A stretch of 64,000 bases of DNA from Acidimicrobiia bacterium (GTDB lineage Bacteria > Actinomycetota > Acidimicrobiia > Acidimicrobiales > AC-14): the NCBI GenBank assembly GCA_023264995.1, contig JAHFUR010000018.1, forward strand, positions 1-64,000, given 5' to 3'. The notes under the pieces were generated by a model that was not told where the DNA came from, ran no database searches, and saw only the letters and a list, made by a program, of their open reading frames with translations. Positions 1 through 64,000 of this stretch are shown piece by piece. How positions within the stretch are numbered: the first letter of the stretch is position 1; each line of letters begins with the position of its first letter. The translations under genes were made by a program, and so were the position numbers.

Positions 1-1
1 C

Positions 2-1114
2 GCGTCGCAGATGGCCTACCCCGGCGGCACCGAGCGCCTCAACGCCCTGCTGACGACAAAGCTGGTTGTGGTGAACAAGAACGACGTGGCCGCCGCTTGG
101 GCGGGAGCGGTGTTGGCCCGGAACAACGCGGGGCCCCTGCTGGTCGTCGATGGGAAAAGCCTGACCAAGGATGCGAAGACGGAGATCGGCCGCCTCCACC
201 CCACGGGCGTGTACGTCATCGGGGACCAGAAGGCCATTCCGGACAAGCTGGTCTCCGCCATCACCGCGGCAGGGGTGACGACGGCCGCTCCGATCAGCGC
301 AACGACGACTGTGCCACCCACGACGACGACCGTCGCCGGCGCACCGACCACAGTGGCCACGACGACCACCCTGCCAACGCGAAACCAGTTCGCCGCCGGC
401 ACCGTCGTCCGACTCGAGGGAGCGACGGCCGCCGAGATCGGAAAAGCCGTCGCCGGCGCCCTTGACATCCGCTCCGACGCCGATCGCAGCAAGGGGACGC
501 CGGCAGTCGCAGCCGCGGTCGTGGTCAACCCCGACCGCCAGGACGGAGCAGCAGCGCTGGGTCTGGCCGCCGCATTGCGCTATCCGGTCCTGTTCGCGAC
601 CAAGGACGACATCCCCGCGGCCACGACCGATGCCATCAGCGCTCTGGGCATCCAGAAGACCTATGTCGTGGGAAGCGCCGCCTCCGTCGGTGACGCGGCG
701 ATGGGCAAGCTGCCGAAGGCCACGCGGTTGAGCGGAGCAGACGCTGCGGCCACAGGCATGGCCGCCGCCAAGGAGGCGGCAGCGCAGAACGTGCCGGTCA
801 ACGTCGTCTACGTCGCCGACCAGGCCCGGCCGGTCGACGCCGCCGTCGCCGCCACGATGGCCGCCCGCAAGGGCGGGCTGCTCCTCCTCAGCCCGGGCGC
901 GGGTGCAGCAGCCGCCGAGAAGCAGCTCGACGGCCTCAGCCTCACCTCAGCCGTCGATCACATCGTGGTGGTGCGCTCGAGCTCGACGTCGACTTCAGTG
1001 CCTTGGCCCCTGATCATCGTGAGCATCGTCCTGGCCATTCTGGGCATCGTTTTGCTCAGCCGTGCCGCGGGGAAGCGACAGTCGCAGCCGCCGACAACGG
1101 CAGCGTCGACCTAG
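2..1114 (+). CDS. Cell-wall-binding repeat (CWB2-like) surface protein, 5' end cut by window
   Basis: The frame is open to the window edge, and the ATG at 11 has no visible ribosome site, so the true start probably lies upstream. About 367 residues are visible. Two alpha/beta repeat blocks contain phrases such as PLLVVDG, VYVIGD and YVVGS, as in cell-wall-binding repeat 2 domains. They are joined by a Thr/Pro-rich linker at about residues 97-122. A C-terminal hydrophobic segment (about 330-350) followed by basic residues would anchor the protein in the membrane. CWB2 proteins bind cell-wall polymers non-covalently. Here the transmembrane tail suggests an outward-facing, membrane-tethered protein. 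Its ligand cannot be told from the sequence. Confidence 0.6.
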   Translation, partial: ASQMAYPGGTERLNALLTTKLVVVNKNDVAAAWAGAVLARNNAGPLLVVDGKSLTKDAKTEIGRLHPTGVYVIGDQKAIPDKLVSAITAAGVTTAAPISATTTVPPTTTTVAGAPTTVATTTTLPTRNQFAAGTVVRLEGATAAEIGKAVAGALDIRSDADRSKGTPAVAAAVVVNPDRQDGAAALGLAAALRYPVLFATKDDIPAATTDAISALGIQKTYVVGSAASVGDAAMGKLPKATRLSGADAAATGMAAAKEAAAQNVPVNVVYVADQARPVDAAVAATMAARKGGLLLLSPGAGAAAAEKQLDGLSLTSAVDHIVVVRSSSTSTSVPWPLIIVSIVLAILGIVLLSRAAGKRQSQPPTTAAST

Positions 1115-1230
1115 ACGGGCAGCCTCCCGAGGGACGGCCGAAGATGCACAGCCGGCCCCGGCAAGGAACGGCGACTTCCGGCAGCTCCGGGCTCGCGTAA
1201 CGGTCCGCCGGCCGGCGGGACTGACAAGCG

Positions 1231-2421
1231 ATGACCTCGCCATCGTTCGGCGGACTCCTCGTCGTTGCTGCCATCGCCCTCGGGGCCCCGCTGCTGGTCG
1301 GGCTGGTGCCCGCCCTGCGCGTCCCCGCGGTGGTGCTGGAGATCGTCGCCGGCATCATCGTCGGCCCCGCCGGCTTCGGCTGGGTCAAGGTCGACGTCCC
1401 GATCCAGGTGCTCTCGCTCCTCGGCCTGGCGTTCCTGCTGTTCCTGGCTGGGCTGGAGATCGACGTGGCCACGCTCCGGGGCCCGGTCCTGCGGGCCGCC
1501 GGCACCGGCTACGCCCTCACCATCGCCCTCGGCCTGGTCGTGGGCGCGGCGTTCGGCGCCGCCGGGTGGGTCAAGTCCCCGGTCCTGATCGCCATCGCCC
1601 TGTCGGCCACGTCGCTGGGCCTCGTCGTCCCGGTGCTGAAGGATGCCGGCCGGCTGGAGGCCCCGGTCGGCCAGCTCACGGTGGCGGGGGCATCGGTGGC
1701 CGATTTCGCGGCTGTCCTCCTCCTGTCGCTGCTGTTCTCCGAGACGTCGGGCGGGCCCGGGAGCAAGCTCGTCCTCCTCGGGCTCTTCGCCGTAGCGGCT
1801 GTCCTCGCCGTGGTCGCCCTCGGCCGCCTTGAACGTTCGGCCCGGCTCACCTCGGTGCTGGTCAAGCTGCAGGACACCACCGCCGAGATCCGGGTCCGCT
1901 TCGCGGTCCTGTTGCTCGTCGCGTTCGTGGCGCTGGCCTCCCGGCTCGGGCTGGAGACCATTCTGGGCGCGTTCCTGGCCGGGGCCATCCTGAACCTGGT
2001 CGACCGCGACACCATGTCCCACCCGCACTTCCGGCTGAAGCTCGAGGCCGTGGGCTACGGGTTCGTGATCCCGGTGTTCTTCGTGGCCAGCGGGCTGCGG
2101 TTCGACCTCAAGGCCCTTCTCGACAGCCCCTCGGCGATTGCCCGTGTCCCGCTGTTCCTCCTGGCCCTCCTGGTGGTGCGGGGTGTCCCGGCCGCCCTCT
2201 ATGCCCGCACCGTCGGGACGCGCCAGGCGGTGGCCGCCGGCCTGCTCCAGGCCACCTCGCTCCCGTTCCTGGTGACGGCCACCGCCATCGGGGTGACCCT
2301 GGGGGAGATCAGACCGGTCACCGCCGCCGGCCTGGTGTCGGCGGGCCTGCTGTCCGTCGTCATCTTCCCGCTGGTGGCCGTCACCCTCCTCTCCGAGCCG
2401 AAGGCCGACGAAGTACGTTGA
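1231..2421 (+). CDS. Cation/proton antiporter (Kef/NhaP-type, CPA family)
   Basis: The 396-residue protein is almost entirely hydrophobic, with about twelve predicted membrane segments, and has the layout of Na+/H+ exchanger family proteins. The LALLFLAGLEI-like stretch near residues 65-80 (FLLFLAGLEID) and the segment with LETILGAFLAGAIL near 235 are typical of Kef-type and NhaP-like transporters. No C-terminal TrkA-N regulatory domain is present; the protein ends soon after the last helix. It probably exchanges K+ or Na+ for protons across the cytoplasmic membrane. The ATG start is chosen because the protein begins directly with a membrane helix. The next gene starts 7 bases downstream, so the two are probably co-transcribed. 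Confidence 0.85.
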   Translation: MTSPSFGGLLVVAAIALGAPLLVGLVPALRVPAVVLEIVAGIIVGPAGFGWVKVDVPIQVLSLLGLAFLLFLAGLEIDVATLRGPVLRAAGTGYALTIALGLVVGAAFGAAGWVKSPVLIAIALSATSLGLVVPVLKDAGRLEAPVGQLTVAGASVADFAAVLLLSLLFSETSGGPGSKLVLLGLFAVAAVLAVVALGRLERSARLTSVLVKLQDTTAEIRVRFAVLLLVAFVALASRLGLETILGAFLAGAILNLVDRDTMSHPHFRLKLEAVGYGFVIPVFFVASGLRFDLKALLDSPSAIARVPLFLLALLVVRGVPAALYARTVGTRQAVAAGLLQATSLPFLVTATAIGVTLGEIRPVTAAGLVSAGLLSVVIFPLVAVTLLSEPKADEVR

Positions 2422-2428
2422 CGCTCCG

Positions 2429-3040
2429 ATGCTGGCCTACAAGTTCCTCGACGCCGATGGCCGGGCGCCCTTCACGGGTGTCCCCTGGGCTCCGCGCGTC
2501 TGGGTGGAAGCTCGGGGCGCCGACATGTGCCGGGACGGCGTGCACGCCTGCCTCCCGGGCGACCTTGCCCACTGGCTCACCGATGCCCTCTGGGAGGTCG
2601 AGCTCGACGGCGAGGTGAAGCGCAGCACGTACAAGGTGGTGGCCAGCCGGGGCCGGCTGCTCCGGCCGGTGGCGGGTTACGAGGTGGCGGTGCGTGAGCT
2701 GGCCGAGGTGGAGGCGTGGCGGTCACGGGACCGGGCCGTCCTGGCGCTGGGCCCCGCGGACGCCGGCAGGCGCCTGGCGGCGGTGCCGACCTTGGCCGAG
2801 GTGGCCACCGTCGGCGCCGGCGAGGACGAGGCCACCTTCGGCGGGCGGGCCGCGGTCCTGGCCTCCGATGCCGCGTACACGGCGCTGCACGGGAGCGCGG
2901 CCCAGGCGCCGTTCGTGGCCGCCTGCTCGGCCGGCCATCTGGCGGCCGGCCCGGATGGGGACCAGGCCGCATTCGACGCCGGCTACGCCGCCGAGCGCAC
3001 CTTCCAGTCGGCGTGGCTGGCGGCGCGGCTCGGGCTCTGA
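2429..3040 (+). CDS. Hypothetical protein, Ala/Arg-rich, 203 residues
   Basis: This 203-residue soluble protein has no signal peptide. The N-terminal ~75 residues (YKFLD..., CRDGVHACLP, LWEVEL) form a compact domain resembling small uncharacterised actinobacterial proteins of the DUF7666 type. The C-terminal part is Ala-rich and probably helical. The phrase CRDGVHAC contains two cysteines and a histidine and could bind a metal, but this is speculative. It starts 7 bases after the antiporter gene, and codon use matches its neighbours. Its 3' end faces the anti-sigma gene on the other strand, with a 1-base gap. No function can be assigned. Confidence 0.7.
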   Translation: MLAYKFLDADGRAPFTGVPWAPRVWVEARGADMCRDGVHACLPGDLAHWLTDALWEVELDGEVKRSTYKVVASRGRLLRPVAGYEVAVRELAEVEAWRSRDRAVLALGPADAGRRLAAVPTLAEVATVGAGEDEATFGGRAAVLASDAAYTALHGSAAQAPFVAACSAGHLAAGPDGDQAAFDAGYAAERTFQSAWLAARLGL

Positions 3041-3041
3041 G

Positions 3042-3308
3042 TCAGCCGTTCCCGCGCTGGCGGCGGAACTCCTCCAGTAGGGCGGCGCGGGCCGCCGGCG
3101 GGGGAGCCGAGGGGCCCCGACGGTCGAGCTCGGCCGCTCCTCGCAGCACGGCCCGGGTAAGGCGCAGCTGCTTGACGTACTCGACGCAGGGCGGGCAGAT
3201 GGCCATGTGCTCCTCGAACTCGAGCCGGGAGGCGTCATCCAGGGCGCCCTCCTCCCAGTCGGTGACCAGCTCCACGAACTCCTGGCAGCGCACAGCCGGT
3301 TGGCGCAT
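3042..3308 (-). CDS. Anti-sigma factor with zinc-finger (zf-HC2-like) domain
   Basis: The 88-residue cytoplasmic protein contains the HxxxCxxC signature of zinc-binding anti-sigma factors (His34, Cys38, Cys41), with Cys8 as a possible fourth ligand. There is no membrane segment, so it is the soluble, sensor-type class rather than a membrane-anchored one. It lies 5 bases downstream of an ECF sigma factor gene on the same strand. This is the usual arrangement in which the anti-sigma factor binds and inactivates its partner. By analogy with ZAS proteins, release could follow oxidation or another signal, but the stimulus is not visible in the sequence. Confidence 0.85.
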   Translation of the reverse strand: MRQPAVRCQEFVELVTDWEEGALDDASRLEFEEHMAICPPCVEYVKQLRLTRAVLRGAAELDRRGPSAPPPAARAALLEEFRRQRGNG

Positions 3309-3313
3309 CGTCG

Positions 3314-3979
3314 CTACGCCTCCACCCGCTCGCCGAGGTACTGCTCAAGGCTGGCCCGTGCCTTGCTGCGGGCGCGGTGGAGCAGCACCCGCTGGTTGCC
3401 CTGGGTGAGGTCGAGCAGGCTGCACACCTCGGCGGCGGAGAACCCCTCCACGTCCCGCAGGGTCATGACCGTGCGCTGCGCCGGCGGCAGCGCGTCGATG
3501 GCCGCCGCCAGCCGGTCGCCGGCCTCGGCGGCCAGCACGCAGGCCTCGGGGAGGTGCTCGGCCGACGGCGGCGCGCACCAGAAGCCGGCCCAGCGCCCCT
3601 CCGACCGGAACCGGTCGGGACCGATGGCCGGCGCGTCGGCATCGAGCTCGCCCTCCAGGGAGGAGAAGGGCTGGGTGCGCCGCTCGCGCTCGCCGCGGGT
3701 CTTCGCCTGGTTCACCAGGATGCGGAACATCCACGTCCGGAACGACGACCGGGCCTCGAACCGGTCGATGCCCTTGATCACGCCGAGGAACGTCTCCTGG
3801 ACGACATCCTCGGCGGCCTCGCGCGTGGCGACGTGCAGGCGGGCCACCCGCAGCATGGCGTCGTAGTGCCGGTCGATCAACGAGGCGAAGGCCACCTCGT
3901 CGCCCACGCGCAGCGCGTTGACGAGGCGGAGGTCCTCGTCATCGGGCTGGGTGTCCCAGGCTGTGCCGTTCCCGTCCAC
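3314..3979 (-). CDS. ECF-type RNA polymerase sigma-70 factor
   Basis: The 221-residue protein has sigma region 2 at about residues 30-95 (YDAMLRVARLHV, AEDVVQETFLGVI, FRTWMFRILVNQAKT) and region 4 at about 155-210 (LPPAQRTVMTLRDVEGFSAAEV, with a helix-turn-helix ending near HRARSKARA). Regions 1 and 3 are absent, as in extracytoplasmic-function sigma factors. An unusual ~50-residue Pro/Ala-rich insert separates the two domains. The start is a GTG without a strong ribosome site. The gene is followed directly by its zinc-finger anti-sigma partner, so activity is probably controlled post-translationally. The target promoters are not identifiable here. Confidence 0.9.
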   Translation of the reverse strand: MDGNGTAWDTQPDDEDLRLVNALRVGDEVAFASLIDRHYDAMLRVARLHVATREAAEDVVQETFLGVIKGIDRFEARSSFRTWMFRILVNQAKTRGERERRTQPFSSLEGELDADAPAIGPDRFRSEGRWAGFWCAPPSAEHLPEACVLAAEAGDRLAAAIDALPPAQRTVMTLRDVEGFSAAEVCSLLDLTQGNQRVLLHRARSKARASLEQYLGERVEA

Positions 3980-4024
3980 GCGGGTCGTGACGCTACCCGC
4001 CCGCCGGCCCCCGCCGCTGGGGGC

Positions 4025-5557
4025 TCAGGCCAGACGTTGGGCGATGTGCTCCCCGACCCGCAAGGCGTTGGCGATGATGGTCAGCGTCGGGTTCACGGCC
4101 GTGCTCGACACGAAGAAGCTGGAGTCGACGAGGTAGAGGTTGTCCACGTCGTGGGCCCGGCAGTCGAGGTCGAGGACGCTCGTGGCCGGGTCGGTCCCGA
4201 AGCGGGCGGTGCCGTTCTGGTGGGCGACCCCCGAGATGCCGAGCCGGCCACCGAGGTAGGTCGAGCGGTCGATGACCTCCTTCTGGCAGCGCATGGCGTC
4301 GAGAAGGGAGCGGAACTTGGCGGTCAGGCGGTCGTGGGCGGGGAGGTTGTTCGGTGTGTAGGTCAGCATGATCCGCCCGTCGGGCCCGAGCTGCACCCGG
4401 TTGTCGGGGTCCGGCAGGTCCTCGGTGGTCAGCCAGAAGTCCAGTGAGTGGGCGGCCAGGTCGGCCGGGTCCTCGGCATCGGGCGCGTCGAGGGACATGG
4501 TGAAGGCGTCGCTCTTGCCCAGCATCTGCATGGAACCGAGGGGGTAGTCCCACTCGCCGTCGCCGAAGTAATAGTCGTTGATGCCCAGCGTCTTCTCGAA
4601 GACCGTGGGGTTCGGCACCATCGAGATGGCGATGAGCGACGAGTTGTTGTGGACCATCAGGTTCCGGCCGACGAGGCCCGAGCTGTTGGCCAGCCCGTCG
4701 GGGTGCTGGTCATTGGCCGACGCCAGGAGCAGCGCCGCCGAGTTGATGGCGCCGCAGGCGACCGCCACCACGTCGGCGGTGAACTCCTCCGGCGCGCCAT
4801 CACGTTCGACGACGACCTTGCTCACCGACCGGCCGTCGGGGGTGGTCTCCAGCCGGGTGACCCGGGCGTTGGTGAGCAGGGTGACGTTGGGGTGCTGGAG
4901 GGCGGGTTCGACACAGACGACCTGGGCGTCGGCCTTGGCGTTCACCAGGCAGGCAAAGCCGTCGCAGGTCGAGCAGCGGATGCACGGGCTCTTCTCGGGG
5001 CGGGCCTCGTCGATCATGATGCCGAGCGGCAGCGGGAAGGGGTTGAGGCCGGCGCCGGCCAGGTCGTGGGCCAGCTGCTCGATCCGGGGCTCGTGGCTCA
5101 TGGCCGGGTACGGGTAGGGCCCGCTGGCCGGCGCCTCGGTGGGGTCGATGCCCCGCTCGCCGTGCACGTGGTAGAGGGCCTCGGCCTTGGCGTACCACGG
5201 CTCGAAGTCGTCGTAGGTGACCGGCCACGCCGGCGACAGGCCGTCGACGTGCTGGATGGGGCCGAAGTCACGCTCGCGCATCCGGAACAGGACGGCCCCG
5301 TACACCTTGGTGTTGCCGCCCACGTAGTAGTGCTGCTTGGGGTTGAACTCCTTGCCGTTCTGGTCAGTCCACCGGCCGGCGTTGCGGTAGCGGAGCTTGC
5401 CCCACACCGACTGGGAGTCCCAGTTCTCCTTCTCCCGGGGGTACCAGCCGCCCCGCTCGAGGAGCAGGACGCGCTTCCCCGTCCCGGCCAGGGCGTACGT
5501 CAGGGTCCCCCCGCCGGCGCCGGAGCCGATCACGATGACGTCGTAGTGCTCAGGCAC
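4025..5557 (-). CDS. GMC-family FAD-dependent oxidoreductase
   Basis: About 510 residues. The N-terminus is a Rossmann FAD-binding motif (DVIVIGSGAGGGTLTYALAG), and the C-terminal GMC_oxred_C region includes GVAHQNGTARFG and SSTAVNPTLTI, supplying the His and Asn of the active site. A Cys-rich insert (CIRCSTCDGFAC near residues 195-206) is seen in the subfamily annotated as alcohol or cholesterol-type oxidoreductases. The GTG at 5557 is chosen because a GAGGGGGG ribosome site lies just upstream; the longer frame adds a non-conserved leader. The enzyme would oxidise an alcohol group, with an unknown substrate. No signal peptide is present. It is transcribed divergently from the gene at 5676. 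Confidence 0.9.
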   Translation of the reverse strand: MPEHYDVIVIGSGAGGGTLTYALAGTGKRVLLLERGGWYPREKENWDSQSVWGKLRYRNAGRWTDQNGKEFNPKQHYYVGGNTKVYGAVLFRMRERDFGPIQHVDGLSPAWPVTYDDFEPWYAKAEALYHVHGERGIDPTEAPASGPYPYPAMSHEPRIEQLAHDLAGAGLNPFPLPLGIMIDEARPEKSPCIRCSTCDGFACLVNAKADAQVVCVEPALQHPNVTLLTNARVTRLETTPDGRSVSKVVVERDGAPEEFTADVVAVACGAINSAALLLASANDQHPDGLANSSGLVGRNLMVHNNSSLIAISMVPNPTVFEKTLGINDYYFGDGEWDYPLGSMQMLGKSDAFTMSLDAPDAEDPADLAAHSLDFWLTTEDLPDPDNRVQLGPDGRIMLTYTPNNLPAHDRLTAKFRSLLDAMRCQKEVIDRSTYLGGRLGISGVAHQNGTARFGTDPATSVLDLDCRAHDVDNLYLVDSSFFVSSTAVNPTLTIIANALRVGEHIAQRLA

Positions 5558-5675
5558 GGTCCCCCCTCGAGAATCAGTGTGTGCTCTGCGTGCTGTCTCC
5601 CGGGGGCGGGTGCCGTTACACGCGACGTCCGCCGGCCGATGTAACGCCGGGCCGGGCCCGGGAGACTGACACGCC

Positions 5676-6377
5676 ATGCTGCCCGATCTCCCCCCCACCT
5701 TCGCCGCGACACGGGAGTCGTTGCGGGCCGTGGCCTGCTACGCCATTTCGCCGGCGCGGAAGGCCCGGACCGGGCGCATCGGGTTGCGGTCCTACGGCGA
5801 CGGCATCGCCACGCCGCCCTTCGACGACGGCACCCGCTACGCCGTCCGGGGCCAGGAGCTGGTGTGTGAGCCAGACCGGGCCACGCCGATCACGACCGTG
5901 GCCGCCGCGGCCCGGTTCCTCGGTATCGAGGCCTCGCGCGACCCCGGCGTGGGTCACGACCTGCCGCCGTACGCGCCGGACGACGACCTTGCCGTCGACG
6001 CCGCGGCATCTCAGGTCCTCGGGCAGTGGTACGCCTACGGCCAGCGGGTGATCGACCGGCTGGCGGCATCGCTTCCCGCCGGCGCCTCGGCGGTCGAGGC
6101 CCAGCTGTGGCCCGAGCACTTCGACCTGGGTACGACGGTGACCATGCCCGGCCCCGGGCCTGACATCAACGTCGGGTTCTCACCGGGCGACGGGTTCCAC
6201 GGCGAGCCCTACGCCTACGTCGGCCCCCGGGACCTGACCGGCCTTACCGGACCGTTCTGGAACGCACCGTTCGGCGCCTACCTCCCTTATGGCGCTCTGG
6301 CCGCCGGCGCCGACCCCGAGGCGGTGGCCCTGGCGTTCGTCATGGAGGGCTTGGACCTGGCCGCAGGTGGCGGCTGA
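5676..6377 (+). CDS. Hypothetical protein, 233 residues
   Basis: This soluble, acidic 233-residue protein has no membrane segment or signal peptide. Conserved-looking blocks are RGLRSYGDGIATP-like near residues 35-47, QLWPEHFDLG near 147-156 and FSPGDGFHGEPYAYVGP near 170-186. Proteins with these blocks are common, uncharacterised single-copy proteins in actinomycetes. The W-P-E-H-F-D string is reminiscent of metal-binding enzymes but is not a recognised active site. The ATG start is the first in frame, and the gene is divergent from the GMC oxidoreductase. Real coding is supported by strong third-position GC bias over the whole frame. Confidence 0.75.
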   Translation: MLPDLPPTFAATRESLRAVACYAISPARKARTGRIGLRSYGDGIATPPFDDGTRYAVRGQELVCEPDRATPITTVAAAARFLGIEASRDPGVGHDLPPYAPDDDLAVDAAASQVLGQWYAYGQRVIDRLAASLPAGASAVEAQLWPEHFDLGTTVTMPGPGPDINVGFSPGDGFHGEPYAYVGPRDLTGLTGPFWNAPFGAYLPYGALAAGADPEAVALAFVMEGLDLAAGGG

Positions 6378-6392
6378 CCAGGTCCGTTCCGA

Positions 6393-6995
6393 TCAGCTCG
6401 GGGGGATGACCGCCGAGCGGTAGCGGCAGATCTGGACTCCGGTGGAGGCGGTCGTGGCCGATACCAGCTCGAACGTCCGCGCCGCACCGTCAGCCGGGAA
6501 GATGCCCTTGCCTCCGCCGAGGATGACCGGCTCGATCATCAGCATCAGCTCGTCGACCAGGCCGGCCGCGAGCAGCGTGCGGGCCAACTGGGCGCTCCCG
6601 ATGACGTTGATATCCCGGCCGGGCCGCGCCCGGAGGGCGGTGACGGCCTCAAGGAGGTCGGCGCCGGGGATGAGCGTGGTCGGCGCCCAGGTCAGGTCGG
6701 CCTCGGTGAGCGTGTTCGACACGACGTACTTCGGGATGGCGTTGATCCAATCGGCGAACGGGTCCCCGGCCCGGTCGGGCCAGGCACCCGCCATGACCTG
6801 CCAGGTGCGCCGGCCGTAGAGCAGGGCGTCGGTGTGCTCGGCGCCCTCCCCGATGGCCGCCCCCATCACCTCAGCGTCGAAGAACGGCATCGACCACCCG
6901 CCGTGGCGGAAGCCCCCGTCGGTGTCCTCCTCGGCGCCGCCCGGTGCCTGCACCACGCCGTCGAGGCTCATGAACTCACTGATCACGATCCGCAT
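6393..6995 (-). CDS. Dihydrofolate reductase family protein (RibD C-terminal-like)
   Basis: The 200-residue protein starts MRIVISEFMSLDGVVQAPGG, the typical N-terminus of stand-alone RibD C-terminal/YyaP-type reductase-fold proteins. Further blocks are LLYGRRTWQVM near residue 67, KYVVSNTL near 98, NVIGSAQLARTLLAAGLVDELML near 140-162 and PVILGGGKGIF near 167. These form the NADPH-binding Rossmann-like fold. Members are annotated as dihydrofolate-reductase-like but mostly have unknown substrates. The ATG at 6995 is chosen because homology begins there; the open frame upstream is antisense to the next gene. It is convergent with the gene ending at 6377. Confidence 0.88.
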   Translation of the reverse strand: MRIVISEFMSLDGVVQAPGGAEEDTDGGFRHGGWSMPFFDAEVMGAAIGEGAEHTDALLYGRRTWQVMAGAWPDRAGDPFADWINAIPKYVVSNTLTEADLTWAPTTLIPGADLLEAVTALRARPGRDINVIGSAQLARTLLAAGLVDELMLMIEPVILGGGKGIFPADGAARTFELVSATTASTGVQICRYRSAVIPPS

Positions 6996-7130
6996 GTGCC
7001 TCAGACGATGACACAGGACGGGGCTCATCGGCTGGCAAGGGGACGGCAAGGAGCCGGCAACCCCGTCACCGGATGCTTGGAGATGTCGAAACCACGACGC
7101 CAACAACCGGTCATGAAAGGACCCCTTGCC

Positions 7131-7709
7131 ATGAAGACTCGCATCCGCTCGTTCATCGCCCTCAGCGTCGCTGCCGCCGCCGGAGCCGCCGTGCTCGGTG
7201 CCGGGATCGCATCCGCCGACGAGACGGCCGGCTCGGCTGCCGGCGCCCCCGGCCGTACCAGCTGCATCACCCTGCTCACCGACGGCACGTCTGGCGTGGC
7301 CCAAGGCGGGTCCGACCAGCCGTCGCAGTTCACCCTCTCCGTCCAGGTAGACGGCGGCTTCCAGCTGGTCAGCCGGAGCGCGGCTGGCGTCACCCAGTGG
7401 TCGGCCGACATCCCGGCCGGTTCGGCAGCATGGGGCGCGCCGCGGGTCCTCCAGGCCTGCGCCGAGAACCAGGGCCAGGAGCCGGCTTCGGTCTTCCTGC
7501 GCATCGAGACCGACGAGGACAACGAGGCGGTCGTCGCCCCGCCGGCCGACACCACCCCGGCGCCGGCGCCCGTGCCCGACATGGGCCAGGTCGTCGTCGA
7601 CCCCCAGCCCCTGCCCTCCACCGGCACGACGGTTGCCAACCTGGTCCAGAGCGTCCTCGACGACGTGGCCGCCATCGTCGCCAACGTCGCTGCCGGCCTC
7701 GGCGCCTGA
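7131..7709 (+). CDS. Small secreted protein, unknown function
   Basis: This ~192-residue exported protein has a clear signal peptide (MKTRIRSFIALSVAAAAGAA... with an ASA-type cleavage site near residue 28). The mature part has a ~110-residue beta-rich domain with two cysteines (Cys38 and about Cys109) that could form a disulphide, then a Pro-rich stretch (about 135-160) and a C-terminal amphipathic helix. The ATG at 7131 is chosen because a GAAAGG ribosome site lies 10 bases upstream; an in-frame ATG at 7113 would add six residues. A strong terminator follows immediately. No family is recognised. Confidence 0.7.
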   Translation: MKTRIRSFIALSVAAAAGAAVLGAGIASADETAGSAAGAPGRTSCITLLTDGTSGVAQGGSDQPSQFTLSVQVDGGFQLVSRSAAGVTQWSADIPAGSAAWGAPRVLQACAENQGQEPASVFLRIETDEDNEAVVAPPADTTPAPAPVPDMGQVVVDPQPLPSTGTTVANLVQSVLDDVAAIVANVAAGLGA

Positions 7710-7718
7710 GTCACCCCG

Positions 7719-7762
7719 CAAAGACCGACCGCGCCCGACCCGACGGGCGCGGTCGGTCTTTG
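7719..7762 (+). terminator. Strong hairpin terminator
   Basis: A perfect 19-bp inverted repeat (7719-7737 and 7744-7762) encloses a 6-base loop, with the A-run on the left arm and the T-run on the right arm. It lies 10 bases after the stop of the small secreted protein gene and would end its transcript before the lipoprotein gene that starts at 7820. Confidence 0.85.
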
Positions 7763-7819
7763 GCGCGCGCGTCGGGTGCTGCGAGGAACAAACGCCGGCG
7801 CCCAGTCGTCTCACTAGGC

Positions 7820-8620
7820 ATGAACTACCTGCGACCAGCCCTGTTCGGCCTCGTTGGCGCCATGGTGGCCGGAGGGTGCGGGAGCGACGCGGCACCGACC
7901 GGCGCAGTCGAGCGGCCGACCGGCGCCGGCGACGTGGTCGTGCAGGTGTTGGTCGACGGGGGCCTCCTCCGCCAGGAGGAGGCCCTGGCGATCGTGCCGA
8001 GGGCCACCGTGCTGGGGGACGGCACCGTCGTGACCCCGGCCCCGGTTCTCGCCATCTACCCGGGGCCGGCGCTCGCGCCACTGCAGTCGGCCAAGGTCGA
8101 CGCGGCCACGGTGGACGGGCTCGTGCGCCGGGCCTGGGAGCTCGGCTTGCTCGACGGCCCGCTCGAATTCGGGCAACCCGGGTTGGCCGACGCGTCGAAC
8201 ACGACGGTCACGATCGTGGCCGGCGGCCTGGCCCACCGGCAGGTGGCGTACTCCCTCGGTTTCGCGGACGAGACGGTGGGTGGAGCCAACCGGCTTGCCC
8301 TCAAGTCGTTCGTGGCCGCCGTCCAGGCGTTGACGCCGGGGAGCCAGGCGTGGGAGCCCACCGCGGTGGTGGCCCGGGTGGCAGGGGCCTACCAGCCCGA
8401 GCCGCAACTGCCCCAGACGCCGGTCCCATGGCCGATCGCCAGGGTGCCGGTGGCGTCGGGCGCCGGCGTGCCCTGCCTGGTCGTGGAGGGCGACGACCTG
8501 CGCGCGCTCCGCGTGGCACTGGCCAAGGCCAACGCCCGCACGCCGTGGGTGATCGCCGGCGTCGCCCGGTCCGTGGTGTTCGTGCCTGCCGTCCCCGGCG
8601 CGCCGACCTGCCCGGCCTAG
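7820..8620 (+). CDS. Lipoprotein, unknown function
   Basis: A 266-residue protein with an N-terminal lipoprotein signal: a hydrophobic stretch followed by a lipobox VAGGC, with Cys20 as the lipid-modified residue. The mature domain (ADVVVQVLVDGGL..., AIYPGPAL, VDGLVRRAWELGLL) resembles a class of actinobacterial lipoproteins with two alpha/beta halves and no assigned function. A C-terminal cysteine pair (CLVVEG and the terminal TCPA) may form a disulphide. The ATG at 7820 is chosen because the signal peptide begins there. It lies downstream of a strong terminator, so it probably has its own promoter. Confidence 0.8.
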   Translation: MNYLRPALFGLVGAMVAGGCGSDAAPTGAVERPTGAGDVVVQVLVDGGLLRQEEALAIVPRATVLGDGTVVTPAPVLAIYPGPALAPLQSAKVDAATVDGLVRRAWELGLLDGPLEFGQPGLADASNTTVTIVAGGLAHRQVAYSLGFADETVGGANRLALKSFVAAVQALTPGSQAWEPTAVVARVAGAYQPEPQLPQTPVPWPIARVPVASGAGVPCLVVEGDDLRALRVALAKANARTPWVIAGVARSVVFVPAVPGAPTCPA

Positions 8621-8642
8621 CCGGGCGCCGTCACCGCCGGCG

Positions 8643-10127
8643 TCAGGGCTGCCGCTTCCGGTCGGTGGTTGCCCGGGTCGCCGTGGCGACCGCGTCAGCC
8701 GCGGCGCCCGAGGTGTCCACGTCCACCGCCGAGACCCACGGGAGGTCCTGTTCCCAGAGCGCCCGGACGACGGCCTCGGACGCGTCGGAGGGGTCGCCGC
8801 CAGCGGCCGCCCGCCGGCGCACCCGCTCGAGGGCGACGTCGAGGGGAGCCACGCAGCGCAGCTCGACCAAGTCGGCGGCGACCTCACCTGCCAGCGCGGC
8901 CGCCGCCTCCCGCCAGCGTGGGTCGCGCCAGGTGGCGTCGACCACGACTGTCTGGCCCATGCCGAGGGCGTACCGGGCCCGGGCCAGCAGCTCGGTGTAG
9001 GTGGCCTGCGTCGGCGCCGCGGCGTAGAGGTCCTCGCCCAGGCCGGCGGCCGCCGAGGTCAGGGGGGCGATGCCGGCCAGCTCCTTGCGCACCTCGTCGG
9101 AGCGCAGGAGCAGGGCGCCGAGCGGGCCGGCCAGGCCGTGGGCGACGGTGGACTTCCCCGTCCCGGGGAGCCCGCCGACGAGGACCAGGCCCACCCGGGC
9201 CTGGCGGAGGTGGTCGGCCGCCAGTTGCAGCAGCCGGTTGGCTGGCGGCGCCGAGGCCTCGTCGCCCTGGGCCCATCGCACGCACGCCACCTTGGCCCGC
9301 ACCTGGGCCCGGTAGGCGATGTGGTGGTCGGCCAATGAGCTCGGCCAGGTGTCGCCCGACACAGCCCGGTAGCGGTCGAGGAACGCGTCGGCCAGGTCAG
9401 GCCGACCGAGGCGTTCGAGGTCCATGGCCAGGAAGGCGACGTCGGCCAGCACGTCGCCGGCGCGGAGGCGGTCGTCGAACTCCAGGCAGTCGAGCACTCG
9501 CGGCCCGTCGTCGAGGCAGAAGATGTCGTCGGCGAGGAGGTCGCCGTGGCCGTCACGCGCCCGGCCGGCGGCGATGCGCTGGTCGAACAGCGGCTGGCGC
9601 CCGGCCAGGTACCGGCGGGCCATCCCGATGACCTCGCCGGCCAGGTCGGGGTCGAGGACCGGCCCCAGGAACGGTGCCATCTCCGACGCGTTGGCCTCCC
9701 AGCGCCCGGCGGTGGCGTCGCGCCCGGCGGCCTCGTCGATGGCCGGCGAGGTCGCAGCGGTGGCGTGGAAGTCGGCCAGAAGGGCGGCGAGGCCGGCCAG
9801 GTGCTCGTGCACCGGCGCCCCCGAGGCCACGAGAGTCGACAGGCTCCGGTCGGCGGGCATCCGGCGCATGACGACCATGTGGTCGCACAGCCCGCCGTCC
9901 GGGCCGGTGATGTCGGCCACCCCGAGGTAGACATCGGGCGCCAGCCGCCGGTTGAGCTCCACCTCCCGCCGGCATGCGGCCAGGCGGGAGGGGCGCGTCC
10001 GGAAGTCGAGGAAGCCCAGGTCCAGCGGCTTCTTGAGCTTGTAGGCCCGGTCGCCGACGAAGAACACGATGCCGCTGTGCGTCTCGACCACGGCGGCCGC
10101 CGGCAGCGTGTCCACGGGATCAAGCAT
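8643..10127 (-). CDS. Fusion of aminoglycoside-phosphotransferase-like domain and P-loop kinase
   Basis: The 494-residue protein has two domains. Residues ~15-300 form an APH/choline-kinase-like fold, with GHGDLLADDIFC at about 193 as the catalytic loop (HGD) and CLEFDDRLRAGDVLADVAFLAMDLE as the metal-binding part. Residues ~320-480 form a P-loop nucleotide kinase with a Walker A motif (GGLPGTGKST) and LLLRSDEVRKELAG, as in gluconate-kinase or zeta-toxin-like enzymes. This fusion is widespread in actinobacteria and proteobacteria; its substrate is not established. It is not evidence of drug resistance. The gene stands alone on this strand, convergent with the lipoprotein gene. Confidence 0.85.
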   Translation of the reverse strand: MLDPVDTLPAAAVVETHSGIVFFVGDRAYKLKKPLDLGFLDFRTRPSRLAACRREVELNRRLAPDVYLGVADITGPDGGLCDHMVVMRRMPADRSLSTLVASGAPVHEHLAGLAALLADFHATAATSPAIDEAAGRDATAGRWEANASEMAPFLGPVLDPDLAGEVIGMARRYLAGRQPLFDQRIAAGRARDGHGDLLADDIFCLDDGPRVLDCLEFDDRLRAGDVLADVAFLAMDLERLGRPDLADAFLDRYRAVSGDTWPSSLADHHIAYRAQVRAKVACVRWAQGDEASAPPANRLLQLAADHLRQARVGLVLVGGLPGTGKSTVAHGLAGPLGALLLRSDEVRKELAGIAPLTSAAAGLGEDLYAAAPTQATYTELLARARYALGMGQTVVVDATWRDPRWREAAAALAGEVAADLVELRCVAPLDVALERVRRRAAAGGDPSDASEAVVRALWEQDLPWVSAVDVDTSGAAADAVATATRATTDRKRQP

Positions 10128-10202
10128 GGTGCGGCCCGGCCCGGCCGACCAGGGCCGAACCGCCCATGCCCGCCCGATGCCACGCGCCGCCGTGGCCGAC
10201 GG

Positions 10203-11819
10203 TCAGCCCACCCGCCGGCCGGATGCCTGTCGCAGCCAGGCGTCGGCCTTGTCGAGCCGGCGCTGGAGCTGCTCGACGGTGGCCGTGCTGATCTTGGTCA
10301 CGCCGCTGGCCCGGTTCAGCTCGGCGTTGACGCCGGCGTGGGTCATGCCCGTCTGGCGGGCGATCTGCCGGCCTGTCTCGGCGTTGGCCCGGCGCAGGTG
10401 CTCCTTGTGCTCCCGCCGGGTGCGGCCGTCGACGACATCGTGCCCGCCCTGGCCGGCGGCCGGGAGCGGGGGGAGAGGGATGGTCAGGGCCGCGTCGGCC
10501 ACCGGCTCCGGTGTGACCTCGCCCTCGACCAGCCACGCCGGGTCGGCGCCCTCGGTGAGGGGCACGGCCGAGATGGGGGCGAACAGCGAGATCTGCTCCT
10601 CGACAGGCGCGTCGCCCGGCAGGGCCTCCCGGGCCAGGCGGTCCTCGTGGCGCAGTGAGTGCCGGCGCTGCTCGGCGATGGCCATGGCCCGGGCGCGGAG
10701 GCGGGGCTCGTCGGGGATGTAGAGGAACGACTTCTGGCCGGGCGACCCCGGCGTCCAGCGCACCAGGCGGCCGACGGCCTGGCGGAAGAACAGCTCGGTC
10801 GTGATGGTCGTGGCGAACACGCCCACGCGGAGCCGGGGGATGTCGACCCCCTCGGCCACCATGCGCACGGCGACGATCCACGGGTCGGCGCCGGCGCTGA
10901 AGCGGGAAATGTGGGCTGACGCGTCGGGGTCGTCGGCGGTGGCGACGACGGCCTTGACCCGGAGCCGGTCGCTGAGGAGCCGGGCGATGCCGCGGGCGTG
11001 GTCCTGGTCGGTGGCGATCACCAGCCCGCCGGCGTTCGGATGGCGCCGGCGGATCCCGGCCAGCTGGTCGTGGGCCTGGCGCAGGACATGAGGGAGCCAC
11101 TCGCCCTCCACGGAGTAGGCGGTGCGGAGGCGCTGGCCGGCCCGAGCCGCGTCCAACGGGTCGTCGAAGCTGTGGGCGTGGACCCGCCCGTCCGGCGCGC
11201 TCCACTCCATCATCCCGTCGATCCGGGGGAAGTACACGGGGCGGACGACGCCACCGTCGGCCAGGGCGTCGCCGTAGCCGTACTCGTAGTCGGGCACCGC
11301 CTCGTCGCCCTGGTAGCCGACGAAGGGGATGGCGTGGGTGTCGGAGCGGAACGGCGTGCCGGAGAGCGACAGCCGCTTGGGTGCGCCGGCGAAGGCCTCC
11401 GAGAGGGCGTCGCCCCACGCCCGGTCCTCGGCCGCGTGGTGGATCTCGTCGAAGATGACCATGGCGTCGGCGGCCAGGCCCCGCAAGGCGCCGGCGCAGG
11501 TCGCCACCTGCTGGTAGGTCGTCACCACGCCGTGCATGTCCGGTGGGAGCCCGCCGTCGGCCGCCGACCAGCGCCAGTCCAGGTGGAGGTCGAAGCTCGC
11601 CGCGGCCTGGGCCCACTGGAGCTTGAGGTGGGCGGTCGGGACGACGACGATCAGACGGAGCCGGGAGCCGGTGGCCAGCACCTGGCGGGCCGCGGTCAGG
11701 GCGAAGGTGGTCTTGCCCGCCCCGGGTGTGGCGACAGCCAGGAAGTCGGGCGACGAGCTGGCGGCCAGCCGCTCGAGGGCAGCTTTCTGCCACGGGCGGA
11801 GGGTGACGGTGCGGGCCAT
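10203..11819 (-). CDS. DEAD/DEAH-box helicase (type III restriction-like fold)
   Basis: The 538-residue superfamily 2 helicase has a Q-like motif (LRPWQKAALERL), Walker A (ATPGAGKTTFA, about residues 28-38), a DEIHHAAE Walker B box (about 124-131) and SGTPFRSD as motif III. The second RecA domain includes VRMVAEGVDIPRLRVGVFATT and QAVGRLVRWTPG (motif VI). A charged C-terminal tail with RREHKEHLRRANAETGRQIA and a helical LDKADAWL segment may bind nucleic acid. The start at 11819 is the ATG directly before the conserved N-terminus. Downstream of MT-A70 by 43 bases on the same strand, it is probably co-transcribed with it. The role could be DNA repair or phage defence; the sequence does not decide. 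Confidence 0.88.
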   Translation of the reverse strand: MARTVTLRPWQKAALERLAASSSPDFLAVATPGAGKTTFALTAARQVLATGSRLRLIVVVPTAHLKLQWAQAAASFDLHLDWRWSAADGGLPPDMHGVVTTYQQVATCAGALRGLAADAMVIFDEIHHAAEDRAWGDALSEAFAGAPKRLSLSGTPFRSDTHAIPFVGYQGDEAVPDYEYGYGDALADGGVVRPVYFPRIDGMMEWSAPDGRVHAHSFDDPLDAARAGQRLRTAYSVEGEWLPHVLRQAHDQLAGIRRRHPNAGGLVIATDQDHARGIARLLSDRLRVKAVVATADDPDASAHISRFSAGADPWIVAVRMVAEGVDIPRLRVGVFATTITTELFFRQAVGRLVRWTPGSPGQKSFLYIPDEPRLRARAMAIAEQRRHSLRHEDRLAREALPGDAPVEEQISLFAPISAVPLTEGADPAWLVEGEVTPEPVADAALTIPLPPLPAAGQGGHDVVDGRTRREHKEHLRRANAETGRQIARQTGMTHAGVNAELNRASGVTKISTATVEQLQRRLDKADAWLRQASGRRVG

Positions 11820-11862
11820 GAGGGGAGTCGTCGATGATGCCAGGCCGGGGGCGGCCTGCCGG

Positions 11863-12537
11863 TCACCCCCGTTGCGGCCCGCCGCCGGCCCCCCGGTACA
11901 TCGGGTGGGCCCGGCCCTGGGGCACGACGTCGGCGTCGGCCTCGGCGCCCCACGCCAGCCACCCGGGGCGGGGGTAGCGGGCGAAGAGCTCCAGGTACGG
12001 GCCGGGCGAGCAGGCCTCGACGATGGGGTACAGCTCGTCGGGTTTGCGGGAGTGTTCCCGCTTCTGCGTCTCGATGATGTTGACCTGGCGCCGGCCCGGG
12101 TCGAGGGTGCGCAGCTTGCCCCGGGTGCCGAACAGGACGAGCTCGGTGGTGTTGCGGAAGTAGAAGCCCACGCCCCGCCCGTCGGGCCCCCCGTCCTTGC
12201 GCCGTTTGGCCCACACCAGGTTGGCCTTGTAGGTGAACCCCCAGCCCTCGAGCACGGCCAGCCCCTCGGCCAGCAGGGCATTGGGGGCCCAGAGGTAGCA
12301 GTGGCTCCGAGGGGCCATCAGGTCGGCCACGGGCATGGCCGCGATGTCCTTCCAGTGCATCGTGTCGTACCGGGCCAGGCGCCTGTGCTCGGGGGCGACC
12401 TTGCCCGTCCGGTTCACGAACCGCCATGGCGGGTCGGCCAGCAGGGTGCCGATGGGCGCCGGCGCGCCGACCCCGTCGAGGCTCAACGCCGGCAGGCTCA
12501 CGCGGCGATCGTAGGCACTACGGTCTGGCTGTTCCAT
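11863..12537 (-). CDS. MT-A70-family N6-adenine methyltransferase
   Basis: The 224-residue protein has the DPPW catalytic motif (LLADPPWRF, about residues 33-41), followed by YLWAPNALL, GFTYKANLVWAK and GRRQVNIIETQKREHSRKPDELYPIVEACSPGPYLELFAR, all characteristic of the MT-A70 family that methylates adenine N6 in DNA or RNA. SAM binding is expected from the FARYPRPGWLAWG end. The ATG at 12537 gives the longest frame but leaves only 3 bases before the divergent sialidase-like gene; a GTG at 12501 is an alternative start. It probably forms an operon with the helicase downstream. No cognate restriction endonuclease is nearby, so it may be an orphan methyltransferase. Confidence 0.85.
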   Translation of the reverse strand: MEQPDRSAYDRRVSLPALSLDGVGAPAPIGTLLADPPWRFVNRTGKVAPEHRRLARYDTMHWKDIAAMPVADLMAPRSHCYLWAPNALLAEGLAVLEGWGFTYKANLVWAKRRKDGGPDGRGVGFYFRNTTELVLFGTRGKLRTLDPGRRQVNIIETQKREHSRKPDELYPIVEACSPGPYLELFARYPRPGWLAWGAEADADVVPQGRAHPMYRGAGGGPQRG

Positions 12538-12540
12538 CGG

Positions 12541-14169
12541 GTGTCCGTGGGGGGTTTCCGAGATGGTTGGAAGTCGGTCGTCGTCATGGCGGCGGGGGTT
12601 CTCGTGGCCGGCGCCGGCGCCGGCGTGTTGCCGGCGGGGGCAGCCCAGTCCCGCCCCGGTCCCACGGTCACCGACGCCGTCCAGGTCACCGCCGACCCGT
12701 CGGCGGTGCGGGCCCACACGTCGCCCCAGATGGCCCGGAACCCCAAGACCGGCGAGCTGGTGATCGTCGACGGCGACATCCGCGGGTCGCGGAAGTGCAC
12801 GGTGTACATCTCGGTCGACGACGGGCGCAGCTGGGGCGTGGGCGGCGACGCGCTCCAGGCCCCCTACACGGACTGCTCGTTCCACGCCGACTGGGGCCCC
12901 TACGCCACCCTGACCTTCGACAACCAGGGCGTGCTCTACATGGCCATCGAGGCCAGCGACCCCAAGTTCTTCGACCAGGCCCGCAACGACGCCCCCCGCC
13001 ACATCTTCCTGGCCCGCTCCGACGACAGCGGTCGCCACTGGGACACCACCCTGGCCTTCAAGGCCGACGAGGGCGACCCAGACAAGGGCATCAACAAGGG
13101 AGCGACGGTGGCCGTCGACCTCAAGCACCCGCAGTACGTCTACCTGGGCTGGCGCCAGGGCTCCTTCGGGGCGCCGACGACCAAGGAGAAGCTCAAGACC
13201 CAGGTCGCGGCATCGTCGGACGGCGGCAAGACGTGGGCGCCGCCGGTGGAGGTCACCGACAGCCGGGGCGGGGACTTCCCGTGGCTCACCGTCACGCCCA
13301 ACGGCGTGCTCCACGTGGTCACGTGGACCCGCGTCTGGCCGGTGCCCCCGGCCGGCCAGCCCAACCCGGTCCGCGAGCTCTTCCACGTCAGTTCGGCCGA
13401 CCATGGCAAGACGTTCTCCGAGCGCCACACGATCGACCCGGGCAACCAGCAGCACGAGCACCCGCCCGTCCTGGCCTCTGACCCCAAGACCGGCGCCCTC
13501 TACGTGGCCTGGTCGGCCCAGCCCGACGCCATGAACGGTGTCACCGGGTACCAGGGCGACCTGGAGGCGTACTTCCGGGCCTCCACCGACGGCGGGAAGA
13601 CGTGGGGTCAGAAGACCCTCCTGAACGACGACCCGAAGGGCCGGGCCAACCAGATCGACCCCGGCATCTCGGTGGCCCCGAACGGCCGGATCGACATCGC
13701 CTGGTACGACAGCCGGCTCAACCCCGGCCCGCTGGCCCAGCGCACCGAGACCGGCCTCAACGACGTCTACTACACGTATTCCACCGACGGGGGCACGACC
13801 TTCGCGCCCAACATCCGGCTTTCGGACCGCTCGGCCGACCGCTCGATCGGGGTCTGGGCCAACAACGTCGACCAGCGCCTCGACGTGGGCATCACCTCGT
13901 CGAACACTGCGGCCTACGTGGCCTGGTCGGACACCCGCAACGCCAACCGGGACTTCCAGCCCGAGGACGTCTACACGGCGTCGGCGCAGTTCGGTGCGCC
14001 GGCCGCCTCGTCGGACGACGGCAGCTCCCTGCCGGGCTGGCTGGCGGTCGGTGCCGGCCTGGCCATCGGCCTGGGGGTGACGACGGCGGTCACCCTGATG
14101 GTGAGCCGCCGGTCGGCGCCGGCGGCCGGCGGGACGGCGTCGGGTGCACGCGGGGCCGCGGCTGGCTAG
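12541..14169 (+). CDS. Secreted sialidase-fold (BNR-repeat) protein with C-terminal membrane anchor
   Basis: About 542 residues. An N-terminal signal peptide (WKSVVVMAAGVLVAGAGAG, cleavage near AAQS) is followed by a six-bladed beta-propeller with Asp-box motifs: SVDDGRSWG, RSDDSGRHWD, SSDGGKTWAP, STDGGKTWGQ and STDGGTTFAP. The C-terminus has a membrane helix (about 500-525) and a basic/Gly-rich tail, so the propeller faces outward while anchored. Asp boxes are structural. I do not see a clear Arg triad and Tyr/Glu nucleophile pair, so sialidase activity is uncertain; similar proteins are called exo-alpha-sialidase only by fold. The GTG at 12541 is used; GTG 12547 and ATG 12586 are alternatives. 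Confidence 0.82.
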   Translation: MSVGGFRDGWKSVVVMAAGVLVAGAGAGVLPAGAAQSRPGPTVTDAVQVTADPSAVRAHTSPQMARNPKTGELVIVDGDIRGSRKCTVYISVDDGRSWGVGGDALQAPYTDCSFHADWGPYATLTFDNQGVLYMAIEASDPKFFDQARNDAPRHIFLARSDDSGRHWDTTLAFKADEGDPDKGINKGATVAVDLKHPQYVYLGWRQGSFGAPTTKEKLKTQVAASSDGGKTWAPPVEVTDSRGGDFPWLTVTPNGVLHVVTWTRVWPVPPAGQPNPVRELFHVSSADHGKTFSERHTIDPGNQQHEHPPVLASDPKTGALYVAWSAQPDAMNGVTGYQGDLEAYFRASTDGGKTWGQKTLLNDDPKGRANQIDPGISVAPNGRIDIAWYDSRLNPGPLAQRTETGLNDVYYTYSTDGGTTFAPNIRLSDRSADRSIGVWANNVDQRLDVGITSSNTAAYVAWSDTRNANRDFQPEDVYTASAQFGAPAASSDDGSSLPGWLAVGAGLAIGLGVTTAVTLMVSRRSAPAAGGTASGARGAAAG

Positions 14170-14179
14170 CGTTGCCGCG

Positions 14180-15322
14180 ATGGCGGACAGACGGGCTCTG
14201 TTTACGTTGGCGGTCGCGGCGGCGGTCCTGGCGGGAAGCGCCACGGTCCCGGCCGGCGCCGGCGCCGGCCCGAGCTTCGTGGACCCCACGGTCACGATGG
14301 TGCGGGGCGCCGACATCCACCTGGGGTCGCTGGTCTACGTCGGCCCCTTCGCCACTCTCATGGCCGCCGCCCCCATCCACATCGGCGACGAGAGCGACGT
14401 GCAGGACAGCGTCCTACTCAGCGCCCTGCGGGGCCCGGTGACCCTCGGGGAGCAGTCGATCATGGCCCACGGGTCGGCGGCCAAGGACGGTGCCGAGATC
14501 GGCGAGGCCGGAACGTGCCCCGGTGGCGCCGGCCACTGCCCGTCGTTCGTGGGGTTCAACTCCGAGGTCGACGGGGGCATCGTGGAACGGGACGCCATGG
14601 TGCTCCACCTGGCCCGCGTCGGCCCCGGCGTGCGCATCCCGTCCGGCCGCAAGGTCCTGTCGGGCAAGAACGTGGTCACCCAGGCCCAGGTCGCCACCAA
14701 GACGGCGCCGGTCACCGAGGCCGACCGTCTGTTCATGCAGGGTGTGATCGAGGTCAACGTGGCCTTTGCCCGGGGCTACTCCCAGCTGGCGGCCGAGGGC
14801 CCCAGTAACGTCCGCGGCATCAACGTGGACCCGGGGGGCACCGACTTCAACCCCGCCCGTGACCTGCCCACCCTCGCCGGCGTGCCCACGCGCGACCCTG
14901 CGTTCAGGAGCCGGATCATCGGCGACGTGCGCCTGGCCGACGACGCGTCGTCCGCCCGGCGGCTGGTCCTCGACTCCCTTCGGGCGGACGAGGGCGAGGC
15001 CTTCCAGGTCGGCACCGTCGACGCCATGGGCACCAACGTCACCTTTCACGCCCTGGAGCACACGCAGATGGCCCTGGGCGACCACGGCCGCTACGGCGCC
15101 CGGGCCATCATCCACGGCGGGCCGGCGCTGTCGGCCACCACCCGCAGTGGTTCGAGCCTGACACTGGGCGCGTCGGCGGTGCTGTTCCAGTCCCAGGTGG
15201 GCGACGGCGTCACCATCGGGGCCCGCAGCCTGGTCCAAGCCAGTCAGCTCCCGGCCGGCACGGTTGTCCCGCCGCGAACGGTGGTCGTCGACGGCGCCGT
15301 CGCCGGCGCGGTGGAGTGGTAG
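14180..15322 (+). CDS. Exported left-handed beta-helix protein, gamma-carbonic-anhydrase-like but lacking zinc ligands
   Basis: The 380-residue protein has a signal peptide (RRALFTLAVAAAVLAGSA, cleavage near residue 30), then hexapeptide-repeat strands of a left-handed beta-helix. The block PIHIGDESDVQDSVLLSAL aligns with the Cam-type carbonic anhydrase segment that normally reads SNVQDGVVLHAL, so the first zinc His is Ser here. The next block, IMAHGSAAKDG, keeps one His but loses the second. Only one of three zinc ligands is therefore visible, and classical carbonic anhydrase activity is unlikely. The C-terminal ~180 residues carry further hexapeptide repeats (IIHGGPAL, VTIGARSLVQASQLPAGTVVP). 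It starts 10 bases after the sialidase-fold gene, so one operon. Confidence 0.78.
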   Translation: MADRRALFTLAVAAAVLAGSATVPAGAGAGPSFVDPTVTMVRGADIHLGSLVYVGPFATLMAAAPIHIGDESDVQDSVLLSALRGPVTLGEQSIMAHGSAAKDGAEIGEAGTCPGGAGHCPSFVGFNSEVDGGIVERDAMVLHLARVGPGVRIPSGRKVLSGKNVVTQAQVATKTAPVTEADRLFMQGVIEVNVAFARGYSQLAAEGPSNVRGINVDPGGTDFNPARDLPTLAGVPTRDPAFRSRIIGDVRLADDASSARRLVLDSLRADEGEAFQVGTVDAMGTNVTFHALEHTQMALGDHGRYGARAIIHGGPALSATTRSGSSLTLGASAVLFQSQVGDGVTIGARSLVQASQLPAGTVVPPRTVVVDGAVAGAVEW

Positions 15323-15798
15323 CGCGGCCGACCCGCCGCCGCACCGTCCCCTTCCTGTTCGCCGCCGCCGCCGGCCTGGCCGCCAGTGTCGCCCTGGCCG
15401 CCACGCTCACGGGCCGCGGCCCGGCCCCCACCCCGTCGGGGCCGGCGCCGGCCGGGCTGGTCACCCGGTTCGACGACGAGGCATCCCCGCCCTCGGCCGC
15501 CGGCGAGGTCTCGTGGCGCACGTTCTGGGTGCTGTGCTGGGACGCCTACGCCGGCGCCGACCGGTTCGAGACCCGCACGCTGACCGGCGAGGGGGCGTCG
15601 CCCCGGCTGACCGTGCGCCGCGACCGGTGCCTGCGCATCGAGGCCGCGGCCGGCGCCAGCCCGCCGGCGGCTGTGGACCGGGAGCGGGCGCTGCTCCTGG
15701 CCTCCCAGCAGGGCCAGCTCGCCGTCCAGGTCCGGGCCGTCCTCGCCGGCGGGCACCGCAGCGAGTGGTCCCAGCCGGTGGCGGTCGGGTCGGGCTGA
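15316..15798 (+). CDS. Small exported protein, unknown function
   Basis: The GTG start overlaps the stop of the preceding gene by 7 bases, so translation is probably coupled. The 160-residue product has an N-terminal signal or anchor helix (VPFLFAAAAGLAASVALAATL, about residues 11-31), a Pro-rich linker, then a ~100-residue beta-rich domain. That domain (WRTFWVLCWDAYAGADRFETRTLTGEG...) resembles a fibronectin-type fold, and its two cysteines could pair. It belongs to a run of four exported proteins read in one direction from 12541 to 16549. Confidence 0.65.
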   Translation: MVARPTRRRTVPFLFAAAAGLAASVALAATLTGRGPAPTPSGPAPAGLVTRFDDEASPPSAAGEVSWRTFWVLCWDAYAGADRFETRTLTGEGASPRLTVRRDRCLRIEAAAGASPPAAVDRERALLLASQQGQLAVQVRAVLAGGHRSEWSQPVAVGSG

Positions 15799-15892
15799 TC
15801 TGTTCACGCGGTTGACATATGGGCACCGTTGCCCTAGTCGGCGTGCGATGGGAGACTGCGGTCAATCGAACCAGTTCGTGACGGAGGTCCGA

Positions 15893-16549
15893 GTGCGGCT
15901 GTCGTCTGGCAGGTGGGCAGGGCTGGTGGTCATCGGCGCCTTTGTGGCGTGGATCGGGGCCACGGCGTCGGCGTGCGCCAACCTGGCCACCCTGAGCTTG
16001 AGCACGAACGCCGGCCGGCCGGGGGCCAACGTCACCTTTACCGGTGCGTCGTTCGCCTTCCCCCGTACCGGCTCCGATCAGGCACCGACGCCGGTGGTCG
16101 TGCACTGGCAGTGGGAGGACGGCCCGGTCATCGCCGAGGCCACCCCCGACCGGTTCGGCACCATCTCGGCGTCGTTCACCGTCCCCGAGGCCCGGCCCGG
16201 CACCTACATCCTCGTCGCTTCCCAGAAGACCCCCCGCCCCCTCCCGCCCGATGCCCCTGCTGGCCAGGCACCGATGCTCGTCGCCGAGCCGGGCACGCCG
16301 GCCCGGGCCTCCTTCGAGGTGCTGGCCCCCGGTGCGGTGGCTGCCCTCCACACCGCGCCCGCCGACGCGGCCGACGCCAACACGCCCCAGGGCCAGCTCG
16401 ACTCCACGGTCTGGATCGTCATGACTGCGGCGTTCGGGGCGGTGGCCGTGTCGCTGTTCGGGGGTGGCCTCATCGCCTTCATCCACCAGACCCGCAAGGC
16501 CAAGGAGCCGGCCCGGGCCCGGTGGGTGCCGCCGGGCTGGTACTCCTAG
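15893..16549 (+). CDS. Exported, membrane-anchored Ig-like protein
   Basis: About 218 residues from the GTG at 15893, chosen because a GGAGG ribosome site lies 5 bases upstream; longer in-frame starts (15812, 15848) lack one. A signal peptide (WAGLVVIGAFVAWIGATASA) leads to a beta-sandwich domain with the phrases LSLSTNAGRPGANVTFTGASF, VVVHWQWEDGPV and ISASFTVPEARPGTYILVAS, typical of an IPT/Ig-like fold. A C-terminal membrane helix (about 170-195) is followed by a short basic tail. The domain would face the cell exterior. It may be the last gene of the exported-protein operon. No enzymatic motif is visible. Confidence 0.7.
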   Translation: MRLSSGRWAGLVVIGAFVAWIGATASACANLATLSLSTNAGRPGANVTFTGASFAFPRTGSDQAPTPVVVHWQWEDGPVIAEATPDRFGTISASFTVPEARPGTYILVASQKTPRPLPPDAPAGQAPMLVAEPGTPARASFEVLAPGAVAALHTAPADAADANTPQGQLDSTVWIVMTAAFGAVAVSLFGGGLIAFIHQTRKAKEPARARWVPPGWYS

Positions 16550-16561
16550 CCCTCCCGGCCG

Positions 16562-17662
16562 TCAGGTCCCGTTCATGGAACGGAGCCCGCTGCGGCGCAG
16601 GACCCGCACCCGGAACGAGGCCACCGACCGGTCCGACGACCACGGTGCGTAGGGCGCCATGACCAGGGCGCACAGGGTGACGAGGACCACGTCGTAGTTG
16701 ACCCGCCAGCCGACGAAGTCCCGCCACGCCTGGTCGCGGTCGGCGTGGAGCGCGATCCCGGCGGCGGCCAGGCGGTCGTAGACCTCGTCGTACTCCTCGC
16801 GGGCCACGCTGATGGGGTCGTCGGGCTTGGGGTCGTGGTCGTAGGGGACGGCGAAGAAGTCGGCGATCCGGCGCAGGGCCACGTAGCCGGCTCGCAGGCA
16901 TAGGTTGGCGTCGGGGTCGTGGTCCCGAAGGGTCGACGCCGAGAGGGCGGCCGCGTCGAGGACGGCGCCGGCGGCGGTGATCCAGGAGTGGTCGGGCTGG
17001 GGCGAGCGGAAGAACACCAGCGACGAGAACGACGTGTGGCTCTCCTCCACCTCCACGAACCACGTCTCCCACTGGGCCCAGATGGCCGACAGTCCCCCCA
17101 TCCAGCCGATCCGGGCGTAGCGCTCGAGCATCGAGGCCCCGAACGGGGGTGAGTCGGCCCGCACCTCGAGCAGGGCGACGGCGGCCTCGCGGCGGGAGAA
17201 GGCGGAGTAGAGCGACGGCAGGTAGGTGATGAGCATGGCCAGGAGGGTCAGGCCCACACCGGCCTCGGTGAAGGCCAGCACGACGGCGGGGAGGTCCCGC
17301 GGCTGGCTGAACCCGAGGGTCGTCAGCGACGACACGCTGTCGGTGACCGCGGCCCGGACCGGGTGGGCGCCGAGGGCCCAGAACATGGCCGTGTAGCCGA
17401 GCAGGGTGATGGTCAGCCACACCCCGACCAGGGCCAGCAGACCGGTGGGGGCCAGGCCGGCCATGACCGCGTCCCGGCGCTCGTAGGTGGCCGACCGGCC
17501 CAGGCGGAGCCGGAAGAGTCGGGAGACCACCACGAACACCGCGGTGCCGAGGCGGGCGGGCACCCCCCGGGGCAGCACGACGGTGCGGACGGCCGAGCCC
17601 ACCGTGCCCAGCACGACCAGGGCGCCGGCGGCGAACACGAGTATGGCGACGGCGACCTCCAC
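16562..17662 (-). CDS. Two-transmembrane ion-channel-like membrane protein
   Basis: About 366 residues from the GTG at 17662 (longer frames would run into the divergent thiolase gene). Helices lie near residues 3-25, 60-85 and 115-140. A pore-like segment SVSSLTTLGFSQP between the second and third helices resembles a two-TM potassium channel, but the selectivity filter reads TLGF instead of TVGYG. A large cytoplasmic C-terminal domain (about 150-320) follows, then a weak hydrophobic stretch (YDVVLVTLCALVMAPYAPW). Ion conduction and selectivity are therefore uncertain. It starts 42 bases from the divergent thiolase gene. Confidence 0.6.
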   Translation of the reverse strand: MEVAVAILVFAAGALVVLGTVGSAVRTVVLPRGVPARLGTAVFVVVSRLFRLRLGRSATYERRDAVMAGLAPTGLLALVGVWLTITLLGYTAMFWALGAHPVRAAVTDSVSSLTTLGFSQPRDLPAVVLAFTEAGVGLTLLAMLITYLPSLYSAFSRREAAVALLEVRADSPPFGASMLERYARIGWMGGLSAIWAQWETWFVEVEESHTSFSSLVFFRSPQPDHSWITAAGAVLDAAALSASTLRDHDPDANLCLRAGYVALRRIADFFAVPYDHDPKPDDPISVAREEYDEVYDRLAAAGIALHADRDQAWRDFVGWRVNYDVVLVTLCALVMAPYAPWSSDRSVASFRVRVLRRSGLRSMNGT

Positions 17663-17703
17663 GCCGAGGCAGCGTACGGCCAACACCGCGGCAGAATGGC
17701 CGG

Positions 17704-18873
17704 ATGGCCACCGCGGTGATCGTCGACGCCGTGCGCACCCCACTGGGCCGGCGCAACGGCGCCCTGCGCGACTGGCACCCCGTCGACCTGGCCGCCCACG
17801 TGCTCCGGGCCCTGGTGGAGCGCAGCGACCTCGACCCGGCCCTGGTCGACGACGTGATCGCCGGCTGCGTCAGCCAGACCGGCGAGCAGGCCCTCAACAT
17901 CGCCCGGAGCGCGGCGCTCGCCGCCGGGTTCCCCGAGTCGGTGCCCGCGACCACGGTCGACCGTCAGTGCGGCTCGGGCCAGCAGGCCCTGCACTTCGCG
18001 GCCCAGGGCGTCATGGCCGGCGCCTACGACGTGGTGATCGCCGCCGGCGTGGAGTCGATGACGCGGGTGCCCATGGGCTCCACCATCCTCAACGGGCCGG
18101 GCAAGCCGTTCGGGCCGCTGGTGGCCCAGCGCTACCTGCCGGCCGGCGGCCTGGTGCCCCAGGGCCTAGCCGCCGAGCGGGTTGCCGCCCATTGGCACCT
18201 CTCCCGGGAGGATCTCGACGCGTACAGCGTCGAGAGCCACCGCCGGGCGGCGGCGGCCACCGACGAGGGCCGCTTTGCCGGCGAGATCGTGGCGGTGACG
18301 GTGGAGACGGGCACCGGCAAGCGCCAGTTCGACGCCGACGAGGGCATCCGCCGGGACACTGACATGGAGGCCATGGCCGCCCTGAAGCCGGCGTTCCTGG
18401 TCGAGGGGGGCACGGTCACGGCCGGCAACGCTTCGCCCCTGAGCGACGGGGCCGCCGCCGTCCTGGTCATGAGCGAGGAGCGGGCGCTCGCGCTGGGGCT
18501 GAGCCCGCGGGCCCGCTTCGTGTCCTTCGCCGTGTGCGGCGCCGACCCTCTCCTGATGCTGACGGCCACGGTCCCGGCCACCACGGCGGCGCTGGCCCGG
18601 GCCGGCCTGGCCCTCGACCAGGTCGACGTGGTCGAGGTCAACGAGGCGTTCGCCGCCGTGGTGCTGGCGTGGGCCGCCGAGCACCACCCGGACATGGCCC
18701 GGGTCAACGTCAACGGCGGGGCGCTGGCCCTCGGCCACCCGCTGGGATGCTCGGGCGTGCGCCTCACCGCCACCCTGCTGTCCGAGCTGGAGCGCTCCGG
18801 CGGGCGTTACGGGCTCCAGACCATCTGCGAAGGTGGCGGTATGGCCAACGCCCTCGTCCTGGAACGGCTCTAG
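17704..18873 (+). CDS. Thiolase (acetyl-CoA acyltransferase family)
   Basis: The 389-residue enzyme has all thiolase landmarks: the nucleophilic Cys89 in VDRQCGSGQQAL, VNEAFA near residue 317, the GGALALGHPLGCSGVRL motif with the catalytic His near 345, and the C-terminal CEGGGMANA with the second catalytic Cys near 376. It condenses or cleaves acyl-CoA, as in beta-oxidation or acetoacetyl-CoA formation; the chain-length class cannot be fixed from sequence. The start at 17704 is the ATG directly before the conserved MATAVIVDAVRTPLG. No other beta-oxidation gene is nearby, so the pathway context is missing. The next gene begins one base after the stop codon. Confidence 0.93.
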   Translation: MATAVIVDAVRTPLGRRNGALRDWHPVDLAAHVLRALVERSDLDPALVDDVIAGCVSQTGEQALNIARSAALAAGFPESVPATTVDRQCGSGQQALHFAAQGVMAGAYDVVIAAGVESMTRVPMGSTILNGPGKPFGPLVAQRYLPAGGLVPQGLAAERVAAHWHLSREDLDAYSVESHRRAAAATDEGRFAGEIVAVTVETGTGKRQFDADEGIRRDTDMEAMAALKPAFLVEGGTVTAGNASPLSDGAAAVLVMSEERALALGLSPRARFVSFAVCGADPLLMLTATVPATTAALARAGLALDQVDVVEVNEAFAAVVLAWAAEHHPDMARVNVNGGALALGHPLGCSGVRLTATLLSELERSGGRYGLQTICEGGGMANALVLERL

Positions 18874-18874
18874 C

Positions 18875-19132
18875 GTGCTCGGGTTCCTGTTCAAGCTGGT
18901 GATCGCCGTCGCCGTGTTCGTGTTCATCATGCGCATTGGCATGGTCATGATCGGGGGGCTGGCCCGGCCCCACCCGCCGCCCGACCCGGGCGAGATCCGC
19001 CGGGTCAACCTGCGCTACCGGTGCTCGATCTGCCTCACCGAGGTGAAGATGGTGCAGGCCACCGAAGAGCTGCCGGTGCCCCCGCGCCATTGCCAGGAAG
19101 ACATGGACCTGGTCGCCCCGCGGTTCGAGTAG
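18875..19132 (+). CDS. Small membrane protein with cytoplasmic Cys-x2-Cys motif
   Basis: The GTG at 18875 begins 1 base after the thiolase stop, implying coupled translation. The 85-residue product has one membrane helix (about residues 4-28) followed by a soluble tail with CSICLTEVKM and a later HCQEDM, which together give Cys-x2-Cys plus His/Cys, a possible zinc-ribbon half. Similar short proteins sit beside crgA or thiolase genes in other actinomycetes, without known function. The third-position GC bias supports it as real. Confidence 0.65.
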   Translation: MLGFLFKLVIAVAVFVFIMRIGMVMIGGLARPHPPPDPGEIRRVNLRYRCSICLTEVKMVQATEELPVPPRHCQEDMDLVAPRFE

Positions 19133-19136
19133 CCGG

Positions 19137-19168
19137 TTTCCCCAGCCTGTGCGTAAAGCTGGGGGAAA
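19137..19168 (+). terminator. Possible hairpin terminator
   Basis: A 10-bp stem (19137-19146 with 19158-19168, one bulged G) with T at the left foot and A at the right, 5 bases after the stop of the small membrane protein gene. It lacks a long T-run, so efficiency is uncertain. It lies between two convergent genes. Confidence 0.4.
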
Positions 19169-19198
19169 GGTTCGGAAGGCCGCCGGATAGCGCGACGG

Positions 19199-19531
19199 CT
19201 AATGGAACTTGGTGGCAGTGACGAAGCCGGTGGTGATGAGGACCAGGCCGAGCAGCAGGTACATGTTGCTGGGCTTGTCGCCCGGGAGCAGGCTCACATA
19301 GTTGGCCAGGATCACCAGCATGCCCAGGCCCAGGCTGGTGAACATCACGATCGGTACCCACCGCGGGCTGACCTTTTCGGCGCGTGGGATGGGCGGGGTG
19401 TAGCGGGAGGTCTGCTTCGGGGTGACCCGGCCCGACGGCGTCGCGCCCGGCTTGCCCGACTTCGGGCCCTTCTTGGCGGACGGGGGCTTTACCGGCTTGG
19501 CCACGGCAACGGAGGTTAGTCGCGCCGGCAC
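19199..19531 (-). CDS. crgA: Cell division protein CrgA
   Basis: A 110-residue protein with a basic, Lys/Pro-rich N-terminus and two C-terminal membrane helices. The first is preceded by [20 protein letters not shown] and the second is [20 protein letters not shown]. The W-V-P-x-x-M-F segment, the short loop NYVSLLPGD and the terminal Trp/His-type ending match CrgA, an FtsZ-ring-associated membrane protein that coordinates septal wall synthesis with FtsI and FtsQ in actinomycetes. Its place next to trpG and pknB matches the mycobacterial order. The start is a GTG at 19531 without a clear ribosome site; GTG 19504 would give a shorter tail. Confidence 0.85.
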
Positions 19532-19557
19532 GGCGAGGGGATGGCTACGGTCGGGCC

Positions 19558-20154
19558 ATGCCCCGCGTGGTGGTGATCGACAACTACGACTCGTTCGTCT
19601 ACAACCTTGTCCAGTACCTGGGCGAGCTGGGGGCCGACCCGGTCGTGTACCGGCCCGACGAGATCTCCGTCGACGGCATCCTCGACGACCACCCCGACGC
19701 CATCGTCATCTCCCCCGGTCCCGGCCACCCGACGGAGGCCACGCTGTCCCTGGCCGTCATCGACCGGTTCGGTGCCCCCCGGGGCCAGGCGGGCACGGTC
19801 CCGGTCCTGGGCGTCTGCCTGGGCCACCAGTGCATCGGCCAGTTCTATGGGGGCGAGGTGGTGCGGGCGCCGGCGGTCGTGCACGGCAAGACGTCGGCCA
19901 TCCACCACCACGGCCAGGGGGTGCTGGCCGGGCTGGCCGACCCGTTCGAGGCCACCCGCTACCACTCGCTGCTCGTCGACCGGGCCACGCTGCCCGCGGT
20001 CCTGGAGGTCACCGCCGAGACCGCCGACGGCCTGATCATGGGCCTTCGTCACCGTGAGCTGGCCGTGGAGGGCGTGCAGTTCCACCCCGAGTCCATCCTC
20101 ACCGCCGATGGCCGCGTCCTGCTGCGGAACTTCCTCGACCAGGCCGGCGGGTAG
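19558..20154 (+). CDS. Glutamine amidotransferase, anthranilate / aminodeoxychorismate synthase component II
   Basis: The 198-residue class I glutamine amidotransferase has the PGPGHPTEA oxyanion strand (about 58-66), the nucleophile elbow GVCLGHQ with Cys at about 84 and the HPES motif near 180 supplying His and Glu. It makes ammonia from glutamine for a synthase partner, either TrpE (tryptophan) or PabB (folate). These two roles cannot be separated by sequence alone, so no symbol is given, although the locus matches mycobacterial trpG/pabA beside pknB. No partner synthase gene is in the window. It is divergent from crgA and convergent with pknB. Confidence 0.92.
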
Positions 20155-20163
20155 CCCGGGCGG

Positions 20164-21978
20164 CTACGGCTTGGTGGTCGAGGTGGTGGTCGTCGGGGCC
20201 ACCGTGGTGGTCGGGAAGATGGTGATCGGCGGTAGCAGCGTGGTGGTGGGGGCCACCGTGGTCACCGGCGCCTGGGTGGTGGTCGGCGCCGGCCCGGTGG
20301 AGACGATCATGGTCACGGTGCTGTTGCGCTCCAGCGGGGTGCCGGCGGCCGGCTCGGTGCGGATCACCTGGCCGGGGTCGAAGTCGTTGTTGGCCTCGTT
20401 GCGCGACGTGGTGCGGAACCCGGCCTGGCCGAGCTGGTTGGCCGCGTCGCTGGCCACCTTGCCCCGCACGTTGGGGACGGCGATCTGCTCCACGCCCTTC
20501 GAGACGGTGAGCGTGACGTTCGACCCCTTCGCCGCCTTGGTGCCCGCCGCCGGCGACTGGTCGATCACCGTGTTCGGGGCGATCTTGTCGCTGTTCACCG
20601 AGTTGATGACCACCCGGAAGCCGGCGGTGGTGAGGATTTCGTTGGCCGCGTCGTTGGCCTTGTTGCGCACGTCGGGCACGTCCACGATCGGCGCGCCGAC
20701 GCTGACCGAGAGCGTGACGGTGGCGCCCTTGCGCACCTGGGTGTTGGCCAGGGGCTCCTGGTTGGTGACCAGGCCGGCGGCGTTGACCTCGTCCTGCACC
20801 TCCCGGCGCACCACCTTCAGGCCCAGGGCCCGCAGATCCCGGTCGGCGTCGGCCTCCGGCCGGCCGATGAGCTGGGGGACGGTGACTTCCTGGGTGCCGC
20901 CCACGCCGAGCTGGCGCCCGACCAGGAAGAGCAGGCCACCGAGGGCGGCGAGCAGGGTGACGAGGATCACGATGTAGGCGCTGGTCCGGGCCCGGGGCCG
21001 GTCCTCGGCGGCCACGATCGTGGTGCCGGGGTTCACCACCCGGGTGCTGTCGACCCCGGCCTGCACCCGCGTGGCGTCGGCGGCCGGCGCCGGCCGCGCC
21101 GTGCTGGCCATGACCGCGGTGGCCGGCGCCTCCGGCCGGAGGGGCAGGGCGGAGACCGGCTGGCCGGCGTTGAAGCGCAGCAGGTCGGCTCGCAGCTCCT
21201 CGGCGCTGGAGTAGCGGTTGGCCCGGTTCTTGGCCATGGCCTTGCCCACGATGGCGTCGAAGACCGGCGGGACGTCGGGGTTGTACTGGCTGGGCGGGCC
21301 CGGGTCCTCGCGAACGTGCTGGTAGGCGATGGAGACGGGGTTGTCGCCGGTGAAGGGCGGCCGCCCGGTGACCATCTCGAACAGGACGACCCCGAGCGAG
21401 TACACGTCGGTGCGGGGGTCGACGGCGTGGCCCTGGGCCTGCTCGGGCGAGAAGTACGTGGCCGTGCCCATCACCGCCCCAGCCTGGGTCAGGCTCTCCG
21501 ACGGGTCGCCGGCCCGGGCGATGCCGAAGTCGGTGACCTTGACCTGGCTGGTGGTGATGAGCACGTTGCCGGGCTTCACGTCGCGGTGGACCACGCCGCC
21601 CACGTGGGCGAAGTGGAGGGCGCCGGCGATGTCGGCGCCGATCTCGGCCGCCCGGCTGGCCATGAGCGGGCCCTGCCGGCGGATCACGTCGCGCAGGGTC
21701 AGCCCGTCGACGTACTCCATGACGATGAAATAGGTACCCTCTTCCTCCCCCCAGTCGTAGATCGACACGATGTTGGGGTGGTTGAGGTTGGCCGCCGACC
21801 GGGCCTCGCGGCGGAAGCGCTCGACGAAGGACCGGTCGGTGGCGAACTCCGGGAACAGGACTTTCAGGGCGACCGGCCGGTCGAGCAGCAGGTCGCGAGC
21901 CAGGTACACCTCGGCCATGCCGCCCCGGGCCAGGTGCCGGACGATCTGGTAGCGGCCGGTGAAGACTTGGGAGGCCAC
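20164..21978 (-). CDS. pknB: Ser/Thr protein kinase with three PASTA domains
   Basis: The 604-residue kinase contains LARGGMAEVYLARD (Gly loop), the VALKVL lysine (about 39), HRDVKPGNVLI (catalytic loop, about 136), VTDFGIARA (DFG) and GTATYFSPEQAQG (activation segment). A linker with a basic region leads to one membrane helix (about 342-362). Three extracellular PASTA domains follow (QEVTVPQLIG..., IVDVPDVRNK..., QIAVPNVRGK...) and then a Thr/Pro-rich tail. Mycobacterial PknB has four PASTA domains. It phosphorylates cell-wall and division proteins and senses muropeptides through PASTA. It heads the downstream part of a minus-strand operon with pbpA, rodA, pstP, fhaB and fhaA. Confidence 0.94.
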   Translation of the reverse strand: MASQVFTGRYQIVRHLARGGMAEVYLARDLLLDRPVALKVLFPEFATDRSFVERFRREARSAANLNHPNIVSIYDWGEEEGTYFIVMEYVDGLTLRDVIRRQGPLMASRAAEIGADIAGALHFAHVGGVVHRDVKPGNVLITTSQVKVTDFGIARAGDPSESLTQAGAVMGTATYFSPEQAQGHAVDPRTDVYSLGVVLFEMVTGRPPFTGDNPVSIAYQHVREDPGPPSQYNPDVPPVFDAIVGKAMAKNRANRYSSAEELRADLLRFNAGQPVSALPLRPEAPATAVMASTARPAPAADATRVQAGVDSTRVVNPGTTIVAAEDRPRARTSAYIVILVTLLAALGGLLFLVGRQLGVGGTQEVTVPQLIGRPEADADRDLRALGLKVVRREVQDEVNAAGLVTNQEPLANTQVRKGATVTLSVSVGAPIVDVPDVRNKANDAANEILTTAGFRVVINSVNSDKIAPNTVIDQSPAAGTKAAKGSNVTLTVSKGVEQIAVPNVRGKVASDAANQLGQAGFRTTSRNEANNDFDPGQVIRTEPAAGTPLERNSTVTMIVSTGPAPTTTQAPVTTVAPTTTLLPPITIFPTTTVAPTTTTSTTKP

Positions 21979-21987
21979 GGGCTGACT

Positions 21988-23439
21988 TTAGGGGGCCAAC
22001 GCGGCACGGATGACCGCCTGGGCGATGGGCGCAGCCAGGGCGCCGCCGGTGACTTCGGACGTGTTGGGCTGGTCTTCGAGCATGACGGCGACGGCCACCC
22101 GCGGCGCCTCGGCCGGGGCGAAGGCGATGAACCACACGTGCGACCGGCCGAGCCCGGTCTGGGCCGTGCCCGTCTTGCCGGCCACCGTCACGCCCGGGAT
22201 CTGGGCCCGGGTGCCCGACCCGCCGGCGACCACGCCCACCATCATGTCGCGCGTGGTCTGAGCGACGCTGGGCGGCACCGCGGTGAGCCACGGCTGGTTC
22301 TTGTACTGCTGGACGACCTCACCGTCGGTGTTGCGCACCTCGGCCAGGACGTGGGGCGTCATGATCACCCCGTTGTTGGCGATGCCGGCGGCGACCAGGG
22401 CCATCTGCAGCGGGGTGGCGGCCACGTCCTGCTGGCCGATGGCCGACTTGGCCAGGCCCGGCAGGTCCCGGGCGAACGCGGTGGCCGGGGGGAAGCTCGC
22501 CGATGCCCCGAAGGGCAGGTCGATCGGCGGCACCTTGTTGAACCCGAAGGCTTCGGCGCCGGCCGAGAGCTTCTGGGCCCCGAGGTCGAGCCCGAGCTGG
22601 GCAAAGGACGTGTTGCACGAGACGCGCAGGGCGTCGGCCAGGTTCCCGCCGCACGAGCCGCCGCCGAAGTTCCCCAGGGTCTGGCCGCCGGTGTTGGGCA
22701 GGGGCAGCTCTCGTAGGTTGGGGTAGACGGGCTGGGCGGGGGTGGCCGTCCCCGTGACCAGGGCGGTGGCCGCGGTGACCACCTTGAAGCTGGACCCGGG
22801 TGGGTAGCGCTCCCGGTAGGTGCGGGGGAGCAGGGGCTTGTCGGGGTCGGCGTTGAGCTCGGTCCAGGCCTGCTGGACCGCGTCCTGGTCGTGGGACGCC
22901 AACCGGTTGGGGTCGTAGGTGGGGTAGTCGGCGAAGGCCAGGATGGCGCCGGTACGGGGGTCGAGGGCGACCACCGAGCCCTTGCGTTGGCCCAGCTGGT
23001 CGGTGGCCACTTGCTGAAGGTTCTTCGACAGGGTGAGGGTGACGTTGTCGGTCTTGTCCCGCTGCACGAGGAGGTTGCGGGGGTCGAAGGAGCCCTTGGC
23101 CAGGTCGCCGATGAGGGCGTCGTTGTACGTGCGCTCCACGCCCTCGTCGCCGTAGGTGAACGAGAAGTACCCGGTGACGTGGGCGAACAAGGGGCCGAGC
23201 GGGTACTGGCGCTGGAGCTTGAAGGCGTCGCCCGAGGGGACCGACTGGGCCACCACCGTGCCGTCGGCGAGCTGGATGATGCCCCGGGGCTGCACGAAGT
23301 CGCGTACGACGGCCCGGCTGTTGGCCGGGTGGGTGTTCAGGTGGTGGGCGTCGAGGACCTGGAGGTAGTTGAGCTGCACGAAGAGGGCCGAGAACAGGAC
23401 GATCAGGACGATGCCGAGCTTGCGGATCTGGCCGTTCAC
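21988..23439 (-). CDS. pbpA: Penicillin-binding protein 2-type transpeptidase (PbpA)
   Basis: About 483 residues from a GTG whose last bases overlap the rodA stop (GTGA). One N-terminal membrane helix (about 6-26), a PBP dimerisation-like domain, then a transpeptidase domain with the catalytic Ser in YPPGSSFK (about 220), SCN (about 282) and KTGTAQ (about 425). The three active-site motifs are all present. It cross-links peptidoglycan at the septum or cell tip, working with the neighbouring RodA-type glycosyltransferase. The GTG start is supported by the 4-base overlap with rodA and the position of the helix. Product length fits PbpA. Confidence 0.93.
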   Translation of the reverse strand: MNGQIRKLGIVLIVLFSALFVQLNYLQVLDAHHLNTHPANSRAVVRDFVQPRGIIQLADGTVVAQSVPSGDAFKLQRQYPLGPLFAHVTGYFSFTYGDEGVERTYNDALIGDLAKGSFDPRNLLVQRDKTDNVTLTLSKNLQQVATDQLGQRKGSVVALDPRTGAILAFADYPTYDPNRLASHDQDAVQQAWTELNADPDKPLLPRTYRERYPPGSSFKVVTAATALVTGTATPAQPVYPNLRELPLPNTGGQTLGNFGGGSCGGNLADALRVSCNTSFAQLGLDLGAQKLSAGAEAFGFNKVPPIDLPFGASASFPPATAFARDLPGLAKSAIGQQDVAATPLQMALVAAGIANNGVIMTPHVLAEVRNTDGEVVQQYKNQPWLTAVPPSVAQTTRDMMVGVVAGGSGTRAQIPGVTVAGKTGTAQTGLGRSHVWFIAFAPAEAPRVAVAVMLEDQPNTSEVTGGALAAPIAQAVIRAALAP

Positions 23440-24728
23440 GCCCCGGCCCGTTCGTGGTGGTCGTCGGAGATGCGCAGGAGCAGGGCCAGCAGGATGTAGT
23501 TCGAGACCAGCGAGGAGCCCCCGTAGGACACGAACGGGAGGGTGATGCCCGTCAGGGGGACCAGCCGGGTCACCCCGCCCAGGATGATGAAGGTCTGCAG
23601 GCCGATGATGGCGGTGAGGCCGGTGGCCAGCAGCTTCTCGAACGGCGACTCGACCCGCATGGCGATCCTCAGGCCGGCGCCCACCATGAGCAGGAACGCC
23701 ACCAGGACGGCCACCGTTCCCAGCAGGCCCAGCTCCTCGCCGATGGCGGCGAAGATGAAGTCGGTCGAGACGGCGGGGATGCGCTGGGGGCTGCCCTGGC
23801 CGATGTTGGTGCCGGTCAGGCCGCCGGCGGCGAAGGCGAAGAGGGCCTGCACGGTCTGGTAGCCGGCGCCGGTGGCCACCGACCAGGGGTCGGCCAGGAT
23901 GCTGATGCGGGTCTTGACGTGGTCGAACACCGACCAGGCGATGTAGGCGCCGCCGGCGAACATGACCCCGCCGATGCCCAGGTAGGCGCCCCGGGCCGTC
24001 GCCACCCACAGCAGGGTGATGAACAGGGCGAAGAACAGGAGCGACGACCCCAGGTCGCGCTCCCAGAACATGACCACCAAGGAGAACGCCCACGCCAGCA
24101 CGATGGGCCCGAAGTGGCGCACGTTGGGCACCCACACGCCGGCCACCTTGCGGGTGCCCATGGCCAGCAGGGGCTGCTTCTCGACCAGGTAGGACGCGAA
24201 GAAAATGCAGAGGGCGATCTTGGCCAGCTCTCCCGGCTGGAAGGTGAGCGCCCCGAGGCGCACCCACAGGCGGGCGCCGTTGATGTTCCGCCCGATGCCC
24301 GGCAGCAGCGGCATGAGGAGGAGCGCGCAGCCGGCGAGGGCGAAGGTGTAGCGGAGCCGCTCGATGTCGCGGGCCCGCCTCACGACGAGCAGGGTGGCCA
24401 CGAAGGCGCCCACCCCCAGGGCCGTCCACATGGCCTGGAGGCCGGCCAGGTCGGAGTCGAGCCGGGCGATGAAGACGTACCCCACCCCGTTCAGGAGCCC
24501 GGCCAGGGGGAGCAGGATGCCGTCGGCGCTGGGCGCCAGCCGGCGGGTGGCCACGTGGGCGACGGCCAGCAGGCCGAGGATGATGAGCAGGAACGGGACC
24601 AGGTTGGCCGGCAGTGACGCGCTGCGGCCGAGGCCGGCCAGGGTGTAGGCGCCGGCGGTCAGCACGCCCGCCATGAGCAGGAGCCCGAGCTCGGTGTTGC
24701 GGCGCTGTGCCCCTAGGAGGGTGTTCAC
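23436..24728 (-). CDS. rodA: RodA/FtsW/SpoVE-family peptidoglycan glycosyltransferase
   Basis: The 430-residue polytopic membrane protein belongs to the SEDS family. Typical blocks are KIALCIFFASYLVEKQP near 170, the WERDLGSSLLFFALF segment carrying the functional Asp near 225 and PLTGITLPFVSYGGSSLVSNY near 390, the SEDS signature. It polymerises lipid II into glycan strands, and the adjacent pbpA supplies the transpeptidase partner. The pstP stop lies 10 bases upstream of this start, and pbpA overlaps its end by 4 bases, so the genes form one transcript. Confidence 0.94.
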   Translation of the reverse strand: MNTLLGAQRRNTELGLLLMAGVLTAGAYTLAGLGRSASLPANLVPFLLIILGLLAVAHVATRRLAPSADGILLPLAGLLNGVGYVFIARLDSDLAGLQAMWTALGVGAFVATLLVVRRARDIERLRYTFALAGCALLLMPLLPGIGRNINGARLWVRLGALTFQPGELAKIALCIFFASYLVEKQPLLAMGTRKVAGVWVPNVRHFGPIVLAWAFSLVVMFWERDLGSSLLFFALFITLLWVATARGAYLGIGGVMFAGGAYIAWSVFDHVKTRISILADPWSVATGAGYQTVQALFAFAAGGLTGTNIGQGSPQRIPAVSTDFIFAAIGEELGLLGTVAVLVAFLLMVGAGLRIAMRVESPFEKLLATGLTAIIGLQTFIILGGVTRLVPLTGITLPFVSYGGSSLVSNYILLALLLRISDDHHERAGA

Positions 24729-24738
24729 CCGGTGGGGC

Positions 24739-26031
24739 TCACGGCCGCACGGAGGTCGTCGTGGTGGGGGGTGGGGTCGTCGACGATGTGGTGGGCAGCG
24801 TGGTCGGTGGGGCCCGCCGGGCCTCCACCTCCTGGCGCAGGTTGTTCACGTAGCGGTCGGCGGCGGCCTTGGTGGCCACCTCGTGGCCGGTCTCCAGCTC
24901 GACGCGCTGGGCGGGCAGGAGCTCGGCGCCGGTGGGCTGCAGCTTGCGCTCGACCAGGGTCGGGTCGAACCACAGCAGCCCGCCCGGCCGCCCCCGGAAG
25001 ATGGCGACCTGCTCGTTGTCGATGCCGACGAAGTAGGCGCCCCGGGCGTACCAGCCCACGGCCCACACGGCCAGGCCCAGCACGGCCACGACGGCGATGA
25101 CGAACGCGAAGACCCGCCACGTCAGCCGCCGGCTCCGCAGCCGGGGGGCGGGCGGGGGTGGTGCCGGCGCCGTCGGCGGCGGCGCGGCCGCCGGCCGCAT
25201 GCCCGTCAGGTCGACCTCGGGCGCCAGTGTGGTCACGGTGGGAGCCGCCGGGCGCCCGGGTGCCGCCGAGCCGGCGAGGGCGGCCGACGCCTGCCTCGAC
25301 CGGCCGTCGTCGTCGACCACGTCGACCACGACCACGGTGATGTTGTCGCTGCCGCCGGCGGCCCGGGCCTGGCGGACCAGGTCGTGGGCCGCCTCCTGGG
25401 GGTCGGCCAGGTGGCGGAGGGTGGACGCGATGCGCTCGTCGGACAGCTCGTTGGTGAGCCCGTCGCTGCAGAGCAGGATGCGATCGCCCTGGTAGGGGGT
25501 GATCTCCCAGGAGTCGACCTTGATCTGCGGCTCCATGCCGAGCGCCCGGGTGATGATCGACCGCTGGGGGTGGACCTGGGCCTCGGCGTGGGTGAGCTTG
25601 CCGTCGCGGACGAGCTCCTCCACCAGGCTGTGGTCCTCGGTGAGCTGCATGAGCTCACCCTTCTGGAGCAGGTAGGCCCGGGAATCGCCGACGTTGATGA
25701 GGGCCAGCTGCTCCTCCCCGTCGACCTGCACGAGGGCCAACGCGGTGAGGGTGGTGCCCATGCCCCGCTTCTCTCGGCTGGCCTGGGCCAGGTGCCAGAC
25801 GGCGGCGTTGGCCGCCTCGGCGGCCGAGACGAGCCCGTCGGTGGTGTGCTCACCGTCGGTGAAGGCTCGCAACAGGGTCTCCACCGATGTCTGACTGGCC
25901 ACCTCTCCGGCCTGGTGGCCGCCGACGCCGTCGGCGACCGCGAACAGGCCCTCGTCGGCCAGGAACCGGTCCTCGTTCATCTGGCGGACGCGGCCGACGT
26001 CGGTGGCGGCACCCGCGAGGAGCTGGGTCAT
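24739..26031 (-). CDS. pstP: PP2C-type Ser/Thr phosphatase (PstP)
   Basis: The 430-residue enzyme has PP2C metal-binding motifs: RQMNEDRF near the N-terminus, VADGVGGHQAGE (Asp and Gly ligands near 33-36), NVGDSRAYL near 115, LLCSDGLTNEL near 190 and GGSDNITVVVV near 228. A disordered linker precedes a membrane helix (about 305-325) and a short extracellular C-terminal region ending in a Thr/Pro tail. It removes phosphates from PknB and PknB targets. It sits in the expected operon position between fhaB and rodA. Confidence 0.93.
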   Translation of the reverse strand: MTQLLAGAATDVGRVRQMNEDRFLADEGLFAVADGVGGHQAGEVASQTSVETLLRAFTDGEHTTDGLVSAAEAANAAVWHLAQASREKRGMGTTLTALALVQVDGEEQLALINVGDSRAYLLQKGELMQLTEDHSLVEELVRDGKLTHAEAQVHPQRSIITRALGMEPQIKVDSWEITPYQGDRILLCSDGLTNELSDERIASTLRHLADPQEAAHDLVRQARAAGGSDNITVVVVDVVDDDGRSRQASAALAGSAAPGRPAAPTVTTLAPEVDLTGMRPAAAPPPTAPAPPPPAPRLRSRRLTWRVFAFVIAVVAVLGLAVWAVGWYARGAYFVGIDNEQVAIFRGRPGGLLWFDPTLVERKLQPTGAELLPAQRVELETGHEVATKAAADRYVNNLRQEVEARRAPPTTLPTTSSTTPPPTTTTSVRP

Positions 26032-26077
26032 CGGGCGTCCGCCCGATGGGTGCTCATAGACCGGCCTCCCGGGCCGG

Positions 26078-26560
26078 TCACCCTTGCAGCTCCATCACCG
26101 TCTTGCCGATCTGCAGCCGGTCGCCCCTGCGGATGGCGATGGGCGCAGTCACCTTCTTCCGGTTGAGGTAGGTGCCATTGGTGGACCCCAAGTCCTCCAC
26201 GTAGAGCTGGCCCTCCCGGCGGAAGACGCGGGCGTGGAGCTGGGAGACGTAGGTGTCGTCCAGGGTGATCTGGCACCCGCCGGCCCGGCCGACGGTGAGC
26301 TCCTCGCCCAGCTCGTAGACCTGGCCCTTGGTCTCCGCCGGCTCGATCACCCGGAGGCGGCTGCCCGCCTTGGCGCCGGCGCCGCCCACCCGGCCGGCGC
26401 CACCCCAGTTCCGTGCCGACCGGGCCGTAGGGGCCGGCGCCGGCGCCACGATCCGGGCCGGGCTCATCTCGGCCCACACGGCCCGGAGCACCCGGACGAA
26501 GAACAGGTACAGCAAGGCCAGGAAGCAGAACTTGAGGATGGTGAGGAGGGAGTCGGGCAC
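26078..26560 (-). CDS. fhaB: FHA-domain protein FhaB
   Basis: About 160 residues from a GTG at 26560 that lies just after the fhaA stop. An N-terminal membrane helix (LLTILKFCFLALLYLFFVRVL) anchors the protein, then a Gly/Ala-rich linker. A single FHA domain (about 75-158) has the phosphothreonine-binding strand blocks LTVGRAGGCQITLDD, YVSQLHARVF and YVEDLGSTNGTYLN. FHA proteins bind phosphothreonine, here expected from PknB. In mycobacteria FhaB (FipA) links PknA/PknB to the division ring. Longer open frames upstream run inside fhaA and are not used. Confidence 0.9.
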   Translation of the reverse strand: MPDSLLTILKFCFLALLYLFFVRVLRAVWAEMSPARIVAPAPAPTARSARNWGGAGRVGGAGAKAGSRLRVIEPAETKGQVYELGEELTVGRAGGCQITLDDTYVSQLHARVFRREGQLYVEDLGSTNGTYLNRKKVTAPIAIRRGDRLQIGKTVMELQG

Positions 26561-26565
26561 TGCCG

Positions 26566-27222
26566 CTACGACGCTTCGAACCGGATCTTCGTGGCCCCCA
26601 CCGTGATCTCGTCCCCGTTGTTGAGGAGCCGTTCCTTGACCTGGGCGCCGTTGACCCGGGTGCCGTTGGTCGACCCGACGTCGACGACCACGAAGCCGGT
26701 CCCCTGCCGGCGGACCTCGGCATGCCTGCGGCTCACGTTCGGGTCGGAGAGGGCAACGTCGCACTCCGGCATGCGCCCGATGACGAGCGGCTGCTCCCCG
26801 ATCTCGATGCGCCGCCCGTCCTCCAGGAAGATGGACCCCACGGCGGCGCCGCCGGGCGCTTCCTGGAAGGCGCTGGCCACGAGGAACTGGCCCTGGGAGA
26901 GCGAACTGTCGATGTGCAGCTCCACGTGCACCGGCCCCACGAACCCGTACCCTTCGGCCCGGGCGTGGTCCCGGGCGGCCTCGGCCAGCTCCCGGGTGAG
27001 CACCTCGGCGAACGTCTCGAACTGCTCAGAGTCCGCCTGGCTGAGCTCGACGGTGAAGTGGTTGGGCGCCAGCGGGCCGTTGACGCCCAACGTGCGGTGC
27101 AGGTCCATGTCCCGTGTCAGCCGGCGGCCGACCTCCACCGGCTTCAGCCCGCTGCGGAAGGTCTTGGCGAACACACCCTCGACCAGCCGCTCCAGGCGTT
27201 GCTCGAAACCCTGCAGTCCCAT
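26566..27222 (-). CDS. fhaA: FHA-domain protein FhaA, short form
   Basis: The 218-residue protein begins with the DUF3662 domain (LQGFEQRLERLVEGVFAKTF..., about 1-115), followed directly by an FHA domain (about 130-215) with PLVIGRMPECDVAL, VSRRHAEVRR and VVVDVGSTNGTRVNG. The mycobacterial protein is more than twice as long because of a large linker, which is missing here. It would recruit phosphorylated partners such as MviN in the PknB pathway. The ATG start has a CTCCTCGGAG leader with a reasonable ribosome site. It is the first gene of the minus-strand operon, adjacent to the divergent tRNA-Leu gene. Confidence 0.92.
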   Translation of the reverse strand: MGLQGFEQRLERLVEGVFAKTFRSGLKPVEVGRRLTRDMDLHRTLGVNGPLAPNHFTVELSQADSEQFETFAEVLTRELAEAARDHARAEGYGFVGPVHVELHIDSSLSQGQFLVASAFQEAPGGAAVGSIFLEDGRRIEIGEQPLVIGRMPECDVALSDPNVSRRHAEVRRQGTGFVVVDVGSTNGTRVNGAQVKERLLNNGDEITVGATKIRFEAS

Positions 27223-27290
27223 CTCCGAGGAGCTTACCCAGGCACTGCCAAACCTGAGCCTACGCGTCAGCTACCGTGTCACCGTCGCTC

Positions 27291-27374
27291 GGGCGAGTGG
27301 CGGAATAGGCAGACGCGCAGGATTCAGGTTCCTGTGTCCGAAAGGACGTGGGGGTTCAAGTCCCCCCTCGCCCA
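27291..27374 (+). tRNA. tRNA-Leu (anticodon CAG)
   Basis: The 7-bp acceptor stem GGGCGAG/CTCGCCC pairs (27291-27297 with 27367-27373) with discriminator A27374. A five-base anticodon stem (27318-27322) flanks the loop whose centre is CAG, reading CUG codons. A long variable arm, as required for tRNA-Leu, and a T-arm GGGGG/CCCCC with TTCAAGT loop (27350-27366) complete it. No CCA is encoded. Its 3' 58 bases lie within the 59-bp repeat that marks the integration site of the adjacent element, which restores an intact gene. Confidence 0.95.
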
Positions 27375-27375
27375 C
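27317..27375 (+). repeat. Left attachment-site repeat (within tRNA-Leu)
   Basis: A 59-bp sequence covering the anticodon arm, variable arm and T-arm to one base past the tRNA, identical to 46317-46375. Identity ends at 27316 and 27376. It is the attL-side core copy. Confidence 0.95.
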
Positions 27376-27878
27376 AAGGTAAAAGAGTAGGTCAGCGGGT
27401 GTGCGGCGGCCTTCTGGGCGGGTTTGGCGAGGGCCGTCGGAGGCCGATCAAGGCCCAGAGGACACGAAAAGGACACGCGCTGGAGAGCTGCGTCGTCTCG
27501 AAGCGCGCCAAAGCGGGGTACACGGATGGCCTGATCGACGGCTTCAGCAGTGAAACGAGACACCCGCGATCCGTGTACGGTCCTCCGTGCGCGGCCATCC
27601 GAACGCAACTGGTGGCGGCGACAGGCGTCATTGGCGGTCGATCACTGTTGTGCCCAGGCGAGACGGGGTTCCGAGAGCCGAACGTCGCACCGAACGGTGG
27701 GTCGGACGAGCTTGGGAGGCTCCGGCCGGACTATGTCAAGCCCGGCGTCGGATGACGATGGGTGCCACGGCAGCCTCCGTCGGTTGCCCACGGGTGCCGG
27801 TCCCTCGGTCGTCGGCGCCCCGCTTCACCACACGTGCGGCCGTTCTCCAACCGTCATCAAGGGCATCATTGGGCGACG
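27376..27878. other. Left end of element, no gene
   Basis: The 503 bases between the tRNA and darT hold no convincing gene. The stretch contains the arm-like repeats at 27460-27477. It presumably carries the promoter for darT, but no obvious -35/-10 pair is seen. Confidence 0.6.
27460..27477 (+). repeat. Integrase arm-like direct repeats, left end
   Basis: Two GGACACG units start at 27460 and 27471, 11 bases apart, inside the element. The surrounding 20 bases (27460-27479) recur exactly at 46165-46184 near the right end in the same orientation. The 11-bp period and end-proximal position resemble arm-type sites of tyrosine integrases; binding is inferred. Confidence 0.55.
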
Positions 27879-28478
27879 ATGGATCGGAGCGAGCTCACCG
27901 AGATGCACTACATCACGGCGATCAGCAACCTCCCGTCGATGCTCCAGTTTGGCCTGCTCTCACACGAGCGTGCCTCGAAGGTTCCGCACGTGTCCGTTGC
28001 GATGGCGGCGATCCAGGGCCGTCGGGCCCCGAAGAAGGTCCCGGGTGGGCGGCCGCTGCATGAGTACGTCAACCTCTACATCAACGGCAGGAACGTGATG
28101 CTGTCGAAAGTGCTCCACGGAAGCTCGATAGATGAGGTCTGCCTGCTCCGCGTGAGTTCCGACGTCATCGATCTCCCACAGGTTGTCATCGCCGATCAGA
28201 ACGCCGCCAGCGACTACGTTCGGTTCGCACATGCTTCGGTTGGGCTCGCCCTCGTCCACCGCGACACGGTCTTCGCTCAGTACTGGACACATCCAGGTGA
28301 CCAGATCACCGAGTGGCGTCACAGGTCCGCCATGTGCGCTGAGGTGCTCGTGCCCGACGCCGTGGCCCCGCACTACATCGTCGGAGCCTTCGTGGGCACG
28401 AGCAAGGCGGCACGGGACGTGAAGGCCGTGGCTTCGGGATTGGCCGTCACAATTGACAAGTACATGTTCTTCCAGTGA
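27879..28478 (+). CDS. DarT-like toxin (DNA ADP-ribosyltransferase, DUF4433)
   Basis: About 199 residues from the ATG at 27879 (an ATG at 27903 is possible). The N-terminus (HYITAISNLPSMLQFGLLSHERA) is the DarT signature. Arg48/Arg49 in QGRRAPKKVP match the NAD-binding arginine, and Glu155 in SAMCAEVLVP matches the catalytic glutamate. DarT enzymes ADP-ribosylate thymidine in single-stranded DNA, blocking replication, and many act in phage defence. The next gene, 18 bases downstream, encodes the macro-domain antitoxin. The catalytic residues appear intact, so the toxin is probably active. It lies near the left end of the element and may help maintain it. Confidence 0.85.
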   Translation: MDRSELTEMHYITAISNLPSMLQFGLLSHERASKVPHVSVAMAAIQGRRAPKKVPGGRPLHEYVNLYINGRNVMLSKVLHGSSIDEVCLLRVSSDVIDLPQVVIADQNAASDYVRFAHASVGLALVHRDTVFAQYWTHPGDQITEWRHRSAMCAEVLVPDAVAPHYIVGAFVGTSKAARDVKAVASGLAVTIDKYMFFQ

Positions 28479-28496
28479 GAGGAGGTGAGTAGACCG

Positions 28497-29624
28497 ATGA
28501 TCACGGTCGTCAAGGGCGACCTCTTCAGGTCCAAGGCGCAGACTCTGGTCAACACCGTCAACTGCGTCGGCGTGATGGGCAAGGGGATCGCCCTTGGGTT
28601 CAAGAAGCGATTCCCCGACATGTTCGCCGATTACGTCCAGCGTTGCGACGCGGGCGCCGTGAAGCTCGGTGAGCCTTACATCTACCGCTCGCTGCTCCCT
28701 CCGTGGGTTCTGAACTTTCCGACCAAGGACCACTGGCGGTCAGTGGCGCGGCTGTCGGACATCACGAGCGGGTTGGACCACGTAGCGGCGCACTACAAGG
28801 ACTGGGGCATCGAATCGCTAGCCGTACCACCGCTCGGCTGCGGTGAAGGCCAGCTCGATTGGCGTGTTGTCGGCCCGACGCTCTATCGCCGACTCGCCGA
28901 GCTGGACGTCGATGTCGAGCTCTACGCCCCGCATGATGCGCCGGAGGCTGAGATGGACCCGATGTTCTTGAGCACGGGTGGCCAGTTGCCCGCCGGTGAC
29001 GCACCGGTGCGCCTTCCGGTTGGTGTCCTGGCGCTCGCTACGATTCTCCGGCTTGTCGAACGCGAGCCGTATCACTGGCCAGTGGGGCGCACGACCTTCC
29101 AGAAGCTCGCCTACTTCGCTAGTCAGGCTGGCATCCCGACAGGTTTGGAGTACCAGCGGGGCAGCTACGGGCCGTTTGCCGAAGACTTGAAGCGCCTCGA
29201 AACGAAGCTGGTGAACAACGGCTTGATTGCCGAGTCCCGTCTGGGGCGCATGTTCGAGGTCCGAACAGGTCCGACGTACCGAGACGCGGTCGAGCGCTAC
29301 AGGACCGAGCTTGAGGAGTGGCGTCCTGCGATCGAGCGGGTCGCTGACCTATTCCTTCGGACCGACACTCGCCGGGCCGAGGTTTTGGCTTCAGCGCACC
29401 TCGCCGCCACGGAACTCTCGGAGCGCAGCCGCCACAAGGGCACACTGCGACCGACTGAGCGCGACGTGGTCGAGGAGGTGCTCCGTTGGAAGCTCAGGCG
29501 CCGGCCGCCACTGGAGGCCGACGAGGTTGCTTCAGCCGTCCGGGGTCTCGGACTTCTGAGCTGGATCGACGTCGACCCCAGCGAGGATCTCTTGCCGGAT
29601 GCTGATCTGGAGTTGGTCGGGTAG
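28497..29624 (+). CDS. DarG-like antitoxin (macrodomain ADP-ribosyl hydrolase)
   Basis: A 375-residue protein starting at the ATG at 28497, preceded by a GGAGGTGAG ribosome site 7 bases upstream. The N-terminal macrodomain (about 1-150) has VNTVNCVGVMGKGIALGFKKRFP and VPPLGCGEGQLDW, the ADP-ribose-binding elements of DarG. It removes ADP-ribose from thymidine and neutralises DarT. The C-terminal half (about 170-375) is the DarG-specific region, with PVGRTTFQKLAYFA and QRGSYGPFAEDLKRL, which blocks the toxin directly. Co-transcription with darT is expected, the usual toxin-then-antitoxin order. An in-frame GTG at 28485 is an alternative start. Confidence 0.87.
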   Translation: MITVVKGDLFRSKAQTLVNTVNCVGVMGKGIALGFKKRFPDMFADYVQRCDAGAVKLGEPYIYRSLLPPWVLNFPTKDHWRSVARLSDITSGLDHVAAHYKDWGIESLAVPPLGCGEGQLDWRVVGPTLYRRLAELDVDVELYAPHDAPEAEMDPMFLSTGGQLPAGDAPVRLPVGVLALATILRLVEREPYHWPVGRTTFQKLAYFASQAGIPTGLEYQRGSYGPFAEDLKRLETKLVNNGLIAESRLGRMFEVRTGPTYRDAVERYRTELEEWRPAIERVADLFLRTDTRRAEVLASAHLAATELSERSRHKGTLRPTERDVVEEVLRWKLRRRPPLEADEVASAVRGLGLLSWIDVDPSEDLLPDADLELVG

Positions 29625-30057
29625 CGGCACAGTCCCCACAACCCCACGCAGGGACCACAAAACACCCGCGTCTGTTCCCGCGTCGCCAGCAGCGAGAGGT
29701 GAAGGGCTCGAACTCGACGTGGTCGAGCGTGGCATCGGCACATCGAGCGCCACCAACGACGTGGTCAACTTGACGATGTAGCCCGTACTAACGATCCGGT
29801 AGTCGCTGCGTCGGGGATACCCGGGTGGGCGCTCGGCGATGGCCTCTGGGTCCCAAGAGCTTCGACGCGGATCCCGGCCATGGTGACGACCCTGGCGAGT
29901 CGAAACGCACCAGGTCAGGCCTGCACCCCTGCCCGTCCGCCGAGCAGTAGCGACCGGAAGGAAAGACACAAGGGCATCTCCGATGCTGCATGACGCCGGA
30001 ATCGGTGCTGCAGCTTCGAAAGACTGTCACTCTCGCGGTGCGCCAGCACCCGTACCT
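29625..30057. other. Gap before relaxase gene, no gene seen
   Basis: The 433 bases contain only short frames with poor codon bias. A small palindrome (GTCAACTTGAC at 29763-29773) and a purine-rich GAGGAGGACGAGGAGG at the very end (30062-30077, actually just inside the proposed start) are the only visible signals. It may hold the relaxase promoter. Confidence 0.5.
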
Positions 30058-33000
30058 ATGAGAGGAGGACGAGGAGGAGTCCCGATTCTCAGGGTGCACA
30101 CGCTCGACAGCTCGCCGAAGGCCATCCGCTACTTCGACGACGTGGCCCGCCGTGACGGTGGCGTCGAGGACTACTTCAGCGGCCGCGGCGAGCGGCCCGG
30201 ACGGTGGATGGGCGCCGGCCTGGAGCACGTCGGCCTCCGCCCCGGCGCCGAGGTCGACGTCGACGCCGTCCACCGGGTCATCTTCGCTGGCGAGCACCCG
30301 GTCAGCGGCGAGCCACTGGGCCAGCGGATGCGTAAGGACGGCATCGCCGGCTTCGGCATGACCTTCTCGGCGCCGAAATCGGTGAGCCTCCTGTGGGCGC
30401 TGGCGTCGCCAGAGGTGGCCGGCGACATCGAGGCCGCCGAGGCCGCTGCCGTCCAGGCCGGCCTGACCTACGTCGAGCGCCACGCCAGCTACGCCCGGCG
30501 TGGACGCAACGGCATCGAGCAGGTCGACGGCGGCGGCTTCATCGCCAGCGCCTACTTCCACCGCACGAGCCGGGAATGCGACCCCCAGCTGCACACCCAC
30601 GTGCTCGTCGCCAACCGGACGCTCTGCGAGGACGGGCGGTGGCGGACCCTCGACAGCCGCCGGCTCATGTGGCGTACCGAGACGCTGAAGGCGGCCGGCG
30701 CCGTCTACCAGCTCGCCCTCCGGGCCGAGCTGTCCCGCTCGCTCGGCGTGGCCTGGGAGCCGGTCAACGAGCACGGCCAGGCCGACATCGCCGGCGTCCC
30801 CCGGTCGCTGATCGAGGACTTCTCCAAGCGCTCGGCGCAGGTGCGGACGGCCGCGGCCGAGATGGTCGTCGAACGGGCCGGCGACGATCCCGCCCGCCTC
30901 GGCCGTGCTCCGTCGCAATGGGAGCTGCAGAAGGCGGCCTACGACACCCGCCGGCACAAGGTCGGCGTCGATTCCGATCGCATCCACGACCTGTGGAGGG
31001 CAGAGGCGGCCGGCCTTGGTTGGGACGCCACGCGGCTGGAGCGGGCGACGCTCCACAGGACGCGGCAACAGAAGCGGGCCGAACTCGCCGAGCCCGAGCT
31101 CACCCGACGCGTCCTCGTCGACCTGACGCTGCGCGAGGCGGCGTTCCGGGCCGGCCACGCCGCCCTCGCCGTGGCCCGCCACGTCGAGGTCGACTCGGCG
31201 GCGCAGGCAGTCGAGGTCGTCGATGCGAAGACCGCCGCCGTGCTCGCCAGTTCGCAGGTCGTCCAGCTGGCCGGTCCCGAGCGCAGCCGGGCCGGGTTCC
31301 CGAAGCGGGCTTCCGACGGACGGAGCACCGTCACCCGCGCCGGCGACCGGTCCTACAGCGTCGATGCCGTGCTCGCCCAGGAGATCCGGGTCCTCGAACG
31401 GGCCGAGGCCGGCCGCACCGCGGGCGTCGCCGTCGTGCCGGCCGACGCCCTGGTTCGGGCCATCGCCGCCCATGACGAGGCGTTCTCCCATCGTCGCCTC
31501 AGCGACGACCAGCGCCGGGCGGTGGCGACGTTCACCGCCGACGGCCAGCGACTGAGCATCCTGATCGGCCCCGCCGGCACCGGGAAGTCGGTGACCCTCG
31601 GCGTGGCCCGGGCCGCGTGGGAGGCGGCGGGCTACTGGGTGCGGGGCTACGCCCCGTTCGGCGCCGCCGCGGCATCTCTCCAGCAGTCGGCTCACATGGA
31701 GAGCGAGGTCGTGGCCAAGTTGCTGTTCGAGCAGCGTCGCCTGGACCAGCTGTCGCCGCAGGACCGCGACCGCTGGGCGCTGACCGGTAGGGACGTGGTC
31801 GTGGTCGACGAGGCCGCCACCCTGGGCACGGCCGACCTGGACCAGCTGTTGGCGGCCGTGGAGGCGGCGGGAGCGAAGCTGGTCCTCGCCGGCGACCACC
31901 GCCAGCTGGCGCCGGTCGTGCGCGGTGGCCTGTTCTCCGAGCTGCACGGGCGCCTCGGCGGGGCCGAGCTGACCGAGGCGCACCGCTTCGAGCAGGAATG
32001 GGAACGGGACGCGGCGATGGCCATCCGTCGCCAGGACGTCCGGGGCCTCAACGGCTACGAAGCGCACGACCGCATCCGCCACGGCGGTCGGCAGGCGATG
32101 CTCGAAGCGGTCTACGAGCATTGGGCCGACGGGTACCTGAACGGGCACGACTCCTTGATGGTGGCCCGCACGAACGAGGTGGTCGACGAGCTCAACCAGC
32201 GGGCCCAGCGGCTGCTCGTCGAGCTGGGGCGGGTCGAGGTCGGCGGTGTCGCCATCGCCGGCGGGGCGGTGGCCGGCGTCGGCGACGTCATCGTCACCCG
32301 TCATCCCGACCGGCGGATCCGGGTGTCGGGGGCATCGGGGCACGTCCGCAACGGCGCCCGCTGGCGGGTGGTGGGCATCGGCCCCGGCGACCTCCTGGTG
32401 GAGGAGCTCGGCCCCTCACCCAACGGGCGCCCGAGCCGAGCGCGCATCCCCATCCGGTACGCCGCCAACCACGTGCAGCTCGGCTACGCCGCCACCGGCC
32501 ATTCGAGCCAGGGTCGGACGGTGGACCGGGTCGGCGTGGTGGTCGAGGGCGGCGAGGACGCCAACTGGCTTTATTCCGCCGTCACCCGCGGCCGTGAGGG
32601 GACGATGCTGTTCGTCGCCACCGCGGCGACGGAACTGGCGGCCGAGTACGGCAAGGAGCCGCCGTCGGCGCGCCAGGTCCTGGAGGCGGTCGTGTTGCGC
32701 GACGGCGAGCCGCAGACCGCCGTCGCCGAGCTCGAGGCCGGGTTGGCTCGCAGCGAGGCGGTGCAGCATCTTGAGGTCCTCGCCACCGCCGAGCGACCGA
32801 CCGGCTCCCTCGCCCGCGAACGACAGGCGCTCAAGCACGAGCTGTTGCGGGCGCCCTCCGAGCGGGACATCAGGGTGGCGGCCGTAGCGGTGGCCCAAGC
32901 GACGAAGTCCGTGGCCGGCGCCGGAGACCGGCTCGAACTGGCCCGGCGACGGCTCCATGAGGTCGAGTCCCGTCGTCTCTGGCGCCGGTCCGGTGAGGAG

Positions 33001-33471
33001 CTGCGCGTCACCCGGCGGTCCGTGACCGATGCCATGAAGGATGTGGCATCGGCGGAGCGCGTCCTCGCCGACGGGCGGGAGAAGTTGGTGACGATGAAGC
33101 TCGACGCCGTCGCCGGCACGGTTGTGCGGGACCGGCTTGAACTGATCGACGGCGCCCTCGACCTGCAGGTCGAGCGCGCCGTCGTTCGGTCGCCCGGGTA
33201 TCTCGTCGCCGCGCTTGGGCGTCGACCCTTCGACGGAACCGTCGCCCGCCGTATTTGGGACAAGGACGCCACCCGGCTTGAGACCTATCGCCATTTCGAT
33301 CTCGGCGTAGGGCCGGACGACGGCGCACTGGCCGCCTCGGGAATGGGTGCGGCGATCGGCATCCGGCCGCGTGACGTCGTTGGCCGGATGTCCTGGGACT
33401 ACGCCGTCCAGGGGCCAACCCCGGCACGGGGTCGTGTGCTCGAACGGGAACCGCTCGGGATCGACCTCTGA
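30058..33471 (+). CDS. MobF-family conjugative relaxase with helicase domain (TrwC/TraA-like)
   Basis: About 1137 residues. The N-terminal TrwC relaxase domain (to about 290) has candidate nucleophile tyrosines in AIRYFDDVARRDGG and EDYFSG and the metal-binding histidines His179 and His181 in PQLHTHVLVAN. A UvrD/RecD2-like helicase follows, with Walker A GPAGTGKSVT (about 505), VVVVDEAATLG (about 580) and AGDHRQLAP (about 612), and VQLGYAATGHSSQGRT near 805 as motif V/VI-like. It nicks its origin of transfer and unwinds one strand for export. The start is uncertain: ATG 30058 lacks a ribosome site, and a GTG at 30094 sits behind a GAGGAGGAG run. Confidence 0.9.
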   Translation: MRGGRGGVPILRVHTLDSSPKAIRYFDDVARRDGGVEDYFSGRGERPGRWMGAGLEHVGLRPGAEVDVDAVHRVIFAGEHPVSGEPLGQRMRKDGIAGFGMTFSAPKSVSLLWALASPEVAGDIEAAEAAAVQAGLTYVERHASYARRGRNGIEQVDGGGFIASAYFHRTSRECDPQLHTHVLVANRTLCEDGRWRTLDSRRLMWRTETLKAAGAVYQLALRAELSRSLGVAWEPVNEHGQADIAGVPRSLIEDFSKRSAQVRTAAAEMVVERAGDDPARLGRAPSQWELQKAAYDTRRHKVGVDSDRIHDLWRAEAAGLGWDATRLERATLHRTRQQKRAELAEPELTRRVLVDLTLREAAFRAGHAALAVARHVEVDSAAQAVEVVDAKTAAVLASSQVVQLAGPERSRAGFPKRASDGRSTVTRAGDRSYSVDAVLAQEIRVLERAEAGRTAGVAVVPADALVRAIAAHDEAFSHRRLSDDQRRAVATFTADGQRLSILIGPAGTGKSVTLGVARAAWEAAGYWVRGYAPFGAAAASLQQSAHMESEVVAKLLFEQRRLDQLSPQDRDRWALTGRDVVVVDEAATLGTADLDQLLAAVEAAGAKLVLAGDHRQLAPVVRGGLFSELHGRLGGAELTEAHRFEQEWERDAAMAIRRQDVRGLNGYEAHDRIRHGGRQAMLEAVYEHWADGYLNGHDSLMVARTNEVVDELNQRAQRLLVELGRVEVGGVAIAGGAVAGVGDVIVTRHPDRRIRVSGASGHVRNGARWRVVGIGPGDLLVEELGPSPNGRPSRARIPIRYAANHVQLGYAATGHSSQGRTVDRVGVVVEGGEDANWLYSAVTRGREGTMLFVATAATELAAEYGKEPPSARQVLEAVVLRDGEPQTAVAELEAGLARSEAVQHLEVLATAERPTGSLARERQALKHELLRAPSERDIRVAAVAVAQATKSVAGAGDRLELARRRLHEVESRRLWRRSGEELRVTRRSVTDAMKDVASAERVLADGREKLVTMKLDAVAGTVVRDRLELIDGALDLQVERAVVRSPGYLVAALGRRPFDGTVARRIWDKDATRLETYRHFDLGVGPDDGALAASGMGAAIGIRPRDVVGRMSWDYAVQGPTPARGRVLEREPLGIDL

Positions 33472-33634
33472 CCGTCGCCACGGACCGTGACCTGCGCGAT
33501 CGGCAACGTCCGCTGCATGTTGCATGGCCGCGACGCGCGGTCATGCAACACCCGCAGCATGCTGCACGCAAAGAATCTTGAGATGCAGCGCCCTTGGCAA
33601 CAACCGTGGCAACAACGGGGCGCACACTCCGGCA
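33472..33634. other. Candidate origin-of-transfer region with hairpin and repeats
   Basis: This gap after the relaxase gene has a 15-bp inverted repeat (33518-33532 and 33536-33550, one G-T pair, 3-base loop), outer arm bases CGCTGC/GCAGC around it, and a direct repeat TGGCAACAAC at 33595-33604 and 33607-33616. Such a layout fits an oriT next to a MobF gene or an operator; neither is proven. A terminator is less likely because no T-run follows. Confidence 0.5.
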
Positions 33635-34372
33635 ATGCCTACCTTGCCCCGGCTGTTCCGCCTGCTGGAGGACGACTGGTCTCTTGTCGGAGGAAGCGCC
33701 GATGCGTCCGCCGCCGCGGCCCGCTGGACGGCGAGCCATCCCGTCCTGAGGGGCTTCGATAGTCCTGCGGCGGTGGTCGACAGCTGCCACCGTCGTGAGG
33801 GGACGACGCCGACCCTGGTGGCCGCCGTGCTGGCCGAGGCCGGCCGCGATCCGTGGGCGGCGAGGACCGTCCTACACATCGTCCTGCCCGGGATCGGCGC
33901 GGTGGCTCGCCGGGCGTCGTGCTACGTCGGAGGGCAGCGCCCGGTGTGGCAGAGCAGCGACGAACTCCACCAGGACGTCGTCCTCATCGCCCTCGATCGG
34001 ATCCACGCCCTCGCCGGAACGGCGCCCGCCTTTCCTTGTCGTGCCATCGTCGATGGGACCTGGCAGCGGGTACGGCACCACGCCGCCTCGGTTCGTCAGG
34101 CGCTGACGACTCGGGCTGACATCGAGGCCGGCGATGACGCCGTCGCCCCGGCCGAGCGCAGCGGGTTGGAGGAGCTCGGCCTGGTGGTCATCGAGGCCGT
34201 CAACGCCGGGGCCCTCGGGACCCTCGACGCCGGGCTTGTGTACTCGTGCCACGTCGGCGGCTACGGCGTCGCCGAGCTGGCGCCGGCCACCGGACGCACG
34301 GCGCGCTCGCTGTGGCGTCGCCGGCGACGAGCCGAGCAGCTCCTGGTGGCGAGGGGGCGGGCCGATGACTGA
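33635..34372 (+). CDS. Element-encoded protein with sigma-factor-like C-terminal helix-turn-helix
   Basis: About 245 residues from the ATG at 33635. Residues 30-150 are helical (VLRGFDSPAAVVDSCHRRE, TLVAAVLAEAGRDPWAARTVLHIVLPGIGAVARRA), similar to sigma-like regulators carried on actinobacterial integrative elements. The C-terminal ~70 residues (LGLVVIEAVNAGALGTLDAGLVY... GYGVAELAPATGRTARSLWRRRRRAEQLLV) look like a sigma region-4-type helix-turn-helix with a basic recognition end. It overlaps the excisionase gene by 8 bases, so it probably controls or is co-expressed with excision. It has no recognisable sigma region 2, so it may be a regulator rather than a true sigma factor. Confidence 0.6.
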   Translation: MPTLPRLFRLLEDDWSLVGGSADASAAAARWTASHPVLRGFDSPAAVVDSCHRREGTTPTLVAAVLAEAGRDPWAARTVLHIVLPGIGAVARRASCYVGGQRPVWQSSDELHQDVVLIALDRIHALAGTAPAFPCRAIVDGTWQRVRHHAASVRQALTTRADIEAGDDAVAPAERSGLEELGLVVIEAVNAGALGTLDAGLVYSCHVGGYGVAELAPATGRTARSLWRRRRRAEQLLVARGRADD

Positions 34373-34583
34373 ACGCGAGGTTCCGCTGACCTTGTCGGAG
34401 GCGGCGGCCTACCTGAACGTCACGGAGCGGTACGTGCGCCGGCTCGTCGCCGAGAGGCGAGTCGCGTTCCACAAGGTCGGGCGCCTGCTGCGGTTTCGCG
34501 CCTCGGACCTCGACGACCTGTTCGAGGCCGGCCGAGTCGAGGTGCCGCCGGACCATCCGTTGCTGCAGCGGCGCCGAGCATGA
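34365..34583 (+). CDS. Excisionase-type helix-turn-helix protein
   Basis: The 72-residue protein starts ATGACTGA overlapping the stop of the previous gene. LTLSEAAAYLNVTERYVRRLVAERRVAFHKVGRLLRF is the winged helix-turn-helix of MerR-like excisionases (residues 6-45), followed by a short acidic tail. Excisionases bend DNA at attachment sites and direct integrase to excise. It lies 46 bases upstream of the integrase gene, the usual pairing in actinobacterial elements. Confidence 0.85.
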   Translation: MTEREVPLTLSEAAAYLNVTERYVRRLVAERRVAFHKVGRLLRFRASDLDDLFEAGRVEVPPDHPLLQRRRA

Positions 34584-34629
34584 AAGCATATGAAGCGGAC
34601 TCGTTAACAATCGAAAGGGGCAGGCAGCG

Positions 34630-35787
34630 GTGGGATCGATCGTGGCGCTCCAAGGTGGCCAGTACAAGGCGAGGTACCGGGATCATCTCGGCCGATCGCG
34701 GAGCAAGACGTTCCGGTTGAAGAAGGACGCCACCGACTTCCTCAAGACTGTCGGCTCCGACATCGTCCGCGGCGCCTACGTCGACCCCCGCCTCGGCCGC
34801 ATCACCTTCGCCGAGTGGTCGCAGCACTGGCTGGACACGAAGGTGAACCTCCGGCCTGGGTCCCTCGCCCGCTACCGGCGGGTCCTCAGGTTGTCGCTCG
34901 TGCCGGCGTTCGGCTCGATGCGCCTCGCAAGCATCGGCCCGCTCGACGTTCGGAAGTGGCTCGCCGAACTGGCGAGCGCCCAACCGTCTTCGGAGGTCCG
35001 CCGGAGCTACGTGATGCTTCGGATGGTGATGAAGGCCGCCGTCGAGAACGAGCTGATCGTCAAGACGCCGTGCGTGGCCGAGCTGCCGCGGGCCACGCAG
35101 GCGGAGATGCGGTTCCTCACCGTCGCCGAGGTCGACGAGGCGGCGGAGGCGATCAACCCACACTCGAAGGTGCTCGTGTACGTGCTGGCCTACTGCGGGC
35201 TGCGCTGGGGCGAGGCCGTCGGGTTGAAGCGCAAGTACGTCGACACCAGCCGGCGGACGATCCGCGTCGAGGAGCAGCTGACCGAGGTCGACCACCAATT
35301 CTACTTCGCCCAGCCCCTCAAGACCGCCGCTGCCCGGCGCACAGTGCGGATGCCGGCGTTCGTGGCCACGCTGCTGGAGGAGCACTTCGCCTACGTCGAG
35401 GCCCTCCGCCGGGACCTCGGGCTTCCGCCGCTCGGCAGGGACGACCTCATTTTCACGAACACGAAGTGCCGCCCGTGGCATCGGGCCAGCTTCCGCCTGA
35501 ACCACTGGGTACGGGCGACGAAGGCGTCGGGCCTGGCCGGACTCCGGGTCCACGACCTCCGCCACACCGCAGTCGCGTTCGCCATCAACCTGAGCAACGC
35601 TCACCCCAAGGCCGTCCAGATCCGATTCGGCCACTCCTCGATCCAGCAGACCTACGACCGCTACGGTCACCTCTTCCCGCAGATGGATGAGGCCATCGCC
35701 GACGACCTCGACCAGGCATATCGGGCTCGTCGGAATGACGCGCCCAGCGGACAGCCGCGCATCCCGACACTCGCCTCGTCGCGCTGA
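34630..35787 (+). CDS. Site-specific tyrosine integrase
   Basis: The 385-residue recombinase starts at a GTG. An N-terminal arm-binding domain (residues ~1-60, YKARYRDHLGRSRSKTFRLKKDA) is followed by a SAM-like core-binding domain (~65-160). The catalytic domain has Arg192 in YCGLRWGEA, His308 and Arg311 in HDLRHT, His335 and the nucleophile Tyr345 in TYDRYGHLF. All catalytic residues are present, so it should be active. It would recombine the tRNA-Leu core. The arm-binding domain is expected to contact the 11-bp-period repeats near the element ends. Its C-terminus is intact and not fused to other domains. Confidence 0.94.
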   Translation: MGSIVALQGGQYKARYRDHLGRSRSKTFRLKKDATDFLKTVGSDIVRGAYVDPRLGRITFAEWSQHWLDTKVNLRPGSLARYRRVLRLSLVPAFGSMRLASIGPLDVRKWLAELASAQPSSEVRRSYVMLRMVMKAAVENELIVKTPCVAELPRATQAEMRFLTVAEVDEAAEAINPHSKVLVYVLAYCGLRWGEAVGLKRKYVDTSRRTIRVEEQLTEVDHQFYFAQPLKTAAARRTVRMPAFVATLLEEHFAYVEALRRDLGLPPLGRDDLIFTNTKCRPWHRASFRLNHWVRATKASGLAGLRVHDLRHTAVAFAINLSNAHPKAVQIRFGHSSIQQTYDRYGHLFPQMDEAIADDLDQAYRARRNDAPSGQPRIPTLASSR

Positions 35788-35842
35788 CTGGAGCCGCGGC
35801 CACGCACCCAGGCGATGCGCTGCGGCGCGTCTGCCCTCCCGA

Positions 35843-35959
35843 GCGCATAATGGCCTGCGCCGCGCTGCTTCTGCGCGCTTGGGTGCGGATGCAGCACTCG
35901 ATATCCGGCAGTTACGCGTGGGGTCTTCAGCCTTGGCAGCGACGGCGTTAACATGCGCT
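35843..35959 (+). repeat. attC-like imperfect palindrome, copy A
   Basis: A ~117-bp element 55 bases after the integrase stop. Its ends (AGCGCAT at 35843-35849 and ATGCGCT at 35953-35959) are inverted, and the right half shares the block CCGGCAGTTACGCGTGGGGT...CAGCGACGGCGTTAAC (35905-35952) with copies B and C. This is the most diverged copy. Confidence 0.55.
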
Positions 35960-36236
35960 GATCGTTAGCGGCGACTACAGGATTACGGACAGGATCCTCG
36001 AATCAATCCGCAAAGCGCGCCTTATTGTTGCCGACTTGACACACGAACGCCCGAACGTCTACTTCGAACTAGGCTATGCGCGAGGTCTCGAGGAAAACGG
36101 TGATCACAATCGTCCGAAAGGACGCCGATATCCACTTCGACGTGCAGGACTGGACCTATCTAAAATACATCGACTCCCGACCGCTAGAACGTGACCTCGC
36201 ACAGCGTCTCCAGTTCGAACTCTCGCCAAAGTAGAT
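35952..36236 (+). pseudogene. Truncated, frameshifted nucleoside-2-deoxyribosyltransferase/TIR-like fragment
   Basis: An open frame without a start codon, entered just after attC-like copy A, encodes DRILESIRKARLIVADLTHERPNVYFELGYARGL. After one extra base near 36093 it continues in another frame as GKTVITIVRKDADIHFDV...SRPLERDLAQRLQFELSPK and a stop. The block ADLTxxxPNVxxELGYAxGLGK is typical of small nucleoside-2-deoxyribosyltransferase or TIR-like domains, which cleave N-glycosidic bonds. N-terminal strands are missing and the frame is broken, so it is not functional. Confidence 0.6.
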
Positions 36237-36551
36237 CTGCATTGGCGCGGTCCCCACCGTTGGGACCGCCTGCTCAACGGCCCTGCATTCCCATTGTCGC
36301 CGTAGACCGGACCCGCCGTGCACTGGTCCACCCGGGCCCGGCGTGGGCACCTGCCTCGGGACCCCATAAGCGCGCCCGAAACCTCCTCGCCTGGCTATCC
36401 CTGATCGCCGGCAATGCAGGAGGGGAACGACGACGCCGTCTCGGTGCCGGGCAAGAACACCGTCAGCGCATTGTGCCGAGTCCGCTGCCCTGAGCTCGCG
36501 GCATCCAGGTGCAACTCCGGCACCGCCGACGAGTCGCGCGACCGTGGCCCG
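36237..36551. other. Gap, no gene seen; possible weak attC-like remnant
   Basis: The 315 bases hold no convincing gene. Around 36365-36445 there is a weak resemblance to the attC-like repeat (CCCCATAAG, then GCCGGCAAT and AACGACGACGCCG), but without a clear right boundary. Confidence 0.4.
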
Positions 36552-36966
36552 ATGACGTACGCCGATGGCCTCGACGGGGTGCTCGCCGTGCGCGTGGCCT
36601 ACTACCGCGCCCGCGCGGCGAAGTGCGACGTGGGCGCCTTGATTTGATGCTCGCGGGTAAAGTATGGCAGCGGCAACGCTCGATGCGTTCCGGCCCGTCG
36701 GTGACGTCCTCGAGTTCGCTTGCGCCAACGGAGTCTGGACGGTGCAGCTGCTAAGCGACGCTGACGCCGTTACCACGGTCAACTTCTCGCCCGAGATGCT
36801 CGAGCTCGCCGGGCTACGCGTTGGCAACGACCCCCGAATACGGTCGGTCTTGGCCGATCTCTTCTCTTGGCGGCTAGACCGACAGTACCGACGTCGTCTT
36901 CTTCGGATTCTGGATCTCGCACGTTCCGATGGAGCGCTTCGAGTGCTTCCGGCACATATCGAGGTG
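36552..36966 (+). pseudogene. 5' fragment of a SAM-dependent class I methyltransferase, frame-broken
   Basis: An N-terminal part (MTYADGLDGVLAVRVAYYRARAAKCD) stops at 36647. The frame resumes at 36664 (MAAATLDAFRPVGDVLEFACANGVWTVQLL...TVNFSPEMLELA), which is the SAM-binding motif I and II region. A further frame change near 36890 gives DVVFFGFWISHVPMERFECF, the motif IV region. The expected ~35 residues between AAKCD and AAATLD are missing. The downstream half of the gene is found at 38145. The methyltransferase family is the small-molecule Methyltransf_25/11-type. Confidence 0.7.
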
Positions 36967-37968
36967 TCAGCTTGGAAAGCCCTTAGCGCGAAACGAAGCG
37001 AAGTCAGCATAGAAGACCTCAGGGGTCATGCCATAGACAGCCTGCAGGGCGTCACCCCAACTCATTCGTTCAAACAGGCTCCAAAGTGTACGAATGGCTG
37101 AGTCCCCCCGATACGAGATAAGACGCTCGATCGCAAACTGCGCGAGCCCGTAGTTCATGGGATGAGTCGCATCAAGTAGCTCATACTCCGGGAGTGGTTT
37201 TGCGTCAGTTAGGGTCGCCTCCCTCAGAGCATATGTGCGAGCTTCGCGGTCTGATACAATGCCAGCCTCAATCACGGCGTGGAAGCCAGCGTACTCAGCT
37301 AAACCTTCCCTCAGCCATCCAGGAAGCTGAGCCCCCAAACCTCGCGGAAACTCGGCCTGCCAATGGTGCGTGTACTCGTGCGCCGCGGTCTTCGCCAAAT
37401 GCCATCGGGGGTGGGCGGCCTCCGGCGTCGATCCGTAGCCAGTATCAACAGTGAAGAGTAGAATTAGTTTTGAGCCAGATATGTATTCACCTTGACTTGC
37501 TCTTGACCGATCAACCCGAAAGTCGATACACAATCCTCGTCCGACCCCGCCGAGATACTTGTCGAGGTACACCAAGCCGGCTTTCACCCCTTGTACCGCC
37601 AACTGCCGGTCGGCCGCGATTACGTTCTCGCCAAACAGGTAGGTTGTACCATCGTGCGTTTCAATGACGTGCGGCCCGGGCGCACCAAAACGGCTCGGTG
37701 GCGCGGCGCAGAGCGGGATCGTGGTGGTGGTTGTCGACAACGATGACGTCGTCGTCGGTAAGACAGTTGTCGACGTTGTGGTCGCGGTTATCTGCGTCGC
37801 AGTAGTACTGGCCTGGAGCGCCGTCTGCCCTTCGTTCAGGCGCCCATCTCCGCCACAGGCATTTGTGAAAACGACCAACACCGTGAACAAACATCCAAGA
37901 GTCCCGATTGGGGGGCGGCTAGGAGGCCTCCCATGGTTTGGTCGCTGCTTTCCCAGCTTAGGCTTCAT
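36967..37968 (-). CDS. Lipoprotein gluzincin-like metallopeptidase, inserted in methyltransferase gene
   Basis: About 333 residues from the ATG at 37968. A signal peptide with a lipobox (FTNAC near residue 38) is followed by a Thr/Ser-rich linker (about 50-90). The folded domain has HEYTHH with His197, Glu198 and His201 (HExxH), and WLREGLAEYAGF about 20 residues later supplies the third ligand, as in MA-clan peptidases. The remaining C-terminal domain looks helical. It probably degrades or processes extracytoplasmic protein; the substrate is unknown. It lies on the opposite strand between the two halves of a methyltransferase gene, so it was acquired by an insertion event. No transposase or terminal repeats are seen. 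Confidence 0.72.
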   Translation of the reverse strand: MKPKLGKQRPNHGRPPSRPPIGTLGCLFTVLVVFTNACGGDGRLNEGQTALQASTTATQITATTTSTTVLPTTTSSLSTTTTTIPLCAAPPSRFGAPGPHVIETHDGTTYLFGENVIAADRQLAVQGVKAGLVYLDKYLGGVGRGLCIDFRVDRSRASQGEYISGSKLILLFTVDTGYGSTPEAAHPRWHLAKTAAHEYTHHWQAEFPRGLGAQLPGWLREGLAEYAGFHAVIEAGIVSDREARTYALREATLTDAKPLPEYELLDATHPMNYGLAQFAIERLISYRGDSAIRTLWSLFERMSWGDALQAVYGMTPEVFYADFASFRAKGFPS

Positions 37969-38144
37969 GGCAATCCTGGTCCGCGGAGGAGTTGTGCGGT
38001 ATCGGCAAGAGCATCCTACTGCTGGCGCGAGAAGGGCCGCCTGGGACACGGGGCAAGCAGCGCACTTGAGGTGACGAAGGGGATCACGGCCACAGTGACC
38101 CTGCACGTCCGCGCTTGACCTCCAAAGGGAGCTAGTCGATCGGG

Positions 38145-38368
38145 TGCCTCGCTCCAGAGGGCAGGGTCTTCTTCGCCCACGATCTGTATCGGACGGAGGA
38201 CGAGCTCATCGACGGCTCGGGGACGGCGATGATCGAGCGCCGGCTCGACGACGGCACTGCTTTCGTGGTCAAGGTCCCGCACTCGGTTGCCGGCCTCCAC
38301 CACAGGTTGGCGCGCATGGGAGGCCGAGGTTCACGAGACGGCCGGCCCGTTCTACTAGGGGACGGCTA
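38145..38368 (+). pseudogene. 3' fragment of the same methyltransferase
   Basis: The frame encodes CLAPEGRVFFAHDLYRTED then ELIDGSGTAMIERRLDDGTA and VVKVPHSVAGLHHRLARMG, the C-terminal part of the methyltransferase family whose N-terminal part ends near 36953. After a frameshift the end reads EAEVHETAGPFY and then an in-frame TAG where Trp is expected. This is the distal half of the gene interrupted by the lipoprotein peptidase gene (gap about 1.2 kb). Confidence 0.7.
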
Positions 38369-38730
38369 CGCGCTCCTAGCCGGGGGCGGTCAGCGTTGGC
38401 TGGCGCGCCTTCGGGTTTGCGCCCAGGCTGGACGCAGTCGCCGGCAACACATCCAGGAGCGCCCATGACCCCGACCGCATTGGTGGACTGGCCGCGCCCG
38501 TATCGCCGCTTTGGGACCGGTCGAATCGACACACGAGCGCTGGCGATGGGACGGTTTCTGCCGGCAGTGACCGGTCCAGACGCTTTCCTCAGTGCGTCGC
38601 CGTACATCTGCCACGGGATCCGAAGCTAATCGACCGATCGACTCGTGCTGGCGTCTGGTGTCAAATGTGGGTGTCGTGTATTGATATCGAATCACAGATT
38701 CATGGGTTCTCTATCACCAGAGGTCCCGTC
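38369..38730. other. Gap before the Lsr2 gene, no gene seen
   Basis: The 362 bases become AT-richer toward the Lsr2 promoter. No frame has convincing coding bias. Confidence 0.5.
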
Positions 38731-38767
38731 TTGACAATACGCGTGTAACAAGCCAACATTAGATAAT
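38731..38767 (+). promoter_or_regulatory. Possible Lsr2 gene promoter
   Basis: An AT-rich stretch has TTGACA at 38731-38736, followed by AACATT (38755-38760, 18-base spacer) or a TAGATAAT further downstream as -10. An AAGGAG ribosome site follows at 38776-38781 before the GTG start. The assignment is only by consensus. Confidence 0.4.
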
Positions 38768-38786
38768 CCCAATCTAAGGAGCCTAT

Positions 38787-39155
38787 GTGGCTGAACGAGT
38801 AACGATAGAGCTCGTAGACGACCTTGACGGCTCAGTCGCCGATGAGACCGTCCACTTCACCTGGGAGGGCAAGGCCCTCGTTATTGACCTGAGCAGGAAG
38901 AACGTCGACAAGCTTCGCAAGGTCATCGAGCCCTTCGTGGCCGCGGCCAGGTCGGATGGGACATTACAAGCTCCAGCTGCCCGCCGCAGGCCCTCAAGCG
39001 GCTCAGCCTCAGGTAAGCGACAGCACCACTCGGGGGCCGCAACCAGCGTCATCAGGGCCTGGGCGAGGGAGAACAGCATCGAGGTTCCCGACCGCGGCCG
39101 ATTGAAGCCAGATGTGCTCCAAGCGTGGGAGGCCGCAGGTAAGCCCGGCGCGTAA
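38787..39155 (+). CDS. Lsr2-family nucleoid-associated silencer
   Basis: The 122-residue protein has the N-terminal dimerisation domain (ERVTIELVDDLDGSVADETVHF..., residues 3-55) and the C-terminal DNA-binding domain with IRAWARENSIEVPDRGRLKPDVLQAW. Arg103-Gly104-Arg105 is the AT-hook-like motif that inserts into the minor groove. Lsr2 binds AT-rich foreign DNA and silences it, like H-NS. The GTG start is chosen for its position behind AAGGAG. Carried on a mobile element, it may silence the element's own cargo or a host gene set. The stop codon lies 55 bases before the left end of attC-like copy B. Confidence 0.9.
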   Translation: MAERVTIELVDDLDGSVADETVHFTWEGKALVIDLSRKNVDKLRKVIEPFVAAARSDGTLQAPAARRRPSSGSASGKRQHHSGAATSVIRAWARENSIEVPDRGRLKPDVLQAWEAAGKPGA

Positions 39156-39707
39156 CGAAGGATCCCATGCGCGAACGTGAACGAGATTCCCACGTATCGC
39201 TCGACTGAGCCCGCAACGGTCGGCCCCGCCGTTTCCGGGCGGGCGAGTGTCTCTTTGCCCGCTCTACAACCGGCAATTACTCGTGGGCTTTTCAACGACG
39301 GCGCCGGCGGCGTTATGGACGCGTTCCGCTTTGGGCGCTGGCCGCCGTCCACGCGTGGCCGGACCGCGTTCGACCCTACCCGCGGCCAGCGATGTGGGGC
39401 GCTAATAGACGTGCAACGTGGCTGTCGTTTGGGGGCGGTCCCCGCCGCAGCGGAGACCAGGGTTCGTGCCCGCGAAAACCTGGGCCTGAGCGCCAGCGGC
39501 GGCGCTCCATCGGGACAGGCGCTCTCAGTCGGCCCGTCACGAGAGTCCGTGCAGGAGATCTAGTTGCTCGATGTCCGTCACGGGGACCTGCGATCGGGCC
39601 GATTGGGTCAGCGGCAAGGTCCAGTCGGCGGATCGCAAACGGGGGATTAGTCGCAACGCCCCCACCATCCACCACCCGAACCGCGGTGTGTGATCCAGTA
39701 GGAACCA
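39156..39707. other. Gap with attC-like copy B, otherwise no gene seen
   Basis: Contains the repeat at 39210-39320 and then about 390 bases without coding bias before the next gene. Confidence 0.55.
39210..39320 (+). repeat. attC-like imperfect palindrome, copy B
   Basis: About 110 bp. The left arm starts CCCGCAACGGTCGGCCCCG and the right arm ends CGACGGCGCCGGCGGCGTTATGG; these are complementary with a few mismatches. The internal block ACCGGCAATTACTCGTGGGC aligns with copy C over nearly the full length. It begins 55 bases after the Lsr2 stop. Confidence 0.6.
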
Positions 39708-40223
39708 GTGATGACGGCGATCTCGATCCTTGCTCACTTGCACTGGCGAGATGTCCATTTCGGTGATGTTCCGACATGGGGAGCCGCTATCGGCACTGTC
39801 GGAGCGTTTATCTACACGGCGCTTCTCTTCAGGCGTGACCGGGATGATCGGATCAGCGGCAACGCACGGCACGTGGCCGCCTGGATCGGTACCAAGGAGA
39901 TCGAACCGGATCAATCTGGGATGGCATCAGTCGGAGAGGGTTTGATGATGGCCGGTACTTACCGTGCAATCTTTTTGCGCAATGGTGGTGATGAACCCGT
40001 GTACGACGTTCAGATACATTTACTCGGACGAGAGGGAGATCGCATTCCAACACCGAGGATCTCCATTGATGTTCTTCCTCCTCAGGATTCGAGATACTGG
40101 ATTCGCACGGAGGACGATGAGGCTGTCAGAACGTTGGAGTTCCGCGACCCCGCAGGTCAATGGTGGGAGCGTGACGGTCACGGAGTCCTGAACCGGAGCA
40201 AGCACCCTCCCAACCGGGCGTAG
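39708..40223 (+). CDS. Membrane-anchored orphan protein between attC-like repeats
   Basis: A 171-residue protein (GTG 39708; ATG 39711 is equally possible). One N-terminal membrane helix (WGAAIGTVGAFIYTALLF, about 24-41) is followed by a cytoplasmic domain with AWIGTKEIEPDQ, YRAIFLRNGGDEPVYDVQIHLL and ISIDVLPPQDSRYWI, a beta-rich region like a C2 or Ig fold. Proteins of this type recur as orphan genes in actinobacterial genomes without known function. It is the only gene between copies B and C of the attC-like repeat, the arrangement of a gene cassette. Confidence 0.65.
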   Translation: MMTAISILAHLHWRDVHFGDVPTWGAAIGTVGAFIYTALLFRRDRDDRISGNARHVAAWIGTKEIEPDQSGMASVGEGLMMAGTYRAIFLRNGGDEPVYDVQIHLLGREGDRIPTPRISIDVLPPQDSRYWIRTEDDEAVRTLEFRDPAGQWWERDGHGVLNRSKHPPNRA

Positions 40224-40853
40224 GCGGGGTTACGCCTGCGACCTGCGGTAGCCATACGTACGTTCCCCTTCGTCGGCGGCCGGCGCCCATAACGTTCACG
40301 TGCCGCTGACACACGCACGACCCGCTCGACAGGTGGCGTTGAAGGCGGTTGCAGCCATCTGACCGGAGTGCGTAACGCTCCGGGGTCGTCGTTTCCGGAA
40401 GCCCCGTTCCTCTGGTTCGCGCTCGACAGCCGGCAATTCCGGCGTGGGTCTTCAGCGACGGCGCCGGCGACGTTATGGGCGCCCCCTGCACGGAGCCAGG
40501 TCCGGGCGGAGAGCGTGGCCGCGCCGCGTAGACCGTGACCCACGGCCGGCGTTCTGTGATGCCTCGCGCCGCTGAACAGTCGCGCACGTTCTGGGACACG
40601 GCAGGGGTTCTGTTCCAACCGAGCAGATCGCCGATTAGGTGCGCCGCGAGCGGGCGAGCCTGCCCTCGTACTCGCGGGAGTTGCTGCCTCCGACCGGTAC
40701 CTCGGGGACACGGCCAACGGCCCTTGCCGATGAGCATCTCGACATCAAGGCTGAATGTAGCCGTGTTGGCGCGAACGAAGGAGCTCGACGCCGGGGAGCG
40801 GCGGGTATGCCGTCGAGGACCGAGAAACAGAGACCCCCATTGAGTCCGAGCCT
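40224..40853. other. Gap with attC-like copy C, no gene seen
   Basis: Holds the repeat at 40369-40483 and the inverted partner at 40282-40295. The remaining sequence to 40853 shows no coding frame I trust. Confidence 0.5.
40369..40483 (+). repeat. attC-like imperfect palindrome, copy C
   Basis: About 110 bp. The left arm begins GTGCGTAACGCTCCGGGGTC and the right arm ends CGACGGCGCCGGCGACGTTATGGGC. A longer, perfect 14-bp inverted repeat also links 40282-40295 (GGCGCCCATAACGT) to 40470-40483. The repeat begins 145 bases after the stop of the gene at 39708-40223. Confidence 0.6.
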
Positions 40854-41054
40854 TCAGTCAACCTGGTCCTCGGCAGTCTCATCCTCGGCCATTTCGTCCT
40901 GCTGTTCACACCAGTGATCGCCAGCGTGACCGGGCTCAAGGCGGCAGAACACCCCACCGAGCTTGCGCCGGCCGGATGGGAAGTACAAGGCGTTGCACCA
41001 GTCGTTTGAGCTTGCCACGATTACCTCAATTCTCATTGATTGCGCACAGAGCAC
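40854..41054 (-). CDS. Small Cys/His-containing protein, doubtful
   Basis: The 66-residue frame contains DWCNALYF, VFCRLEPGHAGDHWC and an acidic tail EQQDEMAEDETAEDQVD. The spacing of Cys/His/Cys suggests a zinc-binding fold, and the composition looks biological. Just upstream (41080-41200) another fragment in the same strand, with VDWRGKTYLWCESRNDWHCTSC before a stop, has similar Trp/Cys content but no start codon. The two may be pieces of one broken gene. Coding is plausible but not certain. Confidence 0.3.
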   Translation of the reverse strand: MLCAQSMRIEVIVASSNDWCNALYFPSGRRKLGGVFCRLEPGHAGDHWCEQQDEMAEDETAEDQVD

Positions 41055-41428
41055 GTCCTCGAACGCCGCTACGGGAAACCAGCGTCACAGCTGGTGCAAT
41101 GCCAGTCGTTGCGGCTCTCACACCACAGGTAGGTCTTGCCCCGCCAGTCAACGCACTGGCCGTGCGGGGTGTCTTCGAGCTCGCCGCTTGCTCCCTGCGT
41201 CGGGCTTCAGTGTCCGTTCATCATCGTGCCGAACGGCGAGCACAGCCGCCGGAGTGCCGTCCTGCCGGTTCCCGCAATGACGGCGCGGCGTGCTGTCCTG
41301 GCGCAACCGAACGCTCAGGAGTAAATGGCCGGCACGCCGACCACGTAAGGCGCACCAACTCATCAGGTACGGACGTGCGGCGGTGGGCTGCCGCCTTGCC
41401 GCTGGGCGCGCGGACGCGACCCGGTGGG
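41055..41428. other. Gap with a possible gene fragment
   Basis: A minus-strand stretch ending near 41080 encodes about 45 residues including VDWRGKTYLWCESRNDWHC without a start. Otherwise no gene is visible. Confidence 0.4.
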
Positions 41429-41632
41429 CTAGTAGGCGCTGTCTTCGTCCTGGTCATCTTCATCAGCGAAGAACTCGGCTTCCATACCGTCGATGGCAGC
41501 GGCCACCGTCGACATGTCGCTTGAACTGAGCGACAGATACTTCTCGGTGTACTCCAGCTCGCTCATCGTGTCGTCCCATCTCCGGTCGATGAGCTCCTCT
41601 ACCAGCTCCGGGTTGTTTCGCCGTCTACCCAT
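41429..41632 (-). CDS. Small acidic orphan protein
   Basis: The 67-residue protein starts with an ATG behind a GAGG ribosome site. The N-terminal half is basic to neutral (GRRRNNPELVEELIDRRWDDTM), the C-terminal half is strongly acidic (EFFADEDDQDEDSAY). It looks helical and could be a small antitoxin or regulator, but nothing allows assignment. It lies on the same strand as the next two genes to the right, with ~140 bases between. Confidence 0.5.
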   Translation of the reverse strand: MGRRRNNPELVEELIDRRWDDTMSELEYTEKYLSLSSSDMSTVAAAIDGMEAEFFADEDDQDEDSAY

Positions 41633-41775
41633 CCTCGTGCACCCTCAATCGTTCCGGTCTCTGTTCCCGTGATGCGTCCCGACACGTGACGCTATCCTCA
41701 TCGCGGACGCCCGCGATGTCGTACGCCGGCAGCGCGTGACTCTCGTTCGCAGGAACCATCAACCGCGCTCCATCC

Positions 41776-42042
41776 TCACTTGCTGTTGGCGTACTGCTTG
41801 AGCGCTCGAAGCGCGGACATCATCATCGGATTGCCCTTGTCGACGCCTTCAGCCGCCGCCTTTGCAGCCAGCGACTTGTAGACCCGCGCCGTTCCCTCGC
41901 TCTTGCCCTCCTTGATCAGGAAGGTCATGAAGCCTCGCAGCGACGCGAGTGTCTTGGCGTCCAGCTGCGACTGATGAGCACCCCTCACTCCCTCCCCAAC
42001 CGCTGCGAGGACCTTGTCAAGGTTGGGGGAGAGCTTCGACAT
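41776..42042 (-). CDS. Small protein resembling a recombinase core-binding domain
   Basis: From the ATG at 42042 the product has 88 residues (a TTG at 42078 would add 12). The segment LDAKTLASLRGFMTFLIKEGKSEGTARVYKSLAAKAAAEG resembles the SAM-like core-binding domain of tyrosine recombinases (xFxxxLxxxGxSxxTxxxY), but there is no catalytic domain. It may be a relic, a DNA-binding accessory protein, or an unrelated helical protein. It is followed by ~140 bases and then the acidic orphan gene. Confidence 0.5.
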   Translation of the reverse strand: MSKLSPNLDKVLAAVGEGVRGAHQSQLDAKTLASLRGFMTFLIKEGKSEGTARVYKSLAAKAAAEGVDKGNPMMMSALRALKQYANSK

Positions 42043-42606
42043 GTAATCAATGTTACTCAGGTGATAATCACTTTGCAAGGAGATTTTAAGCTACCGCCGG
42101 AAGTGGCGCAGGTCGCTCTCCGGCGAGACCGACGGGCGCCGTAGCGGTGCGGCGGGTTCGAACGCCCGCGTGCCAGCTCGCCGGGCTGGCGCGGGAGACA
42201 TTCTCGAACTCGAGATGAGCTGGCGTGCCATCTCGGCGGCCGATCGCATTGGCTCGACGACGACTCATCGAGACTGGCCTTGCGTCCGACGATCCAAACG
42301 CCCAAAACACGCAACGAGTCGCACCGAACGACGGCTCGGCGTGTGCGTCGCTCGATACCACGAGTACACAGAAGCGCGGGCTGAGGGTGGGTCGACGTCA
42401 TCAGGTGCCGCCCGTTCCGGCGATCGGCGGCACTCCACCGACAGCACCAGCTGCGGTCATGGGACGTATGGGCAGCGCTCATGTCCGGCGACACAACGCG
42501 ATGATGGCAGGTTGCGAATGCCGGACTGGCGGGACCTTTCACTTGCCCAGGATCCGGTGCCTGTCCGGAGTAGGCCAATGAGAATCTCCCTTGCTCAATG
42601 ATGGAG
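42043..42606. other. Gap between small gene and large orphan gene, no gene seen
   Basis: The 564 bases include a T-arm-like sequence near 42150-42168 (GCGGGTTCGAAC then GCCCGC) but no complete tRNA fold. No coding frame is convincing. Confidence 0.45.
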
Positions 42607-45096
42607 CTACCGCTTGCGATCCAACGGCAATCGATCGACGGATCGGGTCAAGGGACGAAGTCCAGACGTTTCGATCCTTTGATCCCGCTCGGCATCTCGC
42701 ACCTGAGCCTCGTTCTCAAAAATTACTGCGATCGGTTGTCTCGGGTCGTTTGGGTCTATAATGAAGCAAACAGCGACGGCTGCATTGGCTTGATATTGCT
42801 TATCACGCAAGTACGAACGAAAGCGAGCCCTCTCCCAATCCTCGGATGAATCCGGATCGAATGTCGCCCAGACCAGTAGCGCACTATCAGGCCCACCCAG
42901 CCCGACAAGCATTGTATAGGAATGGGACTGGCCGTCTTTCTTGGTTTGTCGCGCTATCCTCCGAGGTGTACGAGCGATGCGGTCTTGAAGGGCCGCCGAA
43001 CCCGCGAGAAGAGTTGCGCCAGTGGCGAGCCACCCAGCCTCTCCACGCTTCTGCAGGTGATCAACAAGCTCCTGCACAACTGGGTTCGCATTGTGAGACG
43101 GCTTGGGAGCCGGAGCCTGACGAAGACCGAGCTGATGGAAATACCAGGCATCGAGACGATCTGTGCGGCTCGTCAGCATCTCAGGATGCTGAGCCTTGAA
43201 ACGCCGTAGCTCTGCCACGGACGGTCCTCCCAGGGCGGGCATTTCCGCTCGGACTTCCTCGGGGTTGCGCTCGACGAAGAGCCCGGTGGCAAAAAACTCT
43301 AAGAAGAAATCGAGTTCATCGACTGCATGATAGAGCATCGTGACCGCAGGCTCTGTACGACGCCTAAGGTAGAGTAAGAACTCGGCTGGACGGTCTACAA
43401 GGTCACGGATGATTTCAAGGTCGTGAATAGAAACCGTCCAGGGAACGTCCTCTGGCGCAAGCAGTCCAGCTTGGATGAGGCTAACTGTCGCGGCGGCAAT
43501 TGCTGAAAGATCTTCGAGCGTGAGGGCGATCACGTGAACCTCGCGAATGAATGAAAGGTCTAGCCAAGCTCGGTCTCGGAGCACCAGCCCCTTATCCAGC
43601 TTGATCCGGTCTCGAAGCCGGTTCCCTTGGGCCGCTCCTTCTGTCACAAGCTTGCGCAGGTCCCCGTGAAGTCGCACCCTGTTGCCGGCGCGAGATTCAG
43701 GTCCTAGGGCACCGCTCTTCGCCTCTAAGACAATGGCAACATCGTCGAGCAACAATAGGCCATCGGCCTCAACCAACTTCGTATAGTCCGAAGGGAGGAC
43801 CTCTGGTGAAGGGGCATTGTTGTTCGGTACGAAGTATTCAATTGATACGCGCACCGCTGCACCGGGAAGTAAGGACGACAAGAGTGAGAGTCCAGTGCTC
43901 TCAAGGAATTGTCCTCGGTGCTTCGCGTACCGCTCCCATGACGCGGTCGGTTTAAGCTCCTCCTCGACTCGTTCACGCACTGCCGGAAGAAGCAACCCAT
44001 CGTGCGTGGGCATCGCAGTGCCTTGACCATCACGCAGTACTGGCCGAGTACGGAATGGAGATCGACCGTTAACAAACTTGAGCGCAGCTTGAACGGGATC
44101 ACCAGGAGTGAGGTCGTAGGATAGGAGTGCCACGGCGGACTCGACGACCACTTTAGGCAGTCCAGTACGGGTCTCGATGGCATGAACATCGATGATTGAC
44201 GCGTCAGCGGGATTATCCCATGTGGCGTCCCAAGACTGACGGGCTCGCTCGCGGGTCTCGAGTGGAACCTCTGGCATCGGCCCTGGGTCTCCGACCGTTC
44301 GCCCTCCGGCTGCACGCCACTCCTCGAAAGCGTCGCGAGTGACCTGAGCGAACTGACGCAGACTCAGCATCCGCTCATCTAGGCGACCGGTGTGCAGGCT
44401 CATTATCGCCTCGATGACTCTTCGTACCTCCGCGACGGTACAACCGATCGTGGCGCGGCAGTCAGTCTCAATGGAGGGCTCGTCGAACAAACCTGAGAGG
44501 GTCGCCTCAAGCATGTGAGGATAAGTCAGATTGCGGACAAATACCTCGCGCAATACACCACTCAACGCTATCTGCGCATCGGCGGTACCAGCTGCTAGCG
44601 CGTCCACCACCAAAAGAGTGGACGCTGCATCGAGAGCTTCACGCGTGAGGGCCTGCAACCCCTCAATAATCCCGTCGGGTCGTCTCCTCTGGGTCCCCGA
44701 GCTGGGCGCGATTCCTTGTCGGGTGCCTCGGGCGCTCAAGACGACTGCCCCCAACTCAATCGCGGCGGCGAGACCTTCGTGCTCAGTCTCTCGATACGTC
44801 TCCGGGTTAGCGGTCGCCTCGGCGAGCTTCAAGCTCTGAACAACGTCAAAAACATCGTAAGGCGCCGCTACATCACATATGCGCTGGACCGCGGCCGCAA
44901 ACTCCCTACGAGCACTCTCCATTGCGGATGCAAAATCCCCGGCCGCGTTCAAGTGTCTCAGCAGCCGGTCATGTCCTTCGACAATCAATCGCAACGGTCT
45001 CGCTAGGGTGTCAAGGTTCTCGCTGCTGACAGGGACCGCTCGATTCACGGAGCGCCTTCGCTTCTCCGCACGCTTCTTCTGGGACTTCGAACTCAC
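42607..45096 (-). CDS. 829-residue orphan protein with PD-(D/E)XK-like nuclease motif
   Basis: Start is a GTG at 45096 giving SSKSQKKRAEKRRRSVN, a very basic N-terminus, with the gene continuing on the minus strand. About 400 residues of helical sequence precede a likely nuclease core. Asp445 lies in VEADGLLLLDDVAIVL and Glu458/Lys460 in EAKSG, matching D-(x)n-E-x-K of PD-(D/E)XK folds. Around it come VEEELKPTASW and HGDLRKLVTEGAAQGNRLRD. The C-terminal ~250 residues carry further conserved-looking blocks (LDAWYFHQLG, NPVVQELVDHLQKRGEAGWL, YLRDKQYQANAAVAVCFI). No helicase, methylase or ATPase motif is seen. It may be a defence or DNA-processing protein; this is inference. Confidence 0.6.
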   Translation of the reverse strand: MSSKSQKKRAEKRRRSVNRAVPVSSENLDTLARPLRLIVEGHDRLLRHLNAAGDFASAMESARREFAAAVQRICDVAAPYDVFDVVQSLKLAEATANPETYRETEHEGLAAAIELGAVVLSARGTRQGIAPSSGTQRRRPDGIIEGLQALTREALDAASTLLVVDALAAGTADAQIALSGVLREVFVRNLTYPHMLEATLSGLFDEPSIETDCRATIGCTVAEVRRVIEAIMSLHTGRLDERMLSLRQFAQVTRDAFEEWRAAGGRTVGDPGPMPEVPLETRERARQSWDATWDNPADASIIDVHAIETRTGLPKVVVESAVALLSYDLTPGDPVQAALKFVNGRSPFRTRPVLRDGQGTAMPTHDGLLLPAVRERVEEELKPTASWERYAKHRGQFLESTGLSLLSSLLPGAAVRVSIEYFVPNNNAPSPEVLPSDYTKLVEADGLLLLDDVAIVLEAKSGALGPESRAGNRVRLHGDLRKLVTEGAAQGNRLRDRIKLDKGLVLRDRAWLDLSFIREVHVIALTLEDLSAIAAATVSLIQAGLLAPEDVPWTVSIHDLEIIRDLVDRPAEFLLYLRRRTEPAVTMLYHAVDELDFFLEFFATGLFVERNPEEVRAEMPALGGPSVAELRRFKAQHPEMLTSRTDRLDAWYFHQLGLRQAPAPKPSHNANPVVQELVDHLQKRGEAGWLATGATLLAGSAALQDRIARTPRRIARQTKKDGQSHSYTMLVGLGGPDSALLVWATFDPDSSEDWERARFRSYLRDKQYQANAAVAVCFIIDPNDPRQPIAVIFENEAQVRDAERDQRIETSGLRPLTRSVDRLPLDRKR

Positions 45097-46316
45097 GTTC
45101 GGAGCGTACGTCAACCCTTTGGAGGACGTCGCACGATTTCTCGCGAGGGGTGCTGGGCTTCCCTGGGGCACTGAAGATCCTGCGCTGGCGAACCAGGCGC
45201 ATGTCCGTGGTCGCGGCCCCAAATCAGGCGGAGGTCGTCTGCAGGAAGGCGTTCTCCTGGTTGCAGACCGCTTGGCGTCCGTTGATCGCCCAGGAGGAGC
45301 GAGCGGCGGAGCCCGATTGGGTGGAGCGAGGGACAACGCGAGAAGAGAGGCTTGGCGCCTTCGGAACGCCCGCGAAAGCTCTCTAGCGAGATGCTGGGAA
45401 GGGTCGGGCAACGGCGGCGGCGCCGGTCCTGCGAGTCGGCACCTGTAGGCCACAGCTGCGAAGCACTGGAACGCCCCACAACAGGTGCCCCATATCCTCG
45501 CCGAATCCTGGCCACCGGGATAGCCCGTATGTGCCGCTATCTCCAGCGCGTCCGAGAGAGAGCGCTCCGGCCTGCGGGTCTGCGCTGAGGACATGTCGTC
45601 GACGAACCAAGGTCGGAGGTCGACAGGCGCGCAAAGGCGGCAAGGAAAGGAACGGCAGCCGGCGGTGCGTCGAAAACGCGCTTGAGAGAACGCGTCCTCC
45701 ACGCAGCCGAAACCCCTCGTCGGATACATCGATGACGGTCCTCGACGGGCTCGAGATAAGTGCCGTACCGGGCGTAGGCCGAGATACGGCTCGGGGTGGC
45801 GTCTCCGCATGGGTGTTCGGCCCGGAAGTCGCCCATAACCGCCGGCCAGAGTGGCGACGGACCCCCGCGCAACGTGCCGTTGTCGCACGGGGGTGTCACC
45901 CAGGCGAAGGAGCGCATAACTGCGGGGTAGTTGAGCGCCGTCTGGGCGATTGGCGCGCGGACGGCTCCTTGGTCGGGACGGGCCGTTCGGCAGGCCAGTC
46001 GAAGTAGCCGGGATGGGTCGCAGAGGGGGCCGCACGGGCCGAGCCGGCAGGCCGGCGTTGGTCGTCGCGGGCGGCCACCCGCCGGGAGGCGCAGCGCTCG
46101 ACGTGATGCCGCCGCGCAGCCGTCCAAAGACACCCGTGCAGAAACCCTCCCTGAGGACCTTCCAGGACACGAAAAGGACACGCGGCCACGAAAAGGACAC
46201 GCGTTTGTGGCCTGTTACGGCGACTCTCGGGCAATTGTTGTACACGCACACACCCCCTGTGACCTGCTCTTTTCTGGAATTCTGGACGTCAGCGCAGGTC
46301 CGCCGATTGTCGCCTG
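45097..46316. other. Right end of element, 1.2 kb without a convincing gene
   Basis: Frames on both strands are overlapping and lack a consistent codon bias. The segment contains the arm-like repeats at 46165-46201 and ends at the right att copy. Confidence 0.5.
46165..46201 (+). repeat. Integrase arm-like repeats, right end
   Basis: GGACACG-type units start at 46165, 46176, 46184 (variant GGCCACG) and 46195, so two pairs with an 11-bp step. The first pair repeats 27460-27479 exactly. They lie about 115 bases inside the right attachment repeat. Confidence 0.55.
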
Positions 46317-46375
46317 GCAGGATTCAGGTTCCTGTGTCCGAAAGGACGTGGGGGTTCAAGTCCCCCCTCGCCCAC
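46317..46375 (+). repeat. Right attachment-site repeat
   Basis: A 59-bp perfect copy of the tRNA-Leu 3' part (27317-27375). The bases upstream do not form the tRNA 5' half, so this is an att copy and not a second tRNA gene. Confidence 0.95.
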
Positions 46376-46707
46376 CCCCTTTGACCTGCGGTTTTGTGTT
46401 GTGGAGGGTTCCGCACCCGGTCGTCGTACCCGCCAATTGCAACCCAGTTGCAACCCTTCGCATAGCCGGACGCGGCGGTACCGGGCGTCACGAGCCGACA
46501 TCGGACGATCCACCGAGCGCCGCGAACATCCTGGGCGGCCGAATCTCGGTGGCCAGGCGTGTCTCGATGGCCAGCGCCGTTCCGTCCAGCAAGCGCGGGG
46601 CCGCCCCTGCGGACTAGGTCGGGGTGCATTTACAGCAGATACCGGCAAAGTGGCATCGATGGCCCTCAGGGCATGTCAGCCAGGGCGTATGCGATTCTCT
46701 CGCAGCA
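46376..46707. other. Gap with a second arm-like repeat pair
   Basis: TTGCAACCC occurs at 46437-46445 and 46448-46456, again with an 11-bp step, 62 bases after the right att copy. No gene is visible in this gap. Confidence 0.5.
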
Positions 46708-48393
46708 CTAGCCGGGCCCGTAGCGAACTCCCGGGCCTCCGCGCGCGTCGCCGATCTTCGAGACAAGCCCGCGGGAACGCAGGTCGGCGAGGAGGTTGCG
46801 GGCGCGGTAGACGTCGATGTCGAACATCCTCTGTACCGTGCGGTTCGTGACGTAGCCGTACTCGCGAATGTGATCCAGGACCTTGTCGTCGACGCCATCG
46901 AGTTGTCGACGGTGGTAGTGGAGGGCCCGCGCCAATCCGGCGACGGCCTCAGGGCGAAGGCGGTAGGTCGGGACGGGGTGGTGCGCGGTTCGCCGCGTTG
47001 GTTCGGCGACCCGCTCGTCGGACATCCGCTGCAGGATTCGTTGCGCTTCGGCCGGCGACCGCTGGATGACCCCGGCCAGGTGGAGCGCGTCGATGGTCCG
47101 CCGCGTCCGGAGGGCGGACAGAGCCAGGAGGACGTCGACGTCGCGTCCGAGCGCGTCGGGGAGGTCGGCCACGTACCGCACGAACGCCTTGTTCCCGGTG
47201 CCGCCCTCGAGGGCGGCCTGGACCAGGAGATCCTCGGATCGAAAGGCGGGGGGCTCCTTGCCGCTGCGAAGCATCTCTCGATACGCCCTATCGACACCCT
47301 GGCCCGTCCGCTCGGCGAGCTGCAGGAGCGCGACCGTCTCGGTGAGCAGCCGGTTCCGCGGCGTCGACGGGTAGGTGAGGATGTTCTGGGGTGTGACGCC
47401 AGCGACGAACCCGCCGGGGCTGGAGATCGTCAGGCGATCGGCGGTGTGCTCGATGTCGACCGTGCCATGAGTGTCGTAGGAGCGGTGGATCAACGCGTTG
47501 ACGACCAGCTCCCGAACGGCGTCGATGGGGTAGTCGCTGAGTGAGAGCTGCACTCCTCCGGGGAGGCCCAGCGGCTCGATCTGGGTGCGCCGTTCGACGG
47601 CCTCGATGAGCAACTCAATGGCGGCGAGCATGGGCTCACGGCCTCGCACCCGGTTGGTCGCCTCCGCTCCCGAGGTCGGCCGGTTCTGGTAGGAGTACCC
47701 GTACTCGGGGAGCCGGTCGGCCAGTAGCTCGGCGGGAGCAAGCAGGAGCGCGGCGGCGCGGGTGAGCCCCCCACGTGCTGTGGCCAATCTGAGGTCGGTC
47801 AGCAAGCGTCCCGTGTCGAGGGCAGCGAGCTCGTGGCGGCCGGCACGACGGAGCAACTGACGCAGTCGCTCGATCTCCAACGGTGCCAGCTCCGACGCGC
47901 GCACGGGGATCTCCTCCGCCGACCAGTCGATCAGACCGCGCGCCGACAGGACCTCCCGCTGCTGGTCGGGGGTGAAGGGAAGGCACTCGCGGCCGAGCCG
48001 GCGGGTCGCGAGCCCGGCTGCATTGGAACAGGTGCCGACGCCAGGTGGCACCGAGACGATCACCAGCCTTCGACCGTGGTCGATGCGCTCGACGACGAAG
48101 CAGGTCAAGCTCGGCCGGGTGCGGTCGAAGATGCCCTTGCGCATGACGTCCACGGTGAGCGCCGGGGGCACGTCCTGGAAGGCGTCCGGGCCGATCTGGT
48201 CGTCGACCACCCCGAGCACGATGGTGCCGCCGCGGGCGTTGGCGAAGCACACGGCAGCGTCGGCCAGGATGCGGAGCGTGTCCTTGACGTCACGGCCAAA
48301 CTGCTTGAACTCGAGCTCGTCACCTTCGAGCTCTCGGGCCCTCAGACCCATGGCGATGCTCGTGAGTGCGGCGTCGACGGAGCCTGCGACCAC
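46708..48393 (-). CDS. AlbA_2-domain ATP-binding protein (Schlafen/RecG-like N-terminal family)
   Basis: The 561-residue protein has an N-terminal AlbA_2 (Schlafen) domain (about 25-130, with DELEFKQF, AVCFANARGGTIVLGV). A GHKL ATP-binding-like domain follows (about 280-385, PIDAVRELVVNALIHRSY, LTISSPGGFVAG), and winged-helix parts near 440 and 500 (DDKVLDHIREYGYVTNRTVQRMF). Members are DNA-binding transcriptional regulators or helicase-like proteins, and several are linked to defence loci; function here is unassigned. It lies between the right att copy and a decayed third att copy, and so may be cargo of an older element. It stands alone on the minus strand. Confidence 0.82.
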   Translation of the reverse strand: MVAGSVDAALTSIAMGLRARELEGDELEFKQFGRDVKDTLRILADAAVCFANARGGTIVLGVVDDQIGPDAFQDVPPALTVDVMRKGIFDRTRPSLTCFVVERIDHGRRLVIVSVPPGVGTCSNAAGLATRRLGRECLPFTPDQQREVLSARGLIDWSAEEIPVRASELAPLEIERLRQLLRRAGRHELAALDTGRLLTDLRLATARGGLTRAAALLLAPAELLADRLPEYGYSYQNRPTSGAEATNRVRGREPMLAAIELLIEAVERRTQIEPLGLPGGVQLSLSDYPIDAVRELVVNALIHRSYDTHGTVDIEHTADRLTISSPGGFVAGVTPQNILTYPSTPRNRLLTETVALLQLAERTGQGVDRAYREMLRSGKEPPAFRSEDLLVQAALEGGTGNKAFVRYVADLPDALGRDVDVLLALSALRTRRTIDALHLAGVIQRSPAEAQRILQRMSDERVAEPTRRTAHHPVPTYRLRPEAVAGLARALHYHRRQLDGVDDKVLDHIREYGYVTNRTVQRMFDIDVYRARNLLADLRSRGLVSKIGDARGGPGVRYGPG

Positions 48394-48641
48394 GAGAACT
48401 GATCCTAACTGATTGTCCGGCAGAAGTGTCCGACTATCAGTTACCCCCCGGTTACCGCACGGCTAGTCCTCAGAGCGCTCCGACGACTCCGTGCGGCTCC
48501 CTTCGGGTCGTTCTCGTCGGCCGTGACGACGGCGTAACGGCCCGGCGGAGCGGCCCGACGGCCTCTCAGTGGCGACTGCGCCCAGGGTGCGCCGAGGGGC
48601 CGCCGAGGGGTAGACGGAGGGCGGATCTCGGGTCTGGCCGT

Positions 48642-48671
48642 GGTCAGGGCGTGGTCACGAGTTGGTCACGA
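48642..48671 (+). repeat. Three arm-like repeats left of third att copy
   Basis: GGTCAGGG (48642), GGTCACGA (48653) and GGTCACGA (48664) follow each other at exactly 11 bases and lie ~118 bases before the decayed att copy. The spacing mirrors the right end of the main element. Confidence 0.5.
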
Positions 48672-48788
48672 ACGCGGCGAAACGGGGCGGTATGCAGGGG
48701 TACTGGCCGGACGAGAGAAATCGCGAAATCCCAGGTCAGGGCACATATTCGGCACCAATCGGCACCTGACATAACTGCTCGAGGCGGA

Positions 48789-48809
48789 GTTCAAGTCCCC
48801 CTCGCCCAC
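48789..48809 (+). repeat. Third, decayed tRNA-Leu 3'-end copy
   Basis: GTTCAAGTCCCCCTCGCCCAC matches the tRNA T-arm and acceptor end with a single missing C. The 5' part of the 59-bp repeat is not conserved. The following sequence (GGTAAAcgtgctGGTCA...GCGGCGGG) resembles the bases after the intact tRNA (GGTAAAagagtaGGTCA...GCGGCGG). Confidence 0.65.
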
Positions 48810-49318
48810 CGGGTAAACGTGCTGGTCAAAGGGTACGCGGCGGGCTTGAGCGCGCGCGGGCGCGCGGGCTGCTCGGGGCTCCGTGGACACAAATTGGACA
48901 GGACGTTTGGACACGAGGCCGGGCATGGACGCGCGCCGGGACACCGAGGTGTGCACGGACGACGTCCAGCGGTAGGTGCGGTCCGTGAACCATCGCGATG
49001 GCCGACTAGATGTCTCGCTGGGGGGTAGTGGCTTCGCCAGCTGGCAGCCGGCGAATGCGCTCAGCAGCCGTGTCGACCCGCCAGGCCGGGGTCGGGAGAT
49101 GGGGCTTCCAGTCTTCGAGCCGGTCCCATCAGGCTGGCGGGGATGGGCCCGCGCCCCACCCGTTGGGCCAGCGGACATCGACGTCAACTTGGTCGGCGCG
49201 AAGTGTCGTACCCGATTACGACAGACATTCGACCCGTTTGACTCGATGCTTGGCCGGGACCCATGGGGGGCGAGCCGCGGACGGGTTGCTGTGCGCGGAC
49301 GAAAGGGACGGAACTGAG

Positions 49319-52300
49319 ATGCGAAACAGAATGGTCGGCCGCGGCCGCGTCGGTTCATTCCTGGCTTATCCGGCGAAGGTGACGTCGCGGTGGGCGCGTC
49401 TCTCCGTGCTGTCGCTGCTCGCGGCGATCCTGGCGCCGCTCATGGGAATGCACGCCGCCGGCGCCGCCGTCGTGTTCTCGCAGAACTTCGACGGGGTGGC
49501 CGCGCCGGCTCTGCCGGCGGGCTGGACGAGCACGGCGGCCGGGATCGGCACGCCGTTCGTGACCACGACGGCGTCGCCCGACACGGCTCCGAACGCCGCG
49601 TTCACGGCGGAGAGCACCCGTCTTTCGGACATCGGGCTCGTGTCACCGGTCTTTACGTGGCCGCAGAACGGGATGCTGACCTTCCGGCACAAGTTCGACA
49701 CGGAGATCCAGCACGACGCCGGCGCCCTCGAGATCAAGATCTACGGGACCGACTGGCGCGACTTCACGACGACGCCGCAGGTCGGCGGGACGTACGTCGC
49801 GGGGGGCTACACCGGGTACGTCGCCGACACGACAGGGCCCTCGGGGAGCGGCTCGCCTCTGCGGAACCGCTACGCGTGGACCGGCAACAGCGGCGGCTAC
49901 ATCACAACCATCGCCTACCTGCCGGCCGCCGCTGCCGGCCAGAGCGTCCAGTTGCGCTGGCGGTTCGGGACCGACGACGGCGGCCTTGGCGGGAACGGAT
50001 GGTCCGTCGACAGCATCTCGGTGACCAACGACCCCGCCAAGGTGACCCTCAACCAGGCGGTGGGACAGGCCGACCCGGCGACCAGCGGGCCGGTCAACTT
50101 CACGGCGACGTTCAGCCGGCCCGTCACGGGCTTCAGCGGGTCGGACATCTCGTTTGCCGGCTCGACCGCGCCGGGCACGCTGGCGGCCGCGGTCACGGGC
50201 GGCCCGTCGGTCTACAACGTGGCCGTCTCGGGCATCACCGGCTACGGAACTATCAAGGCGGCCATCCCGGCGGGCGCCGTCGACGGCGGCAACCAGGCCG
50301 CGACCTCGACCGACGCCACGGTGCTGTACCAGCCCGCCACGGTGACCATCAACCAGGCGAGCGGCCAGGCCGACCCGACCACGAGCTCGCCGATCAACTT
50401 CACGGCAACCTTCAGCAAGGCGGTTACCGGGTTCACCGCATCGGACGTCTCCTTTAACGGCTCCAACGCGCCGGGCACGCTGGCGGCGGCGATCACGGGC
50501 GGCCCGGCCACCTACAACGTGGCCGTGTCGGGCATGGCCGGGCCCGGCGTCGTCAAGGTCGGCATCCCGGTCAACTCGGTCGACGGGGGGAACGCGCCGT
50601 CGACGACGACGGACGACCACGTCAACTTCTCGGCGGCGAGCGTCACGATCAACCAGGCCAGCGGCCAGGCCGATCCGGCCCTGAGCGGGCCCATCAACTT
50701 CACGGCCACGTTCAACCGGGCGGTGACCGGGTTCACCGCGGCCGACGTCTCCCTCGCCGGCTCGACGGCGCAGGGGACGCTCACCGCGACCGTCACCGGC
50801 AGCGGCGCGGCCTACAACGTGGCCATCTCGGGCATGACCGGGCCGGGCACGGTGAAGGCGTCCATCCCCACCAACGTCGTCGACGGCGGCAACGTGGCGT
50901 CGACCTCGACCGACAACACCGTGACGTTCGGGGCCGTCGGGGTCGTGGTCAGCACCGACAGCGCCCAGAAGGACCCGACCGGATTCGGACAGATCTTCTA
51001 CATCGTCCGGTTCACGTCCCCGGTGTCCGGCTTCACGGAGAGCGACCTCTCCTTTGCCGGCTCGACGGCCCCCGGGCCGCTGGTGGCGACGTCGCACGGG
51101 AGTGACTACAACCAGAACCAGCAATTCCACATCACGGTGACGGGCATGTCCGGGCCCGGTGTCGTGAAGCTGTCGGTGCCGGCCAACGTGGTCGACGGAG
51201 GCAACGCGGCATCGACCTCGACGGACAACACCGTCACATTTTCGGGCATCACCGTCACGCTCAACCAGGCCGCGAGCCAGGCTGACCCGACGTCGGCATC
51301 AACCGTCAACTTCACCGCCGTGTTCAGCAATCCGGTGACGGGGTTCACGGGCAGCGACGTCACCCTCGACGGCTCGACGGCGCCGGGGACCCTGAAGGCG
51401 ACGGTGACCGGTGGCCCGTCGACCTACAACGTGGCTGTGTCGGGCATGACCGGGCCCGGCAAGGTCAGCCCATGGATCTACTGGGACGTCGTCGACCAGG
51501 GCAACGCTGGCGCCACGTCCACCGACGGCTCGGTGGATTTCAGCGGCACCGCCGTCACCGTCAACCAGGCCAGCGGGCAGGCCGACCCCACGGCGGCGTC
51601 ACCGATCAACTTCACCGCCACCTTCAGCAAGGCCGTCACCGGGTTCACCGCCGCTGACGTGTCGTTCGCCGGCTCCACCGCGCCGGGGACGCTGACGGCG
51701 GCGGTCACAGGCGGACCGACCACCTACACCGTGGCGGTCTCGGGCATGACGGGGTCGGGGCTGGTCAAGGCGTCCGTACCCGCCAACGCCGTCAACGGCG
51801 GGAACGCGGCGTCGACCTCCACCGACAACTCGGTGAGCTTCGTCAACGCCACCGTCACCATCAACCAGGCCGCCGGCCAAGCCGATCCGACCGCGGCGTC
51901 TCCGATCAACTTCACGGTTGTCTTCAGCAAGGCCGTCACCGGCTTCACCGCTTCGGACGTGGCGCTCAGCGGGGACGCACCCGGGACGTTGACCAAGACC
52001 GTCACCGGCGGGCCGAGCACGTACAACGTCGCCGTCGCGGGCATGACCGGACCGGGCCTCATCAGGGCCATTGTCGCGGCCAACGTGGTCGACGGGGGCA
52101 ACGCCAAGGCGACCTTCACCGACAACGCGGTGACCTTCGTGAACGCCACCGTCACCGTCGAACAACGCAGCGGCCAAGCCGACCCGACGTCGGGCTTCCC
52201 CATCAACTTCACCGTCAGATTCAGCAAGGCGGTGACGGGATTTACGGCGGCCGATGTCTCCTTCGCCGGCTCGACCTACTCGACGGCCTTGACGGCGACG

Positions 52301-52447
52301 GTCACCGGGTCGGGCGCCACCTATAACGTGGCCGTTTCGGGCGGCGCCGGATCCGGCGTAGTGAAGGTCTCGGTCCCCGGCAACGTGGTCGACGGGGGCA
52401 ACGCCCCCTCGAAGTCGGTCGACAATCAGGTCACGGTCACGCACTAG
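49319..52447 (+). CDS. Secreted protein with eight Ig-like tandem repeats
   Basis: About 1042 residues from the ATG at 49319. A signal peptide (ARLSVLSLLAAILAPLMGMHAAGA) precedes a ~190-residue N-terminal domain (FSQNFDGVAAPALPAGWTS, LRWRFGTDDGGLGGNGWSVDSIS) that looks like a carbohydrate-binding-type beta-sandwich. From about residue 241, eight ~100-residue repeats run to the C-terminus, each starting near VTxNQAxGQADPT and containing TFSKAVTGFTxxDVSFxGSTAPGTL, GPSTYNVAVSGMTGPG and NVVDGGNAASTSTDN. Repeat 4 is the most diverged. No anchor or sorting signal follows the last repeat. It may be an adhesin or wall-associated surface protein. Confidence 0.85.
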   Translation: MRNRMVGRGRVGSFLAYPAKVTSRWARLSVLSLLAAILAPLMGMHAAGAAVVFSQNFDGVAAPALPAGWTSTAAGIGTPFVTTTASPDTAPNAAFTAESTRLSDIGLVSPVFTWPQNGMLTFRHKFDTEIQHDAGALEIKIYGTDWRDFTTTPQVGGTYVAGGYTGYVADTTGPSGSGSPLRNRYAWTGNSGGYITTIAYLPAAAAGQSVQLRWRFGTDDGGLGGNGWSVDSISVTNDPAKVTLNQAVGQADPATSGPVNFTATFSRPVTGFSGSDISFAGSTAPGTLAAAVTGGPSVYNVAVSGITGYGTIKAAIPAGAVDGGNQAATSTDATVLYQPATVTINQASGQADPTTSSPINFTATFSKAVTGFTASDVSFNGSNAPGTLAAAITGGPATYNVAVSGMAGPGVVKVGIPVNSVDGGNAPSTTTDDHVNFSAASVTINQASGQADPALSGPINFTATFNRAVTGFTAADVSLAGSTAQGTLTATVTGSGAAYNVAISGMTGPGTVKASIPTNVVDGGNVASTSTDNTVTFGAVGVVVSTDSAQKDPTGFGQIFYIVRFTSPVSGFTESDLSFAGSTAPGPLVATSHGSDYNQNQQFHITVTGMSGPGVVKLSVPANVVDGGNAASTSTDNTVTFSGITVTLNQAASQADPTSASTVNFTAVFSNPVTGFTGSDVTLDGSTAPGTLKATVTGGPSTYNVAVSGMTGPGKVSPWIYWDVVDQGNAGATSTDGSVDFSGTAVTVNQASGQADPTAASPINFTATFSKAVTGFTAADVSFAGSTAPGTLTAAVTGGPTTYTVAVSGMTGSGLVKASVPANAVNGGNAASTSTDNSVSFVNATVTINQAAGQADPTAASPINFTVVFSKAVTGFTASDVALSGDAPGTLTKTVTGGPSTYNVAVAGMTGPGLIRAIVAANVVDGGNAKATFTDNAVTFVNATVTVEQRSGQADPTSGFPINFTVRFSKAVTGFTAADVSFAGSTYSTALTATVTGSGATYNVAVSGGAGSGVVKVSVPGNVVDGGNAPSKSVDNQVTVTH
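50040..52446 (+). repeat. Eight ~300-bp tandem coding repeats
   Basis: The repeats of the secreted protein gene have a period of about 300 bp in DNA, with first units at about 50040, 50340, 50640, 50940 and onward. Nucleotide similarity between adjacent copies is high in the AACCAGGC...GGCCAGGCCGA and ACCGGGTTCACC blocks. Such arrays can vary in copy number by recombination. Confidence 0.8.
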
Positions 52448-52507
52448 CGCTACGCGATCCTGGCCCGGTCCTCGGCTGGCTCCGACCCCCCGGGGTAGGG
52501 TCGCGGT

Positions 52508-55162
52508 CTGTCGCAACAGGCTCATGAACGAACCGCCCCGCCGACGCGGCTGTTCGGCCGGGACGAGGAGCTACTGGCCGTCGTGACCGCGTTGCACGGT
52601 CGCGGCTGCGTGGTCGCGGGGCGCGCCGGCGTGGGCAAGTCGCGTCTCGCGACCGATGCCGCCGGCGCGTTGGGCCGGGAGCGCACCCTCGTCCGGGTGG
52701 TCGCCACGGCCGCGGCGGGCAAGATCCCGTTCGGGGCGGTGAGCCACCTGTTGCCGGGCAGCAGCACGCCGGCGATCGGGGACTTCGTCGCTGCCCTACG
52801 AGACGGGCAGCTGGGCCGGTCGCCGATACTCCTCGTCGACGACGCCCATCTCCTCGACGACGCCTCTGCGGCCCTCCTCCTGGCGATCGCCAACACCGGC
52901 GTCGCCCCGCTGCTCCTCACCGTTCGCAGCAACGAGCCAGCGCCCGACGCGCTCGTCGTCCTCTGGAAGGACCGCCACGTCGAACGGGTCGACCTCCAAC
53001 CGCTGTCCGAACGGGAGGTCGAGCAGCTGATCGACGACCTGCTCGGCGCACCCAGCCACAGCCTTGCCTACGAGCGGATCTACCGCCTCAGCGCCGGCAA
53101 CCCGTTGTACGTCACCGAGCTGGTCGCCGACGTCCGGCGGACCGGCCGGCTCGAGCTCCGGGACGGGCGGTGGCACCTGTCCGCCGGGAGGGCTCCCTTC
53201 GAGCGGCTCAGCGACCTGCTCGCCTCTCATATCGGGTCGGTGTCCGCTGGTGGCCGGGCCGCGCTGGAGGTCCTGGCGGTAGGTGCGCCGATGCCCCTCG
53301 CCGTGTTCGACGCGCTCGCGTCGGCCGAAGACCTGGAGGAGCTGGAGCGGGCCCGGCTCGCCGTCGTGTCCGACGACGCCCGAGGCCCGTTCGTCGAGGT
53401 CGCCCACCCCCTGTACGGCGAAGTTGTGCTCGGCGGACTTCCGGTTGCCGCCGCTCGGCGCATCCGGCGGGACCTGGCGGCGGCGCTCGCTCGGCTCGGG
53501 ACAGACTCGCCCACAGAGCGGCTCGCCATCGCGCGGCTGCTGCTCGAGTCAGGCCAGCTCGACGAGGAACGGTTCCTGGAGGCGAGCTCGATCGCGCTTC
53601 GGCTCGGCGCGCCGGAGCTGGCCGGCGACCTCGCCGCCGCCCTCCCGCCGTCGCTCTCCGCGGCACTCTGCGTCTCGCTCGCCCGCGCCGGAGTAGGCCG
53701 GTTCGGCGAGGTCGAACCCCTGCTCAGCCCGTTCGAGGAGGAGGCGGCAGCCGCCAATCGAGAGGTAGCCACCGCCTACGTGGAGACGCGTGTGCGCAGC
53801 CTCCTGCGGGCCGGCGAGGCCGGCGCCGTCGAGACCCTCATCGCGCGGTGCGAACGATGGCACGACGATGCGAACTGGCGGGCGCTCATTGCGACGGTGT
53901 CCGCATGGGTGGCGATGTTCAGCGGCGCCCACCTGAAGGTGGCCGCCCTGGTTGCGGGCCCGCTCGCCGACCCTGAGGTGAGGCCGGAGCGGCGCCTCCA
54001 GCTCCTGCATGCGTCGGCCCGTTCGGCGGCGCGCCGAGGGCGGGTCGACGACTACGACGCGATCATGAGCGAGGTCGATCGCCTTACGGATCAGCTCCAC
54101 CATCGGCCCTTCGAAAGCCTCCTCGACACGATGCGCCTGGAAGCGGCGCGTGTCGCTGCCGCCCGCGACCTGCCCGGTGTGCGCCTCCGGACCGAACGCC
54201 GTATGGAGGATGCCAACCTGCGGGGCGACCCCTTCGAGCACCTGTGCCTGCTGTACGTGCTGGCTCACGTCGAACACATGCAGGGCCATCACGCCGCGGC
54301 CGCCGGCATCTTCCAGCGGGCGATCGATCGGCTGGTCGGAGCCGACGCGTTCAACCTTCTTCCGATCACGGAGGTGATGCTGTCGATCTCGCTCTCTTAT
54401 CTCGGTGAGGAGAAGTTGGCGCGCCAGGCCCTCGATCGGGCTGGGGCGGCCGTCGCCCGGTCGCCGTCCGAGGGTCAGTGGATCGCCCCGGAGGTCGATC
54501 GGGCGCGGGCCATGCTGGAGATGGCTGCGGGGCGCGAGTCGGCGGCCCGTGAGCGGCTGCTCGCTGCGGCGGCGACGGCCGGCGACGACGTGCTCATCGC
54601 TTCGGAGGCGCTCCACGTCGCCCTCCTGCTCGGGGCCGACGCCGAGGCGTGTGCCGCCGCGCTCGGACGGCTGGCGGCGGACGCGCAGGACGACGTCATC
54701 TTGGTGTGGGCGCGCCACGCCCGGGCGGTTGCCGACCGGGACTCCCGGGCCCAGCTCGCCGCCGCCGAGATGTTCGAGCAGCTCGGCCTGGACCTCGACG
54801 CCGCCCAGGCCGCGGCGTTGGCCGCCGCCGCGTTCCGGCGGGAGGGATTGTCCGACTCGGCCAAACGGGCGGGCGCGCTCGCCGCCAGCTGTGCCGATCG
54901 GTGCCCAGGGGTCCGGGTGCCGGCGCTGGCCACAAGGCCGGAGGGGCCGAAGCTCACCGCCCGTGAGCGCGAGATCGCGGGGCTGGCGGCGAGAGGCCTG
55001 TCGAACCCCGACATCGCCGATGCGCTCTTCCTGTCGGTCCGTTCGGTGGAGACCTACGTGCTGCGGGTCTATCGCAAGCTGGGCGCCCACAACCGGACCG
55101 AGCTGGCGAGGGCGCTGGGGGTGCGCGCCGACGAACGGGAGTCCACTGGCCCGCCGGCGTAG
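52508..55162 (+). CDS. Large ATP-binding LuxR-family transcriptional regulator (LAL-like)
   Basis: About 884 residues if started at CTG 52508, or 859 from GTG 52583. Homology includes RLFGRDEELLAVV, which lies upstream of the GTG and would be lost with that start. A GGGGTAGGG sequence sits 7 bases before the CTG. The NTPase core has Walker A AGRAGVGKSRLA and a Walker B-type LLVDDAHLLDD (about residue 110 from the CTG). The C-terminal LuxR helix-turn-helix (TAREREIAGLAARGLSNPDIADALFLSVRSVETYVLRVYRKLG) is intact. Such regulators respond to ATP and an unknown ligand. The target may be the adjacent surface protein or stress genes; this is not shown. Confidence 0.85.
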   Translation: MSQQAHERTAPPTRLFGRDEELLAVVTALHGRGCVVAGRAGVGKSRLATDAAGALGRERTLVRVVATAAAGKIPFGAVSHLLPGSSTPAIGDFVAALRDGQLGRSPILLVDDAHLLDDASAALLLAIANTGVAPLLLTVRSNEPAPDALVVLWKDRHVERVDLQPLSEREVEQLIDDLLGAPSHSLAYERIYRLSAGNPLYVTELVADVRRTGRLELRDGRWHLSAGRAPFERLSDLLASHIGSVSAGGRAALEVLAVGAPMPLAVFDALASAEDLEELERARLAVVSDDARGPFVEVAHPLYGEVVLGGLPVAAARRIRRDLAAALARLGTDSPTERLAIARLLLESGQLDEERFLEASSIALRLGAPELAGDLAAALPPSLSAALCVSLARAGVGRFGEVEPLLSPFEEEAAAANREVATAYVETRVRSLLRAGEAGAVETLIARCERWHDDANWRALIATVSAWVAMFSGAHLKVAALVAGPLADPEVRPERRLQLLHASARSAARRGRVDDYDAIMSEVDRLTDQLHHRPFESLLDTMRLEAARVAAARDLPGVRLRTERRMEDANLRGDPFEHLCLLYVLAHVEHMQGHHAAAAGIFQRAIDRLVGADAFNLLPITEVMLSISLSYLGEEKLARQALDRAGAAVARSPSEGQWIAPEVDRARAMLEMAAGRESAARERLLAAAATAGDDVLIASEALHVALLLGADAEACAAALGRLAADAQDDVILVWARHARAVADRDSRAQLAAAEMFEQLGLDLDAAQAAALAAAAFRREGLSDSAKRAGALAASCADRCPGVRVPALATRPEGPKLTAREREIAGLAARGLSNPDIADALFLSVRSVETYVLRVYRKLGAHNRTELARALGVRADERESTGPPA

Positions 55163-55220
55163 GTCACGGGAGGAGCCACAGCCGGGTAGTGACGGCAGTC
55201 GCCCGCGAAGCAACCGCCAA

Positions 55221-55234
55221 GGGCCGAAGGTCAC
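55221..55234 (+). promoter_or_regulatory. DosR-like palindrome upstream of usp
   Basis: GGGCCGAAGGTCAC, with AAG/CTT flanks, fits GGGNC-N4-GNCCC with one mismatch (CAC for CCC). It lies 78 bases before the universal stress gene start. The match is by eye only. Confidence 0.4.
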
Positions 55235-55311
55235 TTCTCAACCTGGCCGAACCGGACTGGTGCGCCGGCCACGAAGCGCACATGCTCACGGCTAGAAGGA
55301 AGGAGCACGAC

Positions 55312-55764
55312 ATGCGTGTAGCCAAGATCGTCGCCGGCATCGACGGTTCACCGTCGTCACGCCATGCCCTCCGGTGGGCCCTCGAGGAGGCTCGCCGCAC
55401 CGGGGCCACGGTCGAGGCCGTCCACGTGTGGCACTACCCGGCCTTGGCGTACAGCGGGATGATGACGGCGCCGATGGTCGGCCATGACGAGCTGGAAGCC
55501 GACGCCCGGTCGGTGCTCGACCATGAGGTCGACGCCGTCTTGGCCGACGCGACCGACCCGCCGGCGGTGAACCGGGTGGTGGTCGAAGGTTCGGCGGCCG
55601 AGCAGCTCGTCGAGCAGGCCAAGGACGCCGAGCTCCTCGTCGTCGGCCACCGGGGCCTGGGCGGGTTCGCCACGCTGCTCCTTGGGTCGGTGGCCCACCA
55701 GTGCTCGGCCCACGCCACCTGCCCAGTGCTCGTCGTCCGCGACACCGTCCACCGCGCCGCGTAG
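55312..55764 (+). CDS. Universal stress protein (UspA family)
   Basis: The 150-residue protein starts at the ATG behind a GAAGGAAGGAG ribosome site (7-base gap). It opens with AKIVAGIDGSPSSRHALRWALEEA and has the ATP-binding signature GHRGLGGFATLLLGSVAHQC (Gly-x2-Gly-x9-Gly-Ser). Family members bind ATP and are induced in stress or non-growing states. A DosR-like site lies upstream. It is convergent with acetate kinase, 10 bases away, so it is not in that operon. Confidence 0.92.
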   Translation: MRVAKIVAGIDGSPSSRHALRWALEEARRTGATVEAVHVWHYPALAYSGMMTAPMVGHDELEADARSVLDHEVDAVLADATDPPAVNRVVVEGSAAEQLVEQAKDAELLVVGHRGLGGFATLLLGSVAHQCSAHATCPVLVVRDTVHRAA

Positions 55765-55774
55765 AAGGGGAACG

Positions 55775-56884
55775 TCAGCCCAGCACGGCCCGCACCAGGC
55801 GGGCGATCTCAATGTCCTCCCGGGAGGCGACGACCACGGTCCGCACCGGCGACCCGCCGGCACTGATCTCACCATCACCGGTCATCGATGCGTTGCGCGT
55901 GTGGTCGAGCGCAACCCCCAGGAACCCGATGCCCTCGGCTATCTCGGCCCGGGTGGCGTGTTGGTGCTCGCCCACCCCGCCCGTGAAGACGAGGGCATCG
56001 AGTCCGCCCAACGACGCCGCCATCGCGCCGATCTCCCGGCGGAGCCGGTGTGTGTAGACCTCGATGGCCAGCGCGGCCCGGCCGTCGCCGGCGGCGGCCG
56101 CGGCCCGCACGTCGCGCAGGTCGCCGGTCGTGCCTGACAGCCCGGCCAGGCCCGACCGGTGCTCCAACCCGTCGGCCACGTCGGTGACGTCGAGGCCGCC
56201 CTGAGCCAGGAGCCACAGCACCAGCCCGGGGTCGACGCTGCCCGACCGGGTGTTCATCACCAGCCCTTCCAGTGGGGTGAAGCCCATGGTGGTGTCGACC
56301 GAGCGGCCGCCCGCCACCGCGCAGAGCGACGCGCCGGCGCCCAGGTGGCAGGTCACGAGACGGAGCTCGGCGAGCGGCCGGCCCACCAGCTCGGCGGCCC
56401 GCCGCGCGGCGTAGGCGTGCGACAGCCCGTGGAAACCGAACCGGCGTAACCCCCAGCGCCGGCGCCACTCCTCGGGCAGCGCGTAGGTGGCGGCCGCCGG
56501 CGGCAGGGTGGCGTGGAACGAGGTGTCGAAGCAAGCCACCGAAGGCAGCCCCGGGGCGGCGGCGCCGACGACTCGTATGGCGGCGACCGCTCGGGGCTGG
56601 TGCAGGGGTGCCAGTGGGGTGAGGGCATCGATCGCGGCAACCACCTCGTCGTCGAGCACCGCCGGCCCCGGGAACCGTGCGCCGCCGTGGACGACACGGT
56701 GGCCCACGGCGTCGGCCCCGGTGCGGGCGTCGTCGAGCAACGCACGTACCGAAGGGCCGGCGGTCCCGTCCCACGGGTCGACGTCGAACGCAGCCTCGAC
56801 GGTGCCGTCGGGCCCGAGCCGGCGGAGCTTGAGGGTGCTCGATCCGGCGTTGACCACGAGGACCCGGCGGCCGCCGGCGCTCAA
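55775..56884 (-). CDS. ackA: Acetate kinase
   Basis: A 369-residue member of the ASKHA superfamily: [14 protein letters not shown] near the N-terminus (N-S-x-K phosphate loop), [13 protein letters not shown] near 62, [12 protein letters not shown] near 125, [18 protein letters not shown] (about 150-167), [23 protein letters not shown] near 185-207 and FTGGVGEHQ near 320. It converts acetyl phosphate and ADP to acetate and ATP. Its start is a TTG that overlaps the phosphoketolase stop (TTGA), so translation is coupled. Pairing with phosphoketolase makes sense: that enzyme produces the acetyl phosphate used here. Confidence 0.93.
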
Positions 56885-59259
56885 CCGGGCCAGACCCAGT
56901 CGCGGACCTCCGGGAGGTCCTCCCCGTACTCACGGGTGTAGGCGTGGTGCTCGGCCCGCTTGTCGAGCATGAGCTGGTTCACCCGGGCCGCCCGCTGGCC
57001 CAGGCCGGGGACGCGGTCGATCACGTCCATCACCAAGTGGTAGCGGTCCATGTCGTTCATGACCACCATGTCGAACGGCGTGGTGGTCGTGCCCTCCTCC
57101 TTGTAGCCCCGCACGTGGAAGTTGGCGTGGTTGGTGCGCCGGTAGGTGAGCCGGTGGATGAGCATGGGGTAGCCGTGGTAGGCGAAGATCACCGGACGGT
57201 CGGCGGTGAAGATGGCGTCGAAGTCCCGGTCGGACAGGCCATGGGGGTGTTCGACCTCCGGTTGCAAGCGCATGAGGTCGACCACGTTGACCAGGCGGAC
57301 CTTGAGGTCCGGCAGGTGCTGGCGGAGCAGTGCGGCGGCGGCCAGGGTCTCCAAGGTGGGGACGTCGCCGGCGCAGGCCAGGACGACGTCGGGTTCGCCG
57401 TCGTCGTCGGTACTGGCCCAGTCCCATATCCCGAGGCCGCGGGTGCAGTGCAGCACGGCGTCGTGCATGCCCAGCCAGTTGAGGCTGGGTTGCTTGGCGG
57501 CGACGATCACGTTGACGTAGTTGCGGCTGCGTAGGCAGTGGTCGGCCACCGACAGCAGGGTGTTGGCGTCGGGCGGCAGGTAGACGCGGATCACGTCGGC
57601 CTTCTTGTTGACCACATGGTCGATGAAGCCGGGGTCCTGGTGGGAGAACCCGTTGTGGTCCTGGCGCCAGACGTGGGAGGTCAGGAGGTAGTTGAGCGAC
57701 GCCACTGGTCGGCGCCACGGGAGCTCGCCGGCCACCTTCAGCCACTTGGCATGCTGGTTGAACATGGAGTCGACGATGTGGATGAAGGCCTCGTAGCACG
57801 AGAACAGGCCGTGGCGGCCGGTGAGCAGGTAGCCCTCCAGCCAGCCCTGGCAGTTGTGCTCGGAGAGCATCTCCATGACCCGGCCATCGGCGGCCAGGTG
57901 CACGTCGACGGGCTCGATCTCCGCCGCCCACTGCTTGTCGGTCACCTCGAAGACGGCGCCGAGCCGGTTCGACTCGGTCTCGTCCGGTCCGAAGATCCGG
58001 AAGTTGCGGGCGCCGGCGTTCAGGCTGACGATGTCGCGCAGCATGGTGCCGAGGATGCGGGTCGGCTCCGAGCTGGTGGCCCCCGGCGTCTCGACCTCGA
58101 CCCCGTAGGTCCGGAAATCGGGCAGTACCAGCTCGCGCAGCAGTAGCCCGCCGTTGGCGTGGGGGTTCGCCCCCATCCGGCGCCGGCCGGTCGGGGCCAG
58201 GGCCGCCAGCTCGGCCCGGAGCCGGCCGTCGTCGTCGAACAGCTCCTCGGGCCGGTAGCTGCGCATCCACGCTTCGAGCGCGGCCCGGTGGTCGGCGTCG
58301 GTGCGCACCGCCGCCAGTGGCACCTGGTGCGAGCGCCATGTGCCCTCCACCGGGACGCCGTCGACCTGCGCCGGCCCCGTCCAGCCCTTGGGGCTGCGCA
58401 GGACGATCATCGGCCACCGGGGCCGTGCCCAGCGGCCGGCGCCCCGGCGGGCGTCGCCCTGGATGGTGGCGATGTCGTCCATGGCCGCGTCGAGCGTCGC
58501 GGCCATGGCCTGGTGCATGGCCGCCGGCTCGTGGCCCTCCACGAAGTACGGCGCGTAGCCGTAGCCCTCCATGAGCTTGGTCAGCTCGTCGGGGGAGATG
58601 CGGGCCAGGATGGTGGGGTTGGCGATCTTCCACCCGTTGAGGTGGAGGATGGGGAGCACGGCGCCGTCGTGGACCGGGTTCAGGAACTTGTTGGAGTGCC
58701 AGCTCGTGGCCAGTGCGCCGGTTTCGGCCTCGCCGTCACCGATGACGCAGGCCACGACGAGGTCGGGGTTGTCGAGGGCGGCGCCATAGGCGTGCGACAG
58801 CGAGTACCCGAGCTCACCGCCCTCGCTGATGGAACCGGGCGTCTCCGGGGCGGCATGGCTCGGGATCCCGCCGGGGAAGGAGAACTGGCGGAACAGGAGC
58901 TGCATGCCCCGGGCGTCGGTGGTGATGGCCGGGTAGGTCTCGCTGTAGCTGCCTTCCAGCCAGGTGTTGGCCACCATGCCCGGGCCGCCGTGGCCCGGCC
59001 CGCACACGTAGATCATGTCGACGTCGCGCTGGCGGATCACCCGGTTGAGGTGGGCGTAGACGAAGTTGAGGCCGGGGGTGGTGCCCCAGTGGCCGAGGAG
59101 GCGGGGCTTGACGTGCTCGGCCAGCAAGGGCTGGCGGAGCAGGGGGTTGTCGAGCAGGTAGATCTGGCCGACCGAGAGATAGTTGGCCGCCCGCCAGTAG
59201 GCATCGATGCCGGCCAGTTCGTCGGGCGCGAGCGCAGCTCCGTCGACGTCGGTGCTCAT
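56881..59259 (-). CDS. Phosphoketolase (xylulose-5-P/fructose-6-P)
   Basis: The 792-residue thiamine-diphosphate enzyme starts at ATG 59259, supported by an AGGAGG ribosome site 6 bases upstream. It has [18 protein letters not shown] (~60), [11 protein letters not shown] and the ThDP motif GDGEAETG (~170). [21 protein letters not shown] near 550 is a strong phosphoketolase signature. The enzyme splits xylulose-5-phosphate (and often fructose-6-phosphate) to acetyl phosphate plus glyceraldehyde-3-phosphate or erythrose-4-phosphate. It is upstream of ackA in the same operon. Confidence 0.94.
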
Positions 59260-59295
59260 GGGCAACCTCCTGGTCGCGACGCGGACAGGCCCACG

Positions 59296-61761
59296 CTAGG
59301 CGTGGTCGCGCCGGCGTCTCGTCAGGTCGATGATCGGGACGACGAGGGCGACGGCGAGCACGGCCATCAGCCAACCCAGCGGGGGCAGGGCGGCCAGGCC
59401 CAGGATGCTGCGGCCGGGGCCAGTGGCGAAGGCCGGGACCTCGAGAGCGAGCGAGCCCCCAATGGCCACGAGCAGCAGCCGGTTGCGCCACCAACCCCGT
59501 TCGAAGGTGGCGTGGTCGGACCGGCTGACGTAGGCCAGGACCAGGTGGGTGACGATAAGGGTCAGCAGCAGTTGTGTGCGCACGGCGTCCTCGGACCACC
59601 CCCGATTGCGGCCGACGAGCCCGGCAGCCAGGACGGTAGCGGCCACGATCCCGGCCCGGCCCAGCATGGTGCGCGTGCGGGGCCAGCTCAGCAGACGGTC
59701 GTCACGGGCGCGGGGTGGGTGCAGGAGGGGGTCGCCCGGGGGTCGGTCCACGCCCAGGGCCAGGGCCGGAAGGCCGTCGGTGACGAAGTTCACCCAGAGC
59801 AACTGCACCGGCAGGAGGGGCACGGCCAGGTCGGGCAGTAGAGCGATGGCGCCGACGACGACGAGGACCTCGCTCACGTTGCCCGTGAGCAGGTAGGAGA
59901 CGACGCTGACCAGGTTGCGCCAGATGCGCCGGCCCTCGGCCACGCTCTCGACCAGCGTGGCCAGGTCGCCGTCGGTCACGACCAGTCCGGCGGCCTCCCG
60001 GGCCACGTCCGTGCCCCCCTGGCCCGCGAGGGCCACGCCGATGTCGGCCCGACGCATGGCGGGGGCGTCGTTCACGCCGTCGCCCGTCATGGCGACGACC
60101 TCGCCTGCCGCTCGGTGGGCGTCGACCAGCGCCACCTTGGTGGCCGGGTCGACCCGGGCCACCACCCGCGCCGCCCGGAGGCCCTCGGCCCGCTCCTCGG
60201 CGGGGAGGGCCGCCAGGGCCGCGCCGGTGACGGCCGGCTCGGCTTCGAGGCCCGCTTCGATGGCAACGGCGCGCGCCGTGGCCAGATGGTCACCGGTGAC
60301 CAGGACGATGTGGATGCCGGCCTGCCGGCACCGCCGGACGGTCTCAATGGCGGACGGCCGCAGGGGGTCGACAAAAGCCACCAGCCCGAGGGGGTCGAGG
60401 TCGCGTGCGTCGACGTCGGCGGTGGGGCCGCCGGCGAAGGCCAGCACCCTCAGCCCGTTGCGAGCCAGGCCCGTGACGGCGGCTTCGAGCCTGTCCCGAT
60501 CGGGGCCCGTCCGGCAGCGGGGGAGCACCGACTCGGGCGCGCCCTTCAACGACAGCGCCGGCCCGTCCGGGCCGGCGTGGACCGTGGCCATGGACCGGGT
60601 GTCGGCGTCGAAGGGCCGCTCGGCGATGCGGGCGCCGGCGGGCGCGGTGTGGCCGCCGGCGGCCGCCGCCTCCCGCAGGGCCACGTCCACCGGGTCGCCC
60701 GTCGTGCCGTCGGCATCGTTGCACCGGAGGGCGGCGGCCCAGAGGTCGTCGGCGCGCCCGGGCACCGGCTCGACCTCGGCGACGGCCAGTCGGCCCGTGG
60801 TGAGCGTGCCCGTCTTGTCGGTGCACAGCACGGTGGCCGCGCCCAGTGCCTCCATGGCCGGCAGCCGGCGCACGATCGCCCCCCGCCGGGCCATGCGCCG
60901 GGCACCGAGGGCCAGGGCGCTCGTCACCACCGTGGCCAGCCCCTCGGGGACGGCGGCGACGGCCAGGGCCACGCCGGCGAGCACGGCGTCGGTGAAGCCG
61001 CTACCGCGCGCCGACGCCACGGCGATGAGGAGCAGGCCCAGGGCGCCGGCCACGACGCCCATGCGTTTGGCCACCAGCTGCAGCTCGCGGACCAGGGGCG
61101 GCGCAGTCTCCGTACCGAGGGAGGTGGCGATGGCCCCGATCTGGGTGTGGGCGCCCGTCGAGGTCACGACGCCGAGGCCGCGGCCGCGCACGGCCAGGGT
61201 GCCCGCGAATGCCTCGCCCACCCGGTCGCCCAGCGCCGACCCAGCCCGGGCGGGCCGGTTGGCCACCTTCTCCGCAGGCATGGACTCGCCGGTGAGCAGA
61301 GCCTCGTCGACAGCCAGGGCCGCCGCTTCGACCAGCCGCATGTCGGCCGGGACCCGGTCGCCGGCCGCCAGCTCCACCAGGTCGCCCTCCACCACCTCAG
61401 CCGCCGGGACGATGATCGACCGGCCGTCGCGACGGACCCGTGCCGACGGCGCGGTCAGCTCCTCGAGGGCGCTGATGGCCGCCTGGGCCCGCCGCTCCTG
61501 GTTCACGCCGATGCCGACGTTCACCAGGACGATGGCGGCGATGGCCGAGCCCTCCGGCACCTGCCCCAGCACGGCGATGGTCACCACGGCGACGACCACC
61601 AGGACCAGGGTCAGGGGGTCGGCGAGCTGCCGGGCGACGAGCCGGGCGGCAGTGGGTACCAGTGGCGCCGGTAGCTCGTTCCGGCCGCCGGAAACCAGCC
61701 GCTTCGCCGCCTCGGCGCCGTCGAGCCCGCCGAGGTCGATGGCGGGACCGTCCGTCGTCAA
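59296..61761 (-). CDS. P-type cation-transporting ATPase (P2A/Ca2+-type)
   Basis: The 821-residue pump has the TGES motif (LLTGESMPAEK, about 175), the phosphorylation site CTDKTGTLTTG (about 315), KGAPESVL (about 410), the hinge MTGDGVNDAPAM (about 560) and C-terminal helices ending at residue ~815. Membrane helix M4 has VPEGLATV (Pro-Glu-Gly), as in calcium and sodium/potassium-type pumps, not the CPC of heavy-metal pumps. The product resembles CtpF-like ATPases. The start is a TTG, weakly placed behind GGAGG. It lies between the PPOX-family gene and phosphoketolase in one run of minus-strand genes. Confidence 0.9.
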   Translation of the reverse strand: MTTDGPAIDLGGLDGAEAAKRLVSGGRNELPAPLVPTAARLVARQLADPLTLVLVVVAVVTIAVLGQVPEGSAIAAIVLVNVGIGVNQERRAQAAISALEELTAPSARVRRDGRSIIVPAAEVVEGDLVELAAGDRVPADMRLVEAAALAVDEALLTGESMPAEKVANRPARAGSALGDRVGEAFAGTLAVRGRGLGVVTSTGAHTQIGAIATSLGTETAPPLVRELQLVAKRMGVVAGALGLLLIAVASARGSGFTDAVLAGVALAVAAVPEGLATVVTSALALGARRMARRGAIVRRLPAMEALGAATVLCTDKTGTLTTGRLAVAEVEPVPGRADDLWAAALRCNDADGTTGDPVDVALREAAAAGGHTAPAGARIAERPFDADTRSMATVHAGPDGPALSLKGAPESVLPRCRTGPDRDRLEAAVTGLARNGLRVLAFAGGPTADVDARDLDPLGLVAFVDPLRPSAIETVRRCRQAGIHIVLVTGDHLATARAVAIEAGLEAEPAVTGAALAALPAEERAEGLRAARVVARVDPATKVALVDAHRAAGEVVAMTGDGVNDAPAMRRADIGVALAGQGGTDVAREAAGLVVTDGDLATLVESVAEGRRIWRNLVSVVSYLLTGNVSEVLVVVGAIALLPDLAVPLLPVQLLWVNFVTDGLPALALGVDRPPGDPLLHPPRARDDRLLSWPRTRTMLGRAGIVAATVLAAGLVGRNRGWSEDAVRTQLLLTLIVTHLVLAYVSRSDHATFERGWWRNRLLLVAIGGSLALEVPAFATGPGRSILGLAALPPLGWLMAVLAVALVVPIIDLTRRRRDHA

Positions 61762-61780
61762 ACCTCCGCGGCGGCTGCGT

Positions 61781-62233
61781 TCACGCGCCTGGCCCCGCGG
61801 CCTCCACCCGGAGCCTCCGGCCGGTCAGCGTGGTGGCGTCGAGCCGGAACCACCGGTCCCTGCGTCCGGGCGCCCACGAAACGAGCGACAGTTTCCGGAG
61901 CTGCTCCGACGTCGTGTCGATGGCCTCGCTTACGTCTTGGGCCACCCCCTGGGCGAGCACGCTCCACCCGGAGTGGGCATCCTCGTCGATCTTGTCGGCC
62001 TCGAAGGCGATGACCTGCATCGCCACCTTGTTCAGGACGGTGCCCTCCGCCGAGCGGAACACAACGGTGTGGCCGTCGATGGCGTAGTTGACCGGCAACA
62101 CCACCGGGCGGCCGTCCAGGAGGAAGCCGACGCGGCCCACAGTGGTCGTGGCCAGCAGGTCCATGCATTCGGTGGCGTCGAGCTGTTCCATGGTGCCGAC
62201 GAGATCGGTTCCCGGCTGCTCCGGTGTGGGCAC
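61781..62233 (-). CDS. Pyridoxamine-5'-phosphate-oxidase-like flavin-binding protein
   Basis: A 150-residue split-barrel protein. MEQLDATECMDLLATTTVGRVGFLLDGRPVVLPVNYAIDGHTVVFRSAEGT is the typical N-terminus of the PPOX-like/Rv1155-like group, and VLAQGVAQDV plus WFRLDATTLTGRRL complete the barrel. Members bind FMN or F420; the cofactor here cannot be chosen by sequence. The GTG start has an AAGGAG ribosome site 6 bases upstream. Its neighbours are stress genes, and such proteins are commonly induced in hypoxia-like conditions in mycobacteria. Confidence 0.87.
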   Translation of the reverse strand: MPTPEQPGTDLVGTMEQLDATECMDLLATTTVGRVGFLLDGRPVVLPVNYAIDGHTVVFRSAEGTVLNKVAMQVIAFEADKIDEDAHSGWSVLAQGVAQDVSEAIDTTSEQLRKLSLVSWAPGRRDRWFRLDATTLTGRRLRVEAAGPGA

Positions 62234-62278
62234 GCGTGTCTCCTTCGGTCGTGGCGGGTTGGCCGCCAGTGTGCCGCG

Positions 62279-62524
62279 TCAGCCGGCCGGGTAGAGAACT
62301 GCGACGGCGACCGGGCTCGGCTGGCACGCCGCTCGTGCTGCGCACCCGGGGCATATCTGGGGGTCGACGCGGTGGACCCGTTCCATCTCGGGATGCCAGC
62401 ACGCGCCGCACTCGGTGCACAGCATGTTGGTCAGTTCCCCGTCAGAAACAGCCATCAGCCGGCCGTTCCCGCACTGCGGGCACGGCCCCACGAGGCGGGC
62501 AAGCTGAGCCGAAGTGTCCTTCAT
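62279..62524 (-). CDS. Small zinc-ribbon protein
   Basis: An 81-residue protein from the ATG at 62524, behind AAGGAG. It has CPQCGNG (residues 16-22), CTECGACWHPEM near 40 and CPGCAARAAC near 60, so Cys-x2-Cys pairs form one or two zinc-binding knuckles. Its gene is divergent from the small membrane protein, and a DosR-like palindrome lies in the shared gap. The function is unknown; zinc ribbons of this size bind nucleic acid or proteins. Confidence 0.7.
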   Translation of the reverse strand: MKDTSAQLARLVGPCPQCGNGRLMAVSDGELTNMLCTECGACWHPEMERVHRVDPQICPGCAARAACQPSPVAVAVLYPAG

Positions 62525-62559
62525 GCGCCGATCGTGCTCCTTGCGCATGCCGGTTCGTA

Positions 62560-62573
62560 GGGCCGTTCGACCC
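62560..62573 (+). promoter_or_regulatory. DosR-like palindrome between divergent genes
   Basis: GGGCCGTTCGACCC within AGGG...CCCT matches GGGNC-N4-GNCCC exactly. It lies 36 bases from the zinc-ribbon start and 47 bases from the membrane protein start. It is a candidate operator for a DosR/DevR-like response regulator. Confidence 0.5.
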
Positions 62574-62620
62574 TGGTTGGCGCCGGCGGAGCGCCTCATT
62601 GTGAGGGAGGAGGTCGTGCC

Positions 62621-62800
62621 ATGTCCGATAGCTTCCCGTTCCTGGTCGCCATTGGCGCCCTCTGGGCCTCGATCGGCCTCGTGCTCTCGTTGACCATGGG
62701 CCGGCGGGGCCACGACGGTTTCACCTGGCTGGTGGTCGGCACGCTGCTGCTGGCCCGGACGAGCCGAGTCCCTGTCCTGGTCGTCCGCCGGCACGCGTAA
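62621..62800 (+). CDS. 59-residue membrane protein
   Basis: ATG at 62621 behind GGGAGGAGG encodes a short protein with two membrane helices (FLVAIGALWASIGLVLSLTM and TWLVVGTLLLA), joined by GRRGHDGF, and a basic C-terminus ending RRHA. The GRRGHDGF turn after a helix is a feature of small actinobacterial membrane proteins found next to universal stress genes. It is shorter than sixty residues, so it is easily missed. It is divergent from the zinc-ribbon gene across the DosR-like site. Confidence 0.7.
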   Translation: MSDSFPFLVAIGALWASIGLVLSLTMGRRGHDGFTWLVVGTLLLARTSRVPVLVVRRHA

Positions 62801-62812
62801 CCTGCCGCGCAA

Positions 62813-63949
62813 TCAGGGGACCGGGTTGGCCGGCACCCGCCATTCGATCACGGTCCCCGACGGGGCGCCGGGCGAGGCGTCGAACGCGCCGCCCAGCCGG
62901 GCGGCTCGGGCGCGCATGTTCGACATGCCCCGGCCTCCGGCCCGGAGCTCATCCGGGAGGCCGCGGCCGTCGTCGGCGACCCGTAGCACCACCTGCTCGC
63001 CCACCGTGACCTGCACCTCGACCCGCCGGGCGTGGCCGTGGCGGGCGACATTGGTGAGGGCCTCGCCCAGGACGGCCAGCAGTTCGGTGGCGACGACGTC
63101 GGGCACGGCGTCGACCGGTCCGTCGAAGAGGACGCTGGGATCGGACCCGAGGGCGCCGGCCGCGTCGGAGGCGATGGCCAGGATCTGATGGCGCAGACCG
63201 CGGTCCGAACGCATCGACCCCTCGAGGCCGAAGATGGCGGTGCGGATGTACTTGACGGTCAGGTCCAGGTCGTCGACCGCCTGCACGATGCGCTGCGCCA
63301 CCTCCGGCCGGTCGGCAAGGCGAGCCGCCCCCTGGAGGCGGAGTCCGGTGGCGAAGAGGCGTTGGATGACGGTGTCGTGCAGGTCGCGGGCGATCCGTTC
63401 GCGGTCCTCGAGCAGGGCCATCTCCCGCACCTTCAGGTGCAGGCGGGCGTTCTCGATGGCCACGCCGGCGGCCGCGGCGAGGGCGACGACCAGCTCCTCG
63501 TCGATGTCGGTGAACACCTCGGACGTGGTCTTGTCGGTGAGGTAGAGGTTCCCGAACACCTGGTTGCGGACCCGGATGGGCACGCCCAGGAAGGACTTCA
63601 TCGGCGGGTGGTTCGGTGGGAACCCGAAGCTGTCGGGGTGCTCGTGCAGGTCGGGCAGGCGGATGGGCTTGGGGTCCACGATCAGCAGGCCGAGGATGCC
63701 GTGGCCCTCCGGGAGGGTGCCGATGGCATCGTAGGTCTCGTCGTCCATACCGACGGGGATGAACTGGGAGAGCTTGGTGGCCGACTCGTCGAGCACGCCA
63801 AGGGCGCCGTAGCGGGCATCGACCAGAGCCACCGCCGACTCGATGATGTGGCGGAGGACCGCCTCCAGGTCGAGGTTGGATCCCAGGGTGATGACGGCAT
63901 CGAGCAGCCTGCGGAGGCTGCGCGGACCGGCGTTGGCGGGTTGGCTCAC
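62813..63949 (-). CDS. GAF-domain sensor histidine kinase (DevS/NarL-type)
   Basis: The 378-residue kinase has one GAF domain (about 25-160: LDAVITLGSNLDLEAVLRHIIESAVALVDARYGALGVLDE...), a HisKA_3 dimerisation helix with the phosphoacceptor His in ERIARDLHDTVIQRLFATG (about 190) and a HATPase domain (VLGEALTNVARHGHARRVEV, VADDGRGLP, GRGMSNMRARAARLGG). There is no membrane segment, so it senses a cytoplasmic signal. No response regulator gene is adjacent within the window. The DevS-like class pairs with DosR/DevR regulators, which agrees with the DosR-like sites nearby. The start is a GTG at 63949. Confidence 0.9.
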   Translation of the reverse strand: MSQPANAGPRSLRRLLDAVITLGSNLDLEAVLRHIIESAVALVDARYGALGVLDESATKLSQFIPVGMDDETYDAIGTLPEGHGILGLLIVDPKPIRLPDLHEHPDSFGFPPNHPPMKSFLGVPIRVRNQVFGNLYLTDKTTSEVFTDIDEELVVALAAAAGVAIENARLHLKVREMALLEDRERIARDLHDTVIQRLFATGLRLQGAARLADRPEVAQRIVQAVDDLDLTVKYIRTAIFGLEGSMRSDRGLRHQILAIASDAAGALGSDPSVLFDGPVDAVPDVVATELLAVLGEALTNVARHGHARRVEVQVTVGEQVVLRVADDGRGLPDELRAGGRGMSNMRARAARLGGAFDASPGAPSGTVIEWRVPANPVP

Positions 63950-64000
63950 TGTCGGGGAGGCTAGCGAGAGGGATGCCGCTCCCGCGACCTGGCTCGTCAG

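Follow-up and report, generated by a model that had tools for sequence, protein, structure and literature searches.

We identified, at the 3′ end of a tRNA-Leu(CAG) gene, an array with three copies of the attachment site (att) and with repeats stepped by 11 bp adjoining every element end. The window analyzed is a stretch of 64,000 nucleotides at the start of an 82,122-bp contig. As a whole, and with a probability of roughly 0.85, the arrangement is best explained as an accretion array in which arm motifs would act as signatures of the elements: an intact element (A) beside the tRNA, a fused block (B) and a further element of the A type (C).

The att copies and element A

The target gene (27291..27375, plus strand; ARAGORN, Rfam) includes the first att copy, which spans 59 bp from the anticodon stem to the 3′ end (27317..27375, plus strand) and is repeated without a base difference at 46317..46375 (plus strand). 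The third copy (48786/48789..48809, plus strand) is a short form that extends from the tRNA T-arm to the 3′ end with one C deleted. It is the sole further match to the tRNA 3′ end in the 82-kb contig, and no fourth copy was found right of 48810 through the contig end. Three direct repeats of the tRNA 3′ end, unique in 82 kb, bound successive units, where two are enough to define a site-specific accretion array. The first-pass annotation had proposed two 59-bp copies plus a third near 48789-48809, all of which were recovered by sequence matching. It was right that the third copy is real but not that it is simply a decayed 59-bp copy, as both its shortness and the adjoining bases on the left (AGGCGGA|GTTCAAG) recur in the congener G001. 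Junction 3 and its counterpart in G001 share 77% identity across 194 bp, the two repeats having changed together, and the repeats at the right end of B have the orthologous form TGGTCACAAGTTGGTCACAA in that species. Because the whole junction is conserved in the sister species, it is an old short-core junction that predates the species split. The DNA after the third copy also resembles the DNA after the tRNA, as had been noticed earlier (76% over 58 bp between 27363-27420 and 48797-48854).

Element A (27376..46375, plus strand) is 19.0 kb long and has matched arms at both ends. The left arm-type pair (AGGACACGAAA AGGACACGCG; 27459..27479, plus strand), at lag 11 and 84 bp after att, carries GGACACG at 27460 and 27471, and the right arm-type sites (46164..46203, plus strand) carry it at 46165, 46176 and 46195. 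With GGACACG at both ends, A reads as one intact unit, apparently a complete 19-kb element of the mobilizable type with DarTG, TrwC, an integrase and probably an Xis. The gene for DarT, an ssDNA ADP-ribosyltransferase (27762..28478, plus strand; Pfam DarT 1.3e-33, PADLOC DarT 5e-35), adjoins that for the DarG macrodomain antitoxin (28485..29624, plus strand; Pfam Macro 2e-16, PADLOC DarG 2e-88), the arrangement of a DarTG toxin-antitoxin/defence system. A also encodes a TrwC/MobF relaxase-helicase (29983..33471, plus strand; Pfam TrwC 6e-79), homologues of which are present within many of the elements surveyed below, a small HTH protein, probably excisionase-like, recognized by visual inspection of the sequence (34366..34582, plus strand), and a tyrosine integrase (34630..35787, plus strand; Pfam Phage_integrase 8e-16, SAM_3) in which alignment found the active-site residues present. 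We rejected a candidate decayed attP beside this integrase (35.8-36.1 kb), which amounted to a 13-bp match at 36112 with no lag-11 pair. By gene content alone, the integrase and TrwC, with no transfer apparatus detected, place A among the integrative mobilizable elements. The Pfam-scanned ORFs of A include no FtsK/TraB or Rep domain, which together with int-xis would characterize an AICE; among the markers of T4SS-type ICEs the TrwC relaxase is present, and neither VirB4 nor T4CP was found in the scanned ORFs.

The integrase gene lies inside A, at 7.25 kb from the left att, a position that sets it apart from most surveyed loci. Its closest relatives (41-44% identity) are located at tRNA-Val, and a search of genome contigs confirmed no closer ones. 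A would have been made by its internal integrase or, given the internal position and the relatives at tRNA-Val, may owe its insertion to an integrase now gone.

The 11-bp repeats and the survey of tRNA-integrase loci

Every repeat that the first-pass annotation had reported was found in its place. The 82,122-bp contig holds 12 exact lag-11 repeats of at least 7 nt, six of them at att flanks (27459, 46164, 46437, 48590, 48639 and 48652). When the five element-side flanks of 170 bp were compared with random windows, a repeat of this length occurred in 4/5 flanks versus 2% of random windows (P=8e-7) and one of at least 6 nt occurred in 5/5 (P=1.5e-6), with no comparable flank enrichment seen at other lags from 7 to 30. 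Repeats stepped by 11 bases are, then, rarer elsewhere; equal frequency was the result that would have counted against the earlier interpretation.

The same spacing was found in a survey of 45 tRNA-plus-integrase loci from the same order, which are independent of this array and phylogenetically related. A lag-11 direct repeat of at least 6 nt follows the tRNA at 43/45 loci (upstream control, 4/45; other lags, 0-10/45), and one of at least 7 nt at 39/45, versus 0.5 expected from shuffles. The repeats lie at a median of 61 bp after the tRNA; two of the 45 loci are without lag 11. At least 25 different motifs are represented at 10 tRNA isotypes, and what is conserved is thus the spacing, not the motif sequence. 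Just as GGACACG flanks A outside the core on both sides, the same motif recurs upstream of attR in 9/9 surveyed elements with a long attR. The end arms also match in the element of G003, and matching ends can differ by one base, as in element L151. G096 has an array in which the motif changes across the junction, from CGTGCCACA/CGTGCCACA to GCGTGACCCTA/GCGTGACCCTA and then to none in the chromosome. Further, motif similarity tracks the identity of the integrase N-terminus (rho 0.36; partial, given the catalytic domain, 0.31; 0/500 permutations). Across 128 genomes, pairs of TTGCAACC were found three times, each time next to a tRNA or an att copy. Outside the window, GGACACGNNNNGGACACGCG matched twice beside an integrase (G054, G096), twice at loci without an integrase and once within an apparent gene (G046 C67).

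We read the repeats as putative arm-type integrase sites. The first-pass annotation had called them arm-like, and flank enrichment, survey and end matching all bear this out; its suggestion that different integrases used the same tRNA is supported by arm motifs that differ between blocks. Tyrosine integrases that differ in their arm-binding domains would each have inserted an element by recombination at this one tRNA tail, the youngest element adjoining the tRNA. On either side of the attP core, each would bind two direct repeats spaced by one helical turn (11 bp), so that the repeats match at the two ends of an element and could serve as its signature.

Block B, region C and competing readings

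Block B (46376..48809) lacks an integrase and has mismatched arms. Its left pair (TTGCAACCCAG TTGCAACCC; 46437..46456, plus strand), at lag 11 and 62 bp after att, is of a type that recurs in G049, next to tRNA-Ala, and in G112, following a tRNA-Leu att copy, and its right arm repeats are CGTGGTCAGGG CGTGGTCACGAGT TGGTCACGA (48639..48672, plus strand). Its cargo is a 561-aa protein with Schlafen/AlbA_2 plus HATPase_c_4 domains (46708..48393, minus strand); the gene is absent from the genus and the family save for distant homologues and has a 78% relative in another family, beside tRNA-Arg.

To the right of the third att copy, region C (48810..64000) is variable DNA with left arm repeats TGGACACAAAT TGGACA ... 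TTTGGACACG (48884..48917, plus strand; TGGACA at 48884 and 48895). The sequence after the third copy is the left end of the A-type family, and therefore a further element or remnant appears to lie there. Its right end was not found, and the only lag-11 repeat of at least 7 nt in 48810-65273 is an unrelated GGGGGTCG pair at 59727. The left arms of C (TGGACAC) and the right arms of B (TGGTCAC) are one base apart. Genus-level synteny resumes at C32:65273, outside the window. The distance from tRNA to backbone is 44.8 kb here, 1.1 kb in G037, 3.1 kb in G016 and 10-16 kb in others, the backbone at 72160 having been matched between relatives by tblastx (the remaining tblastx matches were too noisy). 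Because tRNA and chromosome are 1-3 kb apart in relatives, the DNA from 27376 to about 65273 appears to be inserted or variable; a site that relatives leave unoccupied, or occupy differently, is consistent with an accretion array.

The ends of B differ (TTGCAACCC on the left, TGGTCACGA on the right), whereas those of 9/9 surveyed elements, A and the G003 element match, which makes it more likely that B consists of the fused leftovers of two elements than that it is one old element. On this reading, B would join what was the left end of an L5-like, TTGCAACC-type element to a right end of the TGGTCAC type, with AlbA_2 carried and the integrase absent. Junction 3 was already there in the common ancestor of both species, and the left end of the further A-type element would come next. 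The first-pass annotation had treated 46376-48788 as a single older element without integrase. B does appear integrase-less, older than A and distinct from ancestral chromosome, and the mismatched arms argue against a single element. That B is nonetheless one old element, which lost its integrase and whose end motifs differed originally or after drift, strikes us as doubtful. It fills the stretch between att copies 2 and 3 and has one cargo gene, and the two ends of a real element, L151, can be one base apart; the right arms of B differ as little from the left arms of C, so that B could be read differently. However, TTGCAACCC shows no relation to TGGTCACGA on either strand, the orthologue of the right end in G001 adjoins other cargo and no AlbA_2, and both repeats are internally perfect, unlike what drift would leave.

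We give still less credence to the repeats being sites for an excisionase (Xis/RDF) or host factor and not integrase arm sites. RDF sites can also be helically phased, as in the account of phage 186 Apl, whose direct repeats are one DNA turn apart (PMC7498355). Here, however, same-motif pairs flank the core on both sides, like the putative arm sites of phages CrimD, Pixie and cluster J (PMC3203893, PMC3706429), and motif similarity follows the integrase N-terminus, in a correlation run on the integrase alone. Integrase arm sites are thus our preferred reading of the repeats. It is very improbable that 46376-48810 is ancestral chromosome, with A alone mobile. The 78% AlbA_2 relative might point that way, but it stands at a tRNA-Arg and not at this locus, AlbA_2 is missing from both congeners, and the short tRNA-Leu sites of relatives (1.1 and 3.1 kb) are without the block; we reject this reading, which had been foreseen as one that could overturn the earlier interpretation. 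Finally, short repeats at multiple-of-3 lags are common in this coding-rich DNA, but a chance or compositional origin of the repeats is the least credible of all, for lag 11 is no codon multiple, only six further cases of at least 7 nt occur in 82 kb, and both the contig enrichment and the survey shuffles contradict it.

Known arrays and arm barcodes

AICEs and defective elements accrete at a Streptomyces tRNA-Arg (PMC9513070), and the array, as described in the portion of that report that deals with it, resembles ours in its stacked elements, different integrases, identical direct repeats and conserved ancient remnant at the site. Its elements are TraB-type AICEs, whereas A has a TrwC relaxase and no FtsK/TraB among the scanned ORFs, and that description, unlike ours, parses the array without arm sites. 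Similarly, the tandem AICEs Sav3708/Sav3728 and Fean5518/Fean5534 are pairs of elements that share a single tRNA, their integrases being of different or related subfamilies; they belong to another lineage, differ in gene content and are presented, in the relevant part of the source, without arm-site analysis (PMC3218068). SXT and R391 share an attachment site and form chromosomal tandem arrays (cited in PMC3218068); as summarized there, those arrays differ from ours, which has different integrases and arm motifs per junction, and remnants instead of intact copies. The putative arm-type sites of mycobacteriophages CrimD, Pixie, L5, Giles and cluster J are ~10-11-bp repeat pairs that flank the attP core, and cluster J phages also use tRNA-Leu (PMC3203893, PMC3706429). 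In L5-group phages (relatives of L5), GAGTTGCA pairs at lag 11 adjoin int, and the unit of phage Superchunk, AGTTGCAACCC, is the left unit of B. The attP sites of mycobacteriophages were described one by one, whereas we surveyed 11-bp spacing and end matching and applied them to a chromosomal array.

Arm-type sites are usually found system by system, by footprinting. With a fixed 11-bp spacing and matched end motifs, they become readable from sequence. What is new is the 11-bp rule at survey level and the parsing of arrays by it; accretion arrays and arm-site pairs as such were known before. Across the order, and probably more widely in actinobacteria, the arm-type sites of tRNA-using tyrosine integrases quite probably come as tandem pairs spaced by exactly 11 bp, with one motif shared by the two ends of an element; a computational ‘arm barcode’ would then link each att junction of an array with an integrase specificity and expose fused remnants such as B. 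The repeats would act like barcodes of which element's integrase made which junction; arm motifs tell which ends pair in stacked elements and mark ends where the integrase or att core was lost. The about 40 motif-integrase pairs assembled also make the recognition code of the arm-binding domain testable. In this array, three or more arm specificities would have made use of one tRNA-Leu, across a period that exceeds the age of the species.

Repeats spaced by eleven bases

The tRNA-Leu(CAG) gene (27291-27375) contains one of two identical 59-bp att copies (27317-27375 and 46317-46375), and the sole further match in the 82,122-bp contig C32 is a shorter copy at 48786-48809, in agreement with the three copies proposed in the first-pass annotation. 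The window corresponds to bases 1-64000 of C32. The copies bound element A (27376-46375), block B (46376-48809) and region C (48810 onward). All of the direct repeats named in that annotation, with unit starts exactly 11 bases apart (lag 11), were recovered at their positions. Exact lag-11 repeats of at least 7 nt number 12 on the whole contig and 6 of them are at att flanks: AGGACACG at 27459 and 46164, TTGCAACCC at 46437, and three more at 48590, 48639 and 48652. Such a repeat occurs in 2.0% of random 170-bp windows, compared with 4/5 element-side flanks (P=8e-7), or 5/5 when repeats of at least 6 nt are counted (P=1.5e-6). No comparable enrichment was found at the att flanks for any other lag from 7 to 30. 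Equal frequency of 11-bp-stepped repeats elsewhere, the outcome that would have refuted the first-pass annotation, thus does not hold. The pair at the left end is found at +84 in A, +62 in B and +75 in C.

Integrase loci of the same order, collected by integrase similarity only, provided an independent test set. Those with a tRNA 3' end no more than 400 bp away on the integrase side were retained and near-duplicates discarded, which left 45 loci; in these we scanned the 150 bp after the tRNA, with the upstream region as the control. A lag-11 direct repeat was present after the tRNA in 43/45 loci at 6 nt or more, 39/45 at 7 nt and 31/45 at 8 nt (upstream: 4, 2 and 1 of 45, respectively). All other lags gave 0-10 of 45 loci, and shuffled sequences averaged 0.5 at 7 nt. 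The median distance from the tRNA to the start of the pair is 61 bp (range 44-96). Because the loci use at least 25 different motifs over ten tRNA isotypes, it is the spacing that is conserved and not the sequence. Separately, an (A)AAAGTGCAGGTCAGAGG-like motif occurs no more than 40 bp from the tRNA end at 27376-27410, 46376-46395 and 46242-46275, and also in survey loci; its GGTCA part is found in 33/45 integrase loci versus 1/45 upstream controls, and inverted copies lie at the right end of A and the left end of B. It may represent a conserved core-flank element or terminator.

For twelve survey loci we retrieved 18-40 kb on the element side; a clear attR, repeating 42-47 bp of the tRNA tail, was present in nine, and in 9/9 the same motif recurred, once more arranged as a lag-11 pair, 113-168 bp upstream of attR (with one base changed in L151). 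The G003 element, at the same tRNA-Leu as the array studied here, has TTGCTAACGGA at both ends; in a two-element array at a tRNA-Gly of G096, the first element has CGTGCCACA at both ends and the second GCGTGACCCTA, and the chromosome after the last att has no lag-11 pair. Thus, the motif acts as a barcode that changes at the junction. Motif similarity correlated with integrase N-terminal identity (rho 0.36; 0.31 with catalytic-domain identity removed; 0/500 permutations as high), a modest correlation, but with the sign that reading of the repeats by the N-terminal domain would predict. L5-group phages carry GAGTTGCA pairs at lag 11 adjoining int, and such repeat pairs have been described as putative arm-type sites (PMC3203893, PMC3706429).

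Element A and block B

Element A carries GGACACGAAAAGGACACGCG at both ends and forms one matched unit. It encodes DarT, DarG, a TrwC relaxase to which those of many other surveyed elements are related, a tyrosine integrase in which the active-site residues are present, and an excisionase-like gene recognised by eye. Unlike most surveyed integrases, which lie within 300 bp of att, that of A (34630-35787) has an internal position, with 7.25 kb separating it from the left att and 10.5 kb from the right one. Given this position, and because its closest relatives target tRNA-Val, we can only infer that A's own integrase made the insertion. In G000:C78, an integrase lies 5.6 kb from a tRNA-Arg that bears a lag-11 pair (TTCGCGTGGTT). 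The right half of A contains a 63-nt sequence three times (35895-35957, 39260-39322 and 40420-40482; 65-79% identical), and an apparent truncated gene fragment directly after the integrase (35958-36236) may be the junction of a rearrangement within A.

In block B, the left end carries TTGCAACCC pairs and the right end TGGTCACGA repeats. The first-pass annotation regarded 46376-48788 as one older element. Its non-ancestral origin stands: the AlbA_2 gene of B is absent from both congeners, and the closest relative (78% identity) belongs to another family, where it directly follows a tRNA-Arg (L076:9837-11736, G023:C44). This argues against ancestral chromosome and suggests that the gene is carried as cargo from one tRNA site to another. 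The single-element part fares less well, since the differing arms violate the matched-end rule and B would then not be one intact element. The left end belongs to the L5-like TTGCAACC type, whose pair occurs just twice more among 128 genomes: next to a tRNA-Ala in G049 and, in G112, after a tRNA-Leu(CAG) att copy that itself forms part of an array at the same tRNA. For the right end, the congener G001 has an orthologous sequence adjoining different cargo. The simplest reading of these sequences is that B is a fusion of two leftovers.

Region C and the resumption of the chromosome

The sequence after the third att copy resembles that after the tRNA, as first noted (76% to 27363-27420), and similar A-type left ends follow the tRNA in G001 and G006. 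The presence of an A-type left end at 48810 points to an older A-type element or its remnant (C), for which no right end was detectable. Its cargo, lying between the third att copy and the chromosome, is a metabolic and regulatory cluster (48810-64000) encoding phosphoketolase, acetate kinase, a P-type cation ATPase, a universal stress protein, LuxR and a GAF histidine kinase; the congeners G001 and G002 do not have this cluster at the corresponding position.

The third junction recurs in two overlapping contigs of G001 with TGGTCACAAGTTGGTCACAA arms, the border AGGCGGA|GTTCAAGTCCCCCCTCGCCCAC and a complete C run, and the left end that follows is related to ours (77% identity over 194 bp). Both G001 repeats differ from those of the window in the same base; a concerted change of this kind is consistent with selection keeping the sites matched. 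As the junction is common to both and the 17-mer across its border is in no other of 298 genomes, the short att predates the species split. The third copy had been described as decayed; it is indeed a copy, but the better conservation of its core than of its flanks makes a short att running from the T-arm to the 3' end no less likely than a decayed 59-bp form.

We located the ancestral site by comparison with relatives. Conservation to the left of the tRNA extends across the genus (88%) and the family; on the other side, conserved chromosome starts again at C32:72160-72189 in over 20 relatives and, within the genus, already at C32:65273. The tRNA-backbone distance is 44.8 kb here and 1.1 kb in G037, 3.1 kb in G016, 10.5 kb in G023, 12.4 kb in G007 and ~16 kb in G032. 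Everything from 27376 to 65273 is thus variable DNA at a hot spot. Farther along, a truncated integrase (C32:79910-80350, L009:15910-16350; 187-aa open frame) shortly after a tRNA-Arg is a remnant of another element.

Relation to known tandem arrays

Tandem AICEs are known (PMC3218068) and Streptomyces AICEs with different integrases are described as accreted at one tRNA together with an ancient-element remnant (PMC9513070); the locus belongs to this known kind of array. An AICE is expected to carry FtsK/TraB and Rep genes and neither was found among the Pfam-scanned ORFs of element A, which is therefore better called an integrative mobilizable-type element. In another family, G112:C87:54012-64991 (L190/L191) holds a second array at tRNA-Leu(CAG), made up of a TTTGCTAAC-type element with TrwC and then a TTTGCAACC-type left end. 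The literature searched contained no survey-level statement of the exact 11-bp pair spacing and the match at both ends. The useful part of the analysis is this survey-level rule: pairs spaced by exactly 11 bp that match at both ends.
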